Source: a virus | IMG/VR virus record: IMGVR_UViG_3300041409_000066 | Coordinates: 1-64,000 of that record | Direction: 5' to 3' (one strand) | DNA: 64,000 nt | Shown: piece by piece, positions 1 to 64,000 of the stretch | How positions within the stretch are numbered: position 1 is the first letter of the stretch | How the letters are laid out: every line of letters begins with the position of its first letter | The notes under the pieces: generated by a model | What the model saw: only the letters and a program-made list of their open reading frames with translations | Databases searched by the model: none | Told to the model about the DNA's origin: nothing | Made by a program: the position numbers and the translations under genes

Positions 1-1972
1 ACGCGGTGACCGGGCCGGTCGTGGTGACGGGCGTGGTGTTGTACCAGAGCGAGAGCCGCTGGGTCGCACCTGAACTAGTCACGTCCTCGATCTGCGCCCA
101 GGTCGCACCCATGCCGGTGACACCCGACACGACAGAGGCTGCGTTGCGGCGAGCCACGGCCACGAGGTAGCGCGTGGACGGCGTGGGGTCGGCGGTGACC
201 GCAGGGCTGGCGATAGACGTGACGTTGGCTCCGACCGCCGACACCGTGTCGATGTGGGTAGCCGTCAGGGTGGCAGCGGCAGCCGGATCCTTGCGCGCCT
301 CGACCTGCAACCGCACATCGGCAAGGGCGGTGCCGGTACTGGGAGTGGAGAAGCCGGTGACCGACAGCGCCGACAGCGCCGAGGTGAGGATGGCCCGTGC
401 GTCGTCGGACAGCAGCACGTTGTCGGGGTTGGTGACAGCCGTGACACCGGAGGTCGCGGAGCCGTTGCGGGTGTAGGTGCTCGCGGCACCACCGATGGCT
501 GCCAGCGTCCAGTAGAGCGTCGAGCCTTCCATCAGGTCGAGGTCGATGGACGAGCGGGCCATCAGCACGTCGCCCTGGCGGTTGGCGACCTTGGTCGCGG
601 ACTCGGAGTAGTAGCAGTCGAGGGTCGCGTGCGGGTTGGTGAAGCGCACCGTCGCACGAGTGGTGAGCGGCGTGGTGGGGAGCGGGATGACAGCGGCGCC
701 GTTCACGTCACCCTGCTCCGTGATGAGGCTGGGCAGCGCCTTGAGGACCAGTCCTTCCTCAAGGTTGGTGACGTTGACATCGGCAGCCCGCTTGGACCCG
801 ACAGCCGTGGCCGTCGTGTGCGCGTAGGACGTGGCGTCCTCGGACTTCCGCATGATGGTGAGCGCCTTGGTCACCACGGCCATCGGCACGCCGTTGGGCG
901 GCGCCTCGCCAATAGGCGATGCGGGGTTCACCGCACCTTGGAGGAAGGTGACATCCAGACCGAAGCGGGCCTGGGCAGCCGGGCCGTTGACGTAGCGGAC
1001 GCGCACCCACCGGGACTGCATGGTGAAGGCGCGGCGAAAGAGCGCGTTCGCAGTGACCGGGATGGCCTGCGACAACTGGACGCTGGCATCTGTCGTGGGG
1101 ACGGGCGCGGCCTCGTCGGAGAAGTCAACGTAGAGCGTGCCCGCAACATCAGCGAAGGCAGTGAGCGCCATGCCGCCGTACTTCGCCGCCCACTCGACCC
1201 ACGGGCCTCGGAAGATGTGGTCCGTGCCGCCCGTGTCACCGTTGAGCGGCGTGCTCGTAGAACTCAACGAGTGGCGACCCTGCACGTTGACGTTGGTGAA
1301 GTCGTTGTCCGGGGTGAGGCCAGCCTGCACAGCGCGAGTTAGCAGCGCCTGGGAGAAGAACGACAAGGCGCCGTCGAGGGCACCGTAGGAGCCGGTGAAG
1401 GGGAACTGGTTGCGGGCGAAGTAGACGATGGGGTTCTGCGTCTGCGGGGTCGCTCCGTTGGTCACCTTGAGGCGGGCGTAGCGCCCCTGGTAGCCGCCGT
1501 TGGAGATGAGCAGGTAGACCGCGTAGGTGAACGGGCCGCTCGCCACGTCCCTGCGGACGAGCACCGAGGTCGCCTTCACGGTGGCTGCGTCGTCGGAGTA
1601 TTCGACCACTACCGAGGCAGGGGCTTCCGCGATGGGCTGGATGGCGTACAGCACAAGCAGATTGCCGTGCCGCTCGATGTTCTTCCAGACCCCGGTGAAG
1701 ACCTCACCAGCGCCTTGCGGCGTCGAGAACTGGTTGTCGGTGTCGTCGCCCGAGGTCGCGCTGATGTTGCGGACGACCAACGCGAAGTCGTCAGCGTTCG
1801 GCTCGTCCGAGCGAACTGCCGCGTCCGTGTTTGGACCCTGCCCAGCCAGCAGGAACCGCTGGCGATCCCGCAGGTCGCCGGAGCCGTAGTCGATCTCGTG
1901 CGTATCGACCGTCGTGACGACGGTGCTTGTCGGGCCTGTCGGCTCATAGATCTTGGTGCCGTCGTCGGCCAT
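1..1972 (-). CDS. Large virion structural protein, tail side (partial, runs off left edge)
   Basis: About 657 codons are visible and the frame is still open at base 1. I start it at the ATG at 1972, three bases after the stop of the upstream gene. The protein is Ser/Thr/Val/Gly-rich, predicted beta-rich and contains no zinc motifs. Two stretches look like copies of one beta-sandwich: around residues 110-185 (VVVEYSDDA ... RYARLKVTNG) and 275-345 (LYVDFSDEA ... RWVRVRYVNG). That composition, its position downstream of the portal and its size suggest a tail, baseplate or receptor-binding component; this is inference, since no family-defining motif is seen. It is the last gene of the virion block in the window. 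Confidence 0.8.
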   Translation of the reverse strand, partial: MADDGTKIYEPTGPTSTVVTTVDTHEIDYGSGDLRDRQRFLLAGQGPNTDAAVRSDEPNADDFALVVRNISATSGDDTDNQFSTPQGAGEVFTGVWKNIERHGNLLVLYAIQPIAEAPASVVVEYSDDAATVKATSVLVRRDVASGPFTYAVYLLISNGGYQGRYARLKVTNGATPQTQNPIVYFARNQFPFTGSYGALDGALSFFSQALLTRAVQAGLTPDNDFTNVNVQGRHSLSSTSTPLNGDTGGTDHIFRGPWVEWAAKYGGMALTAFADVAGTLYVDFSDEAAPVPTTDASVQLSQAIPVTANALFRRAFTMQSRWVRVRYVNGPAAQARFGLDVTFLQGAVNPASPIGEAPPNGVPMAVVTKALTIMRKSEDATSYAHTTATAVGSKRAADVNVTNLEEGLVLKALPSLITEQGDVNGAAVIPLPTTPLTTRATVRFTNPHATLDCYYSESATKVANRQGDVLMARSSIDLDLMEGSTLYWTLAAIGGAASTYTRNGSATSGVTAVTNPDNVLLSDDARAILTSALSALSVTGFSTPSTGTALADVRLQVEARKDPAAAATLTATHIDTVSAVGANVTSIASPAVTADPTPSTRYLVAVARRNAASVVSGVTGMGATWAQIEDVTSSGATQRLSLWYNTTPVTTTGPVTA

Positions 1973-1975
1973 CGG

Positions 1976-2413
1976 CTACGGCCCGAAGTCGATGCTCACG
2001 GTCTGGTTGAGCGAGTCGGTGCCCGTCAGGACCGGAGGGTTGGGCTCGGTCGTCTCGAAGACCAGCGTGCCGGTGTTGGCCGCACCAGGCACGCCAGCGA
2101 CCGTGGGACTGACGACACCGACCGCGTAGATCGTGTGCGGGTTGGTGTTGGGCGAGGCCGAGTTGGTGAACGTCTTCTGCAACGTCGAGGTCTGCGCGCC
2201 ACCCGTGTGCAGGTACACCGCGACGGCGCGAGCGAAGCCGTCAGCGGTGGCCTCGTGCGCCGTGTCGCCACCGAGGGTCGTGTGCGTGTTGGAGCCCTGC
2301 GGCGGCACCGTGAAGTTCACGTCAGCCAGCGCCAGCACGTTGGCCGGACTGGGCTGGGGCGACTTGAACAGGGCGTCCGACACGAAGTCGCGGCCCGCAC
2401 TGGTACGGCTCAC
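1976..2413 (-). CDS. Probable virion structural protein
   Basis: 145 aa with a GTG start that overlaps the upstream stop (GTGA). The pattern GRDFVSDALF near the N-terminus, then ANVLALADVNFT, a central ARAVAVYLHT...LQKTFT and a C-terminal TLVFETTE is the layout of a recurrent actinophage virion protein found among tail genes; I know the pattern but not a firm function. Thr/Val-rich, no Cys, likely beta-sandwich. Neighbours are small structural-type genes on one side and the large tail-like protein on the other. Confidence 0.75.
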   Translation of the reverse strand: MSRTSAGRDFVSDALFKSPQPSPANVLALADVNFTVPPQGSNTHTTLGGDTAHEATADGFARAVAVYLHTGGAQTSTLQKTFTNSASPNTNPHTIYAVGVVSPTVAGVPGAANTGTLVFETTEPNPPVLTGTDSLNQTVSIDFGP

Positions 2414-2808
2414 TGGTCTGCTCCTGTCACGTCCACGGCCTCGACGCCCAGGAGGGCAGCGAGCCGAGCAGCGAACTGCGGGTTGTCCGCCGAGCCGACC
2501 CCGGTGATGTGGTCGGTCGCGACGTGGCGGTCCGTGAGCGACTGCACGAGGTGCGTGAGCGCCTGCGGGTTGGGGTCGTAGCCGTCCGGGATGTCGATGA
2601 CCGTGCCGTTGCCCGGCTGCTCGACCGCGACCTTGTGGCGCTCCTCCGTCTCGCCCGACAGCGCACTCTCGACCGAGTAGATGCCGAGCGACTCCACGAC
2701 CTCGCCCTGGTAGGTCAGGTGACCGTCAGGCGTCTCGTCGGAGGCAGTCTCGTCCTTCACGATGTCGAAGTGGTTGTCGTGGAAGACCACGAGGCGGCAG
2801 GCGTCCAT
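2410..2808 (-). CDS. Hypothetical protein, possible head-tail or tail component
   Basis: 132 aa, ATG start. Acidic, with an N-terminal strand-rich half (residues 1-60) and a C-terminal helical half (NPQALTHLVQSLTD). The short C-terminal segment DHITGVGSADNPQFAARLAALLGV looks like an assembly or docking tail. No family recognised. Its stop overlaps the GTG of the next virion gene, so it is probably translated with the structural operon. Confidence 0.7.
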   Translation of the reverse strand: MDACRLVVFHDNHFDIVKDETASDETPDGHLTYQGEVVESLGIYSVESALSGETEERHKVAVEQPGNGTVIDIPDGYDPNPQALTHLVQSLTDRHVATDHITGVGSADNPQFAARLAALLGVEAVDVTGADQ

Positions 2809-2831
2809 CAGGGCTCTCTCTCGGGCTCGAA

Positions 2832-3119
2832 CTACTCGGGCGCTGCGGCGGGCTGGGGCATCTCGGCGTCAGGCTGCGGCTGGTGGGCGTCGATGGTCAT
2901 GTTCACGACCTCCGCGTCCACGCTGTCGGGCTTGACGTAGAGGTTCGCCGGGTTGGTCGGAGAGGTCGGCACGTCGTAGCGGTGACCGACGAGGTAGCAG
3001 CCGAAGCCGTCCGGGTTGCCCAGCGCGGTCTTCAACTCGTCGGCCAACTGCGCGTAGTTCACCGGCTTGATGACCTCGAACATGGCCTCACCCTCGGCGG
3101 GCGCTGCGGGCTGCGTCAT
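2832..3119 (-). CDS. Hypothetical structural-block protein
   Basis: 95 aa. The ATG at 3119 overlaps the stop of the 984-aa gene (ATGA) and is preceded by GAGGAG, so I prefer it to an in-frame ATG 9 bases upstream. The core (FEVIKPVNYAQLADELKTAL, then a strand-rich DPxGFGCYLVGHRYD region) is flanked by Ala/Pro/Gln-rich ends. No known family. Confidence 0.7.
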   Translation of the reverse strand: MTQPAAPAEGEAMFEVIKPVNYAQLADELKTALGNPDGFGCYLVGHRYDVPTSPTNPANLYVKPDSVDAEVVNMTIDAHQPQPDAEMPQPAAAPE

Positions 3120-6070
3120 GCCATCCACTCCTCATCGTCGTCGTCCAGAGAAGCCAGGCTGGCTTCGAGGGCTTCGTAGTGCGTACCAGCGATGTCGAGC
3201 CGGTCGAGGTTGGAGGCAACCACGTCCGCGCCCTCGCTGATGATCTGGGCCTGCTCGCCCGGCGTGAAGGTCTTCATCGCCATCTTGGCGAGCGCCTCCT
3301 TGGCCGCTGCCGCGATGTCGCTGCTGTCCTGTCCACCGCCGCCCTGCAAGTGCCCGGCGCTGCGCTGGAAGGCCGCGACGATCTGGTCCGTGCTCTGGGC
3401 GAGCAGCAGATCCTTCTCGGCCTCGGGGCGGGGCGCGCTGACCCGGCCCTCGCTCGTCATGTCCTCGTTCAGGTGCAGTTCAGGATCGGAGTCCGTCTCG
3501 CTGCCGGGGGTGCCGTCCGTCTCCGGCAGCGCAGCCTCGGGCTCGGGGTGGAACTCGGCCACCGACTCCAAGTCGGCCAGCGCCGTCAGGGTGTCGGGCT
3601 CGAACATCGACTCGTCCATGTCCAGCGAGCCCATGCGACCGAAGGGGCTCTGCTGGCCCCAGCCAGCCGGGTCTTCGCCGGAGGCCCAGCCAGCACTGGC
3701 CGGGTTCTCCACGGGACGGTGGACGCCCGCGCCGCCGGGGTTCATGACGGCGGGGTGGTCGAGCATCGGGTCTTCGCCAGGCTGGTCGAGTTCCATCGGC
3801 GGCGTCCACACCGGGGCAGCCGTCTTGGCCGCTCCGGCGCTCATGCTGCCGCCAGCGTCACCGCCCCCTGTGGAGCCCGTACCAGCGTCCCCAGCACCAC
3901 CGGAGGCGTCAGCCTGGCCGGTGCCCTGGCAGTGCCCACAGCCACCGCCAGCGCACTGACTGCACAGCCCGACGAGCCCGCCGTAGCCCCAGCCGGGACC
4001 GTAGGCGTGCGGGTGGCCGTGGTGCTTGTGGTGCTTCTTGTGGTGGCCCTTGGCCTCCTTGGCGAAGCCACCGCAGTCGCAGCCCGCCGCCGAGCACTTG
4101 CCGGTGTCGTTCTTGTGCAGCCCCTCGGGGTGGCCGCAGTGCTTGCACGGCATCTGGTCGCCAGCGGCCATGTGGAACCACGACTGGCCGTCGATCCCGG
4201 CAGCCGTCAGGGCCAGCACGATCTCGGCTGGCTCGACATCCGTCTCCATCGCCTCGATGACCAGCGTGGTGACCGGGCTCGCCTCGACCGGCACGAGCGA
4301 GGCGCGGTAGGTGCGGTTCACGTCGCGCTTGCGCGGCTGGGCCGGGCGGGACACGTTCTTCTGGTCATCCCGGTCGTACTCGGTGACGACGCGGGTGCGC
4401 GGGCGCAGCCACTCGGGCGCCTTCTGGTCCTCGGTGATCGAGCCACCGAACATGCCCCGGCTCTGGGCCTCGTACTGCAAGGCCAGGGCGTGCGAGCACA
4501 TCCGGCCCTCGTACCGCTTCCAGCGACCGGAGCGACCCCACGAGTAGGCCGACCACTTGCAGCCGCAGTGCCACATGGCGATGGACTGCTGGCCGGGGAC
4601 GCGCTGGATCTCCGTCTCGTAGACGTGGTGCTCGCCCTTGACGTTGGCCGCGATGGTGTTGTCACCGACCGCGATCACGTTGACGTTGCCCTCGGCGCGC
4701 AGCCGCTTGGCCTTCGCTCGCACGTCCGACCACGAGGCCGTGATGTGGAAGCGGAAGTCGTCGTCGGTGGCCGCGACGACGAGCATCCGGTACGGCGACT
4801 CGATCAGTGCCGCGTACTTCTCCGGGTGCTTGGACATCTGCCCGCCACAGAGCAAGCACTCCGACCCAGGTGAGGCATCTCGGTGCGCGTACCCGCAGTC
4901 CTTGCAGGTGGCGCCCATCGCCGGGTTGTGCTCGGTCGGTGAGTCTGGGGCGGGCATGACAGAGGCGGTCTTGGACGAGAACTTCGTCGGACCGTGCGGG
5001 TTGGTGTCGAGCAGGTTCTTGACGTGCGGGTTGTCGCCCATGATCGCGTCGATCTGCGAGGCCACGTCGCCCACGTGCTCGGGGTTGCGCTCGTGGTGCT
5101 CGTGCCCGGCAGAGGTCCAGTTGCAGCCACCACGGGGGCAGCGCGCCTCGGCGTGCATCTCGTCGTGGTCGTGGTGCGGGGCACCCCAGCGGCGCAGCGT
5201 GGAGATGGCGTCGTCGGGCACGTCGTGCTCGCGGGAGAGGTGGTGGAGCACCTTCTCCTCGGGGACGTACTCGTCCACCGGCTCGCGGGTCGGGTGGATC
5301 TGGTGGGCCTCCGGCAGCGGGTGTGGCCCACCCGTGGCGCCAGAGTCGGGGAAGTGCTTGTTGAACCGCTCGTGGAAGTCCGAGCCCACCATGTCCGGGC
5401 CACCGCCGTGGCCGGGGTCGTGCCAGACGTTCGGGTAGTAGCCCGCGTCGTCCATCGCGTGGTGGAGGTGGTGCTCGGCCTCGGAGTAGGTGTCGTGCGC
5501 GCCGAGGTGCTTGCCGTCGAGCGAGGTGTGGTACTTGCCCCGGTCGGCGGTGATGAAGGCGTCGGACTCGTCCGGGTGGTCCACGTGCTCGGGGGTCGAG
5601 TGGGCACCGGACGAGCAGATCTCGCAGTGGCCGTGGGCCGGGTCAGGCATCCCCGGCAGGGCGTCCTGCTCGTCCTCGTGGTCCCAGTCGTCGTGCTCCT
5701 CGCCGGGCGTCAGGTGGGCCACACGAGAGGCCAGCACCGTATTGGGCGCGATGTCCGGGCGCTCCACGAGGATCTCGGACAACTCGGGGTAGTCCTGCGC
5801 CGCCGTGTTCTCCAAGGAGGCCGTGGACTCGGCACGGGCGCTCAACTGGCCGCTCGTGTAGAGCCCGCCGCCCATGCCGTTGTCGAGGGTGACCTCGTAC
5901 GCCTCGTTGCCCGCGTGCGGCCCGTCCTGCACCGCTGTGACCACGCCAGGGAAGCCGTCGATGGTCATGACGGCCTGGCCGGGCTTGAAGTCCCACCAGA
6001 GCGTCGAGTCCACAGCGACCTTCGAGGCAGCAACCGACTGGTGTCGTGCCTCGCGTCGTCCGAGCGTCAT
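3116..6070 (-). CDS. 984-aa Cys/His-rich virion-block protein with SWIM-type zinc motif
   Basis: ATG at 6070 with a perfect AGGAGG five bases upstream. Domains seen: an SH3-like N-terminus (residues about 28-80, PGQAVMTIDGFPGVVTAV), a His-rich region at 130-330 with CxxC pairs and one copy of the H-L-x-x-x-H-D/G ... H-x-x-x-H module, a SWIM-like zinc finger (CGC near residue 500, CSH near 525), a second zinc cluster (CKHCG, CSAAGCDCG), a Lys/His run, a DnaJ-like CxxC segment (CSQC...CGHC), then a Pro/Gly/Asp-rich linker and a helical C-terminus. It has KTA motifs at domain borders. It follows the portal gene, so a head or injected protein is likely. Function unknown. Confidence 0.85.
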   Translation of the reverse strand: MTLGRREARHQSVAASKVAVDSTLWWDFKPGQAVMTIDGFPGVVTAVQDGPHAGNEAYEVTLDNGMGGGLYTSGQLSARAESTASLENTAAQDYPELSEILVERPDIAPNTVLASRVAHLTPGEEHDDWDHEDEQDALPGMPDPAHGHCEICSSGAHSTPEHVDHPDESDAFITADRGKYHTSLDGKHLGAHDTYSEAEHHLHHAMDDAGYYPNVWHDPGHGGGPDMVGSDFHERFNKHFPDSGATGGPHPLPEAHQIHPTREPVDEYVPEEKVLHHLSREHDVPDDAISTLRRWGAPHHDHDEMHAEARCPRGGCNWTSAGHEHHERNPEHVGDVASQIDAIMGDNPHVKNLLDTNPHGPTKFSSKTASVMPAPDSPTEHNPAMGATCKDCGYAHRDASPGSECLLCGGQMSKHPEKYAALIESPYRMLVVAATDDDFRFHITASWSDVRAKAKRLRAEGNVNVIAVGDNTIAANVKGEHHVYETEIQRVPGQQSIAMWHCGCKWSAYSWGRSGRWKRYEGRMCSHALALQYEAQSRGMFGGSITEDQKAPEWLRPRTRVVTEYDRDDQKNVSRPAQPRKRDVNRTYRASLVPVEASPVTTLVIEAMETDVEPAEIVLALTAAGIDGQSWFHMAAGDQMPCKHCGHPEGLHKNDTGKCSAAGCDCGGFAKEAKGHHKKHHKHHGHPHAYGPGWGYGGLVGLCSQCAGGGCGHCQGTGQADASGGAGDAGTGSTGGGDAGGSMSAGAAKTAAPVWTPPMELDQPGEDPMLDHPAVMNPGGAGVHRPVENPASAGWASGEDPAGWGQQSPFGRMGSLDMDESMFEPDTLTALADLESVAEFHPEPEAALPETDGTPGSETDSDPELHLNEDMTSEGRVSAPRPEAEKDLLLAQSTDQIVAAFQRSAGHLQGGGGQDSSDIAAAAKEALAKMAMKTFTPGEQAQIISEGADVVASNLDRLDIAGTHYEALEASLASLDDDDEEWMA

Positions 6071-6089
6071 TCGACCTCCTGTGGGGCTC

Positions 6090-6124
6090 TCACCCCTTCA
6101 CAGGCGTCAGGCTGGATCCGACAG
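6090..6124 (-). promoter_or_regulatory. Putative late promoter element, copy 1
   Basis: On the minus strand CTGTC, 16 bases, then CTGTGAAGGGGTGA. It lies 20 bases before the ATG of the 984-aa gene and overlaps the 3' end of the preceding small gene. One of five copies with an invariant 35-base length. No TANNNT -10 box is present. Confidence 0.65.
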
Positions 6125-6322
6125 GACCGGGCTCGGCTTCTCCGACGAGTGGGTGCCGTACTCGCGGGACTGGCGCTGCATCGGGATCACGTTGTCGGGC
6201 ACCAGCAGCACCTTCGAGACGCAGCCCTGGCAGTAGAGCAGGCAGCCGACTTGGTAGGCGTACATGCCGGGCGTCAGGGTCATCCCACAGCCCGGCTTGG
6301 CGCAGGTGTCGTCCAGTCGCAT
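6107..6322 (-). CDS. Small zinc-ribbon-like protein in the portal operon
   Basis: 71 aa, ATG start with GGGAGG upstream. Two Cys pairs (CAKPGC near residue 7, CQGC near 31) separated by a hydrophobic stretch form a plausible zinc ribbon; the C-terminal half is polar. It sits between the portal and the 984-aa gene and has its own copy of the late element upstream. No family assigned. Confidence 0.75.
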   Translation of the reverse strand: MRLDDTCAKPGCGMTLTPGMYAYQVGCLLYCQGCVSKVLLVPDNVIPMQRQSREYGTHSSEKPSPVLSDPA

Positions 6323-6332
6323 GATGCCTCCC

Positions 6333-6367
6333 TCACCCCTTCACAGGAGCGGGGACGAACCGGACAG
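6333..6367 (-). promoter_or_regulatory. Putative late promoter element, copy 2
   Basis: Minus strand CTGTC-N16-CTGTGAAGGGGTGA, followed at once by GGGAGG and the ATG at 6322. It lies just beyond the hairpin at the portal stop codon, which suits a terminator-promoter junction. Confidence 0.65.
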
Positions 6368-6375
6368 TGTTACTG

Positions 6376-6404
6376 CCGGGTAACCGCCCGAAGGTGCTAC
6401 CCGG
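6376..6404 (-). terminator. Hairpin at the portal stop codon
   Basis: Arms CCGGGTA and TACCCGG pair across a 15-base loop; the portal TAG lies inside one arm. No U-tract follows, so termination strength is uncertain. Confidence 0.4.
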
Positions 6405-8544
6405 CCTCGGCGTCCTTCTCGTCGCGCTGGCGCTCCTCCTCGCGGATGGCCTCGGTCAGGTGGACGCGCATCCCGATGTGCTTGGGGTTGCCGAACCGGC
6501 CTGTGGGGCGCCGGTCGGCGGGTGCCTCGCCCTCGTCCTGCATCTTGGTCACCTCGTCCATGACGAAGTTCTCGGAGGCCACCTTGCGCATCCGGCTGGC
6601 ACCTCGGTACAGGGCTGCTGGCTTGGGCATCGAGTCGCGCATCTCGTCGCTCTCCGGGGGTCGCTGGGCGCCGGGCATCGGGATGATCTGCGCCCCAGCG
6701 GTCGGGTCCACCGCCATCGGCTGGCCGGTGTTGGGGTCCACGTTCTGGTCGTCCTCGCCGTTGCCGGGCATCGGCGTCAGGTTGGGCGTGTTCATCGGGT
6801 CCACGCCGAGCATCGGGATCTGTCCCTGCTCGGCAGCCTGCTGGGCGTCGAGCGCCTGGGCAGCCTTAGGCTCGAAGTCGTCCTTCAAGTCCTGCGGGAT
6901 CGGCAGACCGGCAGCACGCAGGGCCAGGAAGGTGCCCTTGCGCGTCTCCTGCTCCTTGACGGCGCGCTGGATGTTCTCGTCCTTGACCTGCTCGATCTCG
7001 TCCTCGAACTCGATGGGGACGTTGATGAGGCGCGTCTTGATCGACACCGGCACGCCACCCTGCACGAGGGCTTCGAGGAACTGGCGCTCGCTCTCCTCGT
7101 CGGAGATCGACATGGACTTCATGTGCATGTCGGGGATGAGCAACTTGGGCTGCTCAACGATGCGCTCCTCGCCCGTCTCCTCGTCAATCTCAAGCACTTC
7201 CTCCATCTTCACGTACCGCTTGCCGCCGCGAACGTCGAAGTCGAAGTGCTCCTGCGCCTCGGCCACGACCAGTGCGCGGTCGCGGTAGTGGCTCTTGACG
7301 ATGTTCTGGTACGTGGTGAGCAACTGCGAGATCAGGTCGCGGTTGAGGGCGTCGGCGGCGTACGTCTCGCCACCGCTCGCGCCGGAGAGCATCGTCTTGG
7401 ACAGACCGAAGGTCTGCAAGATCCGCTCCTCAAGGCGGTCGAAGTCGTCGCCCATGTTCGGCATGTTCTCCCGACCGAAGACGGGAGCCATGTCCACGGC
7501 GAAGTGGTGGACCAGCACGCGGAAGTCCGCAGCGAGTGCGCCGTCGAGCGCCTCCTCGAAGTCCGCGAGGTCATCCTGCGTGGGGATCCACGGCACCGTG
7601 GTGCCAAGGTCGGTTGCGCTGGCACCCAACTTCGCCAGGATCAGCGGGGTGTAGAGACGATCCGCGATGGCGTCCATCGCGCTGTTCATCATCTCCTCCT
7701 GCATCACGGCGCGGAACGCACGCATGAGGATCGGGATGCCGCGCTTGTGGAACGTGTCGCCCTTGAACTTGAACTGCTTGAGCAGCACGTTGCTGACCGG
7801 CATCAGCGAGTCTTCGGAGGCGTAGTGCTGCAACTCCGGGTACGCCGCCATCAACTTCTCGTACTCCCAGCGCGGCGACTGCTTCTGGATCAGGTCGCGC
7901 AGCGTCTGCGGGAGGTGGATGAGGTAGCGCGGGTCGCGCATGAACGGGCTGCGCTCCACCTCGCAGTCGTCGGGGTTGAGCAACTCGTCGTCCTCCCAGA
8001 CGCCGAGCACCTCGTTGAAGGAGCCGAACGGCCACGCCTCCCCGACCATCCAGTATTCGCGCCCGAAGTCGATCAGGAACTCGTTGTAGTTCAGGCCGTT
8101 CTGCTCATCGAAGAACAGGTTGGTGTAGAACTCCGTGATCTGCTCGTCCTTGCACGTCAACTCCATGCCGAGCAGCGGGTACTTCGAGTAGATGTCGATG
8201 CACGACGCGATGATCGGGTGCGTCATGTAGAGGATCCGGCAGTAGGCACGGATCTTCTTGAGTTCCTCCTCCTTGCTGATGTCCCAGGGGAGGTTGTTCT
8301 GGCGCCAGTAGAACATCGGGTCGCGGGGGCGCCCGGTGGCGAACGACAGGTCAGCACCACCACGGCCCGGTGCGTTGCCGGTCTTCTCCATCGCACGGGC
8401 GAGCCGCTGGTTGACCGCACGGTTGCGGCCCATCTCGCCCACCAGCGGGTCTTGCTCGGCGGCGGCAGCACGGCGACGGAACGGGTTCATCCCGCCCAGT
8501 CGCTTGTGGACCTCGGCGTCGTACGGGTTGGTCGGGGTGGTCAC
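6397..8544 (-). CDS. Portal protein
   Basis: 715 aa, GTG start overlapping the upstream stop (GTGA). The dodecameric portal forms the DNA gate of the capsid vertex and docks the terminase. Supporting features: an N-terminal RxxR-rich tail, the helix-rich segment FYWRQNNLPWD to YCRILYMTHP (about residues 80-115), the GEAWPFGSFNEV wing strand followed by WEDDELLNPD (about 165-190) typical of actinophage portals, and a long acidic, helical, proline-containing C-terminus. Length is large for a portal, owing to the C-terminal extension. It sits among virion genes and ends in a hairpin. Confidence 0.92.
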   Translation of the reverse strand: MTTPTNPYDAEVHKRLGGMNPFRRRAAAAEQDPLVGEMGRNRAVNQRLARAMEKTGNAPGRGGADLSFATGRPRDPMFYWRQNNLPWDISKEEELKKIRAYCRILYMTHPIIASCIDIYSKYPLLGMELTCKDEQITEFYTNLFFDEQNGLNYNEFLIDFGREYWMVGEAWPFGSFNEVLGVWEDDELLNPDDCEVERSPFMRDPRYLIHLPQTLRDLIQKQSPRWEYEKLMAAYPELQHYASEDSLMPVSNVLLKQFKFKGDTFHKRGIPILMRAFRAVMQEEMMNSAMDAIADRLYTPLILAKLGASATDLGTTVPWIPTQDDLADFEEALDGALAADFRVLVHHFAVDMAPVFGRENMPNMGDDFDRLEERILQTFGLSKTMLSGASGGETYAADALNRDLISQLLTTYQNIVKSHYRDRALVVAEAQEHFDFDVRGGKRYVKMEEVLEIDEETGEERIVEQPKLLIPDMHMKSMSISDEESERQFLEALVQGGVPVSIKTRLINVPIEFEDEIEQVKDENIQRAVKEQETRKGTFLALRAAGLPIPQDLKDDFEPKAAQALDAQQAAEQGQIPMLGVDPMNTPNLTPMPGNGEDDQNVDPNTGQPMAVDPTAGAQIIPMPGAQRPPESDEMRDSMPKPAALYRGASRMRKVASENFVMDEVTKMQDEGEAPADRRPTGRFGNPKHIGMRVHLTEAIREEERQRDEKDAEAG

Positions 8545-8885
8545 GCCGAGTCCTCCTTGTAAGCCCTCATGGCGATGGCTCGCACGAGGTTGCCGAACTC
8601 ACGACGGGCCTCCCAAGGGAGGTTGCCGCCATGCGCTGCCATCAGCGACAGCATCACGTTGACGTTCGCGGCACACGTGCCGCACAGCCACACCGACCCA
8701 GGGACCGTAGCGCCCAACTGCTCGATGAGTCCGCCCTTCGCCACGACGTACTCCGAGACGAGCATGGGCTGCGGGCTGTGGAACTTGGCGCCCTCGCACG
8801 ACACAGGGCTCTCGGCCAGGATGCCGGGCAGCACGAGTCCGCCCACCTCCGCGATGAGCCGAGCGACCGTGTGAGGGACGGCCAC
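8541..8885 (-). CDS. Hypothetical protein upstream of portal
   Basis: 114 aa with a GTG start that shares its first base with the last base of the upstream TAG. Contains HTVARLIAEVGGLVLPG, a zinc-like pair (SCEGAKFH ... WLCGTCAANV) and a helical C-terminus. The layout resembles a small Cys4/Cys3His domain. Its TGA overlaps the portal GTG, so it is translationally coupled to the portal. No known family. Confidence 0.75.
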   Translation of the reverse strand: MAVPHTVARLIAEVGGLVLPGILAESPVSCEGAKFHSPQPMLVSEYVVAKGGLIEQLGATVPGSVWLCGTCAANVNVMLSLMAAHGGNLPWEARREFGNLVRAIAMRAYKEDSA

Positions 8886-10876
8886 TACGGGGCCAGGTTC
8901 TCGGCGCGGACCTGCACGAGCACGCCAGGGTCGCGGTCGCTGACCTTGAGCGCGAGGTGCTTGATGAACGAGTCCTCGTCCAGCACGGCACCACTCTCGG
9001 TGCGGTAGGCGCCCTTGAGCCACGGCGGCTGGTTGTTCGGGCCAGGAGGACCAGCGAAGGACGCCGGGTCGCCGTCGCCCATCTGGCTCGGGTCCATCGG
9101 GGCGTTGGGATCGCTGACGGCGTTGGGGTCGTTCTGCTGGACCTGGCCGGGCATCCCAGGCACGTCCACCGGGGCGCCGTCGATGGTCTGCGGGAAGGCC
9201 GAGAACTCCGGCTGCACCTGCACCGTGAACGACGTGTGGCAGAAGTCGCACTCGATGGTGCGGTCGCTGCGCGCCACGACCTGACCGGAGCCGCAGAACG
9301 GGCAGTGGTAGATCGTCTCGCCGTCGCCGGAGTCGTGGGCCACCTTGGTGAGCCCGGCCTCGATCTGCACGCGAGCCTGACGCAGCAGTGCCAGTCCGGC
9401 CTCTCGCGCATCCTCGGGTGTCAGGTTGGCTCGGACGAAGTGCTCGCCCGTGTCGTCCTGCGCGTTCATGGCGATGGTCTTCATGGCGTGGTGCCCTTCA
9501 CTCGGCGGCTCGTAGTTGTGGCTCATGCCCTCGCCCGCCGCACAGGCGAGGCAGTCACTCGGGTGGTGGTTTCGGCTGTCCGGGTGGGGCTCGTGCGAGT
9601 GGTCCTCGTTCATGACGCCGCTCTCGTGCGCCCGCTCGTGGACTTCGTTGAGGGCGTCGTCGGACATGTGGTACGAGCGGTGGATTCCGTGGTCCTCGGC
9701 CAGGTGTCGATGGCGCCAGTCGTGCTGCTGCTCGTGGTCAGCGTTGAGGCCACCGTTGTGCTGACCACCGCCGACCTCTTGCAGGTCACCACCGTGATGG
9801 GTGACGTGCATCTGCGCAGCCTCGTTGACCGACATGCTGCCGGGGATCTCGTAGCCGTGGTGCTGCGACAGGTGCGTCTGCAACTCCGTCCGGCGCTGCG
9901 GAGTGTTGGGGTTCTCGTACTGGGCCGGGGTGCGATGCCGGTGGCCTGTCCCCGTCGAGCCGTGACCCCACGAGTTGTTGAAGTATTCGCTGTGGTCGGA
10001 GGCGTGGAAGATGCCCTCGTCGTTCGAGAGCGGCTGGCCGGGACGGTCGCGGCGCTCCAACGAGAACGAGTGCTGGTGGTCGGGTGACTCCTGGGAGTGG
10101 ATCATCCGGTGCAGGTCACGTAGCGGAGCGCCTGCTCGGCGCATGTTGTCGAGCGTGCCGTCGTCGTGGTAGCCGTGGCCGTGCGGCTCGGGATCCATCA
10201 TGTGCCCGTGCAACTGGCTCTCGTTGCCGTACTCGTGCAGATCGCTGTCGTGGCCCTCGCGGCTCGGGTGGTTGGCGGGCAAGTTCTCGTGGACGCGGTT
10301 GTCGCGCTCGCGCATCCGCTTGAGGTAGTCGTCCAGTCCCTCGCCCGGCAGCGGCACCTCGTCCTCGTGCGGCGCCTGGTTGCGTGGCGCCTTGTCCATC
10401 TCCTCGGCGTGGTCGAACGCCTTGTGGATGTGCGGGTGCAGCGACTTGGGCATGTCGTCGGGGCGGTCCAGTGCGATGTCCTTGCCGAACCGCTCGGGGT
10501 ACTCGCTCTCGCCGTCAGGTGAGTCGATGCGGACCTCGTGACGGCCACCAGGGCGACCTGGCGGCACGACGTGGATCGAGTGCCCTGTCGGGTGCTCGTG
10601 GACCACCGTGTCGTTGTAGTGCAGCCCGTTGCCACCGGCCTCGTCGTAGTGGTGGTTGTGCGTCTCGGGCGCCGACATGTCGGCGTACTCCAACGCACGC
10701 CGGTCGTTCTCGCGGTTGTACGGGACGTGGGTGTCACTGGGCTCGTGCAGGTGACGACCCTCGCCGTAGGTGCCTGTCATCTGGTCGCGCCCGACCCAGC
10801 CCTCACCCATGCTGGCAGGGCGAATCGCCCGCTCGCAGTGACGACACGTGTGGTCGTAGTCCATGTCGTCAGGCAT
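8885..10876 (-). CDS. 663-aa His-rich virion-block protein
   Basis: ATG at 10876, overlapping the 3' end of the 1288-aa gene by 8 bases. Begins with a CxxC knuckle (CRHCERAI), followed by about 450 residues very rich in His, Asp, Glu and Gly, including two copies of the HL-x-x-x-HG ... H-x-x-x-H module (9622-9720 and 9800-9890). A zinc ribbon follows near residue 540 (YHCPFCGSGQ ... IECDFCHTSF), then a Pro/Gln/Asp linker and a short folded C-terminus (DEDSFIKHLALKV). Also contains PLPGEGLDDYLKRM, which recurs in the 710-aa protein as PLPGEHFDDYNKRM. Probably a virion or co-injected protein; no enzymatic motif seen. Confidence 0.8.
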   Translation of the reverse strand: MPDDMDYDHTCRHCERAIRPASMGEGWVGRDQMTGTYGEGRHLHEPSDTHVPYNRENDRRALEYADMSAPETHNHHYDEAGGNGLHYNDTVVHEHPTGHSIHVVPPGRPGGRHEVRIDSPDGESEYPERFGKDIALDRPDDMPKSLHPHIHKAFDHAEEMDKAPRNQAPHEDEVPLPGEGLDDYLKRMRERDNRVHENLPANHPSREGHDSDLHEYGNESQLHGHMMDPEPHGHGYHDDGTLDNMRRAGAPLRDLHRMIHSQESPDHQHSFSLERRDRPGQPLSNDEGIFHASDHSEYFNNSWGHGSTGTGHRHRTPAQYENPNTPQRRTELQTHLSQHHGYEIPGSMSVNEAAQMHVTHHGGDLQEVGGGQHNGGLNADHEQQHDWRHRHLAEDHGIHRSYHMSDDALNEVHERAHESGVMNEDHSHEPHPDSRNHHPSDCLACAAGEGMSHNYEPPSEGHHAMKTIAMNAQDDTGEHFVRANLTPEDAREAGLALLRQARVQIEAGLTKVAHDSGDGETIYHCPFCGSGQVVARSDRTIECDFCHTSFTVQVQPEFSAFPQTIDGAPVDVPGMPGQVQQNDPNAVSDPNAPMDPSQMGDGDPASFAGPPGPNNQPPWLKGAYRTESGAVLDEDSFIKHLALKVSDRDPGVLVQVRAENLAP

Positions 10877-13800
10877 CGTCGTCCCGCGCCTTCTCCATCA
10901 TCCGCTTGAACATCTCGTGGGCCTTGCGCTCTGACTCCATGTCCGCAGGCACCCGGCGCAGGTCGTCGGTGATGTCCTTCTGCTCGGCCATCTGCCCGAA
11001 CACGTCGGCGTAGTGCTCGGCGTGCTGCTGGGTGTGGGCGATGGCGTTGTTGACGTGCTTGAGCACGTGCAGTGGCGGACGCGGGTGCGTCACGCCGTAC
11101 TGGTCCACCCGGCGCTCGCCAGCCTCCCAGGGCTGGTTCTCGCCAGACGGGGCGTGCTTGAAGTTGAAGCGAGCACCCGTGTCGGCGTGGTGCAGCACCA
11201 CGTCCTGATGCACCTTGGCGCCGTAGCCCTCGCGCAGGTCACGGGAGGGCTCGCAGTGCTCGACGTGGACCGACCAGCCCGAGTGCGGTGCGCGCCACCA
11301 CAGCGTCGGCTGCATCGGGTCTTCACCGCGAGGCGTCTCTCCTCGGGCGTTCATGCTCTGGCGCAGCGGCGTGAAGTGCATCGTGTCGTGCGGCAGGTGC
11401 CAGTTGCGCGGCGGGTGCTCGGTCTGGGCGTAGAGCCGGTCGGTGCAGACATCGCACGCCTGGTCCGACATCTTCCACTCGGACCCGTCCGTCTTCTTGT
11501 AGCCGCCGAGCGGGTAGGTGCCCTCGCGGGTGTGGCAGATCGCGCACGTGCGCACGGCCTTGCGCGGGACGTACTCGCCTTCGCTGTTGGGCTCACCGAC
11601 GCGGCGGCGGAACTCATCGAACTTCTCGCCGGGACGCGGGCCGTACTTCTCCTTGTCCACGCCGTCGCCGTAGATGTCCCAGTGCTCACCGTCGCCCTTG
11701 GCTGCCGACTTGGAGCCGGTGCTCTCGATGAAGTCCACGTCCTTCTGCGGGATGTCCTCGGCGGTCGGGTACGACTTGGACCGAGCCCGGTGCGTCTTGA
11801 CGAAGAAGCCGTCGTCGTCCTTGTCGAGGCTGACGCCCTTGAAGCGGTCGTCCTTGGACGCGGTGTAGCCACGGCGCTGCTGCCAGCGCGGGATGCGCGG
11901 ATCGTGGTGCTCGGCGTCAGCACCGTGGTCCTGCACCCAGGCGTGCAACTCCCGGTGCAGATCCTCATGACCGAAGCCAGCGGGCTTCTCGCCCTTGGTG
12001 AAGAAGTCGCCCTCGGTGCCACCGTGGATACCCACGAGGTCGTGCGCCATCTCGCCGGTCGCTGCGTGGTAGATGTGGATGTTGTTGCCGCCGTAGTCGC
12101 GAGCCTTGTAGCCGGACGGGTGGCTGACCTCGTAGTACGGCTGCCCCTCACCGTCGCCCTCGTGCTCGTGGTCGTCGGCGCCGAAGCGACCAGGCGTCAG
12201 CGGGTGGTGCGTGCCGCCCTCGTAGCGGTGCCCGAGGTCGTTGAGGCGCTCGGTGTGCCGCTCGGTCTGACGCGACTCCGGCGTGCCACCGGGGTCGAGA
12301 ATGTCCATCGTGCTGTTGAAGATCTGCTCACCGATCTGCCTGCCAACCTGCTTGCTGCGCTGACGCCCCTCGGCGTAGTCGCGGCGCTCCTCGGCGGTGT
12401 GCTGGTGCTCCATGCCCTCGCGACCGCCGAAGTCGGTGAGCCGACCCTGGTTGTCAGCGACGTGGTACTTGCCGGTCTGGGCGTGCTGGATGACCTTGTA
12501 CGGCCCGTGGTACTCGTCGCTCGGTGACGGGTCGTGGAACGCGCCAGGGCGGTCGTACTCCTCCGGCGTGGCCCGGCGGTAGGTCGTGCCGTGCTCGCGG
12601 CTGCTGGTGTCCGTGACGATCTTCGGCGGTAGCACGCGGGGCGCAGGCTGGTGCCGAGCCCGGTTGCGGTACATCTCGTCGCGAGGGTCTTCGGTCGAGT
12701 GCTCGAACGGTGGCGCGGGCGCGTGGAACTGGACGTGCTGGGTGTCCACGTGCTGGGCGTCTTCGAGCGGCTCACCCTTGCGACGGGCCTTCTCGGTGCC
12801 CGGCAAGATCAGGCCACGGCCCATGTGGTTGCGCAGCGACAGGCCCGTCTCGGGCACCTCGTTGCCCTCACGGTCCTGCCACTTGGGGATGTGGCCGTGG
12901 TCTTGGTTCGCAGCCGTCCAGTCGTTGACGGCGCGGCTCTCGGCGTTCTGGTCATGCCGCTCGTACGACGGGTGGCCGGGCGTCGAGTAGGAGTGGACCA
13001 GCCGGTTCTGGTTGTCCACCAACTGGTACGCCCGCGTCTCGGGGTGCCGGGTGATGTGCCAGGGTCCGTGGCCCTCCTGCTTGGGCTCGACACCGTGGTG
13101 GGCCATCACCGGGTCGTACGGCGCCTTCGGGCCAGGGTGCGCCCAGAAGTCGTCGGTCTGCGACTCCTCGTTGAGGTAGCCGCCCGGCAACTTGGCCTCG
13201 CTGGCTGTCTTGCGGGACGAGCCCTTGAAGATGTCGTTGATCGAGTTCTTGAGGTCGTCGTCCACACCGTCGTTGTGCCAGATCGCCTTGGAGTGGTCGC
13301 CCTCGACGCCAGAGCGGTGCATCGGCATCGCCCGGTCGTGCAACTTGAGCAGCGTGTCGGTCGTGCCGACGATGTGGCTCACCTTGCCGCTGTCCCAGAG
13401 CAGCGAGTCGCCCACGTCGAGCCGGGTGCGCCCAGACGGGTGCTTGACCGGGTAGCCGGGAGTGTGGGTGATGCGCTCGCCGGAGTAGATGGGACGGTGG
13501 ACCCATTCAGCCGTGCGCACGAACGACAGCGGACCAGGCAGCCGAGGCTGGTGGCCCTGCACCGTGTCGTCGTGGTGCCGGTTGTCCCGAGGGTTGTTGC
13601 AGTCCACGCACTGGCTGGGGTCGTCCGGGTGCGGCGTGAACGGGTGCAGCGGCATCTGCAACGGGCGCGGCTTCGGCTTGAAGGCTGACGTGCTCGGCGT
13701 GAAGCGCGAGTGCTCGTGCTCGATGCCGTGGCCCTGCCGCTCGCGCTGACGGGTGCGCTCGGGGTTGCGGTTGTGCTCGCGGTGCTCGCTCTCGTGCAGC

Positions 13801-14735
13801 GACAGCACGCGCTCCGGCGACAGCCCGGCGACCATCTCGGGAGCGAACCCGTGATCCTGCTCCATGTGCCCAGCCGGGTTGCTGTGGTGGTCGATCAGGA
13901 AGTCGGCATAGCGGTCGTCACCGACGACCTTGCCGCCCTCGCTGGGGGCGTAGGAGCCACCGTCGAACGGGTGCCCGCCAGTCCAGTCCTCGAACGGCAC
14001 GGTGCCCTCGTTGTGGGCCGTCTTGAAGGCGTCGTTGATCGAGTCGCGGGTGCAGGCGATGCAGGTGCCGTCCTGCTTGTCGCGGGCTCGCCAGCCGTAG
14101 ATCGGACGGTGCTGCGTGTTGCTCTCGTCCGACGCATCGAGCATCTTCTGGTTCACGTCATCGAGGTCGTGCCGCAACTTCCAGAGGTGGTCATCGCACA
14201 GCGCGATGGGCGGCTTGGCCTCGGTCTGACGGGCGTGCTGGTGGCCGGTGTGGACGTAGACGGTGACGTGGTGGACCTGCTGCGCTGTCTTGGACGACAG
14301 GTGGCTCGGCCCCTCGCCCTGGTGGTTGAGCAGCCAGGCGTCGGGGTGGTTCGCCAGGGCGTCGTTGATGACCTTCTCGGCGGACTGGTAGTCGGGGTGG
14401 CCGGGGTCGAGGTGCGGCGGATCCATGTGCTCGGCCTTGGTGTGCTCGGGCTCGTGATCGACGCACCAGGGGTTGTCGCAGGGCTCGTCCCCTTCGGTCG
14501 GCTCGGTGTAGCCGCAGGACATGCACTGGCCGTGCAGGTTGTGGACGGTGTTGTGGTCGCACTCGTTCGGGTCGCGGGACAGCCCGGCTGTCGCAGCGAT
14601 GTCCGTGCCGGGCCGGTAGCGCCCGCTGGGGGCGTCTACGTCCTTGGCGCAGGTCTGGCACCACAACTGGCGCCCGCGACGGACACGAGGGCGTCCAGCA
14701 GCCATCGTGGCGTCACACCGCTGGCACTTACGCAA
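10869..14735 (-). CDS. 1288-aa multidomain Cys/His-rich virion-block protein
   Basis: The largest gene in the window. I use the TTG at 14735, preceded by AGAGGA and overlapping the stop of the small membrane gene, because it keeps the N-terminal CxxC (CQRCD) that pairs with WCQTC. Then come further Cys pairs, a CDDH ... CIAC ... NDAFKTA module (residues about 175-240) also found in the 803-aa protein, an H-x-x-x-H module near residue 300, and three related repeats: GPWHITRH...DNQNRL, GPYKVIQH...DNQGRL and a weaker YYEVSH copy. A late zinc ribbon (CAICHTREG ... CDVC) precedes a helical C-terminus. KTA motifs mark several domain borders. No catalytic motif recognised; likely a head-interior or injected protein. 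Confidence 0.82.
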   Translation of the reverse strand: MRKCQRCDATMAAGRPRVRRGRQLWCQTCAKDVDAPSGRYRPGTDIAATAGLSRDPNECDHNTVHNLHGQCMSCGYTEPTEGDEPCDNPWCVDHEPEHTKAEHMDPPHLDPGHPDYQSAEKVINDALANHPDAWLLNHQGEGPSHLSSKTAQQVHHVTVYVHTGHQHARQTEAKPPIALCDDHLWKLRHDLDDVNQKMLDASDESNTQHRPIYGWRARDKQDGTCIACTRDSINDAFKTAHNEGTVPFEDWTGGHPFDGGSYAPSEGGKVVGDDRYADFLIDHHSNPAGHMEQDHGFAPEMVAGLSPERVLSLHESEHREHNRNPERTRQRERQGHGIEHEHSRFTPSTSAFKPKPRPLQMPLHPFTPHPDDPSQCVDCNNPRDNRHHDDTVQGHQPRLPGPLSFVRTAEWVHRPIYSGERITHTPGYPVKHPSGRTRLDVGDSLLWDSGKVSHIVGTTDTLLKLHDRAMPMHRSGVEGDHSKAIWHNDGVDDDLKNSINDIFKGSSRKTASEAKLPGGYLNEESQTDDFWAHPGPKAPYDPVMAHHGVEPKQEGHGPWHITRHPETRAYQLVDNQNRLVHSYSTPGHPSYERHDQNAESRAVNDWTAANQDHGHIPKWQDREGNEVPETGLSLRNHMGRGLILPGTEKARRKGEPLEDAQHVDTQHVQFHAPAPPFEHSTEDPRDEMYRNRARHQPAPRVLPPKIVTDTSSREHGTTYRRATPEEYDRPGAFHDPSPSDEYHGPYKVIQHAQTGKYHVADNQGRLTDFGGREGMEHQHTAEERRDYAEGRQRSKQVGRQIGEQIFNSTMDILDPGGTPESRQTERHTERLNDLGHRYEGGTHHPLTPGRFGADDHEHEGDGEGQPYYEVSHPSGYKARDYGGNNIHIYHAATGEMAHDLVGIHGGTEGDFFTKGEKPAGFGHEDLHRELHAWVQDHGADAEHHDPRIPRWQQRRGYTASKDDRFKGVSLDKDDDGFFVKTHRARSKSYPTAEDIPQKDVDFIESTGSKSAAKGDGEHWDIYGDGVDKEKYGPRPGEKFDEFRRRVGEPNSEGEYVPRKAVRTCAICHTREGTYPLGGYKKTDGSEWKMSDQACDVCTDRLYAQTEHPPRNWHLPHDTMHFTPLRQSMNARGETPRGEDPMQPTLWWRAPHSGWSVHVEHCEPSRDLREGYGAKVHQDVVLHHADTGARFNFKHAPSGENQPWEAGERRVDQYGVTHPRPPLHVLKHVNNAIAHTQQHAEHYADVFGQMAEQKDITDDLRRVPADMESERKAHEMFKRMMEKARDDDA

Positions 14736-14865
14736 CGTCGTCCTCTGTCCTGGGTCGCATCTCGATCACCCTGGCGAGGTTCTCCGGGGTCAACTCACGC
14801 TTGGCCTTGATGATCTTCGGCACCTGCCACGCGATCACGCCCAGCATCGCCAACGACCACCACAT
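14728..14865 (-). CDS. Small single-helix membrane-type protein
   Basis: 45 aa, ATG at 14865 with GAGGAGG six bases upstream. The N-terminal 15 residues (MWWSLAMLGVIAWQV) are hydrophobic, followed by a basic then acidic tail, a membrane-anchor layout. First gene behind the third late element, and its TAA is overlapped by the TTG of the 1288-aa gene. Function unknown. Confidence 0.7.
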   Translation of the reverse strand: MWWSLAMLGVIAWQVPKIIKAKRELTPENLARVIEMRPRTEDDVA

Positions 14866-14875
14866 GACTGCCTCC

Positions 14876-14910
14876 TCACCCCTTCACAGGGTCCATCGCG
14901 GGCTGGACAG
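14876..14910 (-). promoter_or_regulatory. Putative late promoter element, copy 3
   Basis: Minus strand CTGTC-N16-CTGTGAAGGGGTGA, running directly into the GAGGAGG ribosome binding site of the 45-aa gene. Same 35-base length as the other copies. Confidence 0.65.
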
Positions 14911-14914
14911 GAGG

Positions 14915-15457
14915 TCAGGGCCGCAACTCGCGGAAGTGGTACGGGTGGACCTCTGGCGGGACATAGGGGTACTCCTCGTCCTCCGAGAAGTTGGTGGTCA
15001 TGTGCAGCGGGGCACCGCCGGTCCCGCCGATGGACTGCCGAGCCCGGCGCTGGGCGCGTTCGGACAGATCACGAGCCCGGCTGACCACCCGGACGGGCAC
15101 GTGGGGGACGCCCTCCTCGACAGCGGCTGCGAGGCGGTGGTTGCCCTCTCCGAGCGAGCCCCAGTGCTGGTCCGGGTCGTGCTCCATCATCAGCGGCGTG
15201 TGGATGCCCTTGCCGCTGCGGATGTCAGCCCGGATGCCGTCGATGATCTCTCGGTCGCGCTCGGGCATGTGGGGGTTCTGGCGCCCATCGTGCTCGCGGT
15301 AGGGCAGCAACTTATGGGTGGGCACCATGCCCACGATGGAGCGACTCTCGTCGCCTTCGAGGTGGCCGATGCCGCCGGAGCGCCGGTCCTCGACCTCGGG
15401 GTGGATCTCGTCAGCGGCGGGCGAGATGGCCGCGACCTTCGCCCAGAGCAGGGCCAC
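14915..15457 (-). CDS. ParB/Srx-like domain protein in the virion block
   Basis: 180 aa, GTG start two bases after the upstream TAG. Residues 44-125 match the ParB N-terminal (ParB/sulfiredoxin) fold: VGMVPTHKLLPY, then EIIDGIRADI, and the signature GEGNHRLAAAVEEG, equivalent to the GxxRxxA phosphate-binding loop. In this superfamily members bind DNA with CTP hydrolysis or act as nucleases or kinases; which applies here cannot be told. The absence of a C-terminal HTH and the position beside virion genes argue against a partition role. The C-terminus is Arg-rich then acidic. Confidence 0.8.
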   Translation of the reverse strand: MALLWAKVAAISPAADEIHPEVEDRRSGGIGHLEGDESRSIVGMVPTHKLLPYREHDGRQNPHMPERDREIIDGIRADIRSGKGIHTPLMMEHDPDQHWGSLGEGNHRLAAAVEEGVPHVPVRVVSRARDLSERAQRRARQSIGGTGGAPLHMTTNFSEDEEYPYVPPEVHPYHFRELRP

Positions 15458-15459
15458 GG

Positions 15460-15954
15460 CTAGTCCTCGACGCCGAAGGCATCCCGGAGCAGGACGGAGG
15501 ACGCCAGGGAGATCAGGCGCTCCCCGGCCTCCTCACCGAGTTGGGCGGCGCAGGCGCGGATCGCCGGGTCTTGCCGAAGCCGGGCCTGGATGAGCCCCAG
15601 AGCGTCCTGGGCGATCTCCCCGAAGCCGTCGAGACGCCCCTCGGCTGCCAGGGCGTTGAGCACCCCGACCTCGCCCTCCTCGTCGTACGCCGCGAGCACG
15701 CCGGTCGCCTCGATGACGCCCACGTCGAGGGAGTCGTCCAGCCCGTCGTCCACCACGTTGGCCTGCTTGCCGAGCACTGCGATGTCGTACTGGTCGAGCA
15801 GCACGATGGCGCCCGTGGCCGAGCCAGTCGAGACGAGCACGTGGGCCGACCGCTGGTCGGACTGCACGACCGTGCCCTGGTCACCCATCACCAGGGTGTG
15901 GTCATCGCAGGCCGGGCCGATGTACGACACCTTCTGGCCCTCGTGTGCGGTCAT
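15460..15954 (-). CDS. Hypothetical virion-block protein with SH3-like N-terminus
   Basis: 164 aa; ATG overlaps the upstream stop (ATGA). The first 60 residues (GQKVSYIGPACDDHT ... GTVVQSDQ ... VLVSTG) look like a small SH3-type barrel; the rest is acidic and helical (LNALAAEGRLDGFGEIAQDALGLI). No Cys cluster, unlike its neighbours. No family recognised. Confidence 0.7.
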   Translation of the reverse strand: MTAHEGQKVSYIGPACDDHTLVMGDQGTVVQSDQRSAHVLVSTGSATGAIVLLDQYDIAVLGKQANVVDDGLDDSLDVGVIEATGVLAAYDEEGEVGVLNALAAEGRLDGFGEIAQDALGLIQARLRQDPAIRACAAQLGEEAGERLISLASSVLLRDAFGVED

Positions 15955-18083
15955 CGCTGGACCCTCTCGACCAGAGCGGGAAACCGCTCGATAGCGCGGT
16001 TGCCGATGACGAGCGCGGCCTGCCGGGACAGGCTCGGGTCAGAGCGCAGCGCCGTGTTGGCGATCTCGCGCACGACCTTGGCCTCGATGCCGCGCTGCTT
16101 CATGCGCTGCACCTGGCGCTCGTTCATCCGCTTGTTGTAGTCATCGAAGTGCTCACCCGGCAGCGGCGGCGCCTCGTCGTTCATCGGGTCGTCGTGGGTG
16201 TGCGGGTTCATGCCCGGCCCGTGGGTGTGCTCGCGCTCGTGGAACTTCACCGCGTGCTCACCGGCCATGTCACCGATGACGCTGGCGCCGTAGCCGTGGT
16301 GCTCGTCCAAGTGCTGATGCACGTCGAACTCGTTGGGCGCAGGGTGAACCTCGCGGCTCGGCTGGCGGTGCGTGAAGCCGCTGTAGTCGCCCTCCTCCGG
16401 GCGCTGGCTGTCGGCATCGGCCAACTCGCGCCGGTCACGCTCGCGGCTGTAGTTGGCGCCCGGCGTGCCGTGGTCCTCACCGAAGGGACGGAAGGCCCGA
16501 GGCGTCGGGTTGAACATGCGGTGCAGGTCATCGTGGTTGGTGTACGGGCTCGGGTTCGACATCTGGTCCATGTAGGACCGGGTGTCCACCGGGGTGACCG
16601 TACGGCCAGCGCCCTGGGTGTGGCGGTCCACGTGGTTGTCCGGGTACGGACGGCCCCAGATGCCGTGGCCGCGAGGTGCTGCCTCGGCCTGGTGCGGGTG
16701 CGCGTTGGAGTAGTCGGGCTCGCGGCTCGCGCCGCCCATCCGCATCCCGTCGTGGAAGTCGTGGACCTGGCCCTGCACGCGGTCGTAACCACCCCACTGG
16801 GTGTCCACGTGCTCGGTGGTGGACACGTCCGGGTGCCGGTCGTGCAGGTACATCATCCGGCGGCTCTGGCTGAACGAGTGGTGCGGGTCGCCCCACTGGT
16901 CGAGCGCGGCCCGCGTCGTCTGGGTCGCGTAGCCGCCCGTGTTGTACGTGACATCGCCGTTGGGGTGGTGCCGCACGATGTCGGTGTCGTGCAGGCGGAC
17001 CACGCGGTCGCCCGTGCTTGGGTCCATGCGCGCCGTCAGGTTGCGACCGAGGCGGTGCTCTCCGGCGTACGGCCCGGTGCGGACCTTCTTGCGCGGGTTG
17101 GACAGCACGCGGTCGATGTCGGTGACCGGGTGGTTGGCGCTAATGCGGTTGTCCGACCCGCCACGGTCTGCCTCGGTCTGCAAGGTGTCCTCCAAGGCGT
17201 TGAGTGAGCGGCGCAGCCAGTGCTGGTCTGACGGGTGCGTGGGCAGTTGGTGCTGCCACAGGGTGTACGGCGTGCCGTACTGCACGTGATCCACCTGCGG
17301 CACGAGGCCGGGCGGGCGCGGGCCGATGTGCTCGCGGATCTTGCGCTCGTACGGGTCTTGGTGATCGTCCTTGCCCCGGCTCATGTCCATGACGGCAGGG
17401 CCGTTGGTCGAGTGCTCGATAGGCACCGTGCGCTCCATCAGCGGCTTGGCTGCCGTCTCGGCGTCCTTGCGGCGGTCGAACTCACCGCCGTGCGAGCCGA
17501 TGATCTCGTCCTGACAGGTCGGGCAGACCTCGCCGTTGCCGTGCGGGTACTTGATCCGGCAGCCAGGGCACACGTCCGGGTGGATCCGGCCATGCACCGG
17601 GTCGTCGTCGGCGTGGATGAAGTCGTCGTCGTACGACGCATGACGCCACGAGAACGGGTCGCCCTCGTCGTAGTTGTAGCGGCCAGCCGCGTCCTCGTTG
17701 GGCTCGGCGTGGTTCTGGCCGTCCTCGCACTGCTGGCGCTCGTAGCGAGGGGTGTCGGGGTCGATGTGCGTCCAGTCGGAGCCGAAGTTGTGGTTCCTGA
17801 TCGCGACCGGCTCGCCGCAGTGCTTGCACGGCAGGTGGGCCTTCGCCCCGGTGACCGTCCGACCGTCGATGGTGCGCATCAGACGCTGGCGCTGACGCTG
17901 ACGGTGCGGACGGCCCCCGTTGCCGTCGTCCTGGCACAGCGGGCACAGCCCTACCGCCGTCTCGGCACCAGCAAGGGTCGCGCCGCAGTTCTTGCACGAG
18001 GCGCGAGGCGTCTTGTTGAGGTCGAGCGGCGGGAGGTTGGTGAGGTCGTTGACCTCCTCCGCGCTGGCTGCTGTGAGGTCCAT
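15951..18083 (-). CDS. 710-aa His-rich, zinc-ribbon virion-block protein
   Basis: ATG at 18083 directly after the upstream TAG. The N-terminus has a zinc ribbon (CKNCGATL ... CPLCQ), then a second CKHCGEP unit and a third (CPGCRIKYPHG ... CPTCQ). Residues about 230-640 are Asp/His/Arg-rich and low in hydrophobics; near the end is one copy of the HL-x-x-x-HHG ... H-x-x-x-H module followed by PLPGEHFDDYNKRM, shared with the 663-aa protein. The last 45 residues are helical and basic. Probably part of the same virion-protein family; no enzymatic motif. Confidence 0.8.
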   Translation of the reverse strand: MDLTAASAEEVNDLTNLPPLDLNKTPRASCKNCGATLAGAETAVGLCPLCQDDGNGGRPHRQRQRQRLMRTIDGRTVTGAKAHLPCKHCGEPVAIRNHNFGSDWTHIDPDTPRYERQQCEDGQNHAEPNEDAAGRYNYDEGDPFSWRHASYDDDFIHADDDPVHGRIHPDVCPGCRIKYPHGNGEVCPTCQDEIIGSHGGEFDRRKDAETAAKPLMERTVPIEHSTNGPAVMDMSRGKDDHQDPYERKIREHIGPRPPGLVPQVDHVQYGTPYTLWQHQLPTHPSDQHWLRRSLNALEDTLQTEADRGGSDNRISANHPVTDIDRVLSNPRKKVRTGPYAGEHRLGRNLTARMDPSTGDRVVRLHDTDIVRHHPNGDVTYNTGGYATQTTRAALDQWGDPHHSFSQSRRMMYLHDRHPDVSTTEHVDTQWGGYDRVQGQVHDFHDGMRMGGASREPDYSNAHPHQAEAAPRGHGIWGRPYPDNHVDRHTQGAGRTVTPVDTRSYMDQMSNPSPYTNHDDLHRMFNPTPRAFRPFGEDHGTPGANYSRERDRRELADADSQRPEEGDYSGFTHRQPSREVHPAPNEFDVHQHLDEHHGYGASVIGDMAGEHAVKFHEREHTHGPGMNPHTHDDPMNDEAPPLPGEHFDDYNKRMNERQVQRMKQRGIEAKVVREIANTALRSDPSLSRQAALVIGNRAIERFPALVERVQR

Positions 18084-19802
18084 CTACTCGCCCGGCGGGA
18101 TCTTGGTGTCGGTCGCCTCGGGACCAGGCTGCGGCGTGTTGCTGCCACCAGGCATCTGGCGCGGCTTGGTCGTCAGCGAGCCACCACCGGGCTCACCCGG
18201 TACGCCGTCGTTGGGCAGGCCACCAGCGAGGTTCTGGGTGGCCGGGTTCTTGTCGTCGTCCTGGGCACCGTCATAGGCGTTGTCCTTGCCACCAGGCGAC
18301 TTGAACGGGTTGTCGTCGGTGTAGGGGTTGGCCTGCGTCGAGAGCGAGCCCTGCTTGCCGAGCCCGTCCTTGATCGCACGAGTGATCGTCTCCCGCAGCG
18401 ACGGGGAGGCCCACTGCACGGCGCTCGGGTCGGTCCAGTGGCCCTGCTGCGCCATCTGGTGGGCGTGCTCGTACGCCTCCTTCTTCCAGCAGCCCTCGCA
18501 GACGGGCGTGTAGGCGCCGTCCAACTTGTCGGGCTTGGCGCCACCGCAGTCCTGGCACGGCTGGCCCGTCCACGATGCCTCGCGAGCGAGACGGTTGTGG
18601 CACTGCGGGCACTCGACGGGACGGCCATCGGACTGCCACTGGTGGCCGCAGCGGGCGCACGTCATCTGACGAGCGGCACCCTTGGCGAACGGGTTGTCGC
18701 TGTCGTCGGCGGGCGGCGCGTTGGGGTCGGCATCCGGGTCGGCGTCGGGGTCAGCATCGGGGTCCACGTCGCCGCCACCGTTCTCGGCCACCGTGCCCTT
18801 CTGCACCGTGACGCCCTCGGGGTCAGCATCGAAGACACCAGCGTCGATGGCATCCGAGGCGTCGGCCTTGCTGGCGTACGGGCCACCGATGTCGAGGTTG
18901 GAGTCCTCGTCCAGCACGTAGTAGCCGGGGCTCGGAGCGACCGCGTTGGGGTCGTCGTCGTCCTGGCCGTCGCCGTCCATGTCGGCCTGCTGGTCGTCGT
19001 CGCCGTCCGAGGGCGGGAAGCCCGCGACGTGGACGATGGCGAGACGCCGGACCTTCGCGTTCAGGGCTCCGAAGTGGTGGAAGAACGGCACGTCACCCTG
19101 CACCTTGGGGTCGTTCTCCAACAGGTGCTCGTCCTCGCGGTCGGGGTAGCCATGCTGGCCGGGCTGGGCCTTCACCCGAGCCCAGAACCCCTTCTTGCCC
19201 TCGTGCTCGGAGTCGCCCATGAAGTGCTGGACGAAGACGCGAGAGCCGACAGGGTGGACGGTCGGCTCGTAGCCAGCCGTCTTGGCCGTCTTGTGGGGCT
19301 CGCTGATCTCGTCGTGGCACGTGCCGCAGTGCTCGCCCTCGGCAGGCACCTCGTCGGACTCGAAGACAGGGTGGACATCGTTGCCCTCGCTGTCCTTGCC
19401 GTGGACCTCGCCGTCAGCGTTCTTGCCGAACCGCTTCTCGGCGCAGCGAGGGCAGTGCATGTCGGCGTCGTAGGTGTACGCCCGCACATCCCACGCCTTG
19501 GCGGCGCTATGGGAGAAAGGGGGCGGCTCCGGTGCGGCAGCAGCCCGCGCCTCGGCCACCAAGTCCCAGTCGGCCTTGAGTGCCTGCGCGAGAGCCACCG
19601 TGGTGATGCCAGCGGCCTCGGCAGCGAGGGTGATCTTCTCCTCGGCCAGTGCCTCGCGGTGGACGTACTCCCGCTCGGTCTGCGCGCCAGCGAGGAAGGG
19701 CAGGAACCCCATGCACGCGGCCTTCGCCATCGCGAGGGCGTGGTCGTCGGCGGCTACTTGCGCAGCATCACCAGCGCCATCCCACAGGCTCGTGAACTCC
19801 AT
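18084..19802 (-). CDS. 572-aa virion-block protein with Asp-Pro-Asp-Ala repeats and zinc ribbons
   Basis: ATG at 19802 shares its A with the upstream TGA. The N-terminal 90 residues are helical (LWDGAGDAAQVAADDHALAM), followed by CPRCAEKRFG ... CGTCHDE, a KTAKTA stretch, and a strand-rich domain (VHPVGSRVFVQHFMGD). An acidic linker contains a tandem DPDADPDADPDAD repeat. A second zinc ribbon (CARCGHQW ... CPQCHN) and a third (CQDCGGAKP ... CEGCW) precede a Pro/Gly tail. Likely virion or injected protein; the acidic repeat is a linker, not a known calcium site. Confidence 0.8.
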   Translation of the reverse strand: MEFTSLWDGAGDAAQVAADDHALAMAKAACMGFLPFLAGAQTEREYVHREALAEEKITLAAEAAGITTVALAQALKADWDLVAEARAAAAPEPPPFSHSAAKAWDVRAYTYDADMHCPRCAEKRFGKNADGEVHGKDSEGNDVHPVFESDEVPAEGEHCGTCHDEISEPHKTAKTAGYEPTVHPVGSRVFVQHFMGDSEHEGKKGFWARVKAQPGQHGYPDREDEHLLENDPKVQGDVPFFHHFGALNAKVRRLAIVHVAGFPPSDGDDDQQADMDGDGQDDDDPNAVAPSPGYYVLDEDSNLDIGGPYASKADASDAIDAGVFDADPEGVTVQKGTVAENGGGDVDPDADPDADPDADPNAPPADDSDNPFAKGAARQMTCARCGHQWQSDGRPVECPQCHNRLAREASWTGQPCQDCGGAKPDKLDGAYTPVCEGCWKKEAYEHAHQMAQQGHWTDPSAVQWASPSLRETITRAIKDGLGKQGSLSTQANPYTDDNPFKSPGGKDNAYDGAQDDDKNPATQNLAGGLPNDGVPGEPGGGSLTTKPRQMPGGSNTPQPGPEATDTKIPPGE

Positions 19803-21820
19803 CAGGACTCCTCCTTGTTGACGGCGAGCAGTCCGGCCTGCACCTGCTGGCGGAAGGCGCTCATGGCGGGCGTCAGCGACAGGTTCGGCGCCGACGTGAG
19901 GGTGGGCTCCTGGCCCTGCTTGCTCGGGTCCACCCACTCGGGGTCGGGAGCGACCGGGGAGGAGTACGGCGGGGCGCCGTTGTACGGGGCGCTGCCGCCG
20001 GGGGCTGCCGGGTCCATGCCGCCAGCGAGCGGCGGGACGGTGCCGGGGCCGTTGAACGGCGTGTTGACGGTCGGGCTGGACGAGCCGTCCATCGTGTCGA
20101 GGTCCACCGAGGTCGCGGCCTGCTTGGCAGCCGTGAAGGCCCGGTGCAGGGCGATCCGCCGGGTGAACTGCGGATCCTTCTCGCCCCACTTCTCGTGGTC
20201 GGCCAGCCATGCCTGCTTGGCCGCGAGCGAGTCGTTGTCCATCATCCCGGCGTAGAGCCCGGACTCGAACTCGACCGACCCGGTGGTGACCAGGCGGGTG
20301 CCCGGCTTCCAGCGGGCGGCGAAGCGGTAGCCCTTGCGGAACTCCTTGGACTGCAAGGTCGCCTCGCTGACGATGCCTGCGTGGCGCTTCATCGTGGCCT
20401 CGGTGACGAGCCCAGCAGTGACGCCCGCGTCGTTGCCCTTGGTGCGGTCCTGGCTGACCGAAGGCGGCACGTCGTTGCGCTGCTGCACGAGCGGCTGCGA
20501 GGAGTAGCCCTGCACGTAGCCCTGCACGTACGGGTCCACACCACTGCTGGCGTCGGCGTACGTCGGACGGGCGTTGGGGTCGGCAGCGTCGGCAGCACCA
20601 GCGGCGCGACCGGCGTTGAAGTCGCCGTTCGGCGCCACCGGGTAGTCGCTGGCGTTGTCCTGCACCGACTGGCCGGGCACGGCGTGCGGGGCGTCACCGC
20701 CACCGAACATGTCGGCCTCCTTGCGCTGCGCGTAGGCAGGCAGCACCTGGGTGTTGCCGACCTCCATCGACTTGTCCAGCGGGGCATCGCGGTTGGTCAC
20801 GAGCCGGGGAGGCAGTGCCTCGTCCGGGAACGCGACCTCCTCGGGGAGGGGGGTCGGAGACGGGTTGCCGTCCACGTCCACTGCCTGCTGGATCTGCGGC
20901 AGTCCCGAGTTGGCGACCGTGCGGGTCACGCGGGCCACGACGGTCCGGGTGCCCGGCGCGGGCCGGGCCTCAACGAAAGGGCGCGGCTCCGGCTGGGCCG
21001 CAGCCGTCTTGGCTGCGCGCTGCTCGGCCACGAACTGGTCGAGGTCCATGACGTGGTTGACCGCCACCGAGGGGTAGTCCACCAGCGAGCCCTCGGTCGC
21101 CAGCGAGGCGCCGACGTTCATGCCGGAGCCACCGCCAGCGGGCTGCGAGGGGGCGTCCCAGCGGTGACCGCCAGGGACATCGGGTGCGCCCTGGCCGTTG
21201 CCCTCCTGCAAGATCTCGTTGAGCAGCGGCGCGTTGTAGGACGACTGCATCTCGTCCACGCCCTGGTTCTCGGGAGCGACCGGCTCCTCGAAGGTGTCGA
21301 ACGTCTCCGTGGGGAGCGGCGTCGTCTTCGGGTTGTTGTTCGGGTCCACCGTCTGCTGGATCTGGTCCAGCCCGGACGCGGCCTCGCGGCGGTGCAGGAA
21401 CGCCACGTAGTCGAGGAACGCCTGCTCGGCCTCGGGAGCCTGCTCGCCGTAGGCACCGGCCACGCGGCGGGCCTGGCCCTTGGCCTGCTCGTTGAACTCG
21501 TCCTCGTCGCTCTTGACGAACGACGACGTGCGACCGAACCAGAGGCTGGCCTCGGCCATCACGGCGGTGTGGGCGACCTGCGGGTCCGAGGTCGTGGCGA
21601 CCTCATCGAGCCAGTCGGTGCTGGCCGTGTGCATCTCGTGGACGCGCACCGGCTGCAACGTCTGCTCGACCACCGCGTTCGCGAGGTCCACGTCGCGGGA
21701 CGCGGCGACCTGACGGGCGCGGTCGTTGCGCAGCGCGTCCAACTCGGTGACGAGTGCGGCCTGCTCCTTGAACGTGGATGCGGCTGCGATCTCCCGCAGC
21801 AGTGTGGCTTCGGTCTTCAC
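19802..21820 (-). CDS. 672-aa virion-block protein with internal repeat
   Basis: I start it at the GTG at 21820, which overlaps the upstream TGA, giving an Ala/Glu-rich helical N-terminus (TEATLLREIAAAS). Two related segments, LDQIQQTVDPNNNPKTTPLP and LPQIQQAVDVDGNPSPTPLP, lie about 165 residues apart and suggest domain duplication. A third helical region (TEATMKRHAGIVSEATLQS) resembles the N-terminus. The C-terminal third is Pro/Gly/Asn-rich. One KTAAA motif. No Cys clusters. Structural or scaffold-like role is inference from position and low complexity. Confidence 0.78.
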   Translation of the reverse strand: MKTEATLLREIAAASTFKEQAALVTELDALRNDRARQVAASRDVDLANAVVEQTLQPVRVHEMHTASTDWLDEVATTSDPQVAHTAVMAEASLWFGRTSSFVKSDEDEFNEQAKGQARRVAGAYGEQAPEAEQAFLDYVAFLHRREAASGLDQIQQTVDPNNNPKTTPLPTETFDTFEEPVAPENQGVDEMQSSYNAPLLNEILQEGNGQGAPDVPGGHRWDAPSQPAGGGSGMNVGASLATEGSLVDYPSVAVNHVMDLDQFVAEQRAAKTAAAQPEPRPFVEARPAPGTRTVVARVTRTVANSGLPQIQQAVDVDGNPSPTPLPEEVAFPDEALPPRLVTNRDAPLDKSMEVGNTQVLPAYAQRKEADMFGGGDAPHAVPGQSVQDNASDYPVAPNGDFNAGRAAGAADAADPNARPTYADASSGVDPYVQGYVQGYSSQPLVQQRNDVPPSVSQDRTKGNDAGVTAGLVTEATMKRHAGIVSEATLQSKEFRKGYRFAARWKPGTRLVTTGSVEFESGLYAGMMDNDSLAAKQAWLADHEKWGEKDPQFTRRIALHRAFTAAKQAATSVDLDTMDGSSSPTVNTPFNGPGTVPPLAGGMDPAAPGGSAPYNGAPPYSSPVAPDPEWVDPSKQGQEPTLTSAPNLSLTPAMSAFRQQVQAGLLAVNKEES

Positions 21821-22707
21821 AGCGATCCCTCCGGGGCGTTGAGCACGGCGTGCGCTCGACTGGCGATGGCCGACTTGGTGTTGGCCGTCGTGGTGATGTA
21901 CGAGTCGAAGCCCTTGACCTCGACCCACTCCTTCTTGGCACCCGTCGCGTGCTGCACGTTCTGCAACTGGTGCTCCATGCCGCAGTCCTCGCAGTGCGCG
22001 TGGACCGTGCTCTCGTTGTGGTCCACGGCGTCGGTCAGCAACTTGCCACCGCAGCCCCGGCACTCGGGCTTGCCGCGCATGTCGGCTGTCGTGTCCAAGG
22101 TGGACCTCCGTTGTGGGAGTAGGTCTGGGTCGGTGGCCGCGCCGATGCCGTTGGCCTGCACGCTGTAGCCGTCTCGGGGGCAGACGTAGAGGGCGTTGCC
22201 GCTGGCACGCCGCAACTGCATCCGTGCGCCGCACACCGGGCACTGGTCGCCCTGGTGTCCCTGCGACGGGTCTTGCTGGCCCTTGCCACCCATCGGCAGG
22301 TCGGTCGTCGGGGCACCAGCGACCGGACCCTGGTCCGGCAACTCGCGCTGGCGGTTGTTGACCGGCACGAGGGTGAACGCCTGGCTGCGCGGCACGACGA
22401 GAGTGCCGCTCTCGGTGTCCACCAGCACCTTGGACGAGTCGGCCTTGTGCAGCCGCACCTGCTTGACGGTGACGGTCGTGTTGTTCGGACCACGGATCAC
22501 GTCGCCGGGCCGCAACTTGTCGGCACTGCTGGGGATCTCGGTGGCAGTGCGCTGGTTGCGCGCCATCTGGCGGCGCACGCGCTTCTGGTCGGTGGTCGGG
22601 TTCTTCTGCACGACCTCGCGAGGACGCATGGGCACGGTGCGCGGCTCATCGTCGGACGAGCGCAGCCCCTTGGGCTTCGCCGCCACGCACTCGAACCCGA
22701 TCTCCAC
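21817..22707 (-). CDS. 296-aa zinc-ribbon protein, first gene of the virion block
   Basis: GTG at 22707 with GGGAG seven bases upstream, and a late element before that. Residues 60-125 form an SH3-like stretch (LRPGDVIRGPNNTTVTVKQV ... KVLVDTESGT). Two zinc ribbons follow: CPVCGARM ... CPRDG and CRGCGGKL ... CEDCG. The C-terminal 40 residues are strand/helix mixed. May bind nucleic acid or act as a virion accessory; the family is not recognised. Confidence 0.78.
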   Translation of the reverse strand: MEIGFECVAAKPKGLRSSDDEPRTVPMRPREVVQKNPTTDQKRVRRQMARNQRTATEIPSSADKLRPGDVIRGPNNTTVTVKQVRLHKADSSKVLVDTESGTLVVPRSQAFTLVPVNNRQRELPDQGPVAGAPTTDLPMGGKGQQDPSQGHQGDQCPVCGARMQLRRASGNALYVCPRDGYSVQANGIGAATDPDLLPQRRSTLDTTADMRGKPECRGCGGKLLTDAVDHNESTVHAHCEDCGMEHQLQNVQHATGAKKEWVEVKGFDSYITTTANTKSAIASRAHAVLNAPEGSL

Positions 22708-22722
22708 CGATGCTCCCTGTCC

Positions 22723-22757
22723 TCACCCCTTCACGGCGGTGGGGACAGGTTGGACAG
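22723..22757 (-). promoter_or_regulatory. Putative late promoter element, copy 4
   Basis: Minus strand CTGTC-N16-CCGTGAAGGGGTGA, a one-base variant of the other copies, located between the tRNA cluster and the first virion gene. A second CTGTCC sits inside the spacer. Confidence 0.6.
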
Positions 22758-22796
22758 GATCAGCACGCCGACGTAAGCCTCGACGTGTCCTTGAGG

Positions 22797-22870
22797 TGGC
22801 TCCCCAGCGAGGACTCGAACCTCGATCTCGTGGACCAGACCCACGCCGGTTGCCATTACCGCACCGGGGA
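22797..22870 (-). tRNA. tRNA-Gln (anticodon CUG)
   Basis: Complete cloverleaf: acceptor TCCCCGG pairs with CTGGGGA, D stem CGGT/ACCG, anticodon stem CGTGG/CCACG with loop GTCTGGT, T arm GGTTCGAGTCC, discriminator G and encoded CCA. Last tRNA before the virion block. Confidence 0.95.
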
Positions 22871-22887
22871 CCGTTGATACATCTATC

Positions 22888-22962
22888 TGGCGAGGTGCCG
22901 AGGAGTTGAACCCCGGTCTGTCGGGTTGGAGCCGACCGTCCGTTCCGCTGGACCAGCACCCC
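22888..22962 (-). tRNA. tRNA-Trp (anticodon CCA)
   Basis: Acceptor GGGGTGC/GCACCTC (one G-U pair), D stem GTCC/GGAC, anticodon stem GTCGG/CCGAC with loop CTCCAAC, T loop TTCAACT, discriminator G and encoded CCA. Confidence 0.95.
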
Positions 22963-23067
22963 TTGGGTGGTGGCCGGGAGGACTCGCTACGTCAGCGTTG
23001 CTGTCGGCGCGGGGTCCACCCGGCGCCGGTCCATCGCTGCGTGCTCATGAGATGGACGGTAACACGT

Positions 23068-23137
23068 TGGGGTGAGGCGGGGAATCGAACCCCTCCACCC
23101 GGATCACAACCGGGTGCCCTGACCACAGGAACCTCAC
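23068..23137 (-). tRNA. tRNA-His (anticodon GUG)
   Basis: Anticodon stem CCCGG/CCGGG with loop TTGTGAT; acceptor GTGAGGT/GCCTCAC. Discriminator C73, the histidine identity base, and CCA are encoded. The base before the acceptor is T, so the G-1 required by HisRS is not templated at that position and would have to be added. Confidence 0.93.
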
Positions 23138-23139
23138 AG

Positions 23140-23211
23140 TCCGCTCCCGAGGAGTTGAACCTCGCTTTCCCGGTTATCAGCCGGGTGCCCTCACCGATGG
23201 ACGAGGAGCGG
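23140..23211 (-). tRNA. tRNA-Ile (anticodon GAU)
   Basis: Perfect acceptor CCGCTCC/GGAGCGG, anticodon stem CCCGG/CCGGG with loop CTGATAA, discriminator A. The 3' end continues ACTG, so CCA is not encoded. It lies two bases from tRNA-His. Confidence 0.94.
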
Positions 23212-23221
23212 TTGTCTCTCG

Positions 23222-23294
23222 TCGGGGAGGGAGGACTCGAACCTCCGTCTACCTGCACCCAAGGCAGGTGGCCTAGCCGCTGGCCCACACCCCG
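23222..23294 (-). tRNA. tRNA-Pro (anticodon UGG)
   Basis: Anticodon stem CCTGC/GCAGG with loop CTTGGGT; T stem GGAGG/CCTCC. The acceptor CGGGGTG/CTCCCCG has one U-U mismatch at position 6:67. Discriminator A; CCA not encoded. Confidence 0.9.
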
Positions 23295-23297
23295 TTG

Positions 23298-23327
23298 TAG
23301 CCCGAGGCGCAGGTGCGCGTCGGGCTA
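23298..23327. terminator. Strong hairpin 4 bases upstream of tRNA-Pro
   Basis: Eight-base arms TAGCCCGA and TCGGGCTA flank an inner GCGC-AGGT-GCGC stem-loop. There is no U-tract on either strand. It could terminate transcription entering the tRNA run or act as a processing site. Confidence 0.45.
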
Positions 23328-23414
23328 GTTCGGAATGGGATGCCGCTGGGTCACGTCGAGGACGGTACAGCAGGAGGCCGGACAGATCCACGAGGTTCGG
23401 CGTCTACCGGGTGT

Positions 23415-23516
23415 ATGGACACCACAGAGTTGGCCCGCATCGTCATCGAGCGCCTCGACGCACTGCTCGCGTTGATCGAGGAGGTGCTCAACGACGAAGA
23501 CCCGCCACCGAAGTGA
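23415..23516 (+). CDS. Possible 33-aa plus-strand ORF in the tRNA region
   Basis: The only plus-strand frame that resembles a gene: ATG, an acidic amphipathic helix (ELARIVIERLDALLALIEEV) and strong G/C third positions. It fills part of a stretch otherwise empty between tRNA-Pro and tRNA-fMet (23328-23717); in the remainder, 23517-23717, I see nothing else. No good ribosome binding site is near, so it may be chance. Confidence 0.3.
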   Translation: MDTTELARIVIERLDALLALIEEVLNDEDPPPK

Positions 23517-23717
23517 CGGGCCTTGCCGACAGGTGTGACCTGCGTACCACCTCACGACCCCGCCGCTCGTGGACCTCGGGTGGCTCCTTGCGGATCGACC
23601 TCTGGTGGACGTACGACGAGCCGGTGTCGGTGCTGTCGGCACCAGGGACTCATCGGCCAGCGTCGAGTCGATGGGTCGGCCACCGAACAAGATGGTCTTG
23701 ATGGCCCTGGTGCCTTG

Positions 23718-23790
23718 TAGCGGGAGTGGGACTTGAACCCACGACCTCCGGGTTATGAGCCCAGCGCGCTCCCAACTGCGCCATCCCGCG
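23718..23790 (-). tRNA. Initiator-like tRNA-fMet (anticodon CAU)
   Basis: Anticodon loop CTCATAA with three consecutive G-C pairs (GGG/CCC) at the base of the anticodon stem and an unpaired C1/U72 acceptor terminus, both initiator hallmarks. The rest of the acceptor GCGGGA pairs with TCCCGC. Discriminator A; the 3' end reads ACAA, so CCA is not encoded. The 127 bases between this tRNA and the HNH gene show no gene. Confidence 0.88.
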
Positions 23791-23917
23791 TTGCACGAAG
23801 CCGAGCGCCTGTTCATCGAGTTCACCTGCCGAAGCAGTCACCCCGAAGGCCGGTCAATGAAGGGTTAGCCAGCCGTGTGCGCTGCCCCTCGTCTTCGTGG
23901 ATGGGACCGTAGCCGGT

Positions 23918-24307
23918 TCAAGCGGACTCGCGCAAGACCATTCGGCAGCGGACCTTCACGCAGACCGTGCCGTCCTGGCTCGGGATGTGGTTGCAGCGCG
24001 GGATCACGTCCCAGTGCGGCAGCCGCTCCACCTTGCGGGCACCCTTGACCTTCACGTTGCTCGGCCTGCTGTAGCCCTCGAAGGTCCGCTCGGCCTCGAT
24101 GCACCCGTGGCACGGGCACACGGCACGGAGCGAGCCCTTGAAGCCGTTGCAGTCCCGGCAAGCCGCTGTCAGGTTCCAGCGGCGCGACGGCCCACCCACG
24201 CTCTTGGGGACGATGTGGTCCACGGTGGTGGCAGGGTCGCCGCAGTAGTGACATCGCCAGCCGCACGCGGCGAACACCTTGGTGCGCGCACTCGGGTTGA
24301 TGTTCAT
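23918..24307 (-). CDS. HNH endonuclease
   Basis: 129 aa. Zinc-binding HNH nuclease: CHYCG near residue 18, the catalytic DHIVPKSVGG at about 30-40, the N of RRWNLTAACRDCN and the second CxxC. Such enzymes nick or cut DNA; small free-standing phage copies may be homing endonucleases or packaging cofactors. Its distance from the terminase and the neighbouring tRNA cluster fit a mobile homing gene better. The ATG lies six bases after a TACCGT -10 box, so the mRNA is probably leaderless. The C-terminal 45 residues are basic with extra Cys. Confidence 0.9.
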   Translation of the reverse strand: MNINPSARTKVFAACGWRCHYCGDPATTVDHIVPKSVGGPSRRWNLTAACRDCNGFKGSLRAVCPCHGCIEAERTFEGYSRPSNVKVKGARKVERLPHWDVIPRCNHIPSQDGTVCVKVRCRMVLRESA

Positions 24308-24313
24308 GCCGGG

Positions 24314-24343
24314 ACGGTACGGACCCGGCGGGGCTCACGCCAA
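24314..24343 (-). promoter_or_regulatory. Promoter for the HNH gene, leaderless
   Basis: -35 TTGGCG, 18-base spacer, -10 TACCGT, then CCCGGC and the ATG. The -10 matches the accessory-block promoters but the palindromic spacer is missing. Confidence 0.55.
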
Positions 24344-24364
24344 CAAGTTGTGCCCTTGCTGCGG

Positions 24365-24541
24365 TTAGAGCAGGTACTGCGGGAACTTGTCCAGCGCGAG
24401 TTCGAGGCGGAAGGCCGTCTGCAAGTCGCGGTGCTCGCGCTCGATGCGCTCCATCTCGTGGGCCTGGGCATCGCTGGCGGCAACGGCCTGCTCTACGCGC
24501 TGCTGCGACACGTCCGCCTCCCCCGTGATCCACCGCTGCAT
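24365..24541 (-). CDS. Small coiled-coil hypothetical protein
   Basis: 58 aa from the ATG at 24541, which has AGGTG eight bases upstream; a GTG three codons earlier is the alternative. Highly charged and helical (DVSQQRVEQAVAASDAQ, MERIEREHRDLQTAF), so probably a coiled coil. Stands alone behind its own promoter. No family recognised. Confidence 0.65.
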   Translation of the reverse strand: MQRWITGEADVSQQRVEQAVAASDAQAHEMERIEREHRDLQTAFRLELALDKFPQYLL

Positions 24542-24564
24542 GAGACGCACCTGCCCACTGTCGG

Positions 24565-24593
24565 GCTAGATCACTCAACGTGCAAGCCGTCAA
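24565..24593 (-). promoter_or_regulatory. Candidate SigA-type promoter
   Basis: TTGACG, 17-base spacer, TCTAGC. It would start transcription about 18 bases before the ATG of the 58-aa gene. Confidence 0.45.
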
Positions 24594-24634
24594 TAGGTGA
24601 CTCTGACCACCCTGCGGTGCGGAATACGGACGAA

Positions 24635-25234
24635 CTACGTCCACCACCGCTCGGGCTCGTCGCGGCGCATGATGCTCGACCAGCCAGCCCGCTGCCCGGC
24701 CAGCCACGGCGTGGCTGCGTACGCCTTGATCGCCCCAGACTTGCTGGCCTCGATCAGGGCGGCGTCGAGGTGCATAGGGAGTCCCCTGGTGGCGTCCAGC
24801 GCCCGCATGGCCGACTCGTTGCCTCGCAGCACGTACGCATGGGTTCGATGCCACCAGCCGCCCTCCACGAGGCCGGGAGCGACCGGCACGGGGCTGCTGC
24901 GGCGGTCTGTCTCACCGCCGAGGTAGATCACGTCCCAGTCATCCGGTGCGTGCTTGAGGACGGCGAGCAGGCGCTCCTCGAAGTCGTCCACCAGCACGGC
25001 GTCGTCCTCGAAGACCAGCGTCGGTCCTTCCACCGTGAACCACAGCGACTGGTGCGAGCGGGTGCAGCCGTACGCCGCAGCGTTCAGTGGCGGCTGCCAG
25101 TTCGGCGGCAGAGCGAGGTCGTCACCGAGGGTGCCCCACCACCGCTTGGGCTCGATCAGGTGGATGCTGCGGCGCCAGTCCGAGATGAACTCGTTCCACC
25201 GGCTGGGGCTGACGGTGATGACCTCGCAGCGCAT
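24635..25234 (-). CDS. GT25-like glycosyltransferase
   Basis: 199 aa; ATG shares its A with the stop of the dCTP deaminase gene. Hallmarks of the LPS glycosyltransferase family 25 fold: LVFEDDAVLVDDFEERL (the metal-binding DD near residue 80), DWDVIYLGGE, and THAYVLRG, with a downstream LPMHLDAALI. These enzymes transfer a sugar from a nucleotide donor. In a phage the acceptor could be DNA bases, virion protein or a host surface glycan; coupling to dCTP deaminase hints at nucleotide chemistry but does not prove it. Confidence 0.82.
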   Translation of the reverse strand: MRCEVITVSPSRWNEFISDWRRSIHLIEPKRWWGTLGDDLALPPNWQPPLNAAAYGCTRSHQSLWFTVEGPTLVFEDDAVLVDDFEERLLAVLKHAPDDWDVIYLGGETDRRSSPVPVAPGLVEGGWWHRTHAYVLRGNESAMRALDATRGLPMHLDAALIEASKSGAIKAYAATPWLAGQRAGWSSIMRRDEPERWWT

Positions 25235-25794
25235 CAGTCGCGGATCTTGTAGCGGCTCTCGACCGGCCCCTGCTGGCCCTGGTAGTGGCCCTTGTTGCCG
25301 TACGGCTCGATGGCGGGCTGGGTCATCCGCTGGAAGGCGATCTGGGCGATCCTCATGCCCGCGTGCAGCCGGATCGGCCACGGGCCGAGGTTGCCGATCT
25401 CCAAGGTGATCTGGCCCTCGAAGCCGGGGTCGATGAAGCCTGCGGTGATGTGGACCGCGAGCCCCACTCGTCCGACGCTCGACTTGCCCTCGACGCGGCC
25501 CACGATGTCCGGCGGCAACTCGACCGTCTCGTTGGTGCAGGCGAGCAGGAACTCACCGGGCTTGATGACGTGGCCGGACGCCATGATCTTCATGGGCACG
25601 GTGTGGTTCTCGGGCACCTCACGCATGTCGATCTCGGGGAAGACCAGACCGGAGAGCCGGTAGTGCCGGGGCTCGCGGATGATCTCGTTCAGCGTCATGT
25701 CGATGCTGGCAGGATTGAGGTACTTCTCGTCGTACGGCGAGTAGCCGATCCACTTGCCCTCGATGGCTGTGGTGATCTCACCGTCTGACAGCAC
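25234..25794 (-). CDS. dcd: dCTP deaminase
   Basis: 186 aa, normal length for the family. Converts dCTP to dUTP (bifunctional members go on to dUMP), supplying dTMP synthesis. Conserved blocks: a Dcd-type N-terminus, VEGKSSVGRVGLAVH (residues about 108-122) and the active-site ITAGFIDPGFEGQITLE, followed by PIRLHAGMRIAQIAF. The GTG start has GGGAG upstream. tRNA-Leu lies 25 bases upstream on the same strand and the glycosyltransferase gene overlaps its stop. Confidence 0.93.
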   Translation of the reverse strand: MLSDGEITTAIEGKWIGYSPYDEKYLNPASIDMTLNEIIREPRHYRLSGLVFPEIDMREVPENHTVPMKIMASGHVIKPGEFLLACTNETVELPPDIVGRVEGKSSVGRVGLAVHITAGFIDPGFEGQITLEIGNLGPWPIRLHAGMRIAQIAFQRMTQPAIEPYGNKGHYQGQQGPVESRYKIRD

Positions 25795-25818
25795 GTGTTC
25801 TCCCTGGTGTTGTTGAAG

Positions 25819-25892
25819 TAGCCCGCCGGGGAGTCGAACCCCGAACATCACGCTCTTGAGGCGTGCGCGTCTGCCAGTTGCGCCAGCGGGCC
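25819..25892 (-). tRNA. tRNA-Leu-like (anticodon CAA), short variable loop
   Basis: Acceptor GGCCCGC/GCGGGCT (one G-U), anticodon stem CACGC/GCGTG with loop CTCAAGA, T arm CGGGG-TTCGACT-CCCCG, discriminator A as in leucine tRNAs. The variable region is only ATGTT, whereas bacterial leucine tRNAs normally have a long arm. CCA not encoded. Its first base is the last base of the upstream gene's TAG. Confidence 0.88.
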
Positions 25893-26593
25893 TAGCCGAA
25901 GTCGCGCAAGCCTGCCACAACAAGTGGTGTATCTCGATAGAGCAAGGAGCGATAGATCGGCACGATCTTCTGGTGCATGATCCGCACGCCGTCGAGCGAG
26001 TAGACGACAGGCAAGATGTCGGACGGGTAGCCCCGCATCGACCCGTCATCCATCATCCATCGCTCCATCCAGTTCTGCTTCAAGGCATGGCTGACGATGC
26101 GACCGATGATCCGCCCCCCGGCGTCGGAGTCCACGAAGTTCGGGAAGTTCAACAACGGCCACCAGTGATCGGTGGTGACTTCCTCTCGCTCTAGGCAGAC
26201 CTGCTGGGCGACAGGGATGGCTGTGTCGATCCAGTGCCTCGTGGCCTCCTTGGCATCCCACGAGGCATAGATCGAGTCGATCACCTCCCTGTCTCCGGCC
26301 TTGACAGCAGAGTCATGTGGACGGGGTGGCAGCACCTCGCTGCTGGTCGGCGGCGGGGTCGCGGGGTCGTTGTCGATGCCGTCCCTGACCTCGCCCTTCA
26401 CCTTGTCTCGCTCGGGCTTGGCGAGCAGCCCACGGCCCGGCCACGTCACCTGGGTGCCGAGCACGAAGTGGTAGCCCATGTGGCTGCCACCCTGCTCGAC
26501 CTCCTTGGTGCAGCGCACCTCGGGGTTCTCCGGGTGGGGCGCATCGCAGTAGGTCAGTTCGGGGTCGCGGGGCCAGGCGCCGGTCAGGTCCAT
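25892..26593 (-). CDS. Hypothetical protein with N-terminal Cys/His motif
   Basis: 233 aa. The N-terminus carries C-x11-C and GGSHMGYHF, a variant of the Cys/His motif seen in other small accessory proteins. A Pro-rich linker leads to a C-terminal domain (residues 110-233) rich in Trp and Ile, with DGVRIMHQKIVPIYRSLLY near the end. The ATG lies six bases after a TAGTAT box within a copy of the operator, so the message is probably leaderless. No family recognised. Confidence 0.75.
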   Translation of the reverse strand: MDLTGAWPRDPELTYCDAPHPENPEVRCTKEVEQGGSHMGYHFVLGTQVTWPGRGLLAKPERDKVKGEVRDGIDNDPATPPPTSSEVLPPRPHDSAVKAGDREVIDSIYASWDAKEATRHWIDTAIPVAQQVCLEREEVTTDHWWPLLNFPNFVDSDAGGRIIGRIVSHALKQNWMERWMMDDGSMRGYPSDILPVVYSLDGVRIMHQKIVPIYRSLLYRDTPLVVAGLRDFG

Positions 26594-26871
26594 CAGCGGA
26601 TACTACCGATCTTGTTTGTAGGCCGAGGCGGCGGCAGCACGGTGAGCGGGACCATCACCGTCTCCTCCTCGATCTCGTCGTTGTGGAAGCGCATGGGCTG
26701 CACGATGCGGTCGTAGACGACGTGGCCGTCACCCTCGGCGGTGATCCGCACCCGGCGGATGCCCTGGTGGAAGGGCGCCTCGACGCCGAGCACCTCAAGC
26801 CAGTCCAGCACCTTGACTTGGAAGTCCAGCGGATCGAGGTAGTCCGCTGTCCACGATGCCCAGTCGCTCAC
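26593..26871 (-). CDS. Hypothetical protein
   Basis: 92 aa, GTG overlapping the upstream TGA. N-terminal Trp/Asp-rich helix (SDWASWTADYLDPLDF), then a strand-rich domain (RRVRITAEGDGHVVYDRIVQP) and a Pro-rich tail. Its last codons encode the palindromic operator of the next gene, so coding and regulatory sequence coincide here. Confidence 0.72.
   Translation of the reverse strand: MSDWASWTADYLDPLDFQVKVLDWLEVLGVEAPFHQGIRRVRITAEGDGHVVYDRIVQPMRFHNDEIEEETVMVPLTVLPPPRPTNKIGSIR
26601..26621 (-). promoter_or_regulatory. Operator-promoter element, leaderless type
   Basis: Minus strand CTACAA-N7-TCGGTAGTA; 15 of 21 positions match the copy at 54109. The TAGTAT box is followed by CCGCTG and the ATG at 26593. 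It lies in the 3' end of the preceding coding sequence. Confidence 0.55.
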
Positions 26872-27404
26872 ACGTCCTCGATGTGGCCGACCGTCGTCCT
26901 GTTGTCCCACTGCCGCTCGCCGTGGGTGTGCCAGCCAGCATGGCGTTCCAGTGCCTCGCAGCGCACGTACCTGCCGTCGTCCTCGGCCACCATCGCTGTG
27001 CAGAGCCTGGCCCACGTCGGCAGTTCGGTGCTCATCACCACGCGGTCCAGTCGGACGGCAGCGGTGTAGTCCTCGTTGTGGCTCTCGAACCGCACCAGCA
27101 TGTCGTCGGGGTGGCCTGCGTGCCGCTCGACGCGGGCATAGACCAGCACCCAGTCGCCGGGCCGGAAGCGTCCGTGGACCGGGCACGCCTCGTCTGGCCC
27201 CTCGATGTCCGGGCCGCTGGTGCGGCAGGTGCAGGACGGGTCTTTCGCCACGGCGGGCTCCCTCTTGGGCACGGGCAGGTTGCGGGACGACACGTCGAAG
27301 CAGGCGGCGATCTTCTTGCAGATCTCGCAGGCGCCTCGACTACGAGGGAGCCACATGTCGCTGGGCCAGTCGCGCTCCTTGGCACAGGGCTCGCAGTAGA
27401 ACAT
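26868..27404 (-). CDS. Hypothetical protein with two zinc-type clusters
   Basis: 178 aa; ATG shares its A with the upstream TGA. N-terminus MFYCEPC and CEICKK make one zinc ribbon; CTCRTSGPDIEG...CPVHG a second. The middle (RPGDWVLVYARVE ... MLVRFESHN) is strand-rich. The C-terminus has CEALERHAGWH, a member of the C-x4-GH-x-G-x-H motif group shared with several proteins here. Function unknown. Confidence 0.75.
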   Translation of the reverse strand: MFYCEPCAKERDWPSDMWLPRSRGACEICKKIAACFDVSSRNLPVPKREPAVAKDPSCTCRTSGPDIEGPDEACPVHGRFRPGDWVLVYARVERHAGHPDDMLVRFESHNEDYTAAVRLDRVVMSTELPTWARLCTAMVAEDDGRYVRCEALERHAGWHTHGERQWDNRTTVGHIEDV

Positions 27405-27784
27405 CAGGCCATCCGGCTGCGGGTGATGTCGTCCACAGCGAGGGTGGCGATGATCGTTAGCCGCTTCGGGCCTGGGGGCACGTCAGCGACCTGGGCCACC
27501 ATGTCGGCACGGGCGTGGAACTCCGGGTCGTAGTGGAAGCGGCGCATCGCCAACTCGTGGAGGTCGAAGCCTCGCGGCGGGTCGGGCCAGGCCGGGTTGT
27601 GCCACTGACAGTTCACCAAGATGCACGGCAGCGCGTGGGCTGCCTCGGCTCGCCCGGTGATGATGCGCTCGGCGGCGTCATCGAACGCCTTGGCGGCAGC
27701 GGCGACCTTCGGGTTGGTCCTGGCGAGTTCGTCCAACTGGGCACCAAGGGTGAACAGGTGCGGGTCGCTCGGTCGTCTGCCCAT
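27404..27784 (-). CDS. Hypothetical protein, first gene after an operator
   Basis: 126 aa. Helical N-terminal half (TNPKVAAAAKAFDDAAERII), a short CILVNCQWHNPAWPDPPRGFDLHEL segment, then a strand-rich C-terminus. The ATG is five bases after TAAGGT, an apparent -10 box, suggesting a leaderless transcript. No family recognised. Confidence 0.72.
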   Translation of the reverse strand: MGRRPSDPHLFTLGAQLDELARTNPKVAAAAKAFDDAAERIITGRAEAAHALPCILVNCQWHNPAWPDPPRGFDLHELAMRRFHYDPEFHARADMVAQVADVPPGPKRLTIIATLAVDDITRSRMA

Positions 27785-27793
27785 GACTCACCT

Positions 27794-27814
27794 TACTCCA
27801 AGGATTGTTGCTAC
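27794..27814 (-). promoter_or_regulatory. Operator-promoter element, leaderless type
   Basis: Minus strand GTAGCAACAATCCTTGGAGTA; shares ATCCTTG with the consensus and provides TAAGGT as -10 box, five bases before the ATG at 27784. Confidence 0.5.
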
Positions 27815-28002
27815 GACAGGGGTAGGTGGTCAGTCCACCACTTCGGGATGGCGTCGTCTCTGTGGACGCCGCCCTCCACCGACTCGAAGTGGGCCTGGTC
27901 CACGTCCACGAGGCCGAGCACGTGCTCGGTCGCCTCCTTGTCGGTGAGGCCGTCCGGCACCTCCGCGATGACGACGTTGGTGTGCCACACCGCGACCCTC
28001 AC
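27811..28002 (-). CDS. Small hypothetical protein
   Basis: 63 aa from the GTG at 28002 that overlaps the upstream stop. Compact alpha/beta composition (VAVWHTNVVIAEVPDG, KEATEHVLGLVDVDQAHFE), ending in DAIPKWWTDHLPLS. Last gene of its run; its stop lies inside the next operator. Confidence 0.68.
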   Translation of the reverse strand: MRVAVWHTNVVIAEVPDGLTDKEATEHVLGLVDVDQAHFESVEGGVHRDDAIPKWWTDHLPLS

Positions 28003-28160
28003 GTGACCTTCTGTCCACTCCACGGGTCGTCGTGGCGCTCCTTGCCGTCGCTGCGCTTAGTGTCCAACTTCTTCGCCATCCGGCGCTGCTCGCGGTTGCC
28101 CTGCGGGTCACCGAGCACCCGCCGTGGCTGGACGACCTGCTTCATCCGTCGCTGGGGCAT
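27999..28160 (-). CDS. Small basic hypothetical protein
   Basis: 53 aa; ATG shares A with the preceding stop. Very Arg/Lys/Gln-rich (PQRRMKQVVQPRRVLG, EQRRMAKKLDTKR), so it may bind nucleic acid, though no fold is recognisable. Confidence 0.65.
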   Translation of the reverse strand: MPQRRMKQVVQPRRVLGDPQGNREQRRMAKKLDTKRSDGKERHDDPWSGQKVT

Positions 28161-28426
28161 CAGGCCAGCCTCTCCAACTCGGTGTCGTTCCACGGCACGT
28201 TCTTCTCGTCGCGCTCGTGGTCGATCTGGTCGATCCACACATCGTCGTCACCGGACTGCAACCAGTCGAGACAGTCCTGGGGCGTGATGCTTTCGGGGGT
28301 GCGGTCCGGGTCGTCCTTGGACCGCCGGTTGTACGACTCGTTGAGCCAGGCGGCAACCTCGGCCTCGGGCACGTCGATCTCCGAGACGCCCGTCGTCTCG
28401 CGCTTCCACTCGACCTTGATCTTCAT
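28160..28426 (-). CDS. Small acidic hypothetical protein
   Basis: 88 aa, ATG in an ATGA overlap. Opens with a strand (KIKVEWKRETTGVSEIDV) and continues as an acidic helical domain with LNESYNRRSKDDPD and CLDWLQSGDDDVWIDQ. No family recognised. Confidence 0.7.
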   Translation of the reverse strand: MKIKVEWKRETTGVSEIDVPEAEVAAWLNESYNRRSKDDPDRTPESITPQDCLDWLQSGDDDVWIDQIDHERDEKNVPWNDTELERLA

Positions 28427-28605
28427 GCAGCCCACCGGAAGCCGGTGCGCGAGATGTGCCGGTAGTCGTGGTCCATCGGGTCCACCTCGCACTCGTAGAC
28501 CTGCTCGTTCACGATGATCTGCTCGCCGCAGAACTCGCGCCGGTCCTCGGTCGGCCACCACCACGGCGTGTTGTTCTGGATCCGTCGTCGCAACTTGGTC
28601 AGCAT
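28423..28605 (-). CDS. Small Trp/Cys-containing hypothetical protein
   Basis: 60 aa, ATG in a TGATG overlap. Basic N-terminus (TKLRRRIQNN), a WWW stretch, then CGEQIIVNEQVYECEVDPMDHDYRH, where two Cys and a His pair suggest a possible metal site related to the C...GHxGxH group. Function unknown. Confidence 0.68.
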   Translation of the reverse strand: MLTKLRRRIQNNTPWWWPTEDRREFCGEQIIVNEQVYECEVDPMDHDYRHISRTGFRWAA

Positions 28606-28778
28606 CAGCCTGCTCCTACCAACTCGATGTCGTGGTCGCGCTCCATGTGTCCGGCGAGCGCCATCAGCCAGGTCGCGAACCCAGGCTGCGGGTCACGACG
28701 CTCCCGCTCGCAGTAGCCGCAGCCGTCCTGCCACGGGATGTTGTCGGTGTCGCTCGGATTGACCGCCACCCGCCTCAC
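28605..28778 (-). CDS. Small zinc-finger-like protein
   Basis: 57 aa, GTG in a GTGA overlap. GCGYCERERRD and LAGHMERDHDIE form a CxxC...HxxxxH pattern, a classic small zinc finger layout. Possibly nucleic-acid or protein binding. Confidence 0.7.
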   Translation of the reverse strand: MRRVAVNPSDTDNIPWQDGCGYCERERRDPQPGFATWLMALAGHMERDHDIELVGAG

Positions 28779-29545
28779 GACCCCTTCTCGCAGTCGCACG
28801 GGTCTTCATCCGAGCCGCAGACAGAGCACGCTTCCAGCCCGCCCGCGATGGCCTTGGTGGTGGGCATCATCGGCAGCGCCATCAGGCCAGCAGCCTCGGC
28901 GGTCGTGAGCCCCAACTGCACGGCCTTGTTGGTGACCATCGCCTCGATGTCGGCACGGGCGCGCTGCACGACGTTCTCGGCGTGCTCGTTGAGGCTCTTG
29001 GCTGCGAAGTCCATGTTGGCCTCGACGTGCATGAGCGCGCTGCGGATCTTGTCCACCGCCTCGCGCTTGGTCTTCGGCGTGGCGTCCTTGGGTAGCGCGT
29101 CGTACGCCGCCATCGCCTTGGTGGCGCGGTCGAAGACCTTCTTGGCTGCGCCCCGCACCTCCTCCATCGAGTGGCCCAGGCGCGGGTCGTACGGCAGCCC
29201 TGGGATGTCCCACTGCTCCCCGACACGGCGCAGGGTGCAGGGCACGCCGGAGGTGTTCATGGAGGACACGAACGACGCCCACTGCGCCTCGCTCATCTCG
29301 ACCTCGACCAGCGGCGTCATGTCGGCGTGGATCCAGTCGCGGTTGAGGTCGCGATGGCGGGTGGCCGAGTGGACCGAGATCCGCACCTTGTGCTGATGCT
29401 GGATGTCGCTGTCGAACAGCACCGACTCGCCACCCGAGGTGCGGCTGGCAGAGATCATGCCGAAGGCCGGGTGCTCCTCGGCGTAGGCACTGTCGGTGCC
29501 CCACGACGGGCCGGGCTTGCGAGTTGGCTCCTGCGGCTCGTGCAT
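28775..29545 (-). CDS. 256-aa actinophage accessory protein with C-terminal Cys tail
   Basis: ATG at 29545 in a TGATG overlap (a GTG one codon earlier is an alternative). The first half is strand-rich: FGMISASRTSGG, VRISVHSA, then LVEVEMSEAQWASFVSSMN and GVPCTLRR, an arrangement I have seen in actinophage accessory genes without known function. The second half (residues 130-220) is a long helical segment, probably coiled coil. The tail CSVCGSDEDPCDC is a metal-binding candidate. Confidence 0.75.
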   Translation of the reverse strand: MHEPQEPTRKPGPSWGTDSAYAEEHPAFGMISASRTSGGESVLFDSDIQHQHKVRISVHSATRHRDLNRDWIHADMTPLVEVEMSEAQWASFVSSMNTSGVPCTLRRVGEQWDIPGLPYDPRLGHSMEEVRGAAKKVFDRATKAMAAYDALPKDATPKTKREAVDKIRSALMHVEANMDFAAKSLNEHAENVVQRARADIEAMVTNKAVQLGLTTAEAAGLMALPMMPTTKAIAGGLEACSVCGSDEDPCDCEKGS

Positions 29546-29703
29546 CACTGCCCCTCCGAGGCGTTAGCAGCGGGGGCCAACGGGCACTCGCACTCCCCGT
29601 CATCCACCAGGCATCCAACGGGTTCCGCGTGGTCGGCGGCGTCGTGAGCGCAGACGGGACACTCGGTGTCTTCGCTCACGACCTCCCATACAACCTGCGT
29701 CAT
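29545..29703 (-). CDS. Tiny Cys-rich protein
   Basis: 52 aa, too short for most callers but flanked by overlaps on both sides (ATGA and TGATG). Acidic, with CPVCAHDAADH and later CECP, giving a likely zinc site. Function unknown. Confidence 0.65.
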   Translation of the reverse strand: MTQVVWEVVSEDTECPVCAHDAADHAEPVGCLVDDGECECPLAPAANASEGQ

Positions 29704-29927
29704 GAGGCGTTGAAGCGCATGTAGACCACGGGCGTCTGGCCGATCAGGTCGTCGGTCATCTCGGTGTTGCGCAGCGCGTTGACGACAGCCTGGCCGAGGT
29801 CACGCAGGAACTCGTCCTTGGGTCGCACGAGGTTGAAGCGGTTGATCCAGATGTGGTTGTCCTTGGCCTGCTGCACGATCTCCTCGGGCGTGTGCTCGCC
29901 CTCGCGCTTGCCCTGGCCCTCGGGCAT
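29700..29927 (-). CDS. Hypothetical protein
   Basis: 75 aa from the ATG at 29927, 11 bases after the previous stop. Acidic helical start (TPEEIVQQAKDNHIWINRF) followed by KDEFLRDLGQAVVNAL and a strand-rich end. No family recognised. Confidence 0.68.
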   Translation of the reverse strand: MPEGQGKREGEHTPEEIVQQAKDNHIWINRFNLVRPKDEFLRDLGQAVVNALRNTEMTDDLIGQTPVVYMRFNAS

Positions 29928-29937
29928 CCCGCCGATG

Positions 29938-30267
29938 TCAGACGGTGGCACTGGCTTCCTCCGGTGGGTTCTCGTTGAGTGCCCGAGCCATCGCCTTGGC
30001 CTCATCCAGAGCGCCGGTCACGGCGTGTACGCGGTCACCGTTGGCGGTGTCCACGATGGCGATGTTGGCGCCCTGCTCGCGGGCCACGAAGCGGCCAGGT
30101 GCGGGTTCGGGCTCTGGGGTCGGCTCGGGCTCGGGCGCGGCCTCCTTCGACGCCTGCGACTTGTGGGCGTTGCAGTAGTCGCCAGCAGTGGAGACGAACC
30201 GCTTGCACGGCGAGCCGTCCTTGTTGGTCCCTGCGCAGTTGGGCTGCTCGGTCACGTCGTCGGTCAT
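29938..30267 (-). CDS. Small zinc-binding protein of the CxGTNxxGxPCKR type
   Basis: 109 aa, ATG with AAGGAG upstream. N-terminus CAGTNKDGSPCKRFV...GDYCNAHK is a known phage/bacterial Cys3His pattern of unknown role (it resembles DUF5763-type sequences). A Pro/Glu repeat (PEPEPTPEPEPAP) links to a C-terminal strand-helix domain. Confidence 0.75.
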   Translation of the reverse strand: MTDDVTEQPNCAGTNKDGSPCKRFVSTAGDYCNAHKSQASKEAAPEPEPTPEPEPAPGRFVAREQGANIAIVDTANGDRVHAVTGALDEAKAMARALNENPPEEASATV

Positions 30268-30292
30268 CGGTGCTCCTTGGTCGGGGCGCTCA

Positions 30293-30733
30293 TCATCCCT
30301 TGTTCAACTCGCGCAGTTCGCGTTCGAGGTGAGCCCGGCGCGATGCGACGGCCTGTTGCTCCTGCGCTCGCTTCCAGCGGTCGTAGGACTCGGCCTCCTC
30401 GGGAGTGGCGTCCCGCATCGAGGCGAAGTGCAGGTTGGCCTTGGCGCTGTCGCCGTCGCCGTACGAGCCCGGCTCGATGCCGACCTCGACCTCGATGTAC
30501 GGCTCGGGCATCCCGCGAGCCAGGAACTCGCCCACGGTCTGACGGATCAGCGCGACGAACTCCTCGGCGTTCTTCGGCAGCGCCTCCACGTCAGTGCGGT
30601 CGTGCATCACCACGACGTGCTTGTAGACGTAGCGACTGGGCCGCGACTTCGCCCGGTCCACCATGACCTGCACGCCACCGGGGTGGATGGGCAGGTGGTG
30701 GTTGGCGTCCGGTACGTGCTCGAACTCGGTCAC
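30293..30733 (-). CDS. Hypothetical protein
   Basis: 146 aa, GTG in a GTGA overlap. Mixed alpha/beta: an Arg-rich strand region (RYVYKHVVVMHDRTDVEAL), helix EEFVALIRQTVGEF, strand YIEVEVGIEP, and a long charged C-terminal helix (AQEQQAVASRRAHLERELRE) that is probably coiled coil. Not recognised. Last gene before a short gap. Confidence 0.7.
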   Translation of the reverse strand: MTEFEHVPDANHHLPIHPGGVQVMVDRAKSRPSRYVYKHVVVMHDRTDVEALPKNAEEFVALIRQTVGEFLARGMPEPYIEVEVGIEPGSYGDGDSAKANLHFASMRDATPEEAESYDRWKRAQEQQAVASRRAHLERELRELNKG

Positions 30734-31071
30734 GAGGGATCTCCATACCAGTCGTCGGTCCAGTGCAGCAGCGCCACGTCCTCGATCACAGCGCGAGCGT
30801 TCTGCTTGCACTCGGTGCAGCGCAGGATGACCACGGCTGGCTCGGTGGGGTTCTCCCAGCCCTCGATCTCCGGCTCGGCCACGATCTCGGCGTGACCACA
30901 CCGCTCCTTGCGCTCCCTCTCGACGGCCTGCCTCTGCCATGCGCGCCAGCGGCTGTAGTGGCTGCGCTCCCGGTCGCGCCCACTGGCGCAGCACGGTGTG
31001 CCCGGCTGCTGATGGCACGTCGGGCAGACGACCTCCTGGGCCATCTTGCTGCTCGTCTCGGAGAGCGGCAT
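30730..31071 (-). CDS. Phage zinc-finger protein (CPxC-x5-GxPC ... HxxR type)
   Basis: 113 aa, ATG in a TGATG overlap. CPTCHQQPGTPC followed by ERSHYSR is the four-ligand pattern common in actinophage accessory proteins. A second CxxC (LRCTECKQN) lies in the C-terminal half. The same first motif occurs in the 147-aa protein at 45731-46174. Confidence 0.75.
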   Translation of the reverse strand: MPLSETSSKMAQEVVCPTCHQQPGTPCCASGRDRERSHYSRWRAWQRQAVERERKERCGHAEIVAEPEIEGWENPTEPAVVILRCTECKQNARAVIEDVALLHWTDDWYGDPS

Positions 31072-31244
31072 CAGGACTCCCACTCGGCGCTGACGAACGT
31101 GCCGGTGATGCGGTTGCGGCTGGCGAACGTCTCGCCGGGCGCGAAGGTGTCGATCTCGTCGCCCAGCAGGTCGTCCACGACCTCGTGCGGGTCGTGCAGG
31201 CTCGGCGGCACATCCACGTCGAGCACGATGACGAGTCGGGCCAT
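31071..31244 (-). CDS. Small hypothetical protein
   Basis: 57 aa, ATG sharing A with the upstream TAA. Begins ARLVIVLDVDVPPSLHDP and has an acidic helix followed by RNRITGTFVSAEWES, a compact beta-alpha-beta unit. Unknown. Confidence 0.66.
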   Translation of the reverse strand: MARLVIVLDVDVPPSLHDPHEVVDDLLGDEIDTFAPGETFASRNRITGTFVSAEWES

Positions 31245-31555
31245 TAGCCCTCCTCCTCCATCTGCTTCGGGCTGGCCCACTTGTCGTACGAGCGGAGCAG
31301 GCCGGTGATGGTGTCAGCCGTGTACCACGTGTCGATGACGACGGCTCCGGTGCAGACCTGCTTGTTCAGCGAGCCGTCGCCCTTGTCGAACATCAGGATG
31401 ACGACGCTGCCGTCCTCCTGAACGCCTGTGGTCACCGGCCACATGGCCTGGCGACGACCCTTCGCTGCGAAGTCCCGAGCGGGCCTGCCGATGGCCTCGG
31501 CGGGGGTGATCTCGGAGCCGTCCGGCAGGGTGATCTTCTCGGTCACGTCGTACAT
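31244..31555 (-). CDS. Hypothetical protein
   Basis: 103 aa, ATG in a TGATG overlap. Strand-rich start (YDVTEKITLPDGSEITP), then GVQEDGSVVILMFDKGDG and a helical end (DTITGLLRSYDKWAS). No family recognised. Confidence 0.68.
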   Translation of the reverse strand: MYDVTEKITLPDGSEITPAEAIGRPARDFAAKGRRQAMWPVTTGVQEDGSVVILMFDKGDGSLNKQVCTGAVVIDTWYTADTITGLLRSYDKWASPKQMEEEG

Positions 31556-31821
31556 CAGATTCCTTCGGTGTGCAGTTCGTGGGACGCGGTGGCGTACTGG
31601 TTCAGCCGCTTGAGGTTGGACTGCATCGCCTCGCCCAGCGTCAGGTAGTCGTCCAGCGGGATGGCCGCGAGTCGCTCCATCGCGGCGGGTGCTTCGAGGT
31701 CACCGATGTCGGTGATCTGCAAGGCGTACGTCGCCAGCCGTCGTACGGCACGCAAGTGCGACAGCGCCTTGCGGGCGTCCTGCTCGGACGGCTTGATCTC
31801 GACCTTCGGTGCCGGGCTCAC
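31555..31821 (-). CDS. Helical hypothetical protein
   Basis: 88 aa, GTG in a GTGA overlap. Nearly all helix: KALSHLRAVRRLATYALQI and YLTLGEAMQSNLKRLNQYA. Possible coiled-coil or helical-bundle regulator; no motif. Confidence 0.68.
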   Translation of the reverse strand: MSPAPKVEIKPSEQDARKALSHLRAVRRLATYALQITDIGDLEAPAAMERLAAIPLDDYLTLGEAMQSNLKRLNQYATASHELHTEGI

Positions 31822-32141
31822 GCCTTCTGCCCTCGGTCCTCGCACCAGCGCACGATGGTCGTGCAGTGGACGCTCGGGATCGCGTCCCAGTGCAGGTCGT
31901 AGCCCAGCGACAGGTCAGCGGGCACCTCGGGGGCGATGGACACCTGGGCTCGCCGTTCGCCCAGCCTGCCGTCTGCCTTGTAGGTGGCGCCGTACGCCGT
32001 GACCTCCATCAGGCGCCCGTCCTGGCACTCGGCCAGCAGCCGGTCCACCTGCATCTTGCCGCCGTTGACCGGGAGGTCGAAGCGGCTGTTCTCGGGGATG
32101 CGGATGGTGAGGGCGAGTTCCTCGCTCATGCTGCCGGTCAC
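31818..32141 (-). CDS. Hypothetical protein
   Basis: 107 aa; GTG at 32141 overlaps the upstream stop (an ATG four codons in is an alternative). Beta-rich: LALTIRIPENSRFDLPV, LMEVTAYGATYKAD, RAQVSIAPEVP. Unknown. Confidence 0.67.
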   Translation of the reverse strand: MTGSMSEELALTIRIPENSRFDLPVNGGKMQVDRLLAECQDGRLMEVTAYGATYKADGRLGERRAQVSIAPEVPADLSLGYDLHWDAIPSVHCTTIVRWCEDRGQKA

Positions 32142-32326
32142 TTCGCACCCACCCGGACGACACACTTCTCGCCGGTCGCTGTGAGGACCGTGGCGTGCTT
32201 GGGGCTGTACGGGTAGATGCCCGTCACGAGGCCGCTGACGATGCGGGCCGGACGTGCCAGGTGGAACTGGTCGTCGTCCTGGCAGACGCGCCCGATGACG
32301 CGATCACCGAAGTCGAGCGCCTTCAC
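32138..32326 (-). CDS. Small SH3-like hypothetical protein
   Basis: 62 aa, GTG in a GTGA overlap. KALDFGDRVIGRVCQDDD and GLVTGIYPYSPKHATVLT suggest a five-strand SH3-like barrel. Unknown function. Confidence 0.67.
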   Translation of the reverse strand: MKALDFGDRVIGRVCQDDDQFHLARPARIVSGLVTGIYPYSPKHATVLTATGEKCVVRVGAK

Positions 32327-32601
32327 TGGTTGTCCAGACCGAGCAGGTCGTTGACGAGGTGCATCAGCGTGCTGGTGTGGTTCAGCGCCGCGCAGCGGGC
32401 GTACTCCTCGCGGACGGCAGCGAGTGCGTCGTTGGAGAGAGCGACGAAGGTGACGCTGTGCTCGGCCTCGTGGCGCCGCAAGATCAGGTCTGGCGAACCA
32501 AGGCGGTGCTCGACGCTGCCCCACGACTCGTCACCCTCGGGGATCTTGGCAAGGAGGACGGCGGGGTGGTCGTAGATGGTGGTGAGGTCGGTGGACTCCA
32601 T
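32323..32601 (-). CDS. Hypothetical protein, first gene after a promoter-operator
   Basis: 92 aa. The start is the ATG at 32601 with AGGAG five bases upstream, not the in-frame codon at 32706, which would run through the promoter and terminator. Acidic/helical: YDHPAVLLAKIPEGDES, then LSNDALAAVREEYARCA and LMHLVNDLLGL. Unknown. Confidence 0.72.
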   Translation of the reverse strand: MESTDLTTIYDHPAVLLAKIPEGDESWGSVEHRLGSPDLILRRHEAEHSVTFVALSNDALAAVREEYARCAALNHTSTLMHLVNDLLGLDNQ

Positions 32602-32667
32602 GACGCTCCTGGCTTGTGGGTGGCTCTGACCCGCACACGGTACTACAAGGATCTCCGGTAGCGCAAC
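32602..32667 (-). promoter_or_regulatory. SigA-like promoter with palindromic operator and conserved leader
   Basis: -35 TTGCGC, 18-base spacer holding the operator (32641-32661, CTACCGGAGATCCTTGTAGTA on the minus strand in two parts), -10 TACCGT, then a leader with GTCAGAGCCACC and AGGAG before the ATG. Confidence 0.7.
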
Positions 32668-32668
32668 G

Positions 32669-32704
32669 GAGAGGCCCGACCCCGTGGTGGGGGCCGGGCC
32701 TCTC
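32669..32704 (-). terminator. Intrinsic-type terminator hairpin
   Basis: Ten-base arms GAGAGGCCCG and CGGGCCTCTC with an extended inner CCCC/GGGG stem. It abuts the downstream promoter -35 box, insulating two transcription units. No U-run. Confidence 0.65.
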
Positions 32705-32756
32705 ACTAGGTAGGAAGTGCAGTCATGTGAACGTCAGGCGCAACAAGGGCTTGCAG

Positions 32757-32924
32757 TCAAGCGGGGCGCGTCTCGACCTCGCCCCACCACAGGCGCCTCG
32801 ATGTGGGCACGGACGGGTCGTGCCTCTGCGCTCTAACCTGCTCGTCTCTGCGGGCTGTTGCTGGCCCGAGCAGGGACAGTGCGGCCACCATGAGCAGCAG
32901 CACCGTCAACGTCAGGACGACCAC
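32757..32924 (-). CDS. Possible small membrane-anchored protein
   Basis: 55 aa from a GTG at 32924. The first 24 residues (VVLTLTVLLLMVAALSLLGP) form a clear membrane helix or signal anchor, then an Arg-rich tail. It overlaps the 3' part of the neighbouring gene in another frame, so only one may be real at this end. Confidence 0.45.
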   Translation of the reverse strand: MVVLTLTVLLLMVAALSLLGPATARRDEQVRAQRHDPSVPTSRRLWWGEVETRPA

Positions 32925-33207
32925 GTGATCGTTCTACGCCTCGAAGCGGCGTAGCGGTAGCCCCCACACAGACCTTCTTGTGCTGGTCGAGGATCAGCGC
33001 CCGCAGGTCGGCTCGCTTGACCATGATGATCGTCCGGGGCTCGTAGAACCACGAGCACGTCGGGCAGCGCAGCGCGTACTGGCTCGGCGCCTCATCTTGG
33101 TCGGCGTGCCACCGCTCGTGGGCCACGGCGACAGAGCGCATCGCGTCGGTGAGGATCGCGTTGCGCTCGATGATGCCGCAGTCAGTGCAGCGGAGGATCG
33201 TCGCCAT
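32833..33207 (-). CDS. Zinc-ribbon hypothetical protein
   Basis: 124 aa from the ATG at 33207. The first 75 residues are convincing: RCTDCGIIERNAI, HERWHADQ and RCPTCSWFYEPRT form a zinc ribbon with a His pair. After KKVCVGATATPL the sequence turns Arg/Gly-rich and overlaps the small membrane ORF, so the true 3' end may lie earlier through an undetected change or the genes genuinely overlap. Confidence 0.6.
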   Translation of the reverse strand: MATILRCTDCGIIERNAILTDAMRSVAVAHERWHADQDEAPSQYALRCPTCSWFYEPRTIIMVKRADLRALILDQHKKVCVGATATPLRGVERSRGRPDVDGAAAHGGRTVPARASNSPQRRAG

Positions 33208-33289
33208 GTCGTCGCCATGATGATGGGTCGAGCAGCGCAACGCACCAGGGTTCGTGCGGGTCGTCGCCGCAGTTGCAGTCCGGCGTCAG
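33182..33289 (-). CDS. Doubtful 35-aa ORF with Cys motif
   Basis: Frame CNCGDDPHEPWC has a plausible Cys/His pattern and sits between two genes with no other occupant, but the only start is a CTG overlapping the upstream TGA. Listed as possible only. Confidence 0.25.
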   Translation of the reverse strand: MTPDCNCGDDPHEPWCVALLDPSSWRRHGDDPPLH

Positions 33290-33483
33290 TGATGCGCGTG
33301 CTGCGGGTACAGCCCGTCGCTCGTCCACTTCACGTTGTCGCCCGTCTCGATGCGCACGCCACAGGTGTGACAAGGCGCGGGCCACTTGGCCTCCCACGTC
33401 GGCACACCTTCCCTTGGAGCGGGCTTGCATGTGCCGCACTGGTTGACCAGCAGGTCGTGGATACAGCGCACCTCGTCAGTCAT
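33286..33483 (-). CDS. Small zinc-binding protein
   Basis: 65 aa, ATG. RCIHDLLVNQCGTC and CHTCGVRIETGD give a CxH/CxxC plus CxxC arrangement; the latter resembles the 'CxxC...I..GD....' ribbon of small HNH-flanking proteins. Unknown role. Confidence 0.72.
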   Translation of the reverse strand: MTDEVRCIHDLLVNQCGTCKPAPREGVPTWEAKWPAPCHTCGVRIETGDNVKWTSDGLYPQHAHH

Positions 33484-33631
33484 CAGTGCCCTTCGCTGTT
33501 CGCAGTTCGGTGATGCGGCGCTCCAAGGTGGCGTTGCGCATCGCGAGCCGGTGGTTCTCCTCGGTCAGTACCCGCACCCGCTCGTACAGCGCCTGTGCGT
33601 CCAGTTCGCCATCGGCGTGCGGCAGTGTCAC
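33476..33631 (-). CDS. Small coiled-coil protein
   Basis: 51 aa, GTG in a GTGA overlap. ALYERVRVLTEENHRLAMRN followed by LERRITELRTA is a strong heptad coiled coil of the leucine-zipper kind. Could mediate dimerisation of a small regulator; no DNA-binding region is seen. Confidence 0.66.
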   Translation of the reverse strand: MTLPHADGELDAQALYERVRVLTEENHRLAMRNATLERRITELRTAKGTDD

Positions 33632-33822
33632 TGGAACTCCGGGTAGAGCCCTTGAAGCATCTGCTCCTCGCGGCGCTTGAGGGCGACGTGGCCCGAGATG
33701 TGCAACGAGCCGTCGCCAGGCAACTCGCTGTGCTCGGTGAGGTCAGACAGGTATCTGTGCAGGATCTTGCCCAGTGCCTTGAGTTGCTTCTCGGTCGGCT
33801 CCGGCGGCAAGTCCCTGGGCAC
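33628..33822 (-). CDS. Small helical hypothetical protein
   Basis: 64 aa; GTG with AAGGAG about nine bases upstream. EKQLKALGKILHRYLSDL and KRREEQMLQGLYPEFQ suggest a helical hairpin. Its 5' end overlaps about 80 bases of the preceding gene in another frame. Confidence 0.62.
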   Translation of the reverse strand: MPRDLPPEPTEKQLKALGKILHRYLSDLTEHSELPGDGSLHISGHVALKRREEQMLQGLYPEFQ

Positions 33823-34183
33823 TGATGGCTCTCCTTCTGGTCAAGATGATCTCGGCGGCTGCCCACATGGCCGAAGGCACGTCGATGCTGTCAGGCATGG
33901 CCTCCATCAGCGTCATGATGAGCCGCCGGTCGAACTCGCGCTCCTCCTTCGAGGGGTAGGTGTCCGGCATCCGCCGGTACTCCTTGCCCGCCTCGGTGAC
34001 GGCCTCACCGCGCTGACTGTTCACCCACGCACCTGCTTCCTCGCGGTCGTGGAACGACGACATCGACACGCTCATGACGTAGAGCGGGTGCAGGTTGTCG
34101 TTGTAGCGGTCGAGCACGCCCCAGTGGCGTCCATCGTGCGTGACGTAGCCGACCCAGCGGCCAGGCGGATCGGGCTCGGTCAT
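33743..34183 (-). CDS. Hypothetical protein
   Basis: 146 aa, ATG in an ATGA overlap. WVGYVTHDGRHWGVLDRYND begins a strand-rich domain; EEREFDRRLIMTLMEAMPD is helical. The last 30 residues are low-complexity and overlap the next gene, an unusually long overlap for this genome. Confidence 0.66.
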   Translation of the reverse strand: MTEPDPPGRWVGYVTHDGRHWGVLDRYNDNLHPLYVMSVSMSSFHDREEAGAWVNSQRGEAVTEAGKEYRRMPDTYPSKEEREFDRRLIMTLMEAMPDSIDVPSAMWAAAEIILTRRRAISAQGLAAGADREATQGTGQDPAQIPV

Positions 34184-34518
34184 CCGAAGTCTCGCAGCGC
34201 GTTGGGCTGCCACGAGCAGGCGTTCAGCAGCGGCGAGCAGTCCGGGATGTTGTGGACCGGGCAGCGGGGTGGGGCGCTCACGTCACGCAGCGTTGGCAGT
34301 GGCTGCTTGCCCTCCCGCTCGGCCACCGCGTTGATGGCGTCCTTGGCGGCGATCAGGTACTCGCGGCTCGGCGTCTTGGTGATCTCCTGGCCGGGCATGT
34401 AGGTCGCCCACACGGCGTCTTGGAGGTGGCGCGGCACCATCTTCCAGTGCTTGCCGCACATCAGCATCCGGGGCGGCACGTTGCGCTTGCAGTCACGGGC
34501 ATGGCACTCGTGCGCCAT
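34180..34518 (-). CDS. Small Cys-rich protein
   Basis: 112 aa, ATG. CHARDCKRNVPPRMLMCGKHW is a Cys3His zinc pattern typical of small actinophage proteins (CxxxxC...CxxHW). A helical centre follows (IAAKDAINAVAEREG), then CPVHNIPDC. Unknown role. Confidence 0.73.
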   Translation of the reverse strand: MAHECHARDCKRNVPPRMLMCGKHWKMVPRHLQDAVWATYMPGQEITKTPSREYLIAAKDAINAVAEREGKQPLPTLRDVSAPPRCPVHNIPDCSPLLNACSWQPNALRDFG

Positions 34519-34616
34519 CAGCGTCCTCCCCGATGCGACCAGAGCAGCCCGGCGATCCCCATGAGTGTCACAGCGGCGCCGGTCGAAACACCAAGGAAGA
34601 ACGACAGCGGGTCCAT
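34518..34616 (-). CDS. 32-aa single-pass membrane peptide
   Basis: ATG in a TGATG overlap, stop overlapping the next ATG. Almost entirely one membrane helix (FFLGVSTGAAVTLMGIAGLL) ending in a basic RGGR. Short but embedded in a continuous coupled run. Confidence 0.62.
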   Translation of the reverse strand: MDPLSFFLGVSTGAAVTLMGIAGLLWSHRGGR

Positions 34617-35035
34617 CAGCGGGAGGCCCACCACGTCTGCGCCCGGTCGCGCACTCGGATGGCTGTGGGCTTGGCGCGCTCCTTGGCCCGCTCGACGGCC
34701 AGCAGTGCCTTGGTCACCGTGGTGAGCACCGGGCTGTCGATGACCTTGGCGATGCGCTGCTGGTTGCGCCGGGCGGTGTGCTGGATCACCCAGTCCTGCA
34801 CGGAGGGATCGTTGCGCTCGGACAGCAAGATGCCCTCGAAGATGCTGACCTCGCCACCATCCAAGCGGGCCTGCTTGCGGGCCGTCTCGTCGTGCAGGAG
34901 TCGCTCCTGGCCCTCGGGCGGCAGTGGCACCTCGGCCTGCTCGCGCAGCACAGCGATGTCGCGCAGGGGCGGACCCTCCACCCATGCCTGCTCGGTGGTG
35001 ATGTCCTCGCGGAAGGTGTAGCCGAGCACGCTCAT
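34616..35035 (-). CDS. Helical hypothetical protein
   Basis: 139 aa, ATG in an ATGA overlap. N-terminal strands (VLGYTFREDITTEQAWV), then a long helical region (ERLLHDETARKQARLD, HTARRNQQRIAKVID) and a very basic C-terminus. Unknown. Confidence 0.68.
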   Translation of the reverse strand: MSVLGYTFREDITTEQAWVEGPPLRDIAVLREQAEVPLPPEGQERLLHDETARKQARLDGGEVSIFEGILLSERNDPSVQDWVIQHTARRNQQRIAKVIDSPVLTTVTKALLAVERAKERAKPTAIRVRDRAQTWWASR

Positions 35036-35493
35036 CCTTCGATCCCCTCGATGGTGTCGGGGACACGCTGTCCCCCACGGAGCAGGCGATGCACTTCGTC
35101 GCTGGGGACGTAGTGCGCTTCCCAGTTGGGCACGTCTCGCCCGGCGTACGTCTCGTGAGTCAGCACGGCCTCGATGCGGGCCTCCAACTCGCTGTGGTCG
35201 GCCACGAGTTGGCGCACGCCCTCGACCACAGGGATGGCACCCATGCCGTCGTACTCGGGCACCTTCGACAGGATGATCTGCACGTCGCGCAGGGTGTCGA
35301 TCAGACCGTCGCGCTCGGCAGCGATGGCGAGCAGGTCAGCCTTTGCCATGTCGCGCTCGTTGGAGATGTGGACGATCTCGTGGCTCATCCCCTCGATCAC
35401 CGAGCCGTACTCGGTGGCCTTGCGGTGCGCCTCGGTGGTGAGCCCCTTGGCGTACTCGACCCACTTCTTGTGGGTCTTGCGCAGCATGAACAT
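35032..35493 (-). CDS. Coiled-coil hypothetical protein
   Basis: 153 aa, ATG in a TGATG overlap. Residues 1-75 form long amphipathic helices (EIVHISNERDMAKADLLAIA); a second helix set (ELEARIEAVLTHETY) precedes a short polar tail. Possible scaffold or adaptor; no family. Confidence 0.68.
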   Translation of the reverse strand: MFMLRKTHKKWVEYAKGLTTEAHRKATEYGSVIEGMSHEIVHISNERDMAKADLLAIAAERDGLIDTLRDVQIILSKVPEYDGMGAIPVVEGVRQLVADHSELEARIEAVLTHETYAGRDVPNWEAHYVPSDEVHRLLRGGQRVPDTIEGIEG

Positions 35494-35744
35494 CAGAGCC
35501 CCGCTCTCGACTGGCGCTTGCGTGCATGGTCACGGTCGTGCGCCTTGGCGTCCCAAACGACAGAGCCGCAGTCACGGCAGCCCACCAGAGGCATGGCAGC
35601 GGACGCACCCATCGACTTGCCGTCCGCACTGACCCACTGCACCGGCTGGGTTGGCACCTCGATGTAGCGCCCGCGAGGCGGGGTGCTGTCGTCCACGTCG
35701 TAGTCCTTGAGCAGGTCGTTGATCTTCTCCACCGGGTCACTCAC
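35493..35744 (-). CDS. Small hypothetical protein with single CxxC
   Basis: 83 aa, GTG start inside the end of the upstream membrane gene. Acidic start (EKINDLLKDYDVDD), strand centre (YIEVPTQPVQWVSAD), and GCRDCGSVVWD near the end. Unknown. Confidence 0.68.
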   Translation of the reverse strand: MSDPVEKINDLLKDYDVDDSTPPRGRYIEVPTQPVQWVSADGKSMGASAAMPLVGCRDCGSVVWDAKAHDRDHARKRQSRAGL

Positions 35745-35916
35745 CGAAGACCTCCGCAGCGAACCAGCCGACCGGGCAGAACAGCAGCGCGGCAGCCACG
35801 GCCATGTCGCCCCACACGTCGTTGCCTGGTGTGTAGACAGCCAGGAACACGAAGGCCACGAAGGAGCAGATGAGGCCGAACAGCAGTAGCGCCGTCAGGA
35901 AGGCGAAGAACCTCAC
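35737..35916 (-). CDS. Two-helix membrane protein
   Basis: 59 aa, GTG in a GTGA overlap. Two membrane helices: FFAFLTALLLFGLICSFVAF and AVAAALLFCPVGWFAAEVF, joined by a short polar turn. Could be an inner-membrane effector or holin-like protein, but no lysis genes are nearby. Confidence 0.68.
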   Translation of the reverse strand: MRFFAFLTALLLFGLICSFVAFVFLAVYTPGNDVWGDMAVAAALLFCPVGWFAAEVFGE

Positions 35917-36101
35917 GAGCCCCAGCCCATCCCGTCCCTGATCGTGCAGAGCGCCTGCCCGGTGACCTTCTCCCAGCGGTCCTGCTCCTCGCGGTCCTTG
36001 AAGTCGCGGGTCGGCAGGATCACCAGCATCGTGTCGGCCTTGAACTCGACAGTGGTGCCCTCGTGGTGCGTCACGTCAGGCAGGTCGAGCACGAGCCTCA
36101 T
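35913..36101 (-). CDS. Small hypothetical protein
   Basis: 62 aa, ATG in an ATGA overlap. Starts RLVLDLPDVTHHEGTTVEF, then a charged helix (DFKDREEQDRWEKVTGQ). Unknown. Confidence 0.66.
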   Translation of the reverse strand: MRLVLDLPDVTHHEGTTVEFKADTMLVILPTRDFKDREEQDRWEKVTGQALCTIRDGMGWGS

Positions 36102-36580
36102 GCCTCGATGGCCTTCCTTGTGGCGCTGGGCGGCAGCAACTTGCCCGGCATCCCGCCGGTCCGGTACGCCTTCTCGATCTCGGGGAGCAGGTGGTCAGCA
36201 ACAGTGCCGCCATCAGGCAGCACGATGTGCGCCATGAACTCCTCCTCGAAGGTCGTGATCCCCGTCTCGACGGCTTCCAACTTCGCCTTGATTGCGAGGA
36301 GTAAAGCACGCCATCTTGTACGGAGGACTTGTTCGTACGCCTCCTGTGCGGCCTTCTCGGTGCGACTTCTACCGCCGGGTGACGTGTAGAACTTCGGGTC
36401 GTTCTCGTCAGGAAGTGGCAGGAGAAACTTGATGTGCCTGTCGTGCGCACGGAAGGCAACCATCGCCTGGTTTCCCTCCCACCCGTACATGAAGCCGTTG
36501 GCTCCGTACTTGCGCAGCGTCTCGCTGATCTGCGACTGCGACTTCTCCGGGGAGACAGTGGTGTTCTCGGCGTAGACCAT
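36098..36580 (-). CDS. Hypothetical protein
   Basis: 160 aa, ATG in a TGATG overlap. N-terminal SQSQISETLRKYGANGF and a strand pair resemble a small phage domain with a WEGNQAMVAFRAHDRHIKF core; the C-terminal half is helical (AQEAYEQVLRTRWRALLLAI) and ends near the next gene. I know the N-terminal pattern from phage hypothetical proteins but not its function. Confidence 0.7.
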   Translation of the reverse strand: MVYAENTTVSPEKSQSQISETLRKYGANGFMYGWEGNQAMVAFRAHDRHIKFLLPLPDENDPKFYTSPGGRSRTEKAAQEAYEQVLRTRWRALLLAIKAKLEAVETGITTFEEEFMAHIVLPDGGTVADHLLPEIEKAYRTGGMPGKLLPPSATRKAIEA

Positions 36581-36897
36581 CAGTGCATCAGGCTCGCAGA
36601 CTTGTGGGCTCCGGGTGTCTCCAAGATGAGCAACTTGGCGCCCACCTCGTACAGCACGTCGATCTCTGGGTGCCACCGCTCGATGAGCACCATGAGCGAG
36701 ATGAGCACGTCGGCGGCTTCCTCACCGAGCGTGCCCTTCCCCGTGGCGCTGGCGGTTCCCACGAGAGCAAGGACCGCATCCGCGACCTCACCCATCTCGC
36801 TGCACCCCTTGAGGGTCACGTGCTCGGGCTTGGCGGCAGGGAACCGCTCCTCGTGCCAGGCGCGTGCGCGCTGCGCCAGCGCATCCCAGTTGCTCAT
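36580..36897 (-). CDS. MazG-like nucleotide pyrophosphohydrolase
   Basis: 105 aa, within the range of single-domain MazG/all-alpha NTP-PPases. CSEMGEVADAVL and LGEEAADVLISLMVLIERW carry the paired acidic Mg-binding motifs (ExxE and EExxD). The family hydrolyses NTPs or dNTPs to NMPs plus PPi; phage versions clean the nucleotide pool or lower alarmone. A C-terminal strand (LYEVGAKLLILET) is extra. Coupled to genes on both sides. Confidence 0.85.
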   Translation of the reverse strand: MSNWDALAQRARAWHEERFPAAKPEHVTLKGCSEMGEVADAVLALVGTASATGKGTLGEEAADVLISLMVLIERWHPEIDVLYEVGAKLLILETPGAHKSASLMH

Positions 36898-37100
36898 CGG
36901 ACGTGGTGGCGGGCCTGGTACGCCTTCGCGCAGTCCGGGCAGGTGTCCACCTCGGTGCTGCCGGTGGGCTTGTCCCCCGGCTTGAACTGCACGCCGCAGA
37001 AGGACTCGACAGTCCCGCCCGAGGCACGTGCAGCCATCACCAGGGCCAGCGCGGTGTTGCCGACCTGCGGCTTGGCGATGTGGTTGGGCGTGGTGGTCAC
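36894..37100 (-). CDS. Small protein with one CxxC
   Basis: 68 aa, GTG in a GTGA overlap. Helical centre (NTALALVMAARASGG), then FCGVQFKPGD and TCPDCAKAY, which together could bind zinc. Unknown. Confidence 0.67.
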   Translation of the reverse strand: MTTTPNHIAKPQVGNTALALVMAARASGGTVESFCGVQFKPGDKPTGSTEVDTCPDCAKAYQARHHVR

Positions 37101-37306
37101 GGGTGGCTCCTGACGAGGGTGGGCTCGCATGTGGCGGCGGCGATCTGGTCGGTGCGCCGGTCGATCACGCCGAACTCCATCCACGGCGTCTGGTACTTGA
37201 ACTCCCACATCCTGCGCTTGGCGAACCAGAGCCAGCGGTGTCGGGTGAGGGTGCCATGCGGTGCGCCGATCAGGCGGCTACCGAAGGACACGACGGTCCA
37301 CCTCAC
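37097..37306 (-). CDS. Small basic hypothetical protein
   Basis: 69 aa, GTG in a GTGA overlap. Trp/Arg-rich (RWTVVSFGSRLIG, RHRWLWFAKRRMWEF), isoelectric point clearly basic. Lies directly after the Acb2-like gene. Unknown. Confidence 0.67.
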   Translation of the reverse strand: MRWTVVSFGSRLIGAPHGTLTRHRWLWFAKRRMWEFKYQTPWMEFGVIDRRTDQIAAATCEPTLVRSHP

Positions 37307-37791
37307 AGCGCCTTCATCTCAAGCCAGAAGTCGTCCTCGTCCTGACGGATGACCGCGTAGGCCGGGCTGTCCCAGCCGGTGAAGTCCGTCTCGCGGGCGG
37401 CGGTGGTGAACATGCAGCCGATCAGGTTGCCCGTCTCTCGGCAGTTGGACGAGTGCATGATCGTCCAGCCACCCTGGTCCAGCACGACCACGTGCTCGGT
37501 CGGGTGCTGCTTGGTCATCTCGACCGCCCGGTCCCGCACGGACTCCGCGACGTGGCCGACGACGGGCTCGACCGCTCCCGAGACGTGGATGGCGACCGTG
37601 GCGTTGGCCCACTGGGCAGCGGACTGCAAGTCCGTCAGCGCGAGCGACTTCTCGCGGCTCTCCGGCAGCATCTCGTTGAGCCGGACAGCCAGGTCGGTGA
37701 ACTTGGCCCGGATCTCCTCGTGCAGTTCGACTGCCAGTCCGAGCGGCGGGTGGTGCTTGAAGCGGTTGCGGATCTCGTCCTCGGTTGGCAT
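37303..37791 (-). CDS. acb2-like: Acb2-family (anti-CBASS) protein with a C-terminal extension
   Basis: 162 aa, ATG placed six bases after a TATGGT box, so probably leaderless. Residues 1-75 match the Acb2/DUF7681 helical hairpin: NRFKHHPP, then HEEIRAKFTDLAVRLNE, and the signature LPESREKSLALTDLQSA with QWANATVAI. Acb2 proteins form hexamers that sequester cyclic di- and trinucleotides and so block CBASS and related signalling defence. Stand-alone family members are roughly 70-100 aa; here an extra 85-90 residue domain (HVVVLDQGGWTIMHSS ... AYAVIRQDEDDFW) is fused. The family call is from recognised motifs; binding activity is inference. It heads its own transcription unit. Confidence 0.85.
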   Translation of the reverse strand: MPTEDEIRNRFKHHPPLGLAVELHEEIRAKFTDLAVRLNEMLPESREKSLALTDLQSAAQWANATVAIHVSGAVEPVVGHVAESVRDRAVEMTKQHPTEHVVVLDQGGWTIMHSSNCRETGNLIGCMFTTAARETDFTGWDSPAYAVIRQDEDDFWLEMKAL

Positions 37792-37819
37792 GACGGGACC
37801 ATACCGAAGATGTCTGTAG
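37792..37819 (-). promoter_or_regulatory. Operator-promoter element before the Acb2-like gene
   Basis: Operator copy at 37799-37819 (minus CTACAGACATCTTCGGTAT), matching 16 of 21 positions of the copy at 54109. TATGGT, CCCGTC, then ATG. No good -35 is visible, so it may need an activator. Confidence 0.55.
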
Positions 37820-37837
37820 TACGCGAGCACCGGGCGA

Positions 37838-38125
37838 CTACGGGCAGAACATGCCCATGTCGTGCTCGCTCTGGGGCTTGCCGCAGCCCTCACGGGTGCA
37901 GATCCCGTCGTCCCGCTTGATCCCGCTCACCAGCCGCTTGACCTCCTCGGCGTGCAGCCGGTCACCAGCGGCGTGCCGGGTGGCGTCGATGTCGAAACCC
38001 ATCTGGGTGAGGCCACGCACGACCTCCTTGGCCTTCGCCATCGGCATCCCGATGATGCCGCCCGGCTCCTGCACCCCGGCGTTGAACATCGCCACCGCCA
38101 TCGCCTGCTCGACGGTGTACGTCAC
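37838..38125 (-). CDS. Hypothetical protein with C-terminal Cys motif
   Basis: 95 aa, GTG in a GTGA overlap. Helical core (YTVEQAMAVAMFNAG, AKAKEVVRGLTQMGF) and a C-terminus CTREGCGKPQSEH...FC that could bind zinc. Ends just upstream of the Acb2-like unit. Confidence 0.7.
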   Translation of the reverse strand: MTYTVEQAMAVAMFNAGVQEPGGIIGMPMAKAKEVVRGLTQMGFDIDATRHAAGDRLHAEEVKRLVSGIKRDDGICTREGCGKPQSEHDMGMFCP

Positions 38126-38247
38126 TGACCCTCCGGGTCTTTCTGTGTCGGTGTGCTGCGGTGCCACCCCTCGCAGTACGCAGGCGTGATCTTCGCGTCT
38201 CGTGTCTGCCCGCACCATGAGCATGTCTCTGGTGGATCGTCGCTCAT
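38122..38247 (-). CDS. 41-aa zinc-knuckle protein
   Basis: ATG in an ATGA overlap. CSWCGQTRDAKITPAYCEGWH provides three Cys and a His in a small ribbon. Found between coupled neighbours. Confidence 0.63.
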   Translation of the reverse strand: MSDDPPETCSWCGQTRDAKITPAYCEGWHRSTPTQKDPEGQ

Positions 38248-38426
38248 CTCGCCCCCAAGTCGATGACGTTGAAGCACGCAGCGCAGCGGACCAGGCCACC
38301 GCGCTTCCACTCCTCCGGGTGAACGACATGCTGGTCCGAGCCGACACACAGGGTGATCTTGTGCTCGCGCACCTTCTCGATGGCGTCGAGCACCATCTGC
38401 CTGGTCAGCCCGACTGACCCACTCAT
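38244..38426 (-). CDS. Small protein with CxxC
   Basis: 60 aa, ATG in an ATGA overlap. Helix TRQMVLDAIEKVREH followed by ITLCVGSDQH and VRCAACFNVIDLG. Unknown. Confidence 0.66.
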   Translation of the reverse strand: MSGSVGLTRQMVLDAIEKVREHKITLCVGSDQHVVHPEEWKRGGLVRCAACFNVIDLGAR

Positions 38427-38704
38427 CGGTACATCCTCCTGCGCCCGAAGGCAGCCAGCGTCTCTATGCGTTCCTCGGCCAGCAGCCGGGTGCGAGTGGG
38501 GGTGGCAAGCCGTTCCTCGCGCTCGGCCAACCAGTGCGCTCTGGCAGCGGCTTGCCGGGCACGCGCAGCGCGGAGACGAGCCAGCGCCAGTTCATTCTTC
38601 GGCAGAGGTGGTGCTGGCTTGGGCTGGATCTGCGGGACAGCAGGCGGCTCGGGCACGACGATCTCCGGCCAGCGAGGTAGGCCACCCCTGGGTTGCAGGC
38701 TCAC
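38423..38704 (-). CDS. Ala/Arg-rich helical protein
   Basis: 93 aa, GTG in a GTGA overlap. Pro-rich N-terminus (PEIVVPEPPAVPQIQPKP) then a long basic helix (ALARLRAARARQAAARAHWL). Could bind nucleic acid or form a coiled coil. Unknown. Confidence 0.65.
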   Translation of the reverse strand: MSLQPRGGLPRWPEIVVPEPPAVPQIQPKPAPPLPKNELALARLRAARARQAAARAHWLAEREERLATPTRTRLLAEERIETLAAFGRRRMYR

Positions 38705-39030
38705 GGCAACCACTCCGTCCAGACGGTCATCTCGGTGTACGGCACGAACTCGATCAGCGCGTCGTCCACCCGGTCGTTGAGACGATGCGGCCACTCACCG
38801 TCGCGGTAGCCCGCCTTGACGACCACGAGGGTGCCTCCGCGCCTGCCACGCAGAGCACGATGGGCCTCACGGCCACCGATGATGTGCGGCTTCTTGGTGA
38901 GGCCGGGCAGCCACATCGGGTTGATGGTGTGCAGCCACGTCTCACCCATCCGCACGTCGGGAGCCAGCGCCAGCGGGTGCGGCTCGTGCGACCACTCGAT
39001 GAGGGTCGCGATGCGGTCGATGTCCACCAT
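38701..39030 (-). CDS. Hypothetical protein
   Basis: 109 aa, ATG in a TGATG overlap. VDIDRIATLIEWSHEPHPL opens a mixed domain with GETWLHTINPMWLPG and GTLVVVKAGYRDGEWPHRL; ends EMTVWTEWLP. Aromatic-rich but not recognised. Confidence 0.68.
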   Translation of the reverse strand: MVDIDRIATLIEWSHEPHPLALAPDVRMGETWLHTINPMWLPGLTKKPHIIGGREAHRALRGRRGGTLVVVKAGYRDGEWPHRLNDRVDDALIEFVPYTEMTVWTEWLP

Positions 39031-39173
39031 CAGCGAGCCGCCTCCCAGAGGCGGCGGCGTTCTGCTTCGTGGTGCTCGCCACCGTAGAAGCGCCGGGCCG
39101 TACGCAGCGCCATCAGCCACAGCATCCACGAGGCGGGGTGGCGCAGGCGCTCACGCAGCGGTGGCTGCCACAT
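39030..39173 (-). CDS. Small basic protein
   Basis: 47 aa, ATG in a TGATG overlap. LRERLRHPASWMLWLMALRT with a following RRFYGGEHHEAERRR: one amphipathic or weak membrane helix with a charged tail. Unknown. Confidence 0.62.
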   Translation of the reverse strand: MWQPPLRERLRHPASWMLWLMALRTARRFYGGEHHEAERRRLWEAAR

Positions 39174-39499
39174 CAGGTCTTCACCCTGCGCTCGTTCATC
39201 TTCAAGGTGATGAACGTGGTGACCGTCTCCATGCAGGCGGTGTTCCAGATGGTGTTGGGCTCGGGGCGGAACGTGTATTGCCGCCACGGGCCGTACCAGC
39301 GGACCTGCGCCAGCCGGTAGCCACCCGACTTGGACAGCACGTCCCACACCTTGGTCTTGCCGGTGTCATGGACCTCGATGAAGGTCAGGTACTCGCTGTC
39401 GCCAGCCCACGAGCCGGTCGAGCAGTCGTGCGGCGGGTCCGGCGGCTGGGGTGAGATCTGTGGCGGCGTGCTGTGCTCGGACACCTGCTGCTCACCCAC
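39173..39499 (-). CDS. Hypothetical protein
   Basis: 108 aa, GTG overlapping the upstream end; a second GTG five codons in is possible. A Pro/Ser-rich start, then beta-rich: EYLTFIEVHDTGKTKVWDV, YRLAQVRWYGPWRQYTFRP, and a helical end. The YGPWRQYTFxPxxxTIW pattern is familiar from actinophage accessory proteins of unknown function. Confidence 0.7.
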   Translation of the reverse strand: MGEQQVSEHSTPPQISPQPPDPPHDCSTGSWAGDSEYLTFIEVHDTGKTKVWDVLSKSGGYRLAQVRWYGPWRQYTFRPEPNTIWNTACMETVTTFITLKMNERRVKT

Positions 39500-39836
39500 C
39501 GGACTGGTCCGGCATCACGAGGACCGGCGTGGTGGCGATGGCCTCCAACGTGACCTCCCACTTGATGTTGATGTGGCTCAACTCGCGGCCCAGGCTGGCT
39601 GCCCACTCGTGGGACTGCCGGATCAACTCGCGATGCACGGCCTCGATGGCATCAGGCCCACCCAGCAGCGTGTGCAGGGCCACCTCGCCCGAGTTGGTGA
39701 CCAGCAGCGGCACCAGGGGCGGCACGGTGGTCGGGTCGGTGACCGGAGTGCCCGGCTCCGGGGCTGTGGGGCTCTCTGGCGCCTTCTTGCCGATCCGCGC
39801 ACCCGCCAGGGCACCGGGGACCAGTTCGCCGCTCAC
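39492..39836 (-). CDS. Hypothetical protein
   Basis: 114 aa, GTG in a GTGA overlap. Pro-rich N-terminal linker (ESPTAPEPGTPVTDPTTVP), then helices (DAIEAVHRELIRQSHEWA) and a strand (NIKWEVTLEAIATTPVLVM). Unknown. Confidence 0.67.
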   Translation of the reverse strand: MSGELVPGALAGARIGKKAPESPTAPEPGTPVTDPTTVPPLVPLLVTNSGEVALHTLLGGPDAIEAVHRELIRQSHEWAASLGRELSHINIKWEVTLEAIATTPVLVMPDQSGG

Positions 39837-40036
39837 ACGGGCCGTCCAGCCGCCGCGAAGCAGCCGTTGCACCACCAGCGACCGTCCGGTGCCTTGCCCA
39901 GCGAGATGGACACCACGTTGCCCCGGCTGTCCGCGATCTGCTGGCGGTTGCGGCCACAGCCGGTGCAGGGCGGTGAGTCGCTGCCGATGGTGGCGACCGG
40001 GGTGCCGGTGGCGAAGCCGCTGTAGTCGGCGCTCAC
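39833..40036 (-). CDS. Zinc-ribbon protein
   Basis: 67 aa, GTG in a GTGA overlap. CTGCGRNRQ and WWCNGCFAA form a standard four-Cys ribbon with a beta hairpin between. Probably nucleic-acid or protein binding; unknown. Confidence 0.7.
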   Translation of the reverse strand: MSADYSGFATGTPVATIGSDSPPCTGCGRNRQQIADSRGNVVSISLGKAPDGRWWCNGCFAAAGRPV

Positions 40037-40311
40037 GACTGCTGCTCCTGGGCGTTAGGCGACGGCCAGGCAGGCGATCCCGGCAGCGACTCGTAGTGGC
40101 ATGGGTCGCCGTCCCGACAGGGGCAGGTTGGATCGCCATGCGGGCACGGCGGGGCGCTCTGCGTCGGTGTACCGGAACACTCGTCGCTGGCGTGGACGAC
40201 GTTGTTCAGCACAAACCGCGAGGCAACAGCGTGCAGGAGGACGGCTCTACACGCACACCGCACCTCGCCAGTCGGTGTCGCAGAAGGCTGCGGAGAAGTC
40301 GGCTGGCTCAC
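40033..40311 (-). CDS. Cys-rich hypothetical protein
   Basis: 92 aa, GTG in a GTGA overlap. CACRAVLLHAVASRF, DECSGTP, then CPHGDPTCPCRDGDPCHYE: at least eight Cys, so probably two metal sites. Unknown. Confidence 0.68.
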   Translation of the reverse strand: MSQPTSPQPSATPTGEVRCACRAVLLHAVASRFVLNNVVHASDECSGTPTQSAPPCPHGDPTCPCRDGDPCHYESLPGSPAWPSPNAQEQQS

Positions 40312-40835
40312 CCGGCCTCCTCGTCTTCCTCGTGGCACTCCTCGCAGCACGTCTCGCCCTTGGCCCGGTGCTCGGCCTGGTGGGCGTAGCGGGCCTGCTC
40401 GTCCGCGATGAACTCGTCCAACGCGCCCACCGAGTGGTACGAGAGCACCGAGACGTTGTGGGCGTGCTCGTACTGGCAGTCGGGGTCGCCGCAGTTCAGC
40501 CCAGCCACGCCGAGCAGGTAGCGGTCCCCCGCCGCCTTGGCGTCCTGGCGCGTCTCGAACGGGCCGAAGAAGACAGAGGACATGCCCTCCATCTCGATCT
40601 CGCCCGTCTCCTCGTCCTTGCGCATGATCGGCTGGGACAGGCACAGCAGGTGCCCAGCGACATCGACGGCGTTCTCCTCGGCCACCATCTCGGCCACGTC
40701 GCTCATCTCGCTCTGCCGGAGCAACTCCCTGGCCGGGCCGCACTCCTCGAAGTGCTCGGCCATCTTGGCGATCAGCACCTCGGGGTCGGGATAGACCAGC
40801 AGCACGCCGCAGCCGACGCAGGTCAACTCGTCCAT
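40308..40835 (-). CDS. 175-aa zinc-containing protein
   Basis: ATG in a TGATG overlap. CVGCGVLLVYPDPEV opens a ribbon closed by HFEECG; the middle is acidic and helical; CGDPDCQYEHAHN and CCEECHEED near the C-terminus give a second cluster. Unknown function. Confidence 0.72.
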   Translation of the reverse strand: MDELTCVGCGVLLVYPDPEVLIAKMAEHFEECGPARELLRQSEMSDVAEMVAEENAVDVAGHLLCLSQPIMRKDEETGEIEMEGMSSVFFGPFETRQDAKAAGDRYLLGVAGLNCGDPDCQYEHAHNVSVLSYHSVGALDEFIADEQARYAHQAEHRAKGETCCEECHEEDEEAG

Positions 40836-41044
40836 CAGATGTCCTTCGGGATCTTGGCGCGGGTGCGCTCGGCAGCAGTGAGCATCCCATCCCGCTCGAA
40901 CTCCTCGGCCAGGTTTGCGAGCGCGTTGGCGACCGCCTTGCGCAGTCGCTTGGCCGTCGCGCTGCTCTTGGGCTCCTGCTGCGCGGTCGAGTGGATCTTG
41001 TGGCCGGGCTGCTCCCGGACACAGCCCGGCTCGGGGCAGGTCAT
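40835..41044 (-). CDS. Small helical protein
   Basis: 69 aa, ATG in an ATGA overlap. CPEPGCVREQPGH at the start, then a basic helical region (AKRLRKAVANALANLAEEF). Unknown. Confidence 0.66.
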   Translation of the reverse strand: MTCPEPGCVREQPGHKIHSTAQQEPKSSATAKRLRKAVANALANLAEEFERDGMLTAAERTRAKIPKDI

Positions 41045-41151
41045 CGTTGCCACGGCCAGGTGCCCTTCTCGTCCGGCGCTGGCCCGAGCACGGCGTTGAT
41101 GAAGGCCAGGCAGCCGCAGAACGCGCCGAGCAGCACCAACACCTCGATCAC
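41041..41151 (-). CDS. 36-aa membrane peptide
   Basis: GTG in a GTGA overlap. IEVLVLLGAFCGCLAFINAV is one membrane helix, followed by a short polar tail PDEKGTWPWQR. Supported by the coupled arrangement. Confidence 0.6.
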   Translation of the reverse strand: MIEVLVLLGAFCGCLAFINAVLGPAPDEKGTWPWQR

Positions 41152-41291
41152 AGCACCTCTCCCTCGACCTGCACGTCCTCTGGTGGCGGGCAGTGCAGTC
41201 GGTGCTCCTTGTCCCAGGCCACAGCCTCGGGGATCGAGGTGGTGATGATCTGGGCGCCGCACGTGGTGCAGCCATAGAGGATCTGGCTCAC
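41148..41291 (-). CDS. Small CxxC/HxxC protein
   Basis: 47 aa, GTG in a GTGA overlap. YGCTTCGAQIITTS...HRLHCP gives three Cys and two His in a short zinc-ribbon-like fold. Unknown. Confidence 0.64.
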   Translation of the reverse strand: MSQILYGCTTCGAQIITTSIPEAVAWDKEHRLHCPPPEDVQVEGEVL

Positions 41292-41761
41292 TGGGTGATG
41301 TCCCGCACGGTCTGGATGTCGGCCATCGACATCTTGCTGCCGCCCATCATCACGCCGTGGAAGCGCACCGCAGCAGCGAGATGGAGGATGGCGTCGGCCT
41401 GCTTGTCGTACTCCATCCGCACGCCGCCGACCTCGATGGCCGAGGGCTCGGGCTCCTCACGCAGCGTGGCGTCGGTGCCAGCGGCCACCAGCCGCTCCCA
41501 GGCAGCCTCGGTCATCGTGACCTGCCCCTTGCCGGTGATGAGCACGTGCGTGCAGGTGCCGGTCGCCAGCGGGATGTTGCACAGCGAGCACTGCGGATAG
41601 GCGATGACGGACTGGCCCACCTCGCCCGTGAACGCCGCTTGGATGGCAGGTGAGGAGAGCACGTCCGACACCCGCTGCAAGCCGTGCTGGGTCACGAGGT
41701 CCAGCAGCCAGGCCATGAAGATCCGCTCCACGGTGTCGGCGTCGATCAGGTGCTCGCTCAT
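41288..41761 (-). CDS. Hypothetical protein
   Basis: 157 aa, ATG in an ATGA overlap. Helical N-terminus (DADTVERIFMAWLLDLVTQH), CSLCNIPLATGTC in the middle, and a C-terminal half with KQADAILHLAAAV. Unknown. Confidence 0.7.
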   Translation of the reverse strand: MSEHLIDADTVERIFMAWLLDLVTQHGLQRVSDVLSSPAIQAAFTGEVGQSVIAYPQCSLCNIPLATGTCTHVLITGKGQVTMTEAAWERLVAAGTDATLREEPEPSAIEVGGVRMEYDKQADAILHLAAAVRFHGVMMGGSKMSMADIQTVRDITQ

Positions 41762-42036
41762 ACGTTGTCCCAGGTGACGTTGGTGGTGCGCGGGATGATG
41801 CCCCCACCGTTGGGGACGATCTTGAGGTGCGAGCCCTCGTGCCCGAGAGTGCGCTGGCAGCGCAGGATCGAGTCGGGCGTGTAGTCGCTGCCGATCACAG
41901 CACGGATCTCGCCCGAGGTGAGGATGGCGCTCGGGCACTCCTCGACGCGCTTGGTCTGCGTCACGTGGATCGTCTTGTCGGGGGTCACCGCCACGTCAGC
42001 CACCGCCAGTAGTAGCGCCACAGGGCCGGGTGCCAC
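41758..42036 (-). CDS. Protein with C-x4-GH-x-G-x-H motif
   Basis: 92 aa, GTG immediately after the upstream TAG. Hydrophobic start (VALLLAVADVAV) could be a weak signal segment. LRCQRTLGHEGSHLK is a clear copy of the Cys/His motif shared by six or more proteins in this block. Unknown role. Confidence 0.72.
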   Translation of the reverse strand: MAPGPVALLLAVADVAVTPDKTIHVTQTKRVEECPSAILTSGEIRAVIGSDYTPDSILRCQRTLGHEGSHLKIVPNGGGIIPRTTNVTWDNV

Positions 42037-42321
42037 CTAGGACGCATGTGGAGCACGATCACGGCTCTGCTCGATCCCGTAGACGCGGCCAGTGCGGACG
42101 ATGCTGTCGATGAGGTGACGGGTGAGGCTCTCGATCTCGGCTCGCGCCACTTGGTAGATCTCCGGGTCGGACTCCATCTCGGCCAGGATGTTCAGCGCCG
42201 TGAGGTCGGCCTGCACCCGCTTGCGGTCGTGGTAGTGGTGGCGCGGAGCACCGAGGCGATCTCGCTCGGGGATCGCGGCCAGGATGCGCTTCGCCAGGGC
42301 GGCGACCTCTGGTGGTGTCAC
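42037..42321 (-). CDS. Helical protein, paralogue of the upstream gene
   Basis: 94 aa, GTG in a GTGA overlap. AKRILAAIPERDRLG ... KRVQADLTALNIL and a terminal GRVYGIEQ correspond to GRILAQIDREIAG ... DGVEADLAAIKRW and AKVYGVQP of the gene before it. A tandem duplication is likely. Unknown function. Confidence 0.72.
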   Translation of the reverse strand: MTPPEVAALAKRILAAIPERDRLGAPRHHYHDRKRVQADLTALNILAEMESDPEIYQVARAEIESLTRHLIDSIVRTGRVYGIEQSRDRAPHAS

Positions 42322-42584
42322 GGCTGGACTCCGTAGACCTTGGCGATGCGGTACAGCCCGCCCTCGGCGTGGTTGAGGTAGTAGTTGCTCGGCCCCAACT
42401 TGGCGCCGTGGATGTCGAACCACCATCGCTTGATCGCAGCGAGGTCAGCCTCGACGCCATCACGGTCAGCCTGCATCCGGCGGGTCATGTGCGACTCGGG
42501 GTCGATGCGCTGGTAGCCTGCGATCTCGCGGTCGATCTGGGCGAGGATGCGCCCAGCGAACTCCTCGGCCTCCTCCTGGGTCAT
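42318..42584 (-). CDS. Helical protein, paralogue of the downstream gene
   Basis: 88 aa, ATG in an ATGA overlap. EEAEEFAGRILAQIDREIAG begins a helical domain with H-x5-R spacing (SHMTRRMQADRDG), ending in YRIAKVYGVQP. See its paralogue immediately downstream. Confidence 0.72.
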   Translation of the reverse strand: MTQEEAEEFAGRILAQIDREIAGYQRIDPESHMTRRMQADRDGVEADLAAIKRWWFDIHGAKLGPSNYYLNHAEGGLYRIAKVYGVQP

Positions 42585-42784
42585 CGCAGCCTCACGTCCA
42601 CACCCTGGTCCTGGGCAGCACCGTTGCTGGTGATGGTCCAGATGACGGCGTAGACCTCACCTTGGAGCCGGTCGTCGTCAATGACCACCGTGTCGCCCCG
42701 GCGGGGTACGGCATCCATCTCGACGGTGAACGCACGCGGCAGTTCAGCGAACGGCTCGCGGTGGGGGACGAAGGTGACCTTCAC
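42581..42784 (-). CDS. Small SH3-like protein
   Basis: 67 aa, GTG in a GTGA overlap. Beta-rich: KVTFVPHREPF, RRGDTVVIDDDRLQGEVYAV, ITSNGAAQDQGVDVRL, consistent with a small barrel. Unknown. Confidence 0.67.
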   Translation of the reverse strand: MKVTFVPHREPFAELPRAFTVEMDAVPRRGDTVVIDDDRLQGEVYAVIWTITSNGAAQDQGVDVRLR

Positions 42785-44316
42785 GACTGGATGCCCTTGA
42801 GGGCGTCGTACGCCTTGGACTGGACCATCGGGACGCTGCGCTCGGTCGAGCAGGCCGTGCAGCCCTCGTAGGACACCGTGTCAGAGCCGTCCGACAGGTT
42901 GGTGAAGACGCGGCCCTTGTGCAGCGGCTGCCAGTCGTGCTTGCCGTCGATGGCGGTGTCGGCCTCGCACACGTCAGGGTTCGACTCGTGGCGCTCGTCC
43001 GAGGTCGGGAAGGAGGACGCCAGCGAGGCAGCCCCACCGATCTGGTCGCGGTCGCGTGGGCTCACCGTGTCGGCCAGCGTCTCCACGGGGGCGTCGTACA
43101 GCGGGCAGTACGAGTAGTGCAGGCCGGTGGGATCGTGCTCGTCCTTGCCTGGCGGGTTGATCGGCCCCTCGTTGTTGGAGTCTCGGCACTGGCAGGTGGG
43201 CTTCTGCTCCCACCAGCACAGCAGGTGACCGTCAGCGTCGTGAGCCTGGTGGTCGCCAGCGTGGCCCTGGTCACGGTCACAAGAGAAGGCGACAGCCATC
43301 GCATCCTTGGCTGCCTGGGTGACGTTCGCTCCGTCCGGGCCGAAGGTCGCTGGTGCGTTGCACAGCGTGGGCTCGGCTCGCGGGTCGCACTGATCGCAGC
43401 GCCGTCGCAGGTCGGTGACCTGTCCGACACCACAGAAGCGGCACGTGTGGCCGACAGGCTCGCTCTCGCCGTCCTCGACCGGCAGGCACATGCCGTGGTT
43501 GCCCTCGCGGTGACGCTGCTCGACCATCGCGCAGTCGAGGTGAGGCTGGCCCAGGCATCGCTGGGTGCGCTCATGGAAGTCAGCGATCAGCCGCTGCTGC
43601 GGGCTGCCCTCGGGCGGGTAGCCCAGCAGGTCAGCGATCTTGTCCTGCTCGGCTGGTGGGCTGTCGCTGGTGACGACCTGCACCTCGCCCGTGCAGAAGG
43701 CCAGCGCCAGTGCGTGGGTGCCGAAGTCGTGGGTCGTGACGGTGTGCCCCTTGAGCCCGAAGTCGTGCATCAGCCGCCGGTAGGCATCGCCCTCGGTGGG
43801 CAGCAGGAAGGTCCAGCACGAGCCGTTGAGGTCACGCACCACCCGCCAAGTGTTCTCCCTGGTCAGGGCGCCGCCGTTGGGGTCCGGGTCGTGAGCGATG
43901 TGGCTGCCGTCCGGCAGAGCGAAGGACACCGCTGGCCCCTTGGTGTCGAGCACCACCTTCATGCCCTCGACCGGAGTGAAGGCAGGCGAGTCGAGAGGGC
44001 CAGGCCAGACGAACTTCACGATGTCGCCCGGCTTGAGCAGGTGGGCGTTGGTGATGGTCGCCAAGTTGTCCTTGATCTCGGCCACCACGCCTTCTGGTGT
44101 GGATGCCTCGATGGCGCCCTTGGTCGGCTCCTTGCCCTCGAACATGGCGGGCTCCAACAGCGGACGCCCCCGGTCGTTGCCCCAGCGCGCCAGGTTGTAG
44201 TGCTTGGCGCACAGGCTGGACCCCTCCCACACCACCGTGGTCTGCACCTGCTGGGAGCGGTAGTCGATGCCCTCGGCAGCCCAGTTGTCGTAGCAGGACA
44301 CGCACATCGGACCCAT
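42781..44316 (-). CDS. 511-aa zinc-rich accessory protein
   Basis: ATG at 44316 is preferred over a TTG three codons upstream. N-terminal CVSCYDNW and LCAKHY form one metal site. Central region has SH3-like PGDIVKFVWPGP and FALPDGSHIAHD; a ribbon CRFCGVGQ...CDQCD; CDRDQGHAGDHQ, the Cys/His motif shared across the block; CQCRDSN; and a C-terminal CTACSTE. It looks like fused copies of small accessory domains. Largest gene of the accessory block; unknown function. It follows an operator-like site. Confidence 0.75.
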   Translation of the reverse strand: MGPMCVSCYDNWAAEGIDYRSQQVQTTVVWEGSSLCAKHYNLARWGNDRGRPLLEPAMFEGKEPTKGAIEASTPEGVVAEIKDNLATITNAHLLKPGDIVKFVWPGPLDSPAFTPVEGMKVVLDTKGPAVSFALPDGSHIAHDPDPNGGALTRENTWRVVRDLNGSCWTFLLPTEGDAYRRLMHDFGLKGHTVTTHDFGTHALALAFCTGEVQVVTSDSPPAEQDKIADLLGYPPEGSPQQRLIADFHERTQRCLGQPHLDCAMVEQRHREGNHGMCLPVEDGESEPVGHTCRFCGVGQVTDLRRRCDQCDPRAEPTLCNAPATFGPDGANVTQAAKDAMAVAFSCDRDQGHAGDHQAHDADGHLLCWWEQKPTCQCRDSNNEGPINPPGKDEHDPTGLHYSYCPLYDAPVETLADTVSPRDRDQIGGAASLASSFPTSDERHESNPDVCEADTAIDGKHDWQPLHKGRVFTNLSDGSDTVSYEGCTACSTERSVPMVQSKAYDALKGIQS

Positions 44317-44332
44317 GAAGACCAACCGACTT

Positions 44333-44353
44333 TCTCTACAAGGATGTTGGGGA
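44333..44353 (-). promoter_or_regulatory. Operator-like element, weak half-site
   Basis: Minus strand ends ATCCTTGTAGAGA; the right half of the palindrome is intact but the left half is degenerate (CCCCAAC). It precedes the 511-aa gene. Confidence 0.45.
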
Positions 44354-44373
44354 GTGGAAGCGTAGCGGGCACA

Positions 44374-44541
44374 TCAAGATGTTTGGAGTCTCTTGCTCCC
44401 TCGGTGCTCCATGCACTGGGAGAACACGTGCTCGCCCGCATGGCCGTTGGTGAGCACGCACTGGTGGGGGTGGGCGTCGTACTCGTTGATGCCGTAGTCA
44501 GCCTTCGCCCGGCAGCGCAGGTGGCGTCCCTTGATCTTCAC
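44374..44541 (-). CDS. 55-aa protein with Cys/His motif
   Basis: GTG in a GTGA overlap. HLRCRAKADYG and CVLTNGHAGEH...QC give the C-x4-GH-x-G-x-H pattern plus flanking Cys. Basic C-terminus. Ends just upstream of the next operator-like site. Confidence 0.66.
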   Translation of the reverse strand: MKIKGRHLRCRAKADYGINEYDAHPHQCVLTNGHAGEHVFSQCMEHRGSKRLQTS

Positions 44542-45191
44542 TCGTCCGTCCCGACGTAGTGGCTGTCGTTCATCCGGGTGCGCAGCAGGTCCAGCGCCAT
44601 CGTCACGCGCCGGTACGTCTCCCCGGTCGCGTTGTCGTTGCCGACCACCCGGATCAGCGCGTTCAGCAGGTTCGCCGCGTCGTTGAGGGCGTTGATGAGC
44701 ACTGCCGTGTCGTGGGTGCCGGAGTGGCCGGTGGCGTTGTGGTCCAGCAGCACCGTCTTGGCGTCGGTGAGCCTCGACAGGTGCTCCATCTGGTAGGCGT
44801 GCCAGGTCATCGCTGCCTGGGCGACTCCCGGCTCGCAGGGGACAGCATCGCCCCAGCCGACCTTGCGCTCATGGGTGTGGGGCTCGGGCTTGCGCAGCGG
44901 CTCACCGTGGCCGTGGGTCAGCCCCAGGCACTCGGGGTGGGTGTGCCAGTTGGGCAGGTCGGTCACCGCGTGGACGCCCAGCGGGAAGGACACCCCGCTG
45001 TCACTGGGTGGGTCCATCTGCACCACGGTGGCCCCGGCCTCGCCCTGGGCGATCAGGACGGCCTGCTCGCGCTCGGCGTCGTTCTTGTCGCCGGGGATCC
45101 ACACGCCCTGTCGCCAGACGCCCACCCGGTACGTCTCGCCGTCGTCGGACAGCACGCCCCAGTGCTCGTGCTCGGTCGTCGTCTCGGTCAT
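44538..45191 (-). CDS. Hypothetical protein
   Basis: 217 aa, ATG in an ATGA overlap. First half strand-rich (WGVLSDDGETYRVGVW, ATVVQMDPPSDSG); His-rich centre (HTHPECLGLTHGHGEP); second half helical (VLINALNDAANLLNALI, RRVTMALDLLRTRM). Unknown. Confidence 0.72.
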   Translation of the reverse strand: MTETTTEHEHWGVLSDDGETYRVGVWRQGVWIPGDKNDAEREQAVLIAQGEAGATVVQMDPPSDSGVSFPLGVHAVTDLPNWHTHPECLGLTHGHGEPLRKPEPHTHERKVGWGDAVPCEPGVAQAAMTWHAYQMEHLSRLTDAKTVLLDHNATGHSGTHDTAVLINALNDAANLLNALIRVVGNDNATGETYRRVTMALDLLRTRMNDSHYVGTDE

Positions 45192-45457
45192 CGGTAGAGG
45201 CTCCTGTAGCGCGGCTGGATGGAGATGTGGACGGTGATCGCACCGATCTCGCCCCGCTCCTGGCGGGCTCGGCTGGCGGCGATCTCTGCGAGCAGTGCGG
45301 CCTTGGAGGTCAGGCGCACCTCGATGGCGAGGTCGCCCTCCTTGACGTGGCCCCTGGCGCGCTTGTGGGGCTTGCTGCCGTAGTAGCAGCGCAGGATGTA
45401 CGCCTCGTGCGGGCCGAGGTCACGCTTCTGGTAGAGCGGGTCGTCAACGAGGGCCAT
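45188..45457 (-). CDS. Hypothetical protein
   Basis: 89 aa, ATG overlapping the upstream end by 14 bases. LGPHEAYILRCYYGSKPHK starts a mixed domain; LAIEVRLTSKAALLAEIAAS is helical; ends in a basic strand. Unknown. Confidence 0.67.
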   Translation of the reverse strand: MALVDDPLYQKRDLGPHEAYILRCYYGSKPHKRARGHVKEGDLAIEVRLTSKAALLAEIAASRARQERGEIGAITVHISIQPRYRSLYR

Positions 45458-45731
45458 AGAGCACCTCGTCCATGCGCAGCATCAGCGAGCACAGGTAGGT
45501 GCCCAGGAGCAGGAAGGGCAGGAAGATCCCGGCGCCCAGCCAACCCACGGTCGCCGTGGCGTTCCAGAAGCACAGGTAGAGGAAGGCCGGGGCGAAGTAG
45601 CAGGTCCAGCGGGCCTGGGTGCGCATCACGGGCTGCGGGTCGGCGTGGCGGGCTCTGAACAGCCCGATCATCGGCACGAACATGCCGACCGGGTAGACCA
45701 GGGCCATCAGCCACAGCGGGACGGTGGGCAT
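45444..45731 (-). CDS. Membrane protein
   Basis: 95 aa, ATG in a TGATG overlap. Three hydrophobic segments (VPLWLMALVYPVGMFVPMIG, CYFAPAFLYLCFW, GAGIFLPFLLLGTYLCSL) indicate an integral membrane protein. The middle loop is basic. Holin-like size, but no endolysin is in the window. Confidence 0.7.
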   Translation of the reverse strand: MPTVPLWLMALVYPVGMFVPMIGLFRARHADPQPVMRTQARWTCYFAPAFLYLCFWNATATVGWLGAGIFLPFLLLGTYLCSLMLRMDEVLYGPR

Positions 45732-46174
45732 CAGACCTCCACCGGGTGGTCGGTGTACCAGCCGACCGGCAGCCGCTCGGCGTGCGGGTGGCGCGTCTCC
45801 CTGACCTCGTTCGCCGGGTAGCCCAGCCGCACGTCGGTGAGGTTGAGGCACCGCTTGCCGTCCACCGCTCGGCACTTGGGGCAGATCCTCTTGAGCGCCT
45901 CGTCCCACGCCTCGTCGGTGGTGCGGGCTCGGGCCTCTCGTGCCTGCGCCCTCTTGAACCGCTCGGCCTGGGCAGCCTCGCGCTCGGGGCAGTTGTGGAA
46001 GGTGAAGACCTCGGTCTGGACGTAGCCGGTCCGGGCGAACGGCTGCTTGCCCTGCGTCTCCTTGACCGAGCGGCTCTGGCTGTCCAGCGGCGGGCTCCAC
46101 TTGTTGGAGCCGTCCTCGTTGGTGCCCAGCAGCACGAAGCGGACCGGCTGCTTGCAGTCCTGGCAGTCGCTCAT
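45731..46174 (-). CDS. Phage zinc-finger protein (CPxC-x5-GxxC ... HxxR type)
   Basis: 147 aa, ATG in an ATGA overlap. N-terminal CQDCKQPVRFV plus HNC; then a charged helix (EREAAQAERFKRAQAREA); then CPKCRAVDGKRC with RHPHAER, the same four-ligand pattern as the protein at 30730-31071. Probably nucleic-acid related; unknown. Confidence 0.75.
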   Translation of the reverse strand: MSDCQDCKQPVRFVLLGTNEDGSNKWSPPLDSQSRSVKETQGKQPFARTGYVQTEVFTFHNCPEREAAQAERFKRAQAREARARTTDEAWDEALKRICPKCRAVDGKRCLNLTDVRLGYPANEVRETRHPHAERLPVGWYTDHPVEV

Positions 46175-46458
46175 GCGTCAGCCGCCAACTCGTGGGCCAG
46201 CGGGGAGAGCAGGCGGGCGGCGAGGGTGGCCTCGATCCGCTCCTCCGGCCAGCCCGCCATCACGTAGACCGGGATCTCCACGTCCCACAGCGTGATGGTG
46301 CGGCGCTCGTAGCGGACGTGGGTCGGCGGGTGCATGGTGCCCAGATGCACGTCGGCCAGCCGGAAGCGGGGCGGGACCAAGCCCTCGATGGTGCTGGTCG
46401 CCTCTGTCACGTCCAAGACGCAGCCGTCTTGGTAGCCGCCGACCATCAGCGCCTTCAT
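46171..46458 (-). CDS. Hypothetical protein
   Basis: 95 aa, ATG in an ATGA overlap. Beta-rich (KALMVGGYQDGCVLDVTE, YERRTITLWDVEIPVYVMAG) with a helical C-terminus. The MxxLMVGGxxDGxxLDV start is familiar from actinophage small proteins without known function. Confidence 0.68.
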   Translation of the reverse strand: MKALMVGGYQDGCVLDVTEATSTIEGLVPPRFRLADVHLGTMHPPTHVRYERRTITLWDVEIPVYVMAGWPEERIEATLAARLLSPLAHELAADA

Positions 46459-46724
46459 GACTTGCCCTGGTGGGTCAGGCACAGCGACCGCGCCACGACG
46501 AACTCACCCTCGGTGCGCACTGTGCCCTCTGCGAAGTCGTGGCCGCACTTCTGCCACTCGATCAGGACGCGCTCCACCTTGCGTCGGGCTGCGGGCTCGC
46601 CGTACCGCTCGGTGCTCGCCCACGCCATGATCGTGCCGTCGTCGTGGTGCTCGATGATCGTGCCGACCTCCTTGCCGCTCGGGTGAGGAGGTCGGTTCCA
46701 CTGCGAGCCCTCGGGCAGCGTCAT
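46455..46724 (-). CDS. Hypothetical protein
   Basis: 89 aa, ATG in an ATGA overlap. KEVGTIIEHHDDGTIMAWA then a helix (RRKVERVLIEWQKCGHDF) and strands. Unknown. Confidence 0.66.
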   Translation of the reverse strand: MTLPEGSQWNRPPHPSGKEVGTIIEHHDDGTIMAWASTERYGEPAARRKVERVLIEWQKCGHDFAEGTVRTEGEFVVARSLCLTHQGKS

Positions 46725-46936
46725 ACGCGCAGCATCCGGCGCAGGGCCGGGCGGACCGTCACGACCTTGCCCTCGGCGGTGAACCGCTCGATCCAGTTGA
46801 GGCCGCACCGCTGGCACAGGGTGGCCGAGCGCATGTCCCGGACGACGCCGACCGGCCACGTGACGATCCAGTGCGGCTCACCTGCGCACTCCTCGGTGCC
46901 GTCGAGGTTCGCCACCTGGCAGCGGTCCTCGCTCAC
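46721..46936 (-). CDS. Small zinc-ribbon protein
   Basis: 71 aa, GTG in a GTGA overlap. RCQVANLDGTEECAGEP and TLCQRCGLNWI supply four Cys; between them a Trp-rich strand. Unknown. Confidence 0.68.
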   Translation of the reverse strand: MSEDRCQVANLDGTEECAGEPHWIVTWPVGVVRDMRSATLCQRCGLNWIERFTAEGKVVTVRPALRRMLRV

Positions 46937-47229
46937 GGCATCACCCTCAACTGGTAGCAGGCATCCAGCACCGACTGGCGTCCGGCGTTCCATGCGTTCG
47001 CCCAGGCGACTGCCTCGCCGTCAGGGTCGGGGTAGGGCTCGGGCGCCTCGCGGACCTTCTCGGCCAACTTGGCACGCAGCCGCTCACGCCAGCCGGTGGG
47101 GACGCGGGCCGACCACGTGCTGCCGATGGGACTGCGGTGCTCGGCACCCTCGTGCCCAGCGGGCTCGTCGCAGCGCATCTCGTAGGTCGTGTTCCTGATC
47201 GTCACAGTCAGGTGGGCATCGCAGGCCAT
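46933..47229 (-). CDS. Protein with C-x4-GH-x-G-x2-H motif
   Basis: 98 aa, ATG in a TGATG overlap. ACDAHLTVTIRNTTYEMRC begins as a strand pair, then RCDEPAGHEGAEH, a copy of the block's Cys/His motif with one extra residue. C-terminal helix AVAWANAWNAGRQSVLD. Unknown. Confidence 0.7.
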   Translation of the reverse strand: MACDAHLTVTIRNTTYEMRCDEPAGHEGAEHRSPIGSTWSARVPTGWRERLRAKLAEKVREAPEPYPDPDGEAVAWANAWNAGRQSVLDACYQLRVMP

Positions 47230-47441
47230 CAGACGGACACCGCTGCCAGCGAGAACGTGAAGGTGTCGCCCTTGCTGACGTGCTTGAGCGGGTAGCCGCA
47301 CTCGATGATCGGCACGCCGTCGCGGCAGATCCACGCGACCACGCCCTGCTCTCGGGCCACCAGGGACACCGAGTTGGTCAGGGCGTCCAACTCCTCGGCC
47401 CCACCGATGACGGTGCCCTCGTGGTTCAGCATCGTGAACAT
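47229..47441 (-). CDS. Small hypothetical protein
   Basis: 70 aa, ATG in a TGATG overlap. Beta-rich with a central helix (GGAEELDALTNSVSLVAREQ) and GVPIIECGYPLKHVSKGD. Unknown. Confidence 0.66.
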   Translation of the reverse strand: MFTMLNHEGTVIGGAEELDALTNSVSLVAREQGVVAWICRDGVPIIECGYPLKHVSKGDTFTFSLAAVSV

Positions 47442-47887
47442 CACGTCTCCTGTTCGCAGGCGCCGATCATGCACAGGTTGGGGCCGTCGAAGCGGTTGCC
47501 GCAGACGCAGACCTCGGGCACTGGTGGCAGCCGGATCTTGTCGGGCGCGTCCTCGAACTGCACGCGGATCTCGTGCCGGGGGTCGTGCCGGTAGCGCGCC
47601 CCGACCTCGACGTTGATCGCCTCGATGTCGTCCGGGACGGCCAAGGTCAGCACTCGATCCCTGACCTTGGACAGCACCCTGGTGACCATCTCGTGGTCGG
47701 TGGGGCTCCACAGGACGGTCACTGCCCCCTGGTCGTAGAGCCACTGGATGCCCGCCGACCGCACTCCGGCGTACGTGCCACGGGTGACCATGCCGCCGTC
47801 CCGAGTGACCGTCCAGACGTGCTGCTCGCCGTCGCTCTCGGTCGCCAGCAGAGCGGTGCCGTCCGGGTGGACCTCGTAGGGACTCAT
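47441..47887 (-). CDS. Hypothetical protein with C-terminal Cys cluster
   Basis: 148 aa, ATG in an ATGA overlap. Strand-rich N-terminus (ALLATESDGEQHVWTVTRDG), a helix (MVTRVLSKVRDRV), then VCVCGNRFDGPNLCMIGAC, a four-Cys cluster at the end. Unknown. Confidence 0.7.
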   Translation of the reverse strand: MSPYEVHPDGTALLATESDGEQHVWTVTRDGGMVTRGTYAGVRSAGIQWLYDQGAVTVLWSPTDHEMVTRVLSKVRDRVLTLAVPDDIEAINVEVGARYRHDPRHEIRVQFEDAPDKIRLPPVPEVCVCGNRFDGPNLCMIGACEQET

Positions 47888-48000
47888 CCGCCCAGCCAGT
47901 GCAGCAGGCCGGTCACGCCGAAGATGGCGCCGCCGACGATGAGCACGTCATGCCACCAGGGCCAGTCCACCTTGCCGTAGATCTTGGACTCGTACCTCAT
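47884..48000 (-). CDS. 38-aa membrane peptide
   Basis: ATG in an ATGA overlap. KIYGKVDWPWWHDVLIVGG followed by AIFGVTGLLHWLGG, one membrane helix with a short basic head. Supported by coupling on both sides. Confidence 0.62.
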   Translation of the reverse strand: MRYESKIYGKVDWPWWHDVLIVGGAIFGVTGLLHWLGG

Positions 48001-48317
48001 GAGCCCTCCACCGGCTCGGTGACCGGCATGAGCGGCTCGACGTACGCCGTGCCGGTCGGGCTCACCTTGAGGCGGCACCAGGGCACCCCGTGGATCTCCA
48101 CGAGCACCTCACGCACAGTAGCGCCGATGGCACTGCGAGCGACGGTGTGGTTGAAGAAGCGGAACGCCTCAAGCGCCTTGCCCATCGCCAGCGCCTGCTC
48201 GACGTTGAGGGCTGATACTTCTATCTGCGGCTCGGGCTCTGCCTCAGCCTGCTCCCCAGAGGCTACCTCGGGACCGGCCTGCATGTCAGCCAGAACGTCC
48301 TCGGGCTCGTCAGCCAC
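47997..48317 (-). CDS. Hypothetical protein
   Basis: 106 aa, GTG overlapping the previous gene by 8 bases. Acidic N-terminus (GEQAEAEPEPQIEVSA), helical centre (NVEQALAMGKALEAFRFFN), strand-rich end. Unknown. Confidence 0.67.
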   Translation of the reverse strand: MADEPEDVLADMQAGPEVASGEQAEAEPEPQIEVSALNVEQALAMGKALEAFRFFNHTVARSAIGATVREVLVEIHGVPWCRLKVSPTGTAYVEPLMPVTEPVEGS

Positions 48318-48594
48318 TGCTCGGCGCCTTCAACTCGTAGAGGTGCCACACGAGCCCGGTCTGCGGGTCGAAGGCCGAGCCGATGTGGTCGGCGTCAGCC
48401 GGACCCCAGGGGATCTCGTGGCCGGTGCCCACGAAGCCGATGGTGCGCTGCACGAGCGGCGCTCCCTCCTCGACCTCGTACCAGACAGTCGGTGTGCCCA
48501 TCTGGATGGAAACGAGCCGCAGCGGCGCGTGGAAGGGCACGAAGATGCGCGTGCCTTCCGGCAAGTTGATCGGGTACTTGAGGACGCGCCTCAT
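48310..48594 (-). CDS. Small beta-rich phage protein
   Basis: 94 aa, ATG in an ATGA overlap. VLKYPINLPEGTRIFVPFHA, VSIQMGTPTVWYEVEEG and RTIGFVGTGHEIP match the outline of a widespread small phage family (K-Y-x-I-x-L ... W-x-x-V ... GTGH) with unknown function. Confidence 0.72.
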   Translation of the reverse strand: MRRVLKYPINLPEGTRIFVPFHAPLRLVSIQMGTPTVWYEVEEGAPLVQRTIGFVGTGHEIPWGPADADHIGSAFDPQTGLVWHLYELKAPSSG

Positions 48595-48968
48595 CGGCTG
48601 ATGATGCCGTGCTCGCCTCGGTGCCCGGCCTCCTTGTTGCAGTACGACTCGTCGCAGAAGTTGAGCAGCGGCGGCTTGGTGCCGAGCAGGCGGATCACGG
48701 TGTCCACCGGGCTCTCCTCGCCCTCGGGCTGGACCACGGGCGGACGACCGATTGAAACGAGGTGGGCTCGGAGGCGGTCGATCTCCTCCTGCGGGGTACG
48801 ACCACCTTGAACGGAGGTGGCGGGCTCGGGGTCGTGGTTCTTGCCCGTCACCTCCGTCCCCATCGGCTGGTCGAGCGCACCCTGCTGCTGCTGGTGCGCC
48901 GGGATGCCGGGCTGACCGCCCACGTCCTCGGTGCCAGCGGGGTTGGTCTGGGAGAGCGGTGCGGTCAT
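48591..48968 (-). CDS. Protein with C-terminal C-x4-GH-x-G-x-H motif
   Basis: 125 aa, ATG in an ATGA overlap with the small membrane gene. Gln/Pro-rich N-terminal half, a helix (EEIDRLRAHLVSIG), then CDESYCNKEAGHRGEHG at the end. Unknown. Confidence 0.7.
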   Translation of the reverse strand: MTAPLSQTNPAGTEDVGGQPGIPAHQQQQGALDQPMGTEVTGKNHDPEPATSVQGGRTPQEEIDRLRAHLVSIGRPPVVQPEGEESPVDTVIRLLGTKPPLLNFCDESYCNKEAGHRGEHGIISR

Positions 48969-49111
48969 GCGCAGTACCTCGTGATCTTGTAGGCGGGAGC
49001 GTGCTCGGCACGCAAGGTGTCGCAGCGGCGGTTGCCGCCTATGACGAACGCCGCCACGAGGGCGGCGATCAGGGCGAGGCTCGCGGTGATCGCGAGCAGT
49101 GTGCGGGTCAT
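48965..49111 (-). CDS. 48-aa membrane peptide, first gene of a unit
   Basis: ATG with GAGGAG upstream and a promoter-operator before it. LLAITASLALIAALVAAFVI is a membrane helix, then a polar region with two Cys (RRCDTLRAEHA, RYCA). Its stop overlaps the next ATG. Confidence 0.7.
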   Translation of the reverse strand: MTRTLLAITASLALIAALVAAFVIGGNRRCDTLRAEHAPAYKITRYCA

Positions 49112-49160
49112 CTGGCTCCTCTGACGAGCGGACTTTACTACCGAGAAGGTCCGTAGTCAC
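49112..49160 (-). promoter_or_regulatory. Promoter with operator and conserved leader
   Basis: -35 GTGACT, 17-base spacer within operator 49136-49156, -10 TAAAGT, leader with CGTCAGAGGAG before the ATG. The SD and leader motif are fused here. Confidence 0.6.
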
Positions 49161-49397
49161 CTACCGTCGCGAGAATGGTGTCGGGCGCCCGCAGGCGACC
49201 GCCTTCTCACACTTGGTGCAGAGCACCTCGCCCTCGGGCTTGGTGGTGCTGATGCGGGCGTTGAAGCCACGGACCTTGGATCCACACCACGACTGGTAGC
49301 GACCGGGGAGCATCGCGTGCCACGGGCCGGGGTTGGGCTGGTCGGTGCCAGCCACGCGACGGTTCAGGCGCTTGTAGCCATCCACGGTGTAGGTCAT
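49161..49397 (-). CDS. Hypothetical protein from a leaderless mRNA
   Basis: 78 aa. ATG six bases after TACCTT. YTVDGYKRLNRRVAGTD, PGRYQSWCGSKVRGFN and EVLCTKCEKAVACG: a H/C-poor start and a CxxC near the end. The TKxEGEVxCTKCxKAV pattern is seen in small actinophage proteins. Its TAG lies next to the next operator. Confidence 0.72.
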   Translation of the reverse strand: MTYTVDGYKRLNRRVAGTDQPNPGPWHAMLPGRYQSWCGSKVRGFNARISTTKPEGEVLCTKCEKAVACGRPTPFSRR

Positions 49398-49434
49398 GGA
49401 GGAAAGGTACTACAAGGATGCTTGGAGCCGCAAG
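49398..49434 (-). promoter_or_regulatory. Operator-promoter element, leaderless type
   Basis: -35 TTGCGG, 18-base spacer, -10 TACCTT, six bases, ATG. The operator (49408-49428) also supplies the TAG stop of the upstream GIY-YIG gene. Confidence 0.68.
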
Positions 49435-49835
49435 CCCCGACACACCGGGCAACGTCTGCCATGTCCGTGGTTCTTCATCCGGCGCTCCTCGTTGCGGTCG
49501 CCGTAGTAGATGGCGACCACCTTCCAGTCGATCCCAGCCTGGGTCACCGCGTCCATCAGGCGGGCTCCACGGCCAGCCCGGTGCAGCAGCAGCCGAACAC
49601 CGAGGTTCTGGGTCCACCCCATGTAGTGCTTGGCGTGAGAGAAGGGGCGGTCGAAGCAGATCAGGTAGACGACCCCTCCGCGCTGCTGTGCGAGCCGCAG
49701 GCAGGCTCTGCACGTCGGCAGCGGCTCCTCGGGTGCAGCGAGCCGGATGCGGCGCCCACAGAGCGCCTGGGGGCCGTCCACAACGTGAACGAGCCCGCCG
49801 AAGCGGGCTCGTCCATGCGTCCAGTCCTTCTTCAC
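49410..49835 (-). CDS. GIY-YIG-like endonuclease with N-terminal zinc motif
   Basis: 141 aa, GTG directly after the upstream TAG. Residues 1-45 hold LVHVVDGPQALCGRRI and CRACLRLA, a His/Cys zinc pattern. Residues 53-130 look like a GIY-YIG nuclease: GVVYLICFDRP, HYMGWTQNLGVRLLLHRAGR (catalytic R) and GARLMDAVTQAGIDW. Such enzymes cut DNA and are common as free-standing homing or repair nucleases. A ten-base hairpin lies inside its 5' end, and its stop is in an operator. Confidence 0.8.
   Translation of the reverse strand: MKKDWTHGRARFGGLVHVVDGPQALCGRRIRLAAPEEPLPTCRACLRLAQQRGGVVYLICFDRPFSHAKHYMGWTQNLGVRLLLHRAGRGARLMDAVTQAGIDWKVVAIYYGDRNEERRMKNHGHGRRCPVCRGLRLQASL
49789..49812 (-). terminator. 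UUCG-loop hairpin inside the GIY-YIG ORF
   Basis: Minus strand ACGAGCCCGC-TTCG-GCGGGCTCGT: ten perfect pairs on a stable tetraloop, 24 bases after the GTG. It may attenuate or terminate read-through, or shape the mRNA. No U-run. Confidence 0.5.
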
Positions 49836-50489
49836 CTAGTTGATCTCCACCGTCGTCGGAGCGAGCACCTGCACGTCGAGGCCGACCTCGACCAGGCTGG
49901 CAAGCGTGTCACCGACCTCTGACGGAAAGTAGAAGCCGACCTTGCCCTTGCAGAGCAGGGCGCACTTGTCGCCACGGGTGCGGACCAGGCTGCTGTCAGC
50001 GTCCGCCTCGTAGGGGAGCGCCTCAAGGCGCAGCGTCTGGACCTGCTCCTTCTTGGAGATCTGGCGGCGACCGCAGCCCTCGCACTGATTGCAGGAGTTG
50101 AACGCGCAAACGTGGGTCGGGTCAGCAGCGACGACAGCCTGCGCGGCCAGCCTGGCGTGGTACTCAACGCTGTCGAGGTGGCAGAGCACCGTCCGCTGGA
50201 TCACCGAGGCCAGGGAGTCGTGGTCGAGGTAGCCGGGGTTCATCGAGCCGTCAGCGGTCTTGTACGTGAAGTCGTAGCGCCCGACGCCGTGCTGGGTGAC
50301 CGTACCGACGTAGTTCTCGCGCAGGATGCTGGTGCCGATGTAGACGTGGTACTGGCCGCGACCGGCACCACCGATGTTGACGATCTCGACCTCGATCTCG
50401 CCGTGGTTGGAGAGGGCCATCGAGCCCTGCTTGACCTTGCGGCCAGCGATGGAGCGGTCCTTGAGGGTGAGGGCGCGGAACTCGGTCAT
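49836..50489 (-). CDS. 217-aa hypothetical protein
   Basis: ATG with AGGAG upstream and a full promoter-operator. N-terminal RALTLKDRSIAGRKVKQGS, then beta-rich (EIEVEIVNIGGAGRGQYHVY), a helical middle (HLDSVEYHARLAAQAVV), and CAFNSCNQCEGCGRRQ, a four-Cys site. C-terminal strands. Probably well expressed, being first after a consensus promoter. Not recognised. Confidence 0.75.
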   Translation of the reverse strand: MTEFRALTLKDRSIAGRKVKQGSMALSNHGEIEVEIVNIGGAGRGQYHVYIGTSILRENYVGTVTQHGVGRYDFTYKTADGSMNPGYLDHDSLASVIQRTVLCHLDSVEYHARLAAQAVVAADPTHVCAFNSCNQCEGCGRRQISKKEQVQTLRLEALPYEADADSSLVRTRGDKCALLCKGKVGFYFPSEVGDTLASLVEVGLDVQVLAPTTVEIN

Positions 50490-50557
50490 CGGGGTTCTCC
50501 TGACATGTGGGTGGCTCTGACAACAGGAACGATACTACAAGGATCCTTGTAGCCGCA
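50490..50557 (-). promoter_or_regulatory. Consensus promoter with perfect palindromic operator
   Basis: -35 TTGCGG, spacer exactly the 18-base palindrome CTACAAGGATCCTTGTAG (50535-50552), -10 TATCGT, leader GTTGTCAGAGCCACCC, SD AGGAG. The clearest copy of the family. Confidence 0.78.
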
Positions 50558-50590
50558 AGAGGCCCACCCGAAGTTCTCGGATGGGCCTCT
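50558..50590 (-). terminator. Terminator hairpin
   Basis: Nine-base arms AGAGGCCCA and TGGGCCTCT with a GC-rich loop, abutting the next promoter's -35 box. Closes the unit ending at 50605. Confidence 0.65.
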
Positions 50591-50604
50591 CTTGGGTCAG
50601 AGCA

Positions 50605-51078
50605 CTAGCCGTACACGACCTCCCCGAAGATGCCTGCCTGCACGATGCAGTCCGCTGCGGAGGAGTCGATCATCCCGCCACCGTCCGTAGGGTCAGCCGC
50701 GTTGGCGAGCACGTCGGTGAGGATGTAGCCGAGGATCGAGTCGTTGACGCTGGCCTGGCCGGAGAGCAGCCGCTCGATACCGAGCATCACCACGTCGGCG
50801 TCGAGCACGGTCACGAACTCCGAGCCGTTGCCCGCCTCGATCCAGTCATCCAGCGCGATCTGGCCGCAGCCGCTGGGGAGCCCGGACTCCGTGAAGGCGT
50901 CCTCGTGGTCGTAGCCAGCGATCCACGAGTAGCCCTGCTCGGACTGCTTGTGGTCGAGGCCACGGAACCAGTAGCCGATGCCGCCCTCGTAGGCGGTGAC
51001 GAGGATGCCCTCAAGGAAGTCCTCGGTCACGTTGAGGGTGACGGCCAGCGGGCGGGTGGTGAGGGTCTTGGTGCTCAT
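50605..51078 (-). CDS. 157-aa hypothetical protein
   Basis: ATG with AAGGA upstream. VTLNVTEDFLEGILVTAYEG, IGYWFRGLDHKQSEQGYSW, then FTVLDADVVMLGIERLL-like helices and VNDSILGYILTDVLANAAD: an acidic alpha/beta protein. The start pattern and the DxDVVxxGxxRLL segment are familiar from actinophages without function. Last gene before the terminator. Confidence 0.75.
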   Translation of the reverse strand: MSTKTLTTRPLAVTLNVTEDFLEGILVTAYEGGIGYWFRGLDHKQSEQGYSWIAGYDHEDAFTESGLPSGCGQIALDDWIEAGNGSEFVTVLDADVVMLGIERLLSGQASVNDSILGYILTDVLANAADPTDGGGMIDSSAADCIVQAGIFGEVVYG

Positions 51079-51111
51079 CGTGATGTCCTTCTTCGCAGGT
51101 AGGTGGGGGCG

Positions 51112-51435
51112 TCAGACGGACGCGATGACGGAGACGAGGCGCAGCATGTCGGCGGACGAGCCGTAGGCCCAGGTGCCGAGGTAGCGGTACGCCTGCCAGA
51201 TGTACGTGCCGCGTCCCGTCTCGCCCACCTCGGCCTGCTTGGTGAAGGGGTGCTCGGTGAACTGGACGAACTCGGCGCGGCGGTCGGTGCCCTCACCGAC
51301 GATGCCCAGGAAGATGGCGGGCTCGATGCGCTCGCTGCGCTGGCTGCCGTTGCAGAACATCAGCGTGACGTGCGTGCCGGGGGTGAGCCGGTCGATGCGG
51401 TCCGGGGTCTTCTTGGCGACGGTGGCGGTGCTCAT
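51112..51435 (-). CDS. Small beta-rich protein behind a promoter
   Basis: 107 aa, ATG with AGGAG six bases upstream. RIDRLTPGTHVTLMFCNGSQ starts a strand-rich domain, then ERIEPAIFLGIVGEGTDRRA and YLGTWAYGSSADMLRLV. Possible SH3 or OB-like fold. First gene of a unit with the gene after it. Confidence 0.74.
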   Translation of the reverse strand: MSTATVAKKTPDRIDRLTPGTHVTLMFCNGSQRSERIEPAIFLGIVGEGTDRRAEFVQFTEHPFTKQAEVGETGRGTYIWQAYRYLGTWAYGSSADMLRLVSVIASV

Positions 51436-51506
51436 GGGGTGCTCCTGGGGTCGTGAGGTGACTCTGACAACAGGAACGGTACTACAAGGATCCTTGGAGG
51501 CGCAAG
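51436..51506 (-). promoter_or_regulatory. Promoter with operator and conserved leader
   Basis: -35 TTGCGC, 18-base spacer in operator 51480-51500, -10 TACCGT, leader GTTGTCAGAGTCACC, SD AGGAG. Confidence 0.72.
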
Positions 51507-51509
51507 TAC

Positions 51510-51911
51510 CTACCTCGGAGCGTCCGGGCAGGCGTAGTGGGTGACCTCTGGATCGTCGTGCTTCGCCTCCAACTCGGAGCGCGTCTTCTTGCAGTACCGG
51601 CACGTCGGCACGCCGCTGCGAGGGATCAGGTGATGGGTGGGGCCGTCAGGGGGCCAGGGCGCCTTCGTGTCGCTCCTGGCTGTCCGTTCTGCGACAGGTC
51701 GCCCGCCGTGCTCCAAGACGGCCTCCACCACCATGTCGAACTGCTCGGGGTTGACGTGCATCGAGCCCGAGCCGTCGTCCGGGATGCTGACGGTGAGCAG
51801 CCAGCGGTTGTACGGCTGGGGCGACACCCTGGCGACGAACATCGGCTCGATCTTGCGCTGTGCCTCGATGGCCTGCTGCTCGGTGTCGAAGACGGCCCGG
51901 TAGAGGTTCAC
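51510..51911 (-). CDS. Hypothetical protein with C-terminal zinc motif
   Basis: 133 aa, GTG in a GTGA overlap. NLYRAVFDTEQQAIEAQRKI and WLLTVSIPDDGSGS suggest a ferredoxin-like start; CRYCKKTRSELEAKH...HYAC at the end is a CxxC...H...C site. Unknown. Confidence 0.71.
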   Translation of the reverse strand: MNLYRAVFDTEQQAIEAQRKIEPMFVARVSPQPYNRWLLTVSIPDDGSGSMHVNPEQFDMVVEAVLEHGGRPVAERTARSDTKAPWPPDGPTHHLIPRSGVPTCRYCKKTRSELEAKHDDPEVTHYACPDAPR

Positions 51912-52456
51912 CGGCCCTGGTCCCAGTGCGACAGGTCTTGGGTCGGCACGAAGGTGGAGTAGGGCGACTCGGGCCTCGGCATGGCCGCTGCCACAGCCCG
52001 ACCGATGCGGTCAGCCTCCTTCTGCTCGTGGTGCTCGTACAACTTGTAGCCCGCGTAGGCCACGGTGGCGGCGCCCATGAGGGCGGCGGCGTTCGGGTGG
52101 CGCTGATACCAGCGGTGCCTCCACAGGAACCACGCCATGAGGGCGCACCAGCCCGCTGACAGGCCGAAGCACCAGCCCCAGAGGTGAGGGAGAGGGGCGT
52201 AGCAGTCCGAGTCGTAGCCGTTGTTGTAGAGGTCGCTGCACTTCTGGGTCCAGTCGCTGCCCAGGTGCATGAGCCCCCAACTGATCGCGTTGAGCACGAT
52301 GACGATGAGGACGCTGCCGACGACCGCGAACCAGATCGCGACCGAGGCGTCGGTCTTCATCGGCTCACGCGGTGGGGCTGGCGGCGTGTAGTTGTAGGTG
52401 GCGATCCGGGGGACCGCTGGCAGTGACGTGATCCGGTGAACCGGCTCGATGCTCAT
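51908..52456 (-). CDS. Membrane protein
   Basis: 182 aa, ATG in an ATGA overlap. Three hydrophobic segments: AIWFAVVGSVLIVIVLNAIS (about 40-60), LWGWCFGLSAGWCALMAWFL and ALMGAATVAYAGYKL; a Cys pair lies in the loop. Could be an inner-membrane effector. Unknown. Confidence 0.72.
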   Translation of the reverse strand: MSIEPVHRITSLPAVPRIATYNYTPPAPPREPMKTDASVAIWFAVVGSVLIVIVLNAISWGLMHLGSDWTQKCSDLYNNGYDSDCYAPLPHLWGWCFGLSAGWCALMAWFLWRHRWYQRHPNAAALMGAATVAYAGYKLYEHHEQKEADRIGRAVAAAMPRPESPYSTFVPTQDLSHWDQGR

Positions 52457-52881
52457 GCTGTGACCCCCAGGTACTCGGCCAACTTCTCGGCCTCGAAGAT
52501 GGCCTCTCCGTTCCTGATCTCGACCGGCGGCATCTTCTGCTTGGCGGCTGCCTTGCGCAGCGCGTCAGGGCTCCACGTTGGGCCGACTGGCTGTTGTTCG
52601 CGCCACTCGGCCTCGGTCTTCACCAGCAGGCGGGGCTCGATGGCGACAGGCACCTTGCGCTGGCGCCGACCGGGGATGCGGTAGGCACGGATGCAGCCGT
52701 TGGTCTGGTACGGCACGTGGCCCTTGCCCGGCATGAAGCGGGTGGCTGTCTGGGGGTCAGCCACCCACTCGCCGTTCTCGACCCGCCAGCCGGGCTCGGT
52801 GTCCACGACCTCGAACACCACTCCGGCTGACGTGACGTACCGCTCGCCAGGCTTCAAGTCCTTGCGCTTCATGCCTCTCAT
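52453..52881 (-). CDS. DNA-binding-like hypothetical protein (possible excisionase-type HTH)
   Basis: 142 aa from the ATG at 52881 or 139 aa from the ATG three codons in. Residues 1-60 are SH3-like (PGERYVTSAGVVFEVVDTE). The C-terminal 45 residues, with KQKMPPVEIRNGEAIFEAE then LAEYLGV, are helical and loosely suggest an HTH of the helix-turn-strand kind, weak evidence. Immediately downstream of an operator in reversed orientation. Confidence 0.68.
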   Translation of the reverse strand: MRGMKRKDLKPGERYVTSAGVVFEVVDTEPGWRVENGEWVADPQTATRFMPGKGHVPYQTNGCIRAYRIPGRRQRKVPVAIEPRLLVKTEAEWREQQPVGPTWSPDALRKAAAKQKMPPVEIRNGEAIFEAEKLAEYLGVTA

Positions 52882-52884
52882 GTT

Positions 52885-52905
52885 CTCACGGGATCCTCGG
52901 TAGTA
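52885..52905. promoter_or_regulatory. Operator copy in reversed orientation
   Basis: The minus strand reads TACTACCGAGGATCCCGTGAG, split as TACTACCGAGG-ATCCCGTGAG; in other copies TACTAC is on the plus strand. No promoter boxes fit the adjacent minus gene, so it may be an operator without a promoter. Confidence 0.5.
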
Positions 52906-52914
52906 GAGCAGGGA

Positions 52915-53898
52915 CTAGCGGGACAGGGAGTAGACCTTCTCGGACTGCTTGAACGGCATGTCCTCTGGTCCCTTGATGTAGGGCGCAATCCAGATCTTGC
53001 GGTAGGTCACCGAGCCGTCCTCGGCCTTGTAGGGCTGGTTGCGCCAGTGGCCCCGCACGACCCAGCGGTGACTCCACTCGACCATCGACTCGCCCTCGGA
53101 GCGGCTGCCAGCGGTGCGGCGCAGTTGGACGACGGTGACGCGGCTCGGGAGGTTCATCCGGCCCATGCGCTTCTGCGTCCGGCGGTCCACCTCGGCCTCC
53201 TTGAGGGAGGTGACCGTCTGGTTGAGCATCATCAGCAGCGCGAGGATGAAGCGGGTGTCGTTGTCCACCTCGGAGGCCAGCGTCTGGCCCGTGCCGACAG
53301 CCCACTTGGCGTAGTCCGCCTCGGGCACGATGACCGGCGGGCCAGCCAGTTGGCTGTCCGCGATGAACTGGATGTGGTGGACGTGCAGCCGACCCATGTC
53401 GGCCAGTTCCTGGCGGCGATTGCTCGTGAGCACGTCCTTGTTGACCTCATCGCGGGGGTCGTTGATGTCGGTGTAGAACACGACGAGAGTGCCGGGCCGA
53501 CCGTTGGCGACGAGGCGCCCCCACGACATGGCGCAGGTGGTGACCGTGCGACCCCACATCTCGCGGGTGATGAGCGAGTCCTCGAAGATCACGAAGCCGT
53601 GGTCGGTGGGCCACAGGTCGTGGGCGAAGGAGTCGGTGTTGTCGAGCCCGGCGGACGCCCACCGCACCAGCGGCATCATCTCGGCGGTGACGAAGTACGC
53701 CTCACTCATGTTCAGCCGGACGACCTCGCGGGTGGTGAAGGCCCGCCCGTCCGGGTGGCCCTGGCCGTTGGTGTATTCCGGTCCGACGTGCTTGCGCATC
53801 ACGTCGGTGACGAAGTTCGTCATGTACCGCTGGTAGGCCCGCGTAGAGAGCCGGTCCCGCAGGATGGCGCGCTCATCGAGCACCTGCACGGGAGTCAC
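52915..53898 (-). CDS. 327-aa conserved actinobacterial phage/plasmid-type protein
   Basis: GTG in a GTGA overlap. Helical (DERAILRDRLSTRAYQRY, RRQELADMGRLHVHHI, NDTRFILALLMMLNQTV), and the C-terminus RGHWRNQPYKAEDG...RKIWIAPYIKGPEDMP is a pattern I know from actinobacterial plasmid and phage proteins of unknown function. It could be a replication or regulatory accessory; no catalytic motif visible. Confidence 0.76.
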   Translation of the reverse strand: MTPVQVLDERAILRDRLSTRAYQRYMTNFVTDVMRKHVGPEYTNGQGHPDGRAFTTREVVRLNMSEAYFVTAEMMPLVRWASAGLDNTDSFAHDLWPTDHGFVIFEDSLITREMWGRTVTTCAMSWGRLVANGRPGTLVVFYTDINDPRDEVNKDVLTSNRRQELADMGRLHVHHIQFIADSQLAGPPVIVPEADYAKWAVGTGQTLASEVDNDTRFILALLMMLNQTVTSLKEAEVDRRTQKRMGRMNLPSRVTVVQLRRTAGSRSEGESMVEWSHRWVVRGHWRNQPYKAEDGSVTYRKIWIAPYIKGPEDMPFKQSEKVYSLSR

Positions 53899-54065
53899 CG
53901 CGACACCACCGTCATGGAGCACTCGTCGGCGGCGGCGCTGCCCTGGATCTGGCCCACGATGTAGGACTTCACGTCCTCGCGGATCTCCTTGGCCCCCTCG
54001 ACGCCGTACGTCTGGGTCCACTCCTGCGGGTTCACCTCGACGGTGACACTGATCTTGACCTTCAC
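53895..54065 (-). CDS. Small hypothetical protein, first gene of a unit
   Basis: 56 aa, GTG with GGAGG upstream and a promoter-operator. KVKISVTVEVNPQEW starts a strand, then GVEGAKEIREDVKSYIVGQI helix. The N-P-x-E-W pattern with an acidic helix is common in actinophage small proteins. Unknown. Confidence 0.72.
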   Translation of the reverse strand: MKVKISVTVEVNPQEWTQTYGVEGAKEIREDVKSYIVGQIQGSAAADECSMTVVSR

Positions 54066-54137
54066 GATCTTCCTCCGAACAGACTGATGGCTCTGACGAG
54101 AGGAACGGTACTACCGAAGATCCTTGTAGTCAATGTC
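54066..54137 (-). promoter_or_regulatory. Promoter with operator and conserved leader
   Basis: -35 TTGACT, 17-base spacer, -10 TACCGT: the best SigA match. Operator 54109-54129; leader CGTCAGAGCCATC, then GGAGG. Confidence 0.75.
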
Positions 54138-54317
54138 GGTCACGGGGGCTGGGACGATGCCCTCCGGGGTGGTGATGGCGAGATCGGCCAAGAAGGCGCC
54201 CAGCGGATCACGGCGCTCGCCGGTATGGCACGGGCACTCGCACCAGGCCCAGTAGTCCAGCAGGAGCGCCTTGCACTCCATGTGCTGGCGCTTCAAGCAG
54301 GGGTCGCATCGCTCCAT
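54111..54317 (-). CDS. Small Cys/His protein ending in an operator
   Basis: 68 aa, ATG in a TGATG overlap. RCDPCLKRQHMECKALLLD and WAWCECPCH provide six Cys and two His in a double zinc arrangement of the CxxC...CxCxCH type. Its final codons DYKDLR and the TAG form the operator of the next unit. Confidence 0.72.
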   Translation of the reverse strand: MERCDPCLKRQHMECKALLLDYWAWCECPCHTGERRDPLGAFLADLAITTPEGIVPAPVTDIDYKDLR

Positions 54318-54637
54318 CAGACGCCCCGGTACACACCATCAGTGACGAAGCCGTGCATCCCACAGCAGCCCGGCCAGTAGACCGAGGGCGTGAGAGTCAG
54401 AGGCTCTCTCTGTACGACCGTGTGCGCAGCCGTGCCCCAGGGACACCAGTGCGGCGCAGTGCCCTTGCGGCAGTACGCCGCCGCCTCCTCGTTCTTCGGT
54501 TCGCACCAGTGCCAGAGCACGGGATGCGACTCGGGCTCGCCGTTGCGGTCGGTGAAGAAGACCGAGTAGAGGTCGTCGGACAACTTGGTGAAGCCCTCGC
54601 TCGGGGGCTGGCTGTGGTCGCGCCAGTTGTCGGGCAT
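54317..54637 (-). CDS. DUF6527-like small protein
   Basis: 106 aa, ATG two bases after the upstream TAG. SVFFTDRNGEPESHPVLWHW, CEPKNEEAAAYCRKGTAPHW and SVYWPGCCGMHGFVTDGVY follow the outline of small phage proteins ending in CGxHGFVxxG, which I associate with DUF6527; function unknown. Confidence 0.7.
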   Translation of the reverse strand: MPDNWRDHSQPPSEGFTKLSDDLYSVFFTDRNGEPESHPVLWHWCEPKNEEAAAYCRKGTAPHWCPWGTAAHTVVQREPLTLTPSVYWPGCCGMHGFVTDGVYRGV

Positions 54638-54639
54638 CG

Positions 54640-57051
54640 CTACTTGCCCTTGAGCGGGAAGGACTCCCAGCGTCCTCCGATGCAGCACCACACCTCGCGG
54701 ACCTTGAACTCCATGCGCTCGATCTTCGGCAGGAAGCGCACGTGGTGCTTCTCGTACGACATCGTGAGGTGCGGGGTCCAGCCGTGGTTCTCCTTGAAGG
54801 CGTAGCCGTGGGCCTTGAGAGTGTCGGCCAGGGACACCCACATGTGGTTGCCACCAGGGATGTCGGCTGCTGCCCAGAGGACGTGGCTGCCAGGGTTGGA
54901 GAAGGTGCCCACGCCCTGCACGGTGGCGTCGAGGGGCTTCTGGACCTCGCCCCACGACTCGATCAACTCGGGCAGGTACTCGACCTGCTCCTTGGTGAAG
55001 TCGGTGATCTTGCCGAGGTAGAGCAGCGTGATGTGGACGTTGCTCGGGTGCTCGCCGTTCTCGGGCAGCGGCAACTTGTCGATGACGCGCTTCGGCGGCA
55101 CCAGGGCGATCATGATGCCGTCAGCGGGCTCGCCGTTCGGCCCCTCGACGGGGTGGTGGACGCGGGCCTGCTTGCTGGCGTACCGGGCGCGAGTCATCTT
55201 GTTGCCGTCGCGGTCGGTGCGGTGCTCGTCGCCGTTGTCGTCGTACGGCAGCCCGGTGTGCTCGCCCTTCTCGTTGAACTCGTTCCAGCCGTAGCCCTGC
55301 ACGTCGTGTAGGTAGTCGCGCAGCCGGTGCAGGTGCCGCGTGTGCTCCTCGGGCGTGAACGAACGCACGTCCTTGGCCTCGGGCTCGGAGGACACCTTGG
55401 CCGGGTGGCCCCAGTCGGTCTTGGCGATGGGCTCGTCAGTCTCGTAGTGCGTGCCGTGGTACTCCTCGACGGTGCCGGGCTCGCCGTACTTCTCGCGCTG
55501 GTGGGCGTCGAACGGAATGACCCGGTTGACCTTGATCTTGTCGAAGTGCTCGGCGGGGATGAACTTCTCGCCGTGCCACCGCTCCTGGCGGGCCAGGCCG
55601 TGGGGCACGTGGATCTCTGCGACATAGGGCCGGTGGTAGCCGTTCGCCCGCCAGGTGTCGGGGCTGTCGGTGACGTAGAGCCCCTTGTAGTGCGAGCGGT
55701 CCTGCATGGCGAAGGCGTTGTCCTGCGGCGACTTCTCGGCGTCCGGGTGGAAGTGGTGTTGGTCGGTCAGGTGATAGAGCGTCTCGTAGCCACTGGCCGT
55801 CTTGAACACGTCGTTGACGGCCCGCTGTACGCAGGTGTGACAGGTCGGGTTCTCGCTCTTGTCCACCGGCCAGGTGTCGTGCTCGATGGACAGGTTGGTG
55901 TGCTGTGCCGGGTCGGCGTTGTGCTTGACCAGTTCGCTGCCCAACTCCGCGATGTGGCCCTCGCACATACGTCCACGCAGGATCGTGCCCTCGCTGCCGT
56001 TGTGCCGGTTCTTGGCCCGGACCCACATGTCCCAGACGGTATGCTTGGCAGCCGTCTTCTCGGTGCAGCCGTGCTTCTCGCCGTCCGTGAAGTAGTCCTC
56101 GCCACAGTCGTCGCAGCGCAACTTGATCGCGGCGCCCTTCGCCATCGTCTCGGCATCGCACCGGCCCCAGGCGCCCTTCTCCTCGCCGCTGGCGTCACAG
56201 CGATGGCACTCATGGCCGCTGGGGTGCTCGCCAGAGCCACCGCAGCACTTGCAGGGCTCGTCATCGCCCCAAGAGACGGCTGCCGTCTTGCCGTACTGGG
56301 CCTGCATCAGGGGCTCCCAGAGCCCGGCCTGGTCGAGGTACTTCTCGGTCGCGTTGCCTCGGTCGAAGGCGCCTGTGCCGTGGGGACCGAAGGCCCGTGA
56401 ACGGTCAGCGTGCAAGAAGTGCCAGATGCGCCGCAGCGCGTTCTTGCGGGCGGGCTCGGGCAACTCCATCGCGGCCTTGATCTGCTCCGCGAAGCCCTCC
56501 ATGTAGTACCACTCGGACGGGCTGAACTGGTGGCCGGTCGGCTCATGGATCGGCTCGACCGCCCAGGTGTTGTCGCCCACGTCGTACGCCGCGTAGGGCT
56601 TGATCGCCCGGATGTCGTAGGAGTCCTTGTTCACGTAGCCGGTGCGGTGCCACTCGTGCTCGGGGTCGAACTTGGGGTGCCAGTGCTCGTCGTTGAACTG
56701 GGTCTGGAACTCGTGGTTGAACTGGCGGGTGATCTCCTCGTTGGAGCCGGTCGCCCCGGTCGCCTTGCGGAACGCCTCGTAGTTGACGCCGAGCAGCAGA
56801 TCGAAGTCGTTGTTGCCGTACCACTCGCTCGCCTGCGAGCCCGCGAGGTAGACCCGAGCCCAGGAGCGCCAGTCGCCGTACTTGGGCATCCAGAAGGCGT
56901 CGATCAGGTCGAGGATCTCCTTGCGGACGCCGGGCAGCATCTCGCGGTCAGCGTCGAACAGCCGAGGATCCACGCCGCCCTTGGTCGGGGAGAACAGACG
57001 CTCGGTGGGCTTCCAGTCCGTCAGGACGTGAGCCTTCTTCTGGACGTACAC
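54640..57051 (-). CDS. 803-aa multidomain protein: NTase-like, zinc ribbons, 2H phosphoesterase
   Basis: GTG at 57051 with GGGAGG upstream, behind a late element; an in-frame GTG inside that element is rejected. Residues 50-95 resemble a pol-beta nucleotidyltransferase (GSQASEWYGNNDFDLLLGV; the DFD would bind metal). Then a DnaJ-like ribbon (CKCCGGSGEHPSGHECHRC), a CxxC pair, and a CEGH...CHTC...NDVFKTA module shared with the 1288-aa protein. Residues 455-560 (LYHLTD ... GLYVTDSPDTW ... RVIPFDA) may be ADP-ribosyltransferase-like, weak. The C-terminus is a 2H phosphoesterase/2'-5' RNA ligase-like domain with HITLLYLG and HLTMSY, both HxT. Possibly a virion-borne or early effector acting on RNA or cyclic nucleotides. 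Domain calls are by motif; activity is inference. Confidence 0.82.
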   Translation of the reverse strand: MYVQKKAHVLTDWKPTERLFSPTKGGVDPRLFDADREMLPGVRKEILDLIDAFWMPKYGDWRSWARVYLAGSQASEWYGNNDFDLLLGVNYEAFRKATGATGSNEEITRQFNHEFQTQFNDEHWHPKFDPEHEWHRTGYVNKDSYDIRAIKPYAAYDVGDNTWAVEPIHEPTGHQFSPSEWYYMEGFAEQIKAAMELPEPARKNALRRIWHFLHADRSRAFGPHGTGAFDRGNATEKYLDQAGLWEPLMQAQYGKTAAVSWGDDEPCKCCGGSGEHPSGHECHRCDASGEEKGAWGRCDAETMAKGAAIKLRCDDCGEDYFTDGEKHGCTEKTAAKHTVWDMWVRAKNRHNGSEGTILRGRMCEGHIAELGSELVKHNADPAQHTNLSIEHDTWPVDKSENPTCHTCVQRAVNDVFKTASGYETLYHLTDQHHFHPDAEKSPQDNAFAMQDRSHYKGLYVTDSPDTWRANGYHRPYVAEIHVPHGLARQERWHGEKFIPAEHFDKIKVNRVIPFDAHQREKYGEPGTVEEYHGTHYETDEPIAKTDWGHPAKVSSEPEAKDVRSFTPEEHTRHLHRLRDYLHDVQGYGWNEFNEKGEHTGLPYDDNGDEHRTDRDGNKMTRARYASKQARVHHPVEGPNGEPADGIMIALVPPKRVIDKLPLPENGEHPSNVHITLLYLGKITDFTKEQVEYLPELIESWGEVQKPLDATVQGVGTFSNPGSHVLWAAADIPGGNHMWVSLADTLKAHGYAFKENHGWTPHLTMSYEKHHVRFLPKIERMEFKVREVWCCIGGRWESFPLKGK

Positions 57052-57068
57052 GCGGCAGCCGCCTCCCT

Positions 57069-57103
57069 TCACCCCTTCACAGGGCTCGGCTGGGGTCTGA
57101 CAG
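57069..57103 (-). promoter_or_regulatory. Putative late promoter element, copy 5
   Basis: Minus strand CTGTC-N16-CTGTGAAGGGGTGA, 17 bases before the GTG of the 803-aa gene and just after a strong terminator. Confidence 0.65.
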
Positions 57104-57115
57104 GCTCCGTCATGC

Positions 57116-57155
57116 GACGAGGCCCGACCCTCCGGGGAGGAGGTCGGGCCTCGTC
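57116..57155 (-). terminator. Strong terminator after the terminase gene
   Basis: Fourteen perfect base pairs (GACGAGGCCCGACC with GGTCGGGCCTCGTC) around a loop that can pair further (CCTCC/GGAGG). No U-tract, as usual in GC-rich genomes. Confidence 0.75.
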
Positions 57156-57268
57156 GGCTCTCCGCTTCAAGGGTGCGCCAGGAGTCGTCCTACCGGAGTC
57201 CCGCCAGAGATCCGGTTGAGCGCACAAGGGTGCGAAGCAGAGGTGCTGCGCAACATGTTGGCGTGTCT

Positions 57269-57286
57269 GGTTGACAGATGTCAACC
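57269..57286. repeat. 18-base palindrome after the terminase gene
   Basis: GGTTGACA-GA-TGTCAACC: eight-base perfect arms. Includes TTGACA on both strands. Lies in the 142-base gap between terminase and terminator, which otherwise holds no gene. May be an operator or recombination site. Confidence 0.5.
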
Positions 57287-57297
57287 CAAGATGATTG

Positions 57298-59346
57298 CTA
57301 ACGCCTCCGAGGACGACCCATACCGGGCTGGGACATGTGCCCGCGCCCTCGTGAGAACTGGGACAAAGCCGCCAGTGCATCCTCGTGGTTGTCGCCACCA
57401 CCAGGGAATGGCGTGACACCTCCCTGCACCGAAGCACCGGGCCGGAAGTTCGAGAGGTCGGCGTGCAGGAAGTTGTTGACCTGCTCACCGATCAACGTCA
57501 TGACGCACTCCATCATGCAGTCCGCCACGTCCTTGGTCTGCACCGGGCCGACCGAGGGCTTGTCCACCTTGCCGTTCTTCTCTTGGAGGAAGCGCAACTC
57601 CAACTCGGCCTGCTCGTAGTACGGCGCGTGGACCCACTCCATGTTGATCGCGGTCTTGAACGTCTCGGCGCGGTTCCAGTTGTGGGCTGCCGTCGCGGTC
57701 TTCTCGAAGACGTTCACTCGCTTGGGCATCCCGGTGTCGCGGATGCGCTTCTGGAACCGCTGGATGGTGCTCGCGCTGTTCCACTGGTCGAAGGTCAACT
57801 CCTCCGGGTAGAACTTCATGATCTTGTCCCAGATCCACTCCTCCACCGTGTCGTAGTCGATGGTGTGCTCATCGAAGTCCGCCGGGTCGAAGTGGTGGAT
57901 CAGGTCGAAGACGCAGTGGATCTCCGGCACGTACAACTTGGTGCCGAGTTTCTCGTCCACCTTCTCGACCATCACCGTCTCGGGATGGGCGATGGCGAAG
58001 CCGAAGTTGGCGTTCGACTTCGACGGGTCGCCGTGACCCTTGTAGGTGTGGATGAGGATGCCGCGCTCCTGCATCTCCAAGTTGGGTGTGCCGAACTGCG
58101 GCGGGCGCTGGATCCACGGCTCGAAGATCCGCTTGACCTTCGTCTCGTTGAGGTAGGCGTCCAGCGCGGCAGCGAAGTGCGAGCGGCGCTCAACCTTGAA
58201 GGTGTCGGGGCTCGCCTGCTCCAACTTGCGCATCTGGTCGTCGTAGATCTGGATGGCGCCGCGCAGGGGCCGGAAGGTGAGACGAAACTCGGGCTGGTCC
58301 GGGTGGTAGTGGTCTGGGAAGACCGGCAGGATGTGCGCCCGCTCCCAGTCCTCATAGATGTCCCACGAGGCCAACTGGACCATCAGCACCTCGGGGTACA
58401 TCGCGTTGCCCGCGTCGTCCTTCTCCAACGACCGCTGGTAGTTGATGTAGAACTGGCCCATCATCTGCCAGGGGCTCGACGGCTCGATGATGAAGGCGTC
58501 CTTGCCGAACTGGTCGAGCGACGGTGTGGCGGCGGTGTAGAGATCCTCGGCGCTGCGGTTGGCGCCGGTCGCGACGACGTGGGCCATCTCGTCGTACGCC
58601 TGCATGAACGAGGTCGGTCCACGACCGGCCATCAGGGTGGACTCCTTGGGCACGATCTCGAACGTCGCCATGTCGAGGTCGCTGCTGATGCCCTTCTCGG
58701 CCATCGTCCTGATGCGGGCCTTGTCGTTGGGGGCGAACACCGTCAACTTCTCGGCCTGCGGCTTGTTGACGTACGGCGCGAAGCAGTTGGAGCCGATGAT
58801 GACGTTCACCAAGTCCTGCCACACCGTGGCCTTGGCCTGCTCGCGCTTCCCAGCGAAGACCATCGCGCTCAACTTCTTGTCGCGGTCCACGCCGTAGAAG
58901 TCCTGCGGGCCTCCCTTCTTCGCCATGTAGTTCCACAGGATGTAGGCCATGCACAGCGCCGACAGGTGACCCTTGCCGCCACGTCGCCCGATGACGAGCA
59001 GCACCTCGCGGAACCAGCGGTAGCCGTTGGCCTTGAGCCAACGCATCCGCTCCAACACGTCGGGCTGGATGCCGTTGTTGCCAGTCCGGGTGAAGTTGTC
59101 GGTCCACTCTGCGACCACGGCGTAGTCGTAGTCGGTGAACAGGTCTTCGCGCAGGAACACGATCTTGATGAGGGTGGCCTGGCGCGGGTAGAGGTTCGGT
59201 CGGTTGAGCCACTGCTCACCGATGATGAAAGTGATCGGGTCCGGGATCGGAAGCGAGAGCACCGTCCACCGCAGCACGTCAGTCGGCCCGCCTGTTGGCA
59301 GGTTCAGAGCCCCCAGGCCGGGACGACGACGTACTGCGGGCGGCAT
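57298..59346 (-). CDS. terL: Terminase large subunit
   Basis: 682 aa, ATG three bases after the upstream TAA. ATP-driven motor that cuts and packages genome concatemers at the portal. Walker A VIGRRGGKGH near residue 118, Walker B SFMQAYDEMA near 248 with the catalytic E, and a C-terminal nuclease domain with VPEIHCVFDLIHHF and further acidic residues (DFDEHTIDYD). The very C-terminus is Gly/Arg-rich. Length is large but usual for actinophages with big genomes. Contains one VFEKTA motif. Downstream is a strong terminator. Confidence 0.93.
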   Translation of the reverse strand: MPPAVRRRPGLGALNLPTGGPTDVLRWTVLSLPIPDPITFIIGEQWLNRPNLYPRQATLIKIVFLREDLFTDYDYAVVAEWTDNFTRTGNNGIQPDVLERMRWLKANGYRWFREVLLVIGRRGGKGHLSALCMAYILWNYMAKKGGPQDFYGVDRDKKLSAMVFAGKREQAKATVWQDLVNVIIGSNCFAPYVNKPQAEKLTVFAPNDKARIRTMAEKGISSDLDMATFEIVPKESTLMAGRGPTSFMQAYDEMAHVVATGANRSAEDLYTAATPSLDQFGKDAFIIEPSSPWQMMGQFYINYQRSLEKDDAGNAMYPEVLMVQLASWDIYEDWERAHILPVFPDHYHPDQPEFRLTFRPLRGAIQIYDDQMRKLEQASPDTFKVERRSHFAAALDAYLNETKVKRIFEPWIQRPPQFGTPNLEMQERGILIHTYKGHGDPSKSNANFGFAIAHPETVMVEKVDEKLGTKLYVPEIHCVFDLIHHFDPADFDEHTIDYDTVEEWIWDKIMKFYPEELTFDQWNSASTIQRFQKRIRDTGMPKRVNVFEKTATAAHNWNRAETFKTAINMEWVHAPYYEQAELELRFLQEKNGKVDKPSVGPVQTKDVADCMMECVMTLIGEQVNNFLHADLSNFRPGASVQGGVTPFPGGGDNHEDALAALSQFSRGRGHMSQPGMGRPRRR

Positions 59347-59348
59347 GG

Positions 59349-59732
59349 TTAGTGGCCGCAGCCAGAACCGTGCTTGTGTCCCTGCTCGACGGCCTTCTTG
59401 GCGAGCATGTCCTCGGGCTTGACCTTGATGACGCCGCCGTCACCGAGGCCCAGCACGTCGTTGACGATCTCGTGCCGGAGACGGTCGTGGTCGAAGCCAG
59501 CGCCCTCCTCGACCCTGCCGGTAATGGTGATCTCCGGCATCTTGATGTCCTCGACATCGGTGTGGAACCACTTCACGTCCACGAGCAGACCGATCTCGTG
59601 GAACCGCTCGTGGATCTCACGGTCGAACTCGCCACGGTTGCGCCGCTGGTGGATGCGCGAGTTGAGGACCGTGAGCACCTGATGCGCAGCGTCCACCTCG
59701 GTGTCGTAGATCTCGATGGGCTGCTGCGTCAC
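59349..59732 (-). CDS. Hypothetical protein with His/Cys tail
   Basis: 127 aa, GTG in a GTGA overlap. Helical start (DAAHQVLTVLNSRIHQRRN), a strand segment (GLLVDVKWFHTDVE, PEITITGRVEE), and the tail EQGHKHGSGCGH, a metal-binding end like that of SlyD-type proteins. Immediately precedes the terminase, so a packaging role is possible. Confidence 0.73.
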   Translation of the reverse strand: MTQQPIEIYDTEVDAAHQVLTVLNSRIHQRRNRGEFDREIHERFHEIGLLVDVKWFHTDVEDIKMPEITITGRVEEGAGFDHDRLRHEIVNDVLGLGDGGVIKVKPEDMLAKKAVEQGHKHGSGCGH

Positions 59733-59887
59733 TGCTCGACTCCTAGCGGGTGAGGTCCGGGCTTGCCGTCTTCGAGGACCGGCCACGCCTTGAGCACGAG
59801 CCGACCCTCGTCGTTCTTGTCCCAGTAGTAGGGCTTGCCGACGACGAAGACCGGCCCCTGCTCGTTGGCGTGCAGGGTCTTCTGCAT
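59729..59887 (-). CDS. Small hypothetical protein
   Basis: 52 aa, ATG in a TGATG overlap. NEQGPVFVVGKPYYWDKNDE and LVLKAWPVLEDGKPGPHP; compact strands. Unknown. Confidence 0.66.
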   Translation of the reverse strand: MQKTLHANEQGPVFVVGKPYYWDKNDEGRLVLKAWPVLEDGKPGPHPLGVEQ

Positions 59888-60240
59888 CAGAGGTCCGCGA
59901 GGGTCCGCACGATGGCCTGGAACAACTCGTCCTTGACCTTCTCCTTGGCCGGGAGGTCGGCGTACGGCACGAGGCAGGGGTGGGTCTTCTTCTCCTCGTC
60001 CTTGACCGGCCCGTAGACCCAGCCCTTCTCGACCTTGAAGGCCATCCAGCCCTCGTGGCTCTGCTCCGGCGTCTGCTCCGGGTTGGCGAGCACAGCCTCG
60101 ACGCCGCTGACGGCGCTCTCGCGGATCTCGGCCTTGACGAGATCCCACGGCTCCGACACCGGGTTGTTCACGTCAGGGTTGACCGTCTGCAAGGCGCGGT
60201 TGGCCTCGTGGCAGACCTGGGCGATCTTCTTGGCATCCAT
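59887..60240 (-). CDS. RyR-domain protein
   Basis: 117 aa, ATG in a TGATG overlap. Residues 1-115 match the RyR (ryanodine receptor) repeat: IAQVCHEANRALQ, GVEAVLANPEQTPEQSHEGW, GWVYGPVKDEEKKTHPCLVP and LPAKEKVKDELFQAIV. RyR domains in phages and bacteria are thought to bind nucleotide-related ligands; the specific role is unknown. Sits in the terminase operon. Confidence 0.88.
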   Translation of the reverse strand: MDAKKIAQVCHEANRALQTVNPDVNNPVSEPWDLVKAEIRESAVSGVEAVLANPEQTPEQSHEGWMAFKVEKGWVYGPVKDEEKKTHPCLVPYADLPAKEKVKDELFQAIVRTLADL

Positions 60241-61271
60241 CAGGTGAGCACCTTCTGCTGGCAGTGGTTGCAGCGGTGGGCGCTCTCGGTTACGACGGCG
60301 CCTCCGACTGCTTGGAACTCCCGGCGGACCCGGTAGCGGTTGACCAGCGACGGATCGTTGGCCTGGTTCGTGATGAGGTTCACGATGTCGAACATCGTGG
60401 GGTCGTCCGGGAGTTCGTCGGTGGCTGCGAGGTCCAGCAGATCCACCAGGGTGCGGTCCGAGACGCTGTGCTCGCGGGAGATGGCACGCAGAGTCCGCTC
60501 GGGGTTCGGCACCTTCTTCTGGTCGAGCGCGTAGTAGTGCTCGATGGCGTCCTCGACGCGCTCGAACGCCTGCTTGGCGAGAGCCTCGAACTCGGCCAGC
60601 ACCTCGTCCACTGTCTCGCTGCGACGACCGTCGATCTTGAGTCCCTCGTCGCGCATCTCCATGCCGTTGGTGCAGGCGAGCCGCATGAACCACGGCTGGG
60701 CGTACGGCGAGAGGTTGCGCTTGCGGTCCTGGCCCACGGTGAGCCCGGCCTGGGTGATGTCACCGACCAGGCGCCCCACCTTGCCGGTGTAGGCGTGCTT
60801 GCTGTCGGTGGGCGCGTACACGTCCACCGAGAACTCGTCGGCGCTGTTGCGGTGGTCGTACACCAGCGCGTCAGCGCCCACGATCTTGGCGATGGAGTTG
60901 CAGATGCGCGAGGGGTTGATCGGCGGCTTGCCGGAGGTGTAGATGCCGAGCACGGTGTGGCCGGGATCAAGCATGAAGGTCGCCACGCCAGGCACGCGAC
61001 GGATCAGGCGGTTGCAGATCCACTCGCGCTCGTCCGGGTGCAGCCGCTTGTAGAAGGGCGCCGGGATGTTCAGGAACGAGGTGACCGACTCCATCGTCCG
61101 GGTGCTGGCCTCCACCTCGTCCGCACCCAGGTGGAGCACCGGGTTCTCGGTGTCGGTGGTGAGGTCCACCCGGACCTCGCCCAGGAAGATGTCCTCCTCG
61201 CGAGATCGCTCATCCACCTGCTCTGCGAGATCCGCGAGCGTCTGCTCGGACAACTCTCTGACGAACGGCAT
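60240..61271 (-). CDS. DUF932-like phage protein
   Basis: 343 aa, ATG with AAGGAG upstream. FLNIPAPFYKRLHPDEREWI, LGIYTSGKPPINPSRICNSI, SPYAQPWFMRLACTNGME, and a helical C-terminal half (LDLLDLAATDELPDDP, MFDIVNLITNQANDPS) fit the phage/plasmid DUF932 family by architecture, with the RLxCTNGM signature. C-terminal CNHCQQ may bind zinc. Function of the family is unclear; often near recombination genes. Confidence 0.8.
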   Translation of the reverse strand: MPFVRELSEQTLADLAEQVDERSREEDIFLGEVRVDLTTDTENPVLHLGADEVEASTRTMESVTSFLNIPAPFYKRLHPDEREWICNRLIRRVPGVATFMLDPGHTVLGIYTSGKPPINPSRICNSIAKIVGADALVYDHRNSADEFSVDVYAPTDSKHAYTGKVGRLVGDITQAGLTVGQDRKRNLSPYAQPWFMRLACTNGMEMRDEGLKIDGRRSETVDEVLAEFEALAKQAFERVEDAIEHYYALDQKKVPNPERTLRAISREHSVSDRTLVDLLDLAATDELPDDPTMFDIVNLITNQANDPSLVNRYRVRREFQAVGGAVVTESAHRCNHCQQKVLT

Positions 61272-61302
61272 GGTCTGGCTCCTTGGGGTTGGCGGGACTT
61301 GG

Positions 61303-61944
61303 TTAGGCGTCGTGCTCGATGACGGTCGCTTCCTCGGACCGATGCGCGATGGCGAGGATGACCGGGTTGACCTCTAGGCGGGCCGTGAACTCGTCCCACT
61401 GCTGGGGGCTCATGACCATGCGGGCGTCCTCGATCATCGCCATCGTGGCCGACACCCACGTCTCCTGATCGACGCTGGCCCCGAGGGTCTGCTCGATGGC
61501 GTGCTGGGCCTTGATGGCTCCGAGCAACGCGGTGGCGTCCACCTCGATCTCGCCAGCCTGCAACGCCTCGACGCCACGCTGGATGAGCAACTCGTTGGCG
61601 GTCACGTAGTCCACCAACTGCTCTGCGGCGTCTTCGAGGTTCTTGCCCACGTCCTTGGCCCGGCGCTCGATGAGGGCGCGCTGGGCGACCAGCGGCAGAG
61701 CGAAGTGGCCCTGCTGGACGTGGTTGGCGATGCGCTCCTTGTCGGGGTGACCGAGCGGCCCGCCGTACTCCTGGGTGTCGGTGAGCATCTTGGCGATGCC
61801 GCCGTAGGTCATCCCCTGCACGATGTATTGCTCGATCCACGCCCGGTAGGGGCTCTGGCACGTCTTGCAGTTCTGGACCGACACCAGCGGGTAGTCACGG
61901 CCACCGACCCGCGTCATCACCAGCGCGGCTGGGGCGAGCGTCAC
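61303..61944 (-). CDS. Candidate terminase small subunit
   Basis: 213 aa, GTG in a GTGA overlap. CKTCQSPYRAWIEQYIVQGM with a following HTH-like segment (YGGIAKMLTDTQEYGG, KERIANHVQQGH), then a long helical region (AEQLVDYVTANELLIQRGVEALQ). DNA-binding N-terminus and coiled-coil middle fit a small terminase two genes upstream of the large one, but no family signature proves it. Confidence 0.6.
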   Translation of the reverse strand: MTLAPAALVMTRVGGRDYPLVSVQNCKTCQSPYRAWIEQYIVQGMTYGGIAKMLTDTQEYGGPLGHPDKERIANHVQQGHFALPLVAQRALIERRAKDVGKNLEDAAEQLVDYVTANELLIQRGVEALQAGEIEVDATALLGAIKAQHAIEQTLGASVDQETWVSATMAMIEDARMVMSPQQWDEFTARLEVNPVILAIAHRSEEATVIEHDA

Positions 61945-62123
61945 GGGAGCCTCACGATCTTGTAGATCCCCGAGGTCTTGAGCGGCACGAACTCGGCGCC
62001 GCACCGACACGTCGTGGTGTGGGCAGTCATGTAGCGGGTGCAGACGACGCACTTGAGGCGGGTCTGGCGTCCCCAGGTCGAGTGCAGGTTGACCTTGGTG
62101 CCGACCGCCAGGTCACTCACCAT
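61941..62123 (-). CDS. Small zinc-ribbon protein
   Basis: 60 aa, ATG overlapping the upstream stop. RLKCVVCTRYMTAHTTTCRCG is a CxxC...CxC ribbon. Could bind nucleic acid. Unknown. Confidence 0.7.
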   Translation of the reverse strand: MVSDLAVGTKVNLHSTWGRQTRLKCVVCTRYMTAHTTTCRCGAEFVPLKTSGIYKIVRLP

Positions 62124-62433
62124 CGTTGCCGTACTCGGACACGTGCTCCGAGAGCGTCTGGGTCCGCGACTTGCCGCCTCGCGCCAGTCCCTCGCGGCTG
62201 TTGAGGTCGAGCCGCTCCGGGTTGTACGCCCGGTGAAACATGCCCCGCCGGGTCGTCGGATCAGGTGTGCCGCCCTCGACGTAGACCTCGCGGGTGCGGC
62301 GGTCCTGCTCCTTCCACGGAGTCAGGATGTCGGACTTCTCGCTGTGCTTGGTGACCCCGGCGAGGGAGATCTTGAGGAGCCGATTGGCTTCGGCTTCGAG
62401 TTGCGGATGGATCCCGCTCCGGGGGTTGCTCAC
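62113..62433 (-). CDS. Hypothetical protein
   Basis: 106 aa, GTG in a GTGA overlap. Helical start (PQLEAEANRLLKISLAG), then WKEQDRRTREVYVEG and a Arg/Ser-rich end. Unknown. Confidence 0.68.
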   Translation of the reverse strand: MSNPRSGIHPQLEAEANRLLKISLAGVTKHSEKSDILTPWKEQDRRTREVYVEGGTPDPTTRRGMFHRAYNPERLDLNSREGLARGGKSRTQTLSEHVSEYGNDGE

Positions 62434-62771
62434 GCAGCCACGCCCTCGCGATAGCGAGGGATCTCGCCGGACTCGATCATCTCGCAGATCTTCTTGAGCC
62501 CGTTGGTGGCGTACATCATCACCGGGTTCGTCGGTGAGACGCCCATGATCTCGGTGGCCTGCTTCTCCTTGACGTTGGAGACGAGGCACAACTCGATGGC
62601 CTGGCGCTGGCGAGGCGAGAGCACCTTGACCTGCTCGTACAGGTGCTCGATGTCGAACAGGCAGTAGTCGTTGCCGTCCGGCCCGGTGATCGTGTCTATG
62701 CCTTCGGCCTCGAAGAACGCTCGGAAGGCTTGGAGGTTCCTGAACAACTCACGGAGAGTACCTACCTGCAC
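62430..62771 (-). CDS. Sigma-factor region 4-like protein
   Basis: 113 aa, GTG at 62771 with no evident SD. C-terminal residues 50-100: VLSPRQRQAIELCLVSN, KEKQATEIMGVSP and YATNGLKKI follow sigma-70 region 4 (two helices then an HTH with the GLxKL end). The N-terminal 45 residues (LFRNLQAFRAFFEAEGID) are helical. Region 2 is absent, so it is either a promoter -35-binding activator, a degenerate sigma, or an anti-sigma-like protein. Candidate reader of the late element. Confidence 0.75.
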   Translation of the reverse strand: MQVGTLRELFRNLQAFRAFFEAEGIDTITGPDGNDYCLFDIEHLYEQVKVLSPRQRQAIELCLVSNVKEKQATEIMGVSPTNPVMMYATNGLKKICEMIESGEIPRYREGVAA

Positions 62772-62866
62772 CGCTAGGTCGCCGTCACCCTCTCTCTGGC
62801 CGTCGAAGCAGGATCTGTAGGCGATCCGACAGGAGCGTCACCCGTCTGTCACCCACCGTACACGCG

Positions 62867-62887
62867 GACCCCCGAGATGTCCGGTAG
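62867..62887 (-). promoter_or_regulatory. Degenerate operator copy
   Basis: Minus strand CTACCGGACATCTCGGGGGTC: 14 of 21 positions match the copy at 49136. It lies in the gap between the 223-aa gene and the sigma-like gene. The gap 62772-62930 also contains no gene. Confidence 0.4.
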
Positions 62888-62930
62888 TCCACTTGCGTCA
62901 TTCTGTCCCCACCCACATCAAGTGATGCGG

Positions 62931-63602
62931 TCAGCCCAGCGTGTCCTTGAGCCGCTGGCCGAGCAGTTGCATCGACCGGACGATGGCGTCGGCCTTGCGG
63001 CTGTAGAGCGACAGGAACACTGCGAAGTACCGCTCGTCCCGGCTGCCGAGCCGCCCCTTCTGGGTGCGGTCCTCGACGGTGAGCCGACCAGCGGGGGCGT
63101 CGAAGGACACCGCGAACGCCTCCTCCCACTGGGCCTTGGCGAACATGGCCTCGCCCCAGGCGTCGGCTGCCTTCTGCTCCCACTCAAAGATCCGGGTGGT
63201 GATCTTGAACAGCAAGTCCTCCTTCTGGCGCGTCGTCATCCGGGTGAAGTCCTCGAAGTACGCCCCGGTGTTGGTGCGCTTCCAGATCGCGAAGCCGTAG
63301 CGGTCGGTCTTCACGGTGCCCATGTCGTCCAGCAACTCGGGCTCGCGCACGATGTCGTAGACCTCGTTCATCAGGGCGAAGGCGTCCGCGAAGTTGACCA
63401 GCAGGCGCCCCTCCACCACGTCCTTGACGCCCTCGACGGCCATGCGGTCGGGGCCGTGCCAGTCGGTGACCATCCGAGCGAAGCCGGGGGTCTTCATCTC
63501 CTTGGTGCGGTCCGGGTGCGGGTCAACCACGGTGGGCTCGTCGGCGTCCTTGGTGATCTCGGCCAGCACCCGCTCGGAGGCATCGCTCGTCTCGACGGTC
63601 AT
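62931..63602 (-). CDS. 223-aa hypothetical protein
   Basis: ATG in an ATGA overlap. Acidic, helical (AFALMNEVYDIVREPELL, MTTRQKEDLLFKITTRIFEW), with a strand-containing C-terminus (TVEDRTQKGRLGSRDE) and a final helix KADAIVRSMQLLGQRLKD. Unknown. Confidence 0.73.
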   Translation of the reverse strand: MTVETSDASERVLAEITKDADEPTVVDPHPDRTKEMKTPGFARMVTDWHGPDRMAVEGVKDVVEGRLLVNFADAFALMNEVYDIVREPELLDDMGTVKTDRYGFAIWKRTNTGAYFEDFTRMTTRQKEDLLFKITTRIFEWEQKAADAWGEAMFAKAQWEEAFAVSFDAPAGRLTVEDRTQKGRLGSRDERYFAVFLSLYSRKADAIVRSMQLLGQRLKDTLG

Positions 63603-63817
63603 GTGGTCGCTCCCTCGCAGGTCTTGCAGTGCCGCTCGATGCGGTCCTCGTAGTAGTTGCCGCCCGCGTTGGCAGCCATCGTCCGGCGGGCGATGCCACG
63701 GACGTACTGGGAGGGCAGCGAGTGGCCGCACTCCAACACGTCCCAACGGCGGGTGATCTCCCTGCCGGTGATGTCCCGGTCGTACGGGCGCTCCTCGGTG
63801 CTGACGACCTTCTTCAC
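63599..63817 (-). CDS. Small zinc-type protein
   Basis: 72 aa, GTG in a GTGA overlap. RRWDVLECGHSLPSQYV and HCKTCEGATT supply CxH...HxxxC ligands of the small actinophage zinc protein type. Unknown. Confidence 0.7.
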   Translation of the reverse strand: MKKVVSTEERPYDRDITGREITRRWDVLECGHSLPSQYVRGIARRTMAANAGGNYYEDRIERHCKTCEGATT

Positions 63818-64000
63818 GACGCCCGCTTCGCGTCGTACAGGTACGTCAGCCCGAGGGCCAGCGCATCCCTGGTGTGCTCGTTCCAGCCCCTGGTGTCGGT
63901 GTAGCGGTTGACCGCCGTCGTGATGAACCGCTTCTCGTGGCGCATCTCCATCGGCAGCATCACGACCTTCATGTGCTGGTTGCCCACAGCGATGCGCTTG
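63814..64000 (-). CDS. Partial gene, possible RuvC-like resolvase C-terminus
   Basis: About 61 codons end at TGA 63814; the 5' part is off the right edge. VVMLPMEMRHEKRFITTAVN and WNEHTRDALALGLTYLYDA: the H-x-x-D-A-L-x-L-G helix resembles the last helix of RuvC-type Holliday junction resolvases in actinophages, but the catalytic N-terminus is not visible. Confidence 0.45.
   Translation of the reverse strand, partial: KRIAVGNQHMKVVMLPMEMRHEKRFITTAVNRYTDTRGWNEHTRDALALGLTYLYDAKRAS

Follow-up and report, generated by a model that had tools for sequence, protein, structure and literature searches.

Introduction

Small metal-clamped domains are common, and zinc is the usual choice of metal. C2H2 and BED zinc fingers are small, carry four ligands and end in H-x3-5-H. 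The zinc-site histidines of S100A8/A9 are placed on helices. The zinc ligand set of these proteins consists of histidine alone (PMC4888247). On a larger scale, the polyvalent proteins of phages (PMC5512222) are long multidomain proteins encoded near portal and protease genes.

Here we describe a module of about 35 residues with the pattern H-[LM]-x3-H-G-[YFW]-x(13-19)-H-x(3-4)-H, carried by long proteins encoded around the portal gene of a virus. The module ends in H-x3-5-H like C2H2 and BED fingers, but it has no Cys, is helical and not beta-beta-alpha, and is mostly acidic. Its putative ligand set, all His, is like that of S100A8/A9, whose site lies between subunits of vertebrate EF-hand proteins of unrelated sequence. 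The proteins that bear the module resemble polyvalent proteins in length and gene neighbourhood and in the GNAT, NUDIX and intein parts of their orthologues, and differ from them in that most of the enzymatic parts lie in relatives, not in the proteins studied here. A four-His module of this kind is not named in the part of the text of the polyvalent-protein paper (Iyer et al. 2017, PMC5512222) consulted for this comparison.

Results

The window, the whole 64,000-nucleotide stretch of DNA analysed, comprises bases 1-64000 of a 153,911-bp virus record. Comparison of protein sequences places this 154-kb record as a relative of Myrna, Bxz1 and Finch. Its portal protein is ~39% identical to the portals of Mycobacterium cluster C phages, also resembles the portals of Rhodococcus phage Finch and of some Gordonia phages, and is 52-65% identical to its counterparts in 16 uncultured contigs. 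With Myrna and Finch proteins as tblastn queries, the major capsid protein was ~61% identical, and the 984-aa gene was found to be the homologue of Myrna gp96. In Myrna, the gene order is large protein, portal, large protein, protease-like gp97, minor capsid, major capsid. The module-bearing genes lie on the minus strand around the portal gene (Table 1), and from these positions and the Myrna order we conclude that they belong to the head block. If the genome is circularly permuted, this block would continue across the ends of the record. Five tRNA genes are present on the minus strand just upstream of the head block (window 22891-25892).

Table 1 Features of the head block and copies of the module. 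Positions are those of the window unless marked as positions of the record.
Feature	Position	Strand	Evidence
984-aa protein, without supported copy	3116..6070	-	phrog_30974/phrog_2940; blastp; Myrna gp96 homologue
Portal protein, landmark of the block	6397-8544	-	phrog_2833, E 9.6e-152
663-aa protein, bears copies 3 and 4	8885..10876	-	ORF; blastp to L006-L021
Copy 4 (weaker), HLAEDHGI...VHERAH	9617..9721, core 9626-9706	-	E 8.1e-8 (record profile)
Copy 3, HLSQHHGY...MHVTHH	9785..9889, core 9794-9874	-	E 3.5e-11 (record profile)
1288-aa protein, bears copy 2	10869..14735	-	ORF
Copy 2, HMEQDHGF...LHESEH	13773..13883, core 13782-13868	-	E 1.9e-11 (record profile)
710-aa protein, bears copy 1	15951..18083	-	ORF
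Copy 1, HLDEHHGY...FHEREH	16218..16328, core 16227-16313	-	E 9.9e-14 (record profile)
Terminase large subunit	57301-59439 of record
Minor capsid and major capsid genes	141.6-140.0 kb of record		tblastn with Myrna and Finch proteins
Head maturation protease	141743-144901 of record

Searched with a profile, the full 153,911-bp record gave exactly copies 1-4 and no further copy above threshold; the E-values in Table 1 are from a record profile that itself includes all four copies. A second, outside-only profile was built solely from module copies of other phages. With this profile, copies 1, 2 and 3 scored 31.1, 18.8 and 15.6 bits, and each outscored every shuffle, the best of 2000 local shuffles per protein reaching 9.2 bits for the 710-aa, 8.5 for the 1288-aa, 10.0 for the 663-aa and 12.2 for the 984-aa protein. 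Copy 4 scored 4.0 bits with the outside-only profile after composition correction, and 5.4 bits corrected or 19.2 bits uncorrected in a leave-one-out search. It matches the strict pattern, which was observed four times, compared with a mean of 0.05 and a maximum of 2 in 3000 local shuffles. The motif is real.

An earlier note on this DNA had claimed five copies, of which the one in the 710-aa protein, the one in the 1288-aa protein and the two in the 663-aa protein were borne out. The fifth, in the 984-aa protein (5144..5257, minus strand; core 5153-5242, HLSREHDVP...HDHDEMH), lacks the Gly and scored at noise level with every profile; it is best regarded as a His-rich look-alike, unsupported as a member. 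A looser look-alike at 10097-10183 was likewise turned down by the profile.

Alignment of 31 diverse copies, most of them found by a pattern that required the His, revealed that only the four His and the Gly are invariant, with Leu nearly so and a mean column identity of 29%. Not one Cys occurs in the 1188 residues of these copies. The cores are mostly acidic, with a mean charge of -3, and the final His pair is spaced by 3 residues in 23/31 copies and by 4 in 8/31. AlphaFold2, run on the 31-sequence alignment, predicted helices at 6-17 and 30-41 and a short helix at 21-24 with a mean pLDDT of 81, in agreement with the helical hairpin suggested from the His spacing in the earlier note, and the hairpin was predicted again in a separate phrog_6646-type model. 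Neither of the two outcomes that the note had named as refuting its proposal, disorder in all copies and lack of recurrence, was found.

Searches of the PDB by sequence and by fold returned nothing significant for the module, Pfam and NCBIfam gave no module match, and no paper describing such a domain was found in the literature. The best viral fold match was a protein of Tsukamurella phage TIN4 (foldseek probability 0.87, E 0.32), whose genome carries a phrog_6646-type gene. The claim that the pattern belongs to no described domain is supported for Pfam, NCBIfam and the PDB, but PHROGs contains the module unrecognised inside phrog_6646, a family of unknown function. In 84,980 genomes of bacteria and archaea, a pattern restricted to CAC codons for His, to CTC or CTG for Leu, and to H-[DE] gave 59 matches and no true copy; their best profile score was 13.2 bits, and none had the full module. 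The module represents a real small domain family that is absent from the searched libraries except within an uncharacterised phage family, and both the family and its fold are well supported.

Scanning IMG/VR with a DNA pattern yielded 78 stretches, and by our own count a clear module is encoded in 35 of them; the pattern with CAT as first codon added few real copies (e.g. L192, L196, L222, L227). The module was found in three settings. Large phage proteins, orthologues of the 984-aa protein, the 663-aa protein and the head protease, carry 1-4 copies each: two to four apiece in 984-aa orthologues of 2218, 1950, 1760 and 1647 aa, and one apiece in protease orthologues of 1446 and 1649 aa. The 663-aa protein has orthologues of 370 and 399 aa with one copy each, after a ribbon-like part, unlike the 663-aa protein of the window, where the copies are placed before that part. 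In the second setting, proteins of ~280 aa bear the module at the C-terminus, and the third is the stand-alone, ~140-aa phrog_6646 family. A ~280-aa carrier and one further module copy gave no match when searched against phages, nor did another copy against plasmids. With the four-copy alignment as query, 53 stretches fitted the pattern and the tblastn step retained none of them; the shortness of the module is the probable reason. The module nevertheless recurs in other phages, as the IMG/VR orthologues and phrog_6646 attest, and its proposed spread among large head-region proteins is seen in three genes of the window and in the IMG/VR orthologues. On these sequence matches, it recurs in the large head-adjacent proteins of this bacterial virus and in many other actinobacterial viruses.

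The phrog_6646 family, a siphophage family of ~140 aa and unknown function, has members in 97 records of isolated phages (Gordonia, Tsukamurella and Rhodococcus). In the window, its profile matches the copy in the 710-aa protein alone, over 30 residues (E 0.0014), and no full-length member was found; phrog_6646 and the window proteins share the same module and do not appear to form one family. The C-terminal half of phrog_6646 is the module, with the same four His and the same helical pattern. It differs in being a stand-alone gene outside the head block, in having an N-terminal Sm-like barrel before the module, in its last spacing (H-x4-H, not H-x3-H), and in two extra invariant His downstream of the module. 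Because most of the 31 aligned copies came from a pattern that demanded His, nine phrog_6646 homologues, collected by whole-protein similarity and not by motif, provide an independent test: down to ~33% identity to the query, all four His are invariant, and the Gly varies once. An AlphaFold2 model of the phrog_6646 type (12 sequences) has a barrel of five strands and, after it, three helical pieces as in the first model, the barrel resembling Sm/Hfq-like and Tudor-like barrels (Foldseek probability near 1, E about 0.02-0.1). In Rhodococcus phages ReqiDocB7 and Perlina (L186:974-1495, L187:971-1474), the stand-alone module gene adjoins a gene annotated as CobT-like cobalamin biosynthesis.

Beyond the module copies, the only domains detected in the window proteins were weak zinc-ribbon or treble-clef matches. 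The 710-aa protein has a weak treble-clef match at residues 170-193 (E 1.3e-4, just under the Pfam cut-off). In the 663-aa protein, the C-terminal ~150 aa contain a ribbon-like CxxC pair (CPFCGSG...CDFC) that is kept in relatives, and residues 520-556 give weak Pfam zinc-ribbon matches. The best-conserved part of the 984-aa protein, at about 4460-4756, contains a SWIM-like CxC...CxH stretch, recognised by eye. Pfam domains of enzymatic and splicing types were found in 984-aa orthologues, with NUDIX above the cut-off in L007, L010 and L021, GNAT also in L007, and an intein in L007; the 984-aa protein of the window has no Pfam match to NUDIX or GNAT.

Searches against isolated phages by tblastn gave no match for the 663- and 1288-aa proteins. 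For the 710-aa protein, the only matches were to Caulobacter phages and one uncultured phage; they cover 50-70 residues of the region 328-401 of the protein and lie outside the module. Residues ~350-405 of this protein (15951-18083), VRLHDTDIVRHHPNGDVTYNTGGY, are similar to phrog_19389 and also resemble proteins encoded close to the ends of giant Caulobacter phage genomes. Parts of the 1288-aa protein align by blastp with a 1649-aa protein of L102. This single protein (L102:1644-6590) combines parts of the head protease, the 1288-aa and the 710-aa proteins, which are separate genes here, indicating gene fusion or fission in the head-block protein set. Where the L102 orthologue has HLMEAHGYDE...HAEDH, the head protease of the record has a degenerate copy, HMLHHGYETT...DEDH.

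The distribution of the module does not follow that of the portal. In contigs whose portals are up to 65% identical, the 663-aa-type orthologues are long and have no module, and other sequence or inteins occupy their variable N-terminal part. No module was found in eight records with close portals, in the head-block proteins of Myrna and Finch, or in the complete Finch and Pinkcreek records, whereas it is present in more distant phages, whose portals match at 51-53% over most of their length. Since closer portal relatives lack it, the module appears to move, and gain, loss and movement within a fast-changing protein set would be the simplest account.

Other variable parts were seen in the same proteins. 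In head-block proteins, inteins seem to interrupt metal-ligand motifs, with junctions placed by eye: in the CPFCGSG ribbon of three 663-aa orthologues (L015:7745-9580, L016:113-2128, L019:6439-9588), and between the two Cys of the SWIM-like CxC in a 984-aa orthologue (L007:12898-17073). Pfam finds LAGLIDADG or intein-splicing domains in these four proteins. The N-terminal part of module-free 663-aa orthologues contains a conserved unknown domain, DNDxFRAVHDAFGHAATGRGFDAHGEEAAFAAHSxMF (L008:1068-2960, L021:7767-9653, L019:6439-9588, L007:7365-9209), which has no Pfam match in L008.

Discussion

We propose that the module is a four-His, probably zinc-bound helical hairpin that serves polyvalent-type proteins of the head region as a mobile bead for docking or structure, a reading to which we assign a probability of roughly 0.55. 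Helix 1 would bear H-[LM]-x3-H and a Gly cap, followed by a short turn and by helix 2 with H-x(3-4)-H. As the only invariant polar residues of two short helices, the four His suggest one metal ion holding the hairpin together. Metal binding by the four His is likely, and the ion they most likely clamp, probably zinc, would stabilise a hairpin that is too small to keep its fold by itself. The virus is a portal-terminase phage whose module-bearing genes lie near virion genes (portal, protease, capsid, terminase), as those of polyvalent proteins do. The module would have been shuffled as a bead among long proteins of this type whose genes surround those for the portal, head protease and capsid, and would also have come to follow an Sm-like barrel in a siphophage protein family. 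The gene neighbours suggest that the large bearing proteins are located in the virion, and they may travel inside the capsid and enter the host along with the DNA. Charge, size and context point to metal-stabilised protein-protein docking, or a spacer bead, as the most likely job.

The lack of Cys and the mean core charge of -3 favour structure or docking over nucleic-acid binding, and bear on the idea that the module derives from, or is analogous to, a C2H2/BED-type zinc finger in which two Cys became His and which binds DNA or RNA. We consider this unlikely. The H-x3-4-H end and the overall ligand spacing are like those of C2H2 fingers, ribbon-like CxxC parts also occur in the bearing proteins, and in the stand-alone version the module is preceded by an Sm/Hfq-like barrel, a type of fold that frequently serves to bind RNA; however, the predicted fold is helix-turn-helix and not beta-beta-alpha, no copy contains Cys, the cores are mostly acidic, and no PDB finger matches beyond chance by fold or sequence. 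Membership among C2H2 fingers proper is rejected, there being no Cys ligands in the first half and only helices in the module in both predicted models. It is rather unlikely that the hairpin is metal-free and that its His form a pH switch or a contact surface. His-rich helices can respond to pH, and the metal site is putative, but exactly four His are invariant at fixed short spacings where nearly all else varies, the usual sign of a metal site.

A module that carries or withholds metal (zinc, nickel, manganese), as a virion stockpile or by taking it from the host, would accord with the several copies per protein in relatives and with the all-His zinc sites of metal-withholding S100 proteins (PMC4888247). 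No transporter or metal enzyme is linked to the module in the window, though, and most proteins have one or two copies only, which makes such a role improbable. Least credible, and already refuted for copies 1-3, is a chance product of His-rich, low-complexity sequence. The bearing proteins are His-rich, and the 984-aa copy and the look-alike at 10097-10183 are of this kind; the shuffles, the outside-only profile, the homologues with invariant His and the confident fold all speak against it, and chance matches in the bacterial and archaeal scan reach only 13.2 bits and never the full module.

The preferred reading, a metal-clamped docking or structural bead, has a bolder form that we put forward tentatively and hold to be possible but doubtful: an undescribed all-His helical-hairpin metal fold, largely or wholly confined to phages, serving as a docking bead in proteins that are packed and injected with the DNA of actinobacterial myoviruses. 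The long head-region proteins of these phages change fast and have few known parts. An all-His module that is spread between them and absent from the searched curated libraries would offer a handle on these otherwise hard-to-interpret proteins, and its profile finds further ones of the kind.

Follow-up and report, generated by a model that had tools for sequence, protein, structure and literature searches.

Operator copies in the window

The window comprises bases 1-64000 of a phage record of 153,911 bases (G000) and contains a dispersed palindrome at twelve places (Table 1). The phage is a distant relative of Bxz1-type actinophages. The minus strand holds 217 of the 220 genes called in the record, and the predicted operator promoters are read on it too. 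Gene calls were made with our own scripts, and several start codons are uncertain.

A preliminary description of the window had listed these twelve copies, and a recognisable palindrome was indeed present at each, although of unequal quality; the copy described as perfect was confirmed as a perfect 18-mer. A search for this 18-mer with up to three mismatches found three copies (49410, 50535 and 51482) and none in shuffled sequence. Most of the other copies, as read from the sequence, have a 19-bp form with one extra base between CTAC and GTAG. With a 43-bp matrix, ten of the twelve outscored all ten shuffled genomes, the exceptions being 27794 and 37799; this matrix was self-trained and seeded with seven of the originally listed copies, and the result is partly circular.

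Table 1. Palindrome copies in the window, with putative promoter elements and neighbouring genes
Position	Strand	Feature	Context
26601..26621	-	copy within called gene 26593-26871, without -35	8 nt before gene 25892-26593
27794..27814	-	weak copy, below matrix threshold	precedes gene 27404-27784
32637..32666	-	promoter/operator TTGCGC-N18-TACCGT	precedes gene 32323-32601; hairpin-like sequence directly upstream
37799..37819	-	weak copy, below matrix threshold	just before likely start of Acb2/Tad1-hairpin gene called 37303-37830
44333..44353	-	weaker copy	precedes gene 42781-44316
49136..49156	-	19-bp palindrome form; weak -35 GTGACT, N17, -10 TAAAGT (by eye); GTCAGAG near predicted start	precedes gene 48965-49111
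49404..49433	-	promoter/operator TTGCGG-N18-TACCTT	precedes gene 49161-49397
50529..50558	-	best copy, TTGCGG-N18-TATCGT; spacer is the perfect palindrome 50535-50552	gene 49836-50489 about 44 nt downstream of the palindrome
51476..51505	-	promoter/operator TTGCGC-N18-TACCGT	precedes gene 51112-51435
52885..52905	-	copy without -10, above matrix threshold	immediately 5' of start codon of gene 52453-52881
54105..54133	-	promoter/operator TTGACT-N17-TACCGT	precedes gene 53895-54065
62867..62887	-	weak copy, better score on + strand	precedes gene 62430-62771 (small sigma70 region-4-like protein)

In the best copies the palindrome had been described as the exact spacer between the -35 and -10 boxes. 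This holds for five of the twelve copies (32641, 49408, 50533, 51480 and 54109), where the pattern TTGnnn-N17/18-TAnnnT is found on the minus strand without recourse to any matrix; a clean pair of boxes is absent at 52885, 62867, 44333, 37799 and 27794. The terminators said often to precede the copies are visible, as unscored hairpin-like sequence, at 32641 and 50533. The word GTCAGAG was considered as a start-site signal and rejected: it lies near 7 of 19 copies, yet that strand has 12 occurrences in all and the opposite strand 14, so that the word is not rare in itself.

Promoter layout across the whole record

In the whole record the pattern TTGnnn-N17/18-TAnnnT has eleven occurrences on the coding strand, eight of which overlap the palindrome, against none on the opposite strand. 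Outside the window the 43-bp matrix placed copies above its threshold at 92235, 92874, 98570 and 146143; those at 86884, 86908 and 95821 are below this threshold or unlisted and were found with dyad and half-site models. Among promoter spacers of 16-20 bp, TTG was found at 18 bp in four sites and at 20 bp in one. Counts of dyad 5-mers did not make the motif stand out in this genome.

A 24-bp matrix that was symmetric about a fixed centre fell to four sites, the arms differing by one base in length, and was replaced by pairs of half-sites with a variable gap. The half-site threshold was the median of the maxima of ten shuffled genomes. Since single shuffles exceed it (in the relative G001 the threshold is 14.1 and the largest shuffle reaches 21.8), a few half-site matches may be due to chance; the promoter-pattern count above is independent of this threshold. 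Fifteen half-site pairs with a gap of 6-7 were found in the record, of which only eight were counted as intergenic, in part since gene calls run over true sites (49408, 54109 and 92235) and in part since some matches fall in coding regions.

The term accessory regulon, used in the preliminary description, is mostly appropriate. The accessory block under the operator promoters includes at least one likely counter-defence gene, of the Acb2/Tad1 type. Copies, however, also precede core genes, namely that of a DNA helicase (site 92235) and the operon 86069-86839/85519-85998.

Conservation of the operator in related phages

Region 30000-54500 had no megablast match among phages and plasmids, and searches for close relatives with two proteins of this phage found none. 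The search for Bxz1-type relatives matched 196 Mycobacterium records; nine of 34 records of relatives were covered in full (G001-G006, G008, G009 and the 62-kb G032). The exact 18-mer was found in one other contig of IMG/VR, G001, which matched twice.

Of the 34 intergenic copies in this diverged relative, 30 are flush with TAnnnT at their end, and in 26 a TTG precedes that box by exactly 17 bp (three further TTG are at 18, one at 19 and one at 20). Of the N17 promoter form, G001 has 30 occurrences on its coding strand and a single one on the opposite strand. Fifteen intergenic copies were found in G002, ten of them flush in TAnnnT, and all eleven TTG are at 18 bp. Promoters of G003, which speak against the proposed reading, seldom have a TTG, with one at only 4 of 14 sites (two at 17, one at 16 and one at 18). 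A pooled half-site model trained on G000-G002 gave, at score 18, 8 matches in G000 (6 flush), 32 in G001 (29), 12 in G002 (8) and 11 in G003 (6), the shuffle means being 0. The palindrome is therefore conserved in relatives, a point on which the earlier proposal had been made to depend, and the site layout in relatives, together with the promoter-pattern counts, supports an operator lying within the spacer of a set of promoters. A different palindrome lies at or next to the promoter boxes of other relatives.

The sites could also be explained as RNA hairpins or as a non-regulatory repeat, such as a REP-like element or a recombination or partition site: the perfect copy could fold, and most copies are intergenic and dispersed. 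We regard this as very improbable. The inner arm bases agree in 1 of 8 sites in G000, 8 of 34 in G001, 5 of 15 in G002 and 3 of 14 in G003, and the low agreement in G001 in particular argues for a DNA operator rather than an RNA hairpin. Good copies are, moreover, flush with -10 boxes and upstream of the expected transcript. As to partition, no ParA-like match over the cut-off was obtained in G000-G005 or G009 (G003 has one below it).

A candidate regulator

The best candidate for the regulator, predicted to bind the operator, is a MerR-like DUF7229 protein whose gene lies beyond the window, at 85519-85998. It follows gene 86069-86839, and the promoter of the latter has two tandem operator copies. 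One copy of the candidate is present in each of ten genomes. Pfam MerR_1 detected it in five of ten records (E 0.0048 and 14.6 bits in G000, 5.1e-5 in G001, 8.8e-5 in G002, 0.01 in G003 and 0.015 in G009), only the G001 ortholog reaching the cut-off, and did not match the orthologs in G004-G006 and G008. Compared as a profile with solved chains at E<=1, the candidate matched only TnrA (twice) and GlnR (0.19-0.54). Its AF2 model has a pLDDT of 83, and the first 11 Foldseek rows and the first 37 VIA rows are of MerR type, including RacA and BldC; individually these matches are weak (best E 0.22, Z 5.0), and below Z 8 a match can reflect a common arrangement. These weak matches agree with one another and suggest a MerR-like domain.

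We considered the 58 genes present in at least five of seven integrase-free genomes. The genome's own operator lies upstream of only two of them in at least five genomes, and of the other 56 in at most one. These are the DUF7229 operon (5 of 6 called members, with a sub-threshold site in G003 and a site in G004 found by reading) and gene 145478-146155 (5 of 5). The count used hand-copied site lists for G004, G005, G006, G008 and G009 with motif seeds chosen by eye, and it missed site 92235, where helicase 90229-92421 is called too long, and the G001 site 153400 near the record end. The TACTMC operator was matched in 7 of 8 sequences with a DWLRWR helix and in 2 of 12 others (those two without a flush -10; the helix was read in all of the 12 but G032), and L216 has the helix and no operator match; this correspondence is confounded by kinship and by training.

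The integrase-bearing G006 and G008 break the pattern of the integrase-free genomes. Their DUF7229 operon palindrome (ACCYACCCC...GGGGTAGG) differs from the genome-wide one, and accessory sites there therefore need a different protein. It is thus quite possible, if below even odds, that in the window's phage too the same operators and promoters serve another phage protein, the DUF7229 operon being just one member of the regulon; such a protein might be encoded in the accessory block and have no recognisable domain, or it might be one of the zinc-finger proteins. In keeping with this, the accessory operators of G006 and G008 differ strongly from each other as well as from that of the DUF7229 operon, integrase matches over the cut-off were obtained in G006-G008, and G008 has, by reading, an XRE-type protein. 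The operator is kept at gene 145478-146155 no less steadily than at the DUF7229 operon. A copy also precedes the start codon of gene 52453-52881, which has blastp matches in G001 and G002 only among eight relatives compared; no DNA-binding family was found in it. Against another protein, Pfam found no helix-turn-helix family at E<=0.02 in the 85 accessory proteins, and the operator is kept in most members only at the DUF7229 operon and one other gene.

Pfam analysis covered 177 of the 217 minus-strand genes (85 accessory, and 60 and 32 others). Two accessory proteins have a putative DNA-binding phage zinc finger; the other DNA-binding candidates, among 25 of 27 matched families, are the sigma70 region-4-like protein 62430-62771 and an Lsr2. 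The former was rejected as a shared regulator, having no blastp match in G001-G003, which have the operator. G003 also encodes a second small MerR-like protein, which by eye resembles BldC; it is without a relative in G000-G002.

Proposed mode of action

The preliminary description had suggested either a single repressor or a MerR-type activator. A MerR-like candidate does exist, outside the window, but the spacers favour repression, because at 17-18 bp they are of ordinary length, whereas classical MerR activation goes with 19-20 bp. Activation, in which a bound dimer would distort the spacer and switch promoters of middle genes on, is unlikely. The combination of a MerR-like candidate and a spacer palindrome does resemble the classical MerR layout, and G006 copies with TTGACA show, counted by eye, 19 bp to TAGAGT. 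Yet the spacers of G000-G002 are mostly of 17-18 bp and need no shortening, and the AF2 monomer of the candidate has, after the putative winged domain, a single helix of about 17 residues (132-148) where a MerR-family regulator would have its dimerisation coiled coil and effector or sensor part; no sensor domain is evident.

The sites, their palindromic half-sites and promoter layout, their conservation, weak but concordant matches of the candidate to a MerR-like domain and an operator copy at the operon encoding it can be read from the sequence. In the mechanism that we propose, each good copy would have two roles: it would separate the -35 and -10 boxes of a sigma-A-type promoter, and it would be the operator for a dimeric DNA-binding protein encoded by the phage. 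The dimer would hold a pair of half-sites (TACTMC...), the first at the downstream edge of the -35 box and the second extending into the -10 box, and would most likely exclude host RNA polymerase from dispersed early and accessory promoters. We infer that the DUF7229 protein binds these sites, represses through this binding an early regulon and also shuts off its own operon. We give this reading, in which the spacer palindrome is the operator of a DUF7229 dimer, a probability of about 0.45.

An extension to the family is more tentative. In these actinophages of about 150 kb, a MerR-like DUF7229 autoregulator may read lineage-specific palindromes (TACTMC, GTAGCAAG and TTTCAAG types) in or beside spacers, and integrase-bearing Streptomyces-type members may have given their accessory promoters to another regulator with other palindromes. 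If true, this would be a lineage-specific code for early-gene control, comparable to immunity groups, in phages without a recognised lysogeny module. Searches of the window's record gave neither an integrase nor a ParA-like match; the phage may still be temperate in some other way. Mycobacteriophages of the Bxz1 type are isolated frequently, and searches of open-licence texts brought up no account of such promoters or of small-gene control in them. Because the operator is named, the promoter layout can be searched for in any relative and there is one conserved DUF7229 candidate, the control system is directly testable.

Comparison with known systems

Promoters of the MerR family (MerR, CueR, SoxR, CarH, GlnR/TnrA) have a dyad of about 18 bp within the -35/-10 spacer. 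The window's phage shares the position of the palindrome and, in the candidate, a probable MerR-like winged helix. It differs in its spacers of 17-18 bp instead of 19-20, in its many target promoters and in the absence of an evident sensor domain; in G000-G003 an elongated spacer was the exception. The operators of P1 C1, like those described here, are scattered over a large genome and belong to one phage protein, but they are asymmetric and the protein is of a different family.

The related phage Bixzunavirus QBert (NC_054720.1) has a GGGAATGA..TC element 5' of the -10 box before small genes, with seven copies in the 150 kb searched. This element lies farther upstream than the window's palindrome, around -35, and is unlike it in sequence. 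QBert gp147 is DUF7229-like (E 7e-6), and the gene before this homolog lacks QBert's repeated promoter motif, which is evidence against the candidate as regulator.

The repetition of one operator in promoters throughout the genome resembles both P1 C1 and the MrpR system of SP-beta. In the latter, one repressor acts at SPBRE elements repeated in promoter regions of many phage genes, mostly of unknown function; MrpR, whose fold is that of a tyrosine recombinase, serves a prophage (PMC10516654), whereas here the candidate is MerR-like and the record gave no match to integrase or ParA. The stoperators of Cluster A mycobacteriophages are likewise dispersed, with 20-30 sites per genome, and diverge in sequence between lineages; they are asymmetric and mostly outside promoters (PMC6550527), whereas the sites of the window's phage are palindromic and lie within the promoter spacer.

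Phage record and relatives

The window covers positions 1-64000 of a virus record of 153,911 bases, which has a 69-base repeat at its ends and is therefore probably complete. Its GC content is 67%, its minus strand carries 217 of the 220 called genes, and homologs of DnaB, primase, RecA and ThyX are among the encoded proteins. The major capsid and baseplate proteins are about 60% and 30% identical, respectively, to those of Bxz1-type Mycobacterium, Gordonia and Rhodococcus phages; megablast of 24.5 kb of the record against named phages and plasmids gave no match. In bacterial genomes the capsid protein had four matches. Two are contigs from Streptomyces isolates that are as large as a whole phage (152,548 and 156,949 bases; 79-81%), the third is a contig of 7 kb assigned by binning to a gammaproteobacterium (91%), and the last is weak and short. 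The relative G001 (154,156 bases) is collinear and diverged, with blastp matches for 64 of the 220 proteins. A tyrosine integrase is present in relatives G006-G008, ParA-like matches also occur among these relatives (L143, L144, G006, G007, G008), and reading of G008 showed an XRE/DUF5753-like gene. Phages of the integrase-bearing type are present as phage-sized contigs in two Streptomyces isolates. The phage protein encoded at 146531-147220 of the record has a response-regulator receiver domain at its C terminus (E 4.8e-11).

Operator copies and promoter layout

The palindrome copies listed in the preliminary description are present in the sequence. On the minus strand, along which the genes read, good copies have the layout TTGnnn-palindrome-TAnnnT. 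The cleanest test of this layout was a matrix-free count of TTGnnn-N17/18-TAnnnT on both strands of all 153,911 bases: all 11 motifs found are on the coding strand, and eight of them overlap a palindrome copy (Table). The proposed matrix scan of the whole record, partly circular as it was seeded with 7 copies from that description, gave 16 matches, at 14 separate positions, that scored higher than anything in 10 shuffled genomes; these included 10 of the 12 listed copies, leaving two below threshold, and sites outside the window at 92235, 92874, 98570 and 146143. The word GTCAGAG lies near the expected transcription start after 7 of 19 copies examined; overall it occurs 12 times on the coding strand versus 14 on the other.

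Table. Promoter motifs overlapping the palindrome
Position	Strand	Basis	Remark
32637	minus	pattern count	
49404	minus	pattern count	
50529	minus	pattern count	
51476	minus	pattern count	
54105	minus	pattern count	
86884	minus	pattern count	-10 three bases earlier
92232	minus	pattern count	
146139	minus	pattern count	

In actinobacterial promoters, TTG and TAnnnT boxes at 17-18 bp should be usable by the host polymerase unaided, whereas classical MerR activation requires a spacer of 19-20 bp. For this reason we place repression ahead of activation; a dimer seated in the spacer would block the host polymerase.

A weak operator copy lies just upstream of the probable start of 37303-37830, likely an anti-CBASS-type gene judging from its match to Acb2/Tad1-hairpin protein (E 8.6e-14). 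Besides the operator, a second dispersed element, resembling TGTGAAGGGGTGAG, occurs on the minus strand at 6099, 6342, 14885, 22732 and 57078 and at 11 places outside the window, 10-32 nt upstream of genes; 14 of the 16 are in the arm with the capsid and baseplate genes. GAAGGGGTGA has 16 copies on the coding strand and 0 on the other, with TGTC exactly 24 nt upstream in 15 and TGTG in one. AAGGGGTGA has 11 copies in G006 and 9 in G008, with 0 and 1, respectively, on the opposite strand; they often lie in hairpins that are predicted to be strong and that contain the ribosome-binding site. The TGTGAAGGGGTGAG-like sequence may be an element of late promoters or of leaders, and GTG AAG GGG TGA within its copies may be a mini-ORF.

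Conservation in relatives

The scan of relatives that had been proposed found the operator conserved in G001, G002 and G003. The exact 18-mer matched one other contig of the IMG/VR collection, G001, two times. With up to 3 mismatches, 5 of 34 related records matched (G001 6 times, G002 5, G003, G011 and G032 once each) and 29 did not; the reversed pattern, used as control, matched one of the 34, G010. Half-site searching gave 34 intergenic copies in G001, 15 in G002 and 14 in G003. TAnnnT is flush at the end of 30, 10 and 8 of these, respectively; TTG stands exactly 17 bp before it in 26 of the G001 copies and at 18 in 11 of the G002 copies; only 4 of the G003 copies have a TTG. Most G001 copies are 36-50 nt upstream of a start codon. 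In G001 and G002, the leader behind an operator promoter repeatedly has GACTCC..GGAGG as its last element ahead of the start codon; this may form a small stem that hides the ribosome-binding site.

A single pooled model (score 18), with a half-site of TACTMC plus two looser bases, matched 8 sites in the window's phage, 32 in G001, 12 in G002 and 11 in G003; shuffle means were 0. The two arms share their inner bases in just 1/8, 8/34, 5/15 and 3/14 sites (same order), a pattern consistent with a dimer that contacts independent half-sites in DNA and not with an RNA stem.

Other lineages carry other palindromes, for which seeds were picked by eye. The G006 palindrome, GGCAAC-N4-GTTGCC, is flanked by TTGACA or TAGACA-like boxes on one side and TAGAGT on the other (mostly intergenic in 11 of 14; TAGAGTGG has 17 copies, 0 on the other strand), and that of G008, AATGCATA-N4-TATGCATT, runs into TAGnnT-like boxes (9/9 intergenic). 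The G009 palindrome, GTAGCAAG-N4-CTTGCTAC, is by reading mostly over the -35 (13/17 mostly intergenic), G005 has TTTCAAG...CTTG upstream of GGGTATAA (8/14 mostly intergenic), and G004 has a pair, TTGGTGG...TCACCA, around the promoter (7/10). From these placements, the palindrome occupies the exact spacer position in G000 (the window's phage) to G003, in G006 and in G008, with looser placement in G004, G005 and G009.

Candidate regulator

Pfam searches covered 177 of the 217 minus-strand genes (85 from the accessory block, 60 and 32 others). No helix-turn-helix family matched the 85 accessory-block proteins at E<=0.02; two have a putative DNA-binding phage zinc finger. DNA-binding candidates outside the block were a sigma70 region-4-like protein (6.5e-5 in the set of 60, for which 25 of 27 families were listed; by reading 62430-62771, without blastp match in G001-G003), Lsr2 (by reading probably 83229-83618), a further zinc-finger-like protein, and a DUF7229 protein, encoded at 85519-85998, that MerR_1 matches weakly.

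The DUF7229 protein has one copy in each of 10 genomes. MerR_1 matches it in G000, G001, G002, G003 and G009, reaching the cut-off in G001, and gave no match to the orthologs in the other five. Its profile matched, among solved chains at E<=1, only TnrA, TnrA and GlnR (0.19-0.54). For an AF2 model (19 sequences, pLDDT 83, pTM 0.76), the 11 top Foldseek rows and the 37 top VIA rows are MerR-type, RacA and BldC included, with best values of E 0.22 and Z 5.0. Since these sequence, profile and fold matches, each weak, agree, the protein is likely a MerR-like winged helix.

Among 58 genes found in at least five of seven genomes (G000-G005, G009), only two have the genome's own operator upstream in at least five: 145478-146155 (5/5) and 86069-86839, directly before the DUF7229 gene (5/6). 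The latter operon has a sub-threshold site in G003; in G004 the gene was not matched in the count and a site was found by reading. The other 56 have an operator in at most one genome, in a count that missed the helicase sites 92235 (G000) and 153400 (G001), the helicase start being misplaced. The operator appears to track the DUF7229 operon through lineages with different palindromes, as autoregulation would predict. Evidence against this comes from G006 and G008, where the palindrome at this operon differs from that of the accessory promoters. Integrase matches exceed the cut-off in both genomes, which also have ParA-like matches (exceeding it in G008), and their accessory promoters are therefore probably controlled by a different protein.

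A DWLRWR helix is common to 8 of 20 sequences scanned with the pooled model, and TACTMC-type sites occur with 7 of these 8 versus 2 of the 12 others (one match in G008 and two in G009, none with a flush -10), a correlation that could stem from kinship and from training on three of the eight. The DUF7229 protein is one good but unproven candidate for the regulator.

Comparison with known systems

QBert (NC_054720.1), a related Bixzunavirus, has GGGAATGA..TC upstream of GTTATACT-like boxes in repeated promoters (7 copies), and its gp147 is DUF7229-like; Phrappuccino (NC_054727.1) gp105, annotated hypothetical, is a further homolog. On sequence grounds, the operator set of the window's phage is real, conserved, promoter-embedded and lineage-specific in sequence. 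Its dispersed arrangement resembles that of the P1 C1 and SP-beta MrpR operators. Cluster A stoperators are asymmetric and mostly non-promoter, unlike the palindromic, promoter-embedded operators found here.
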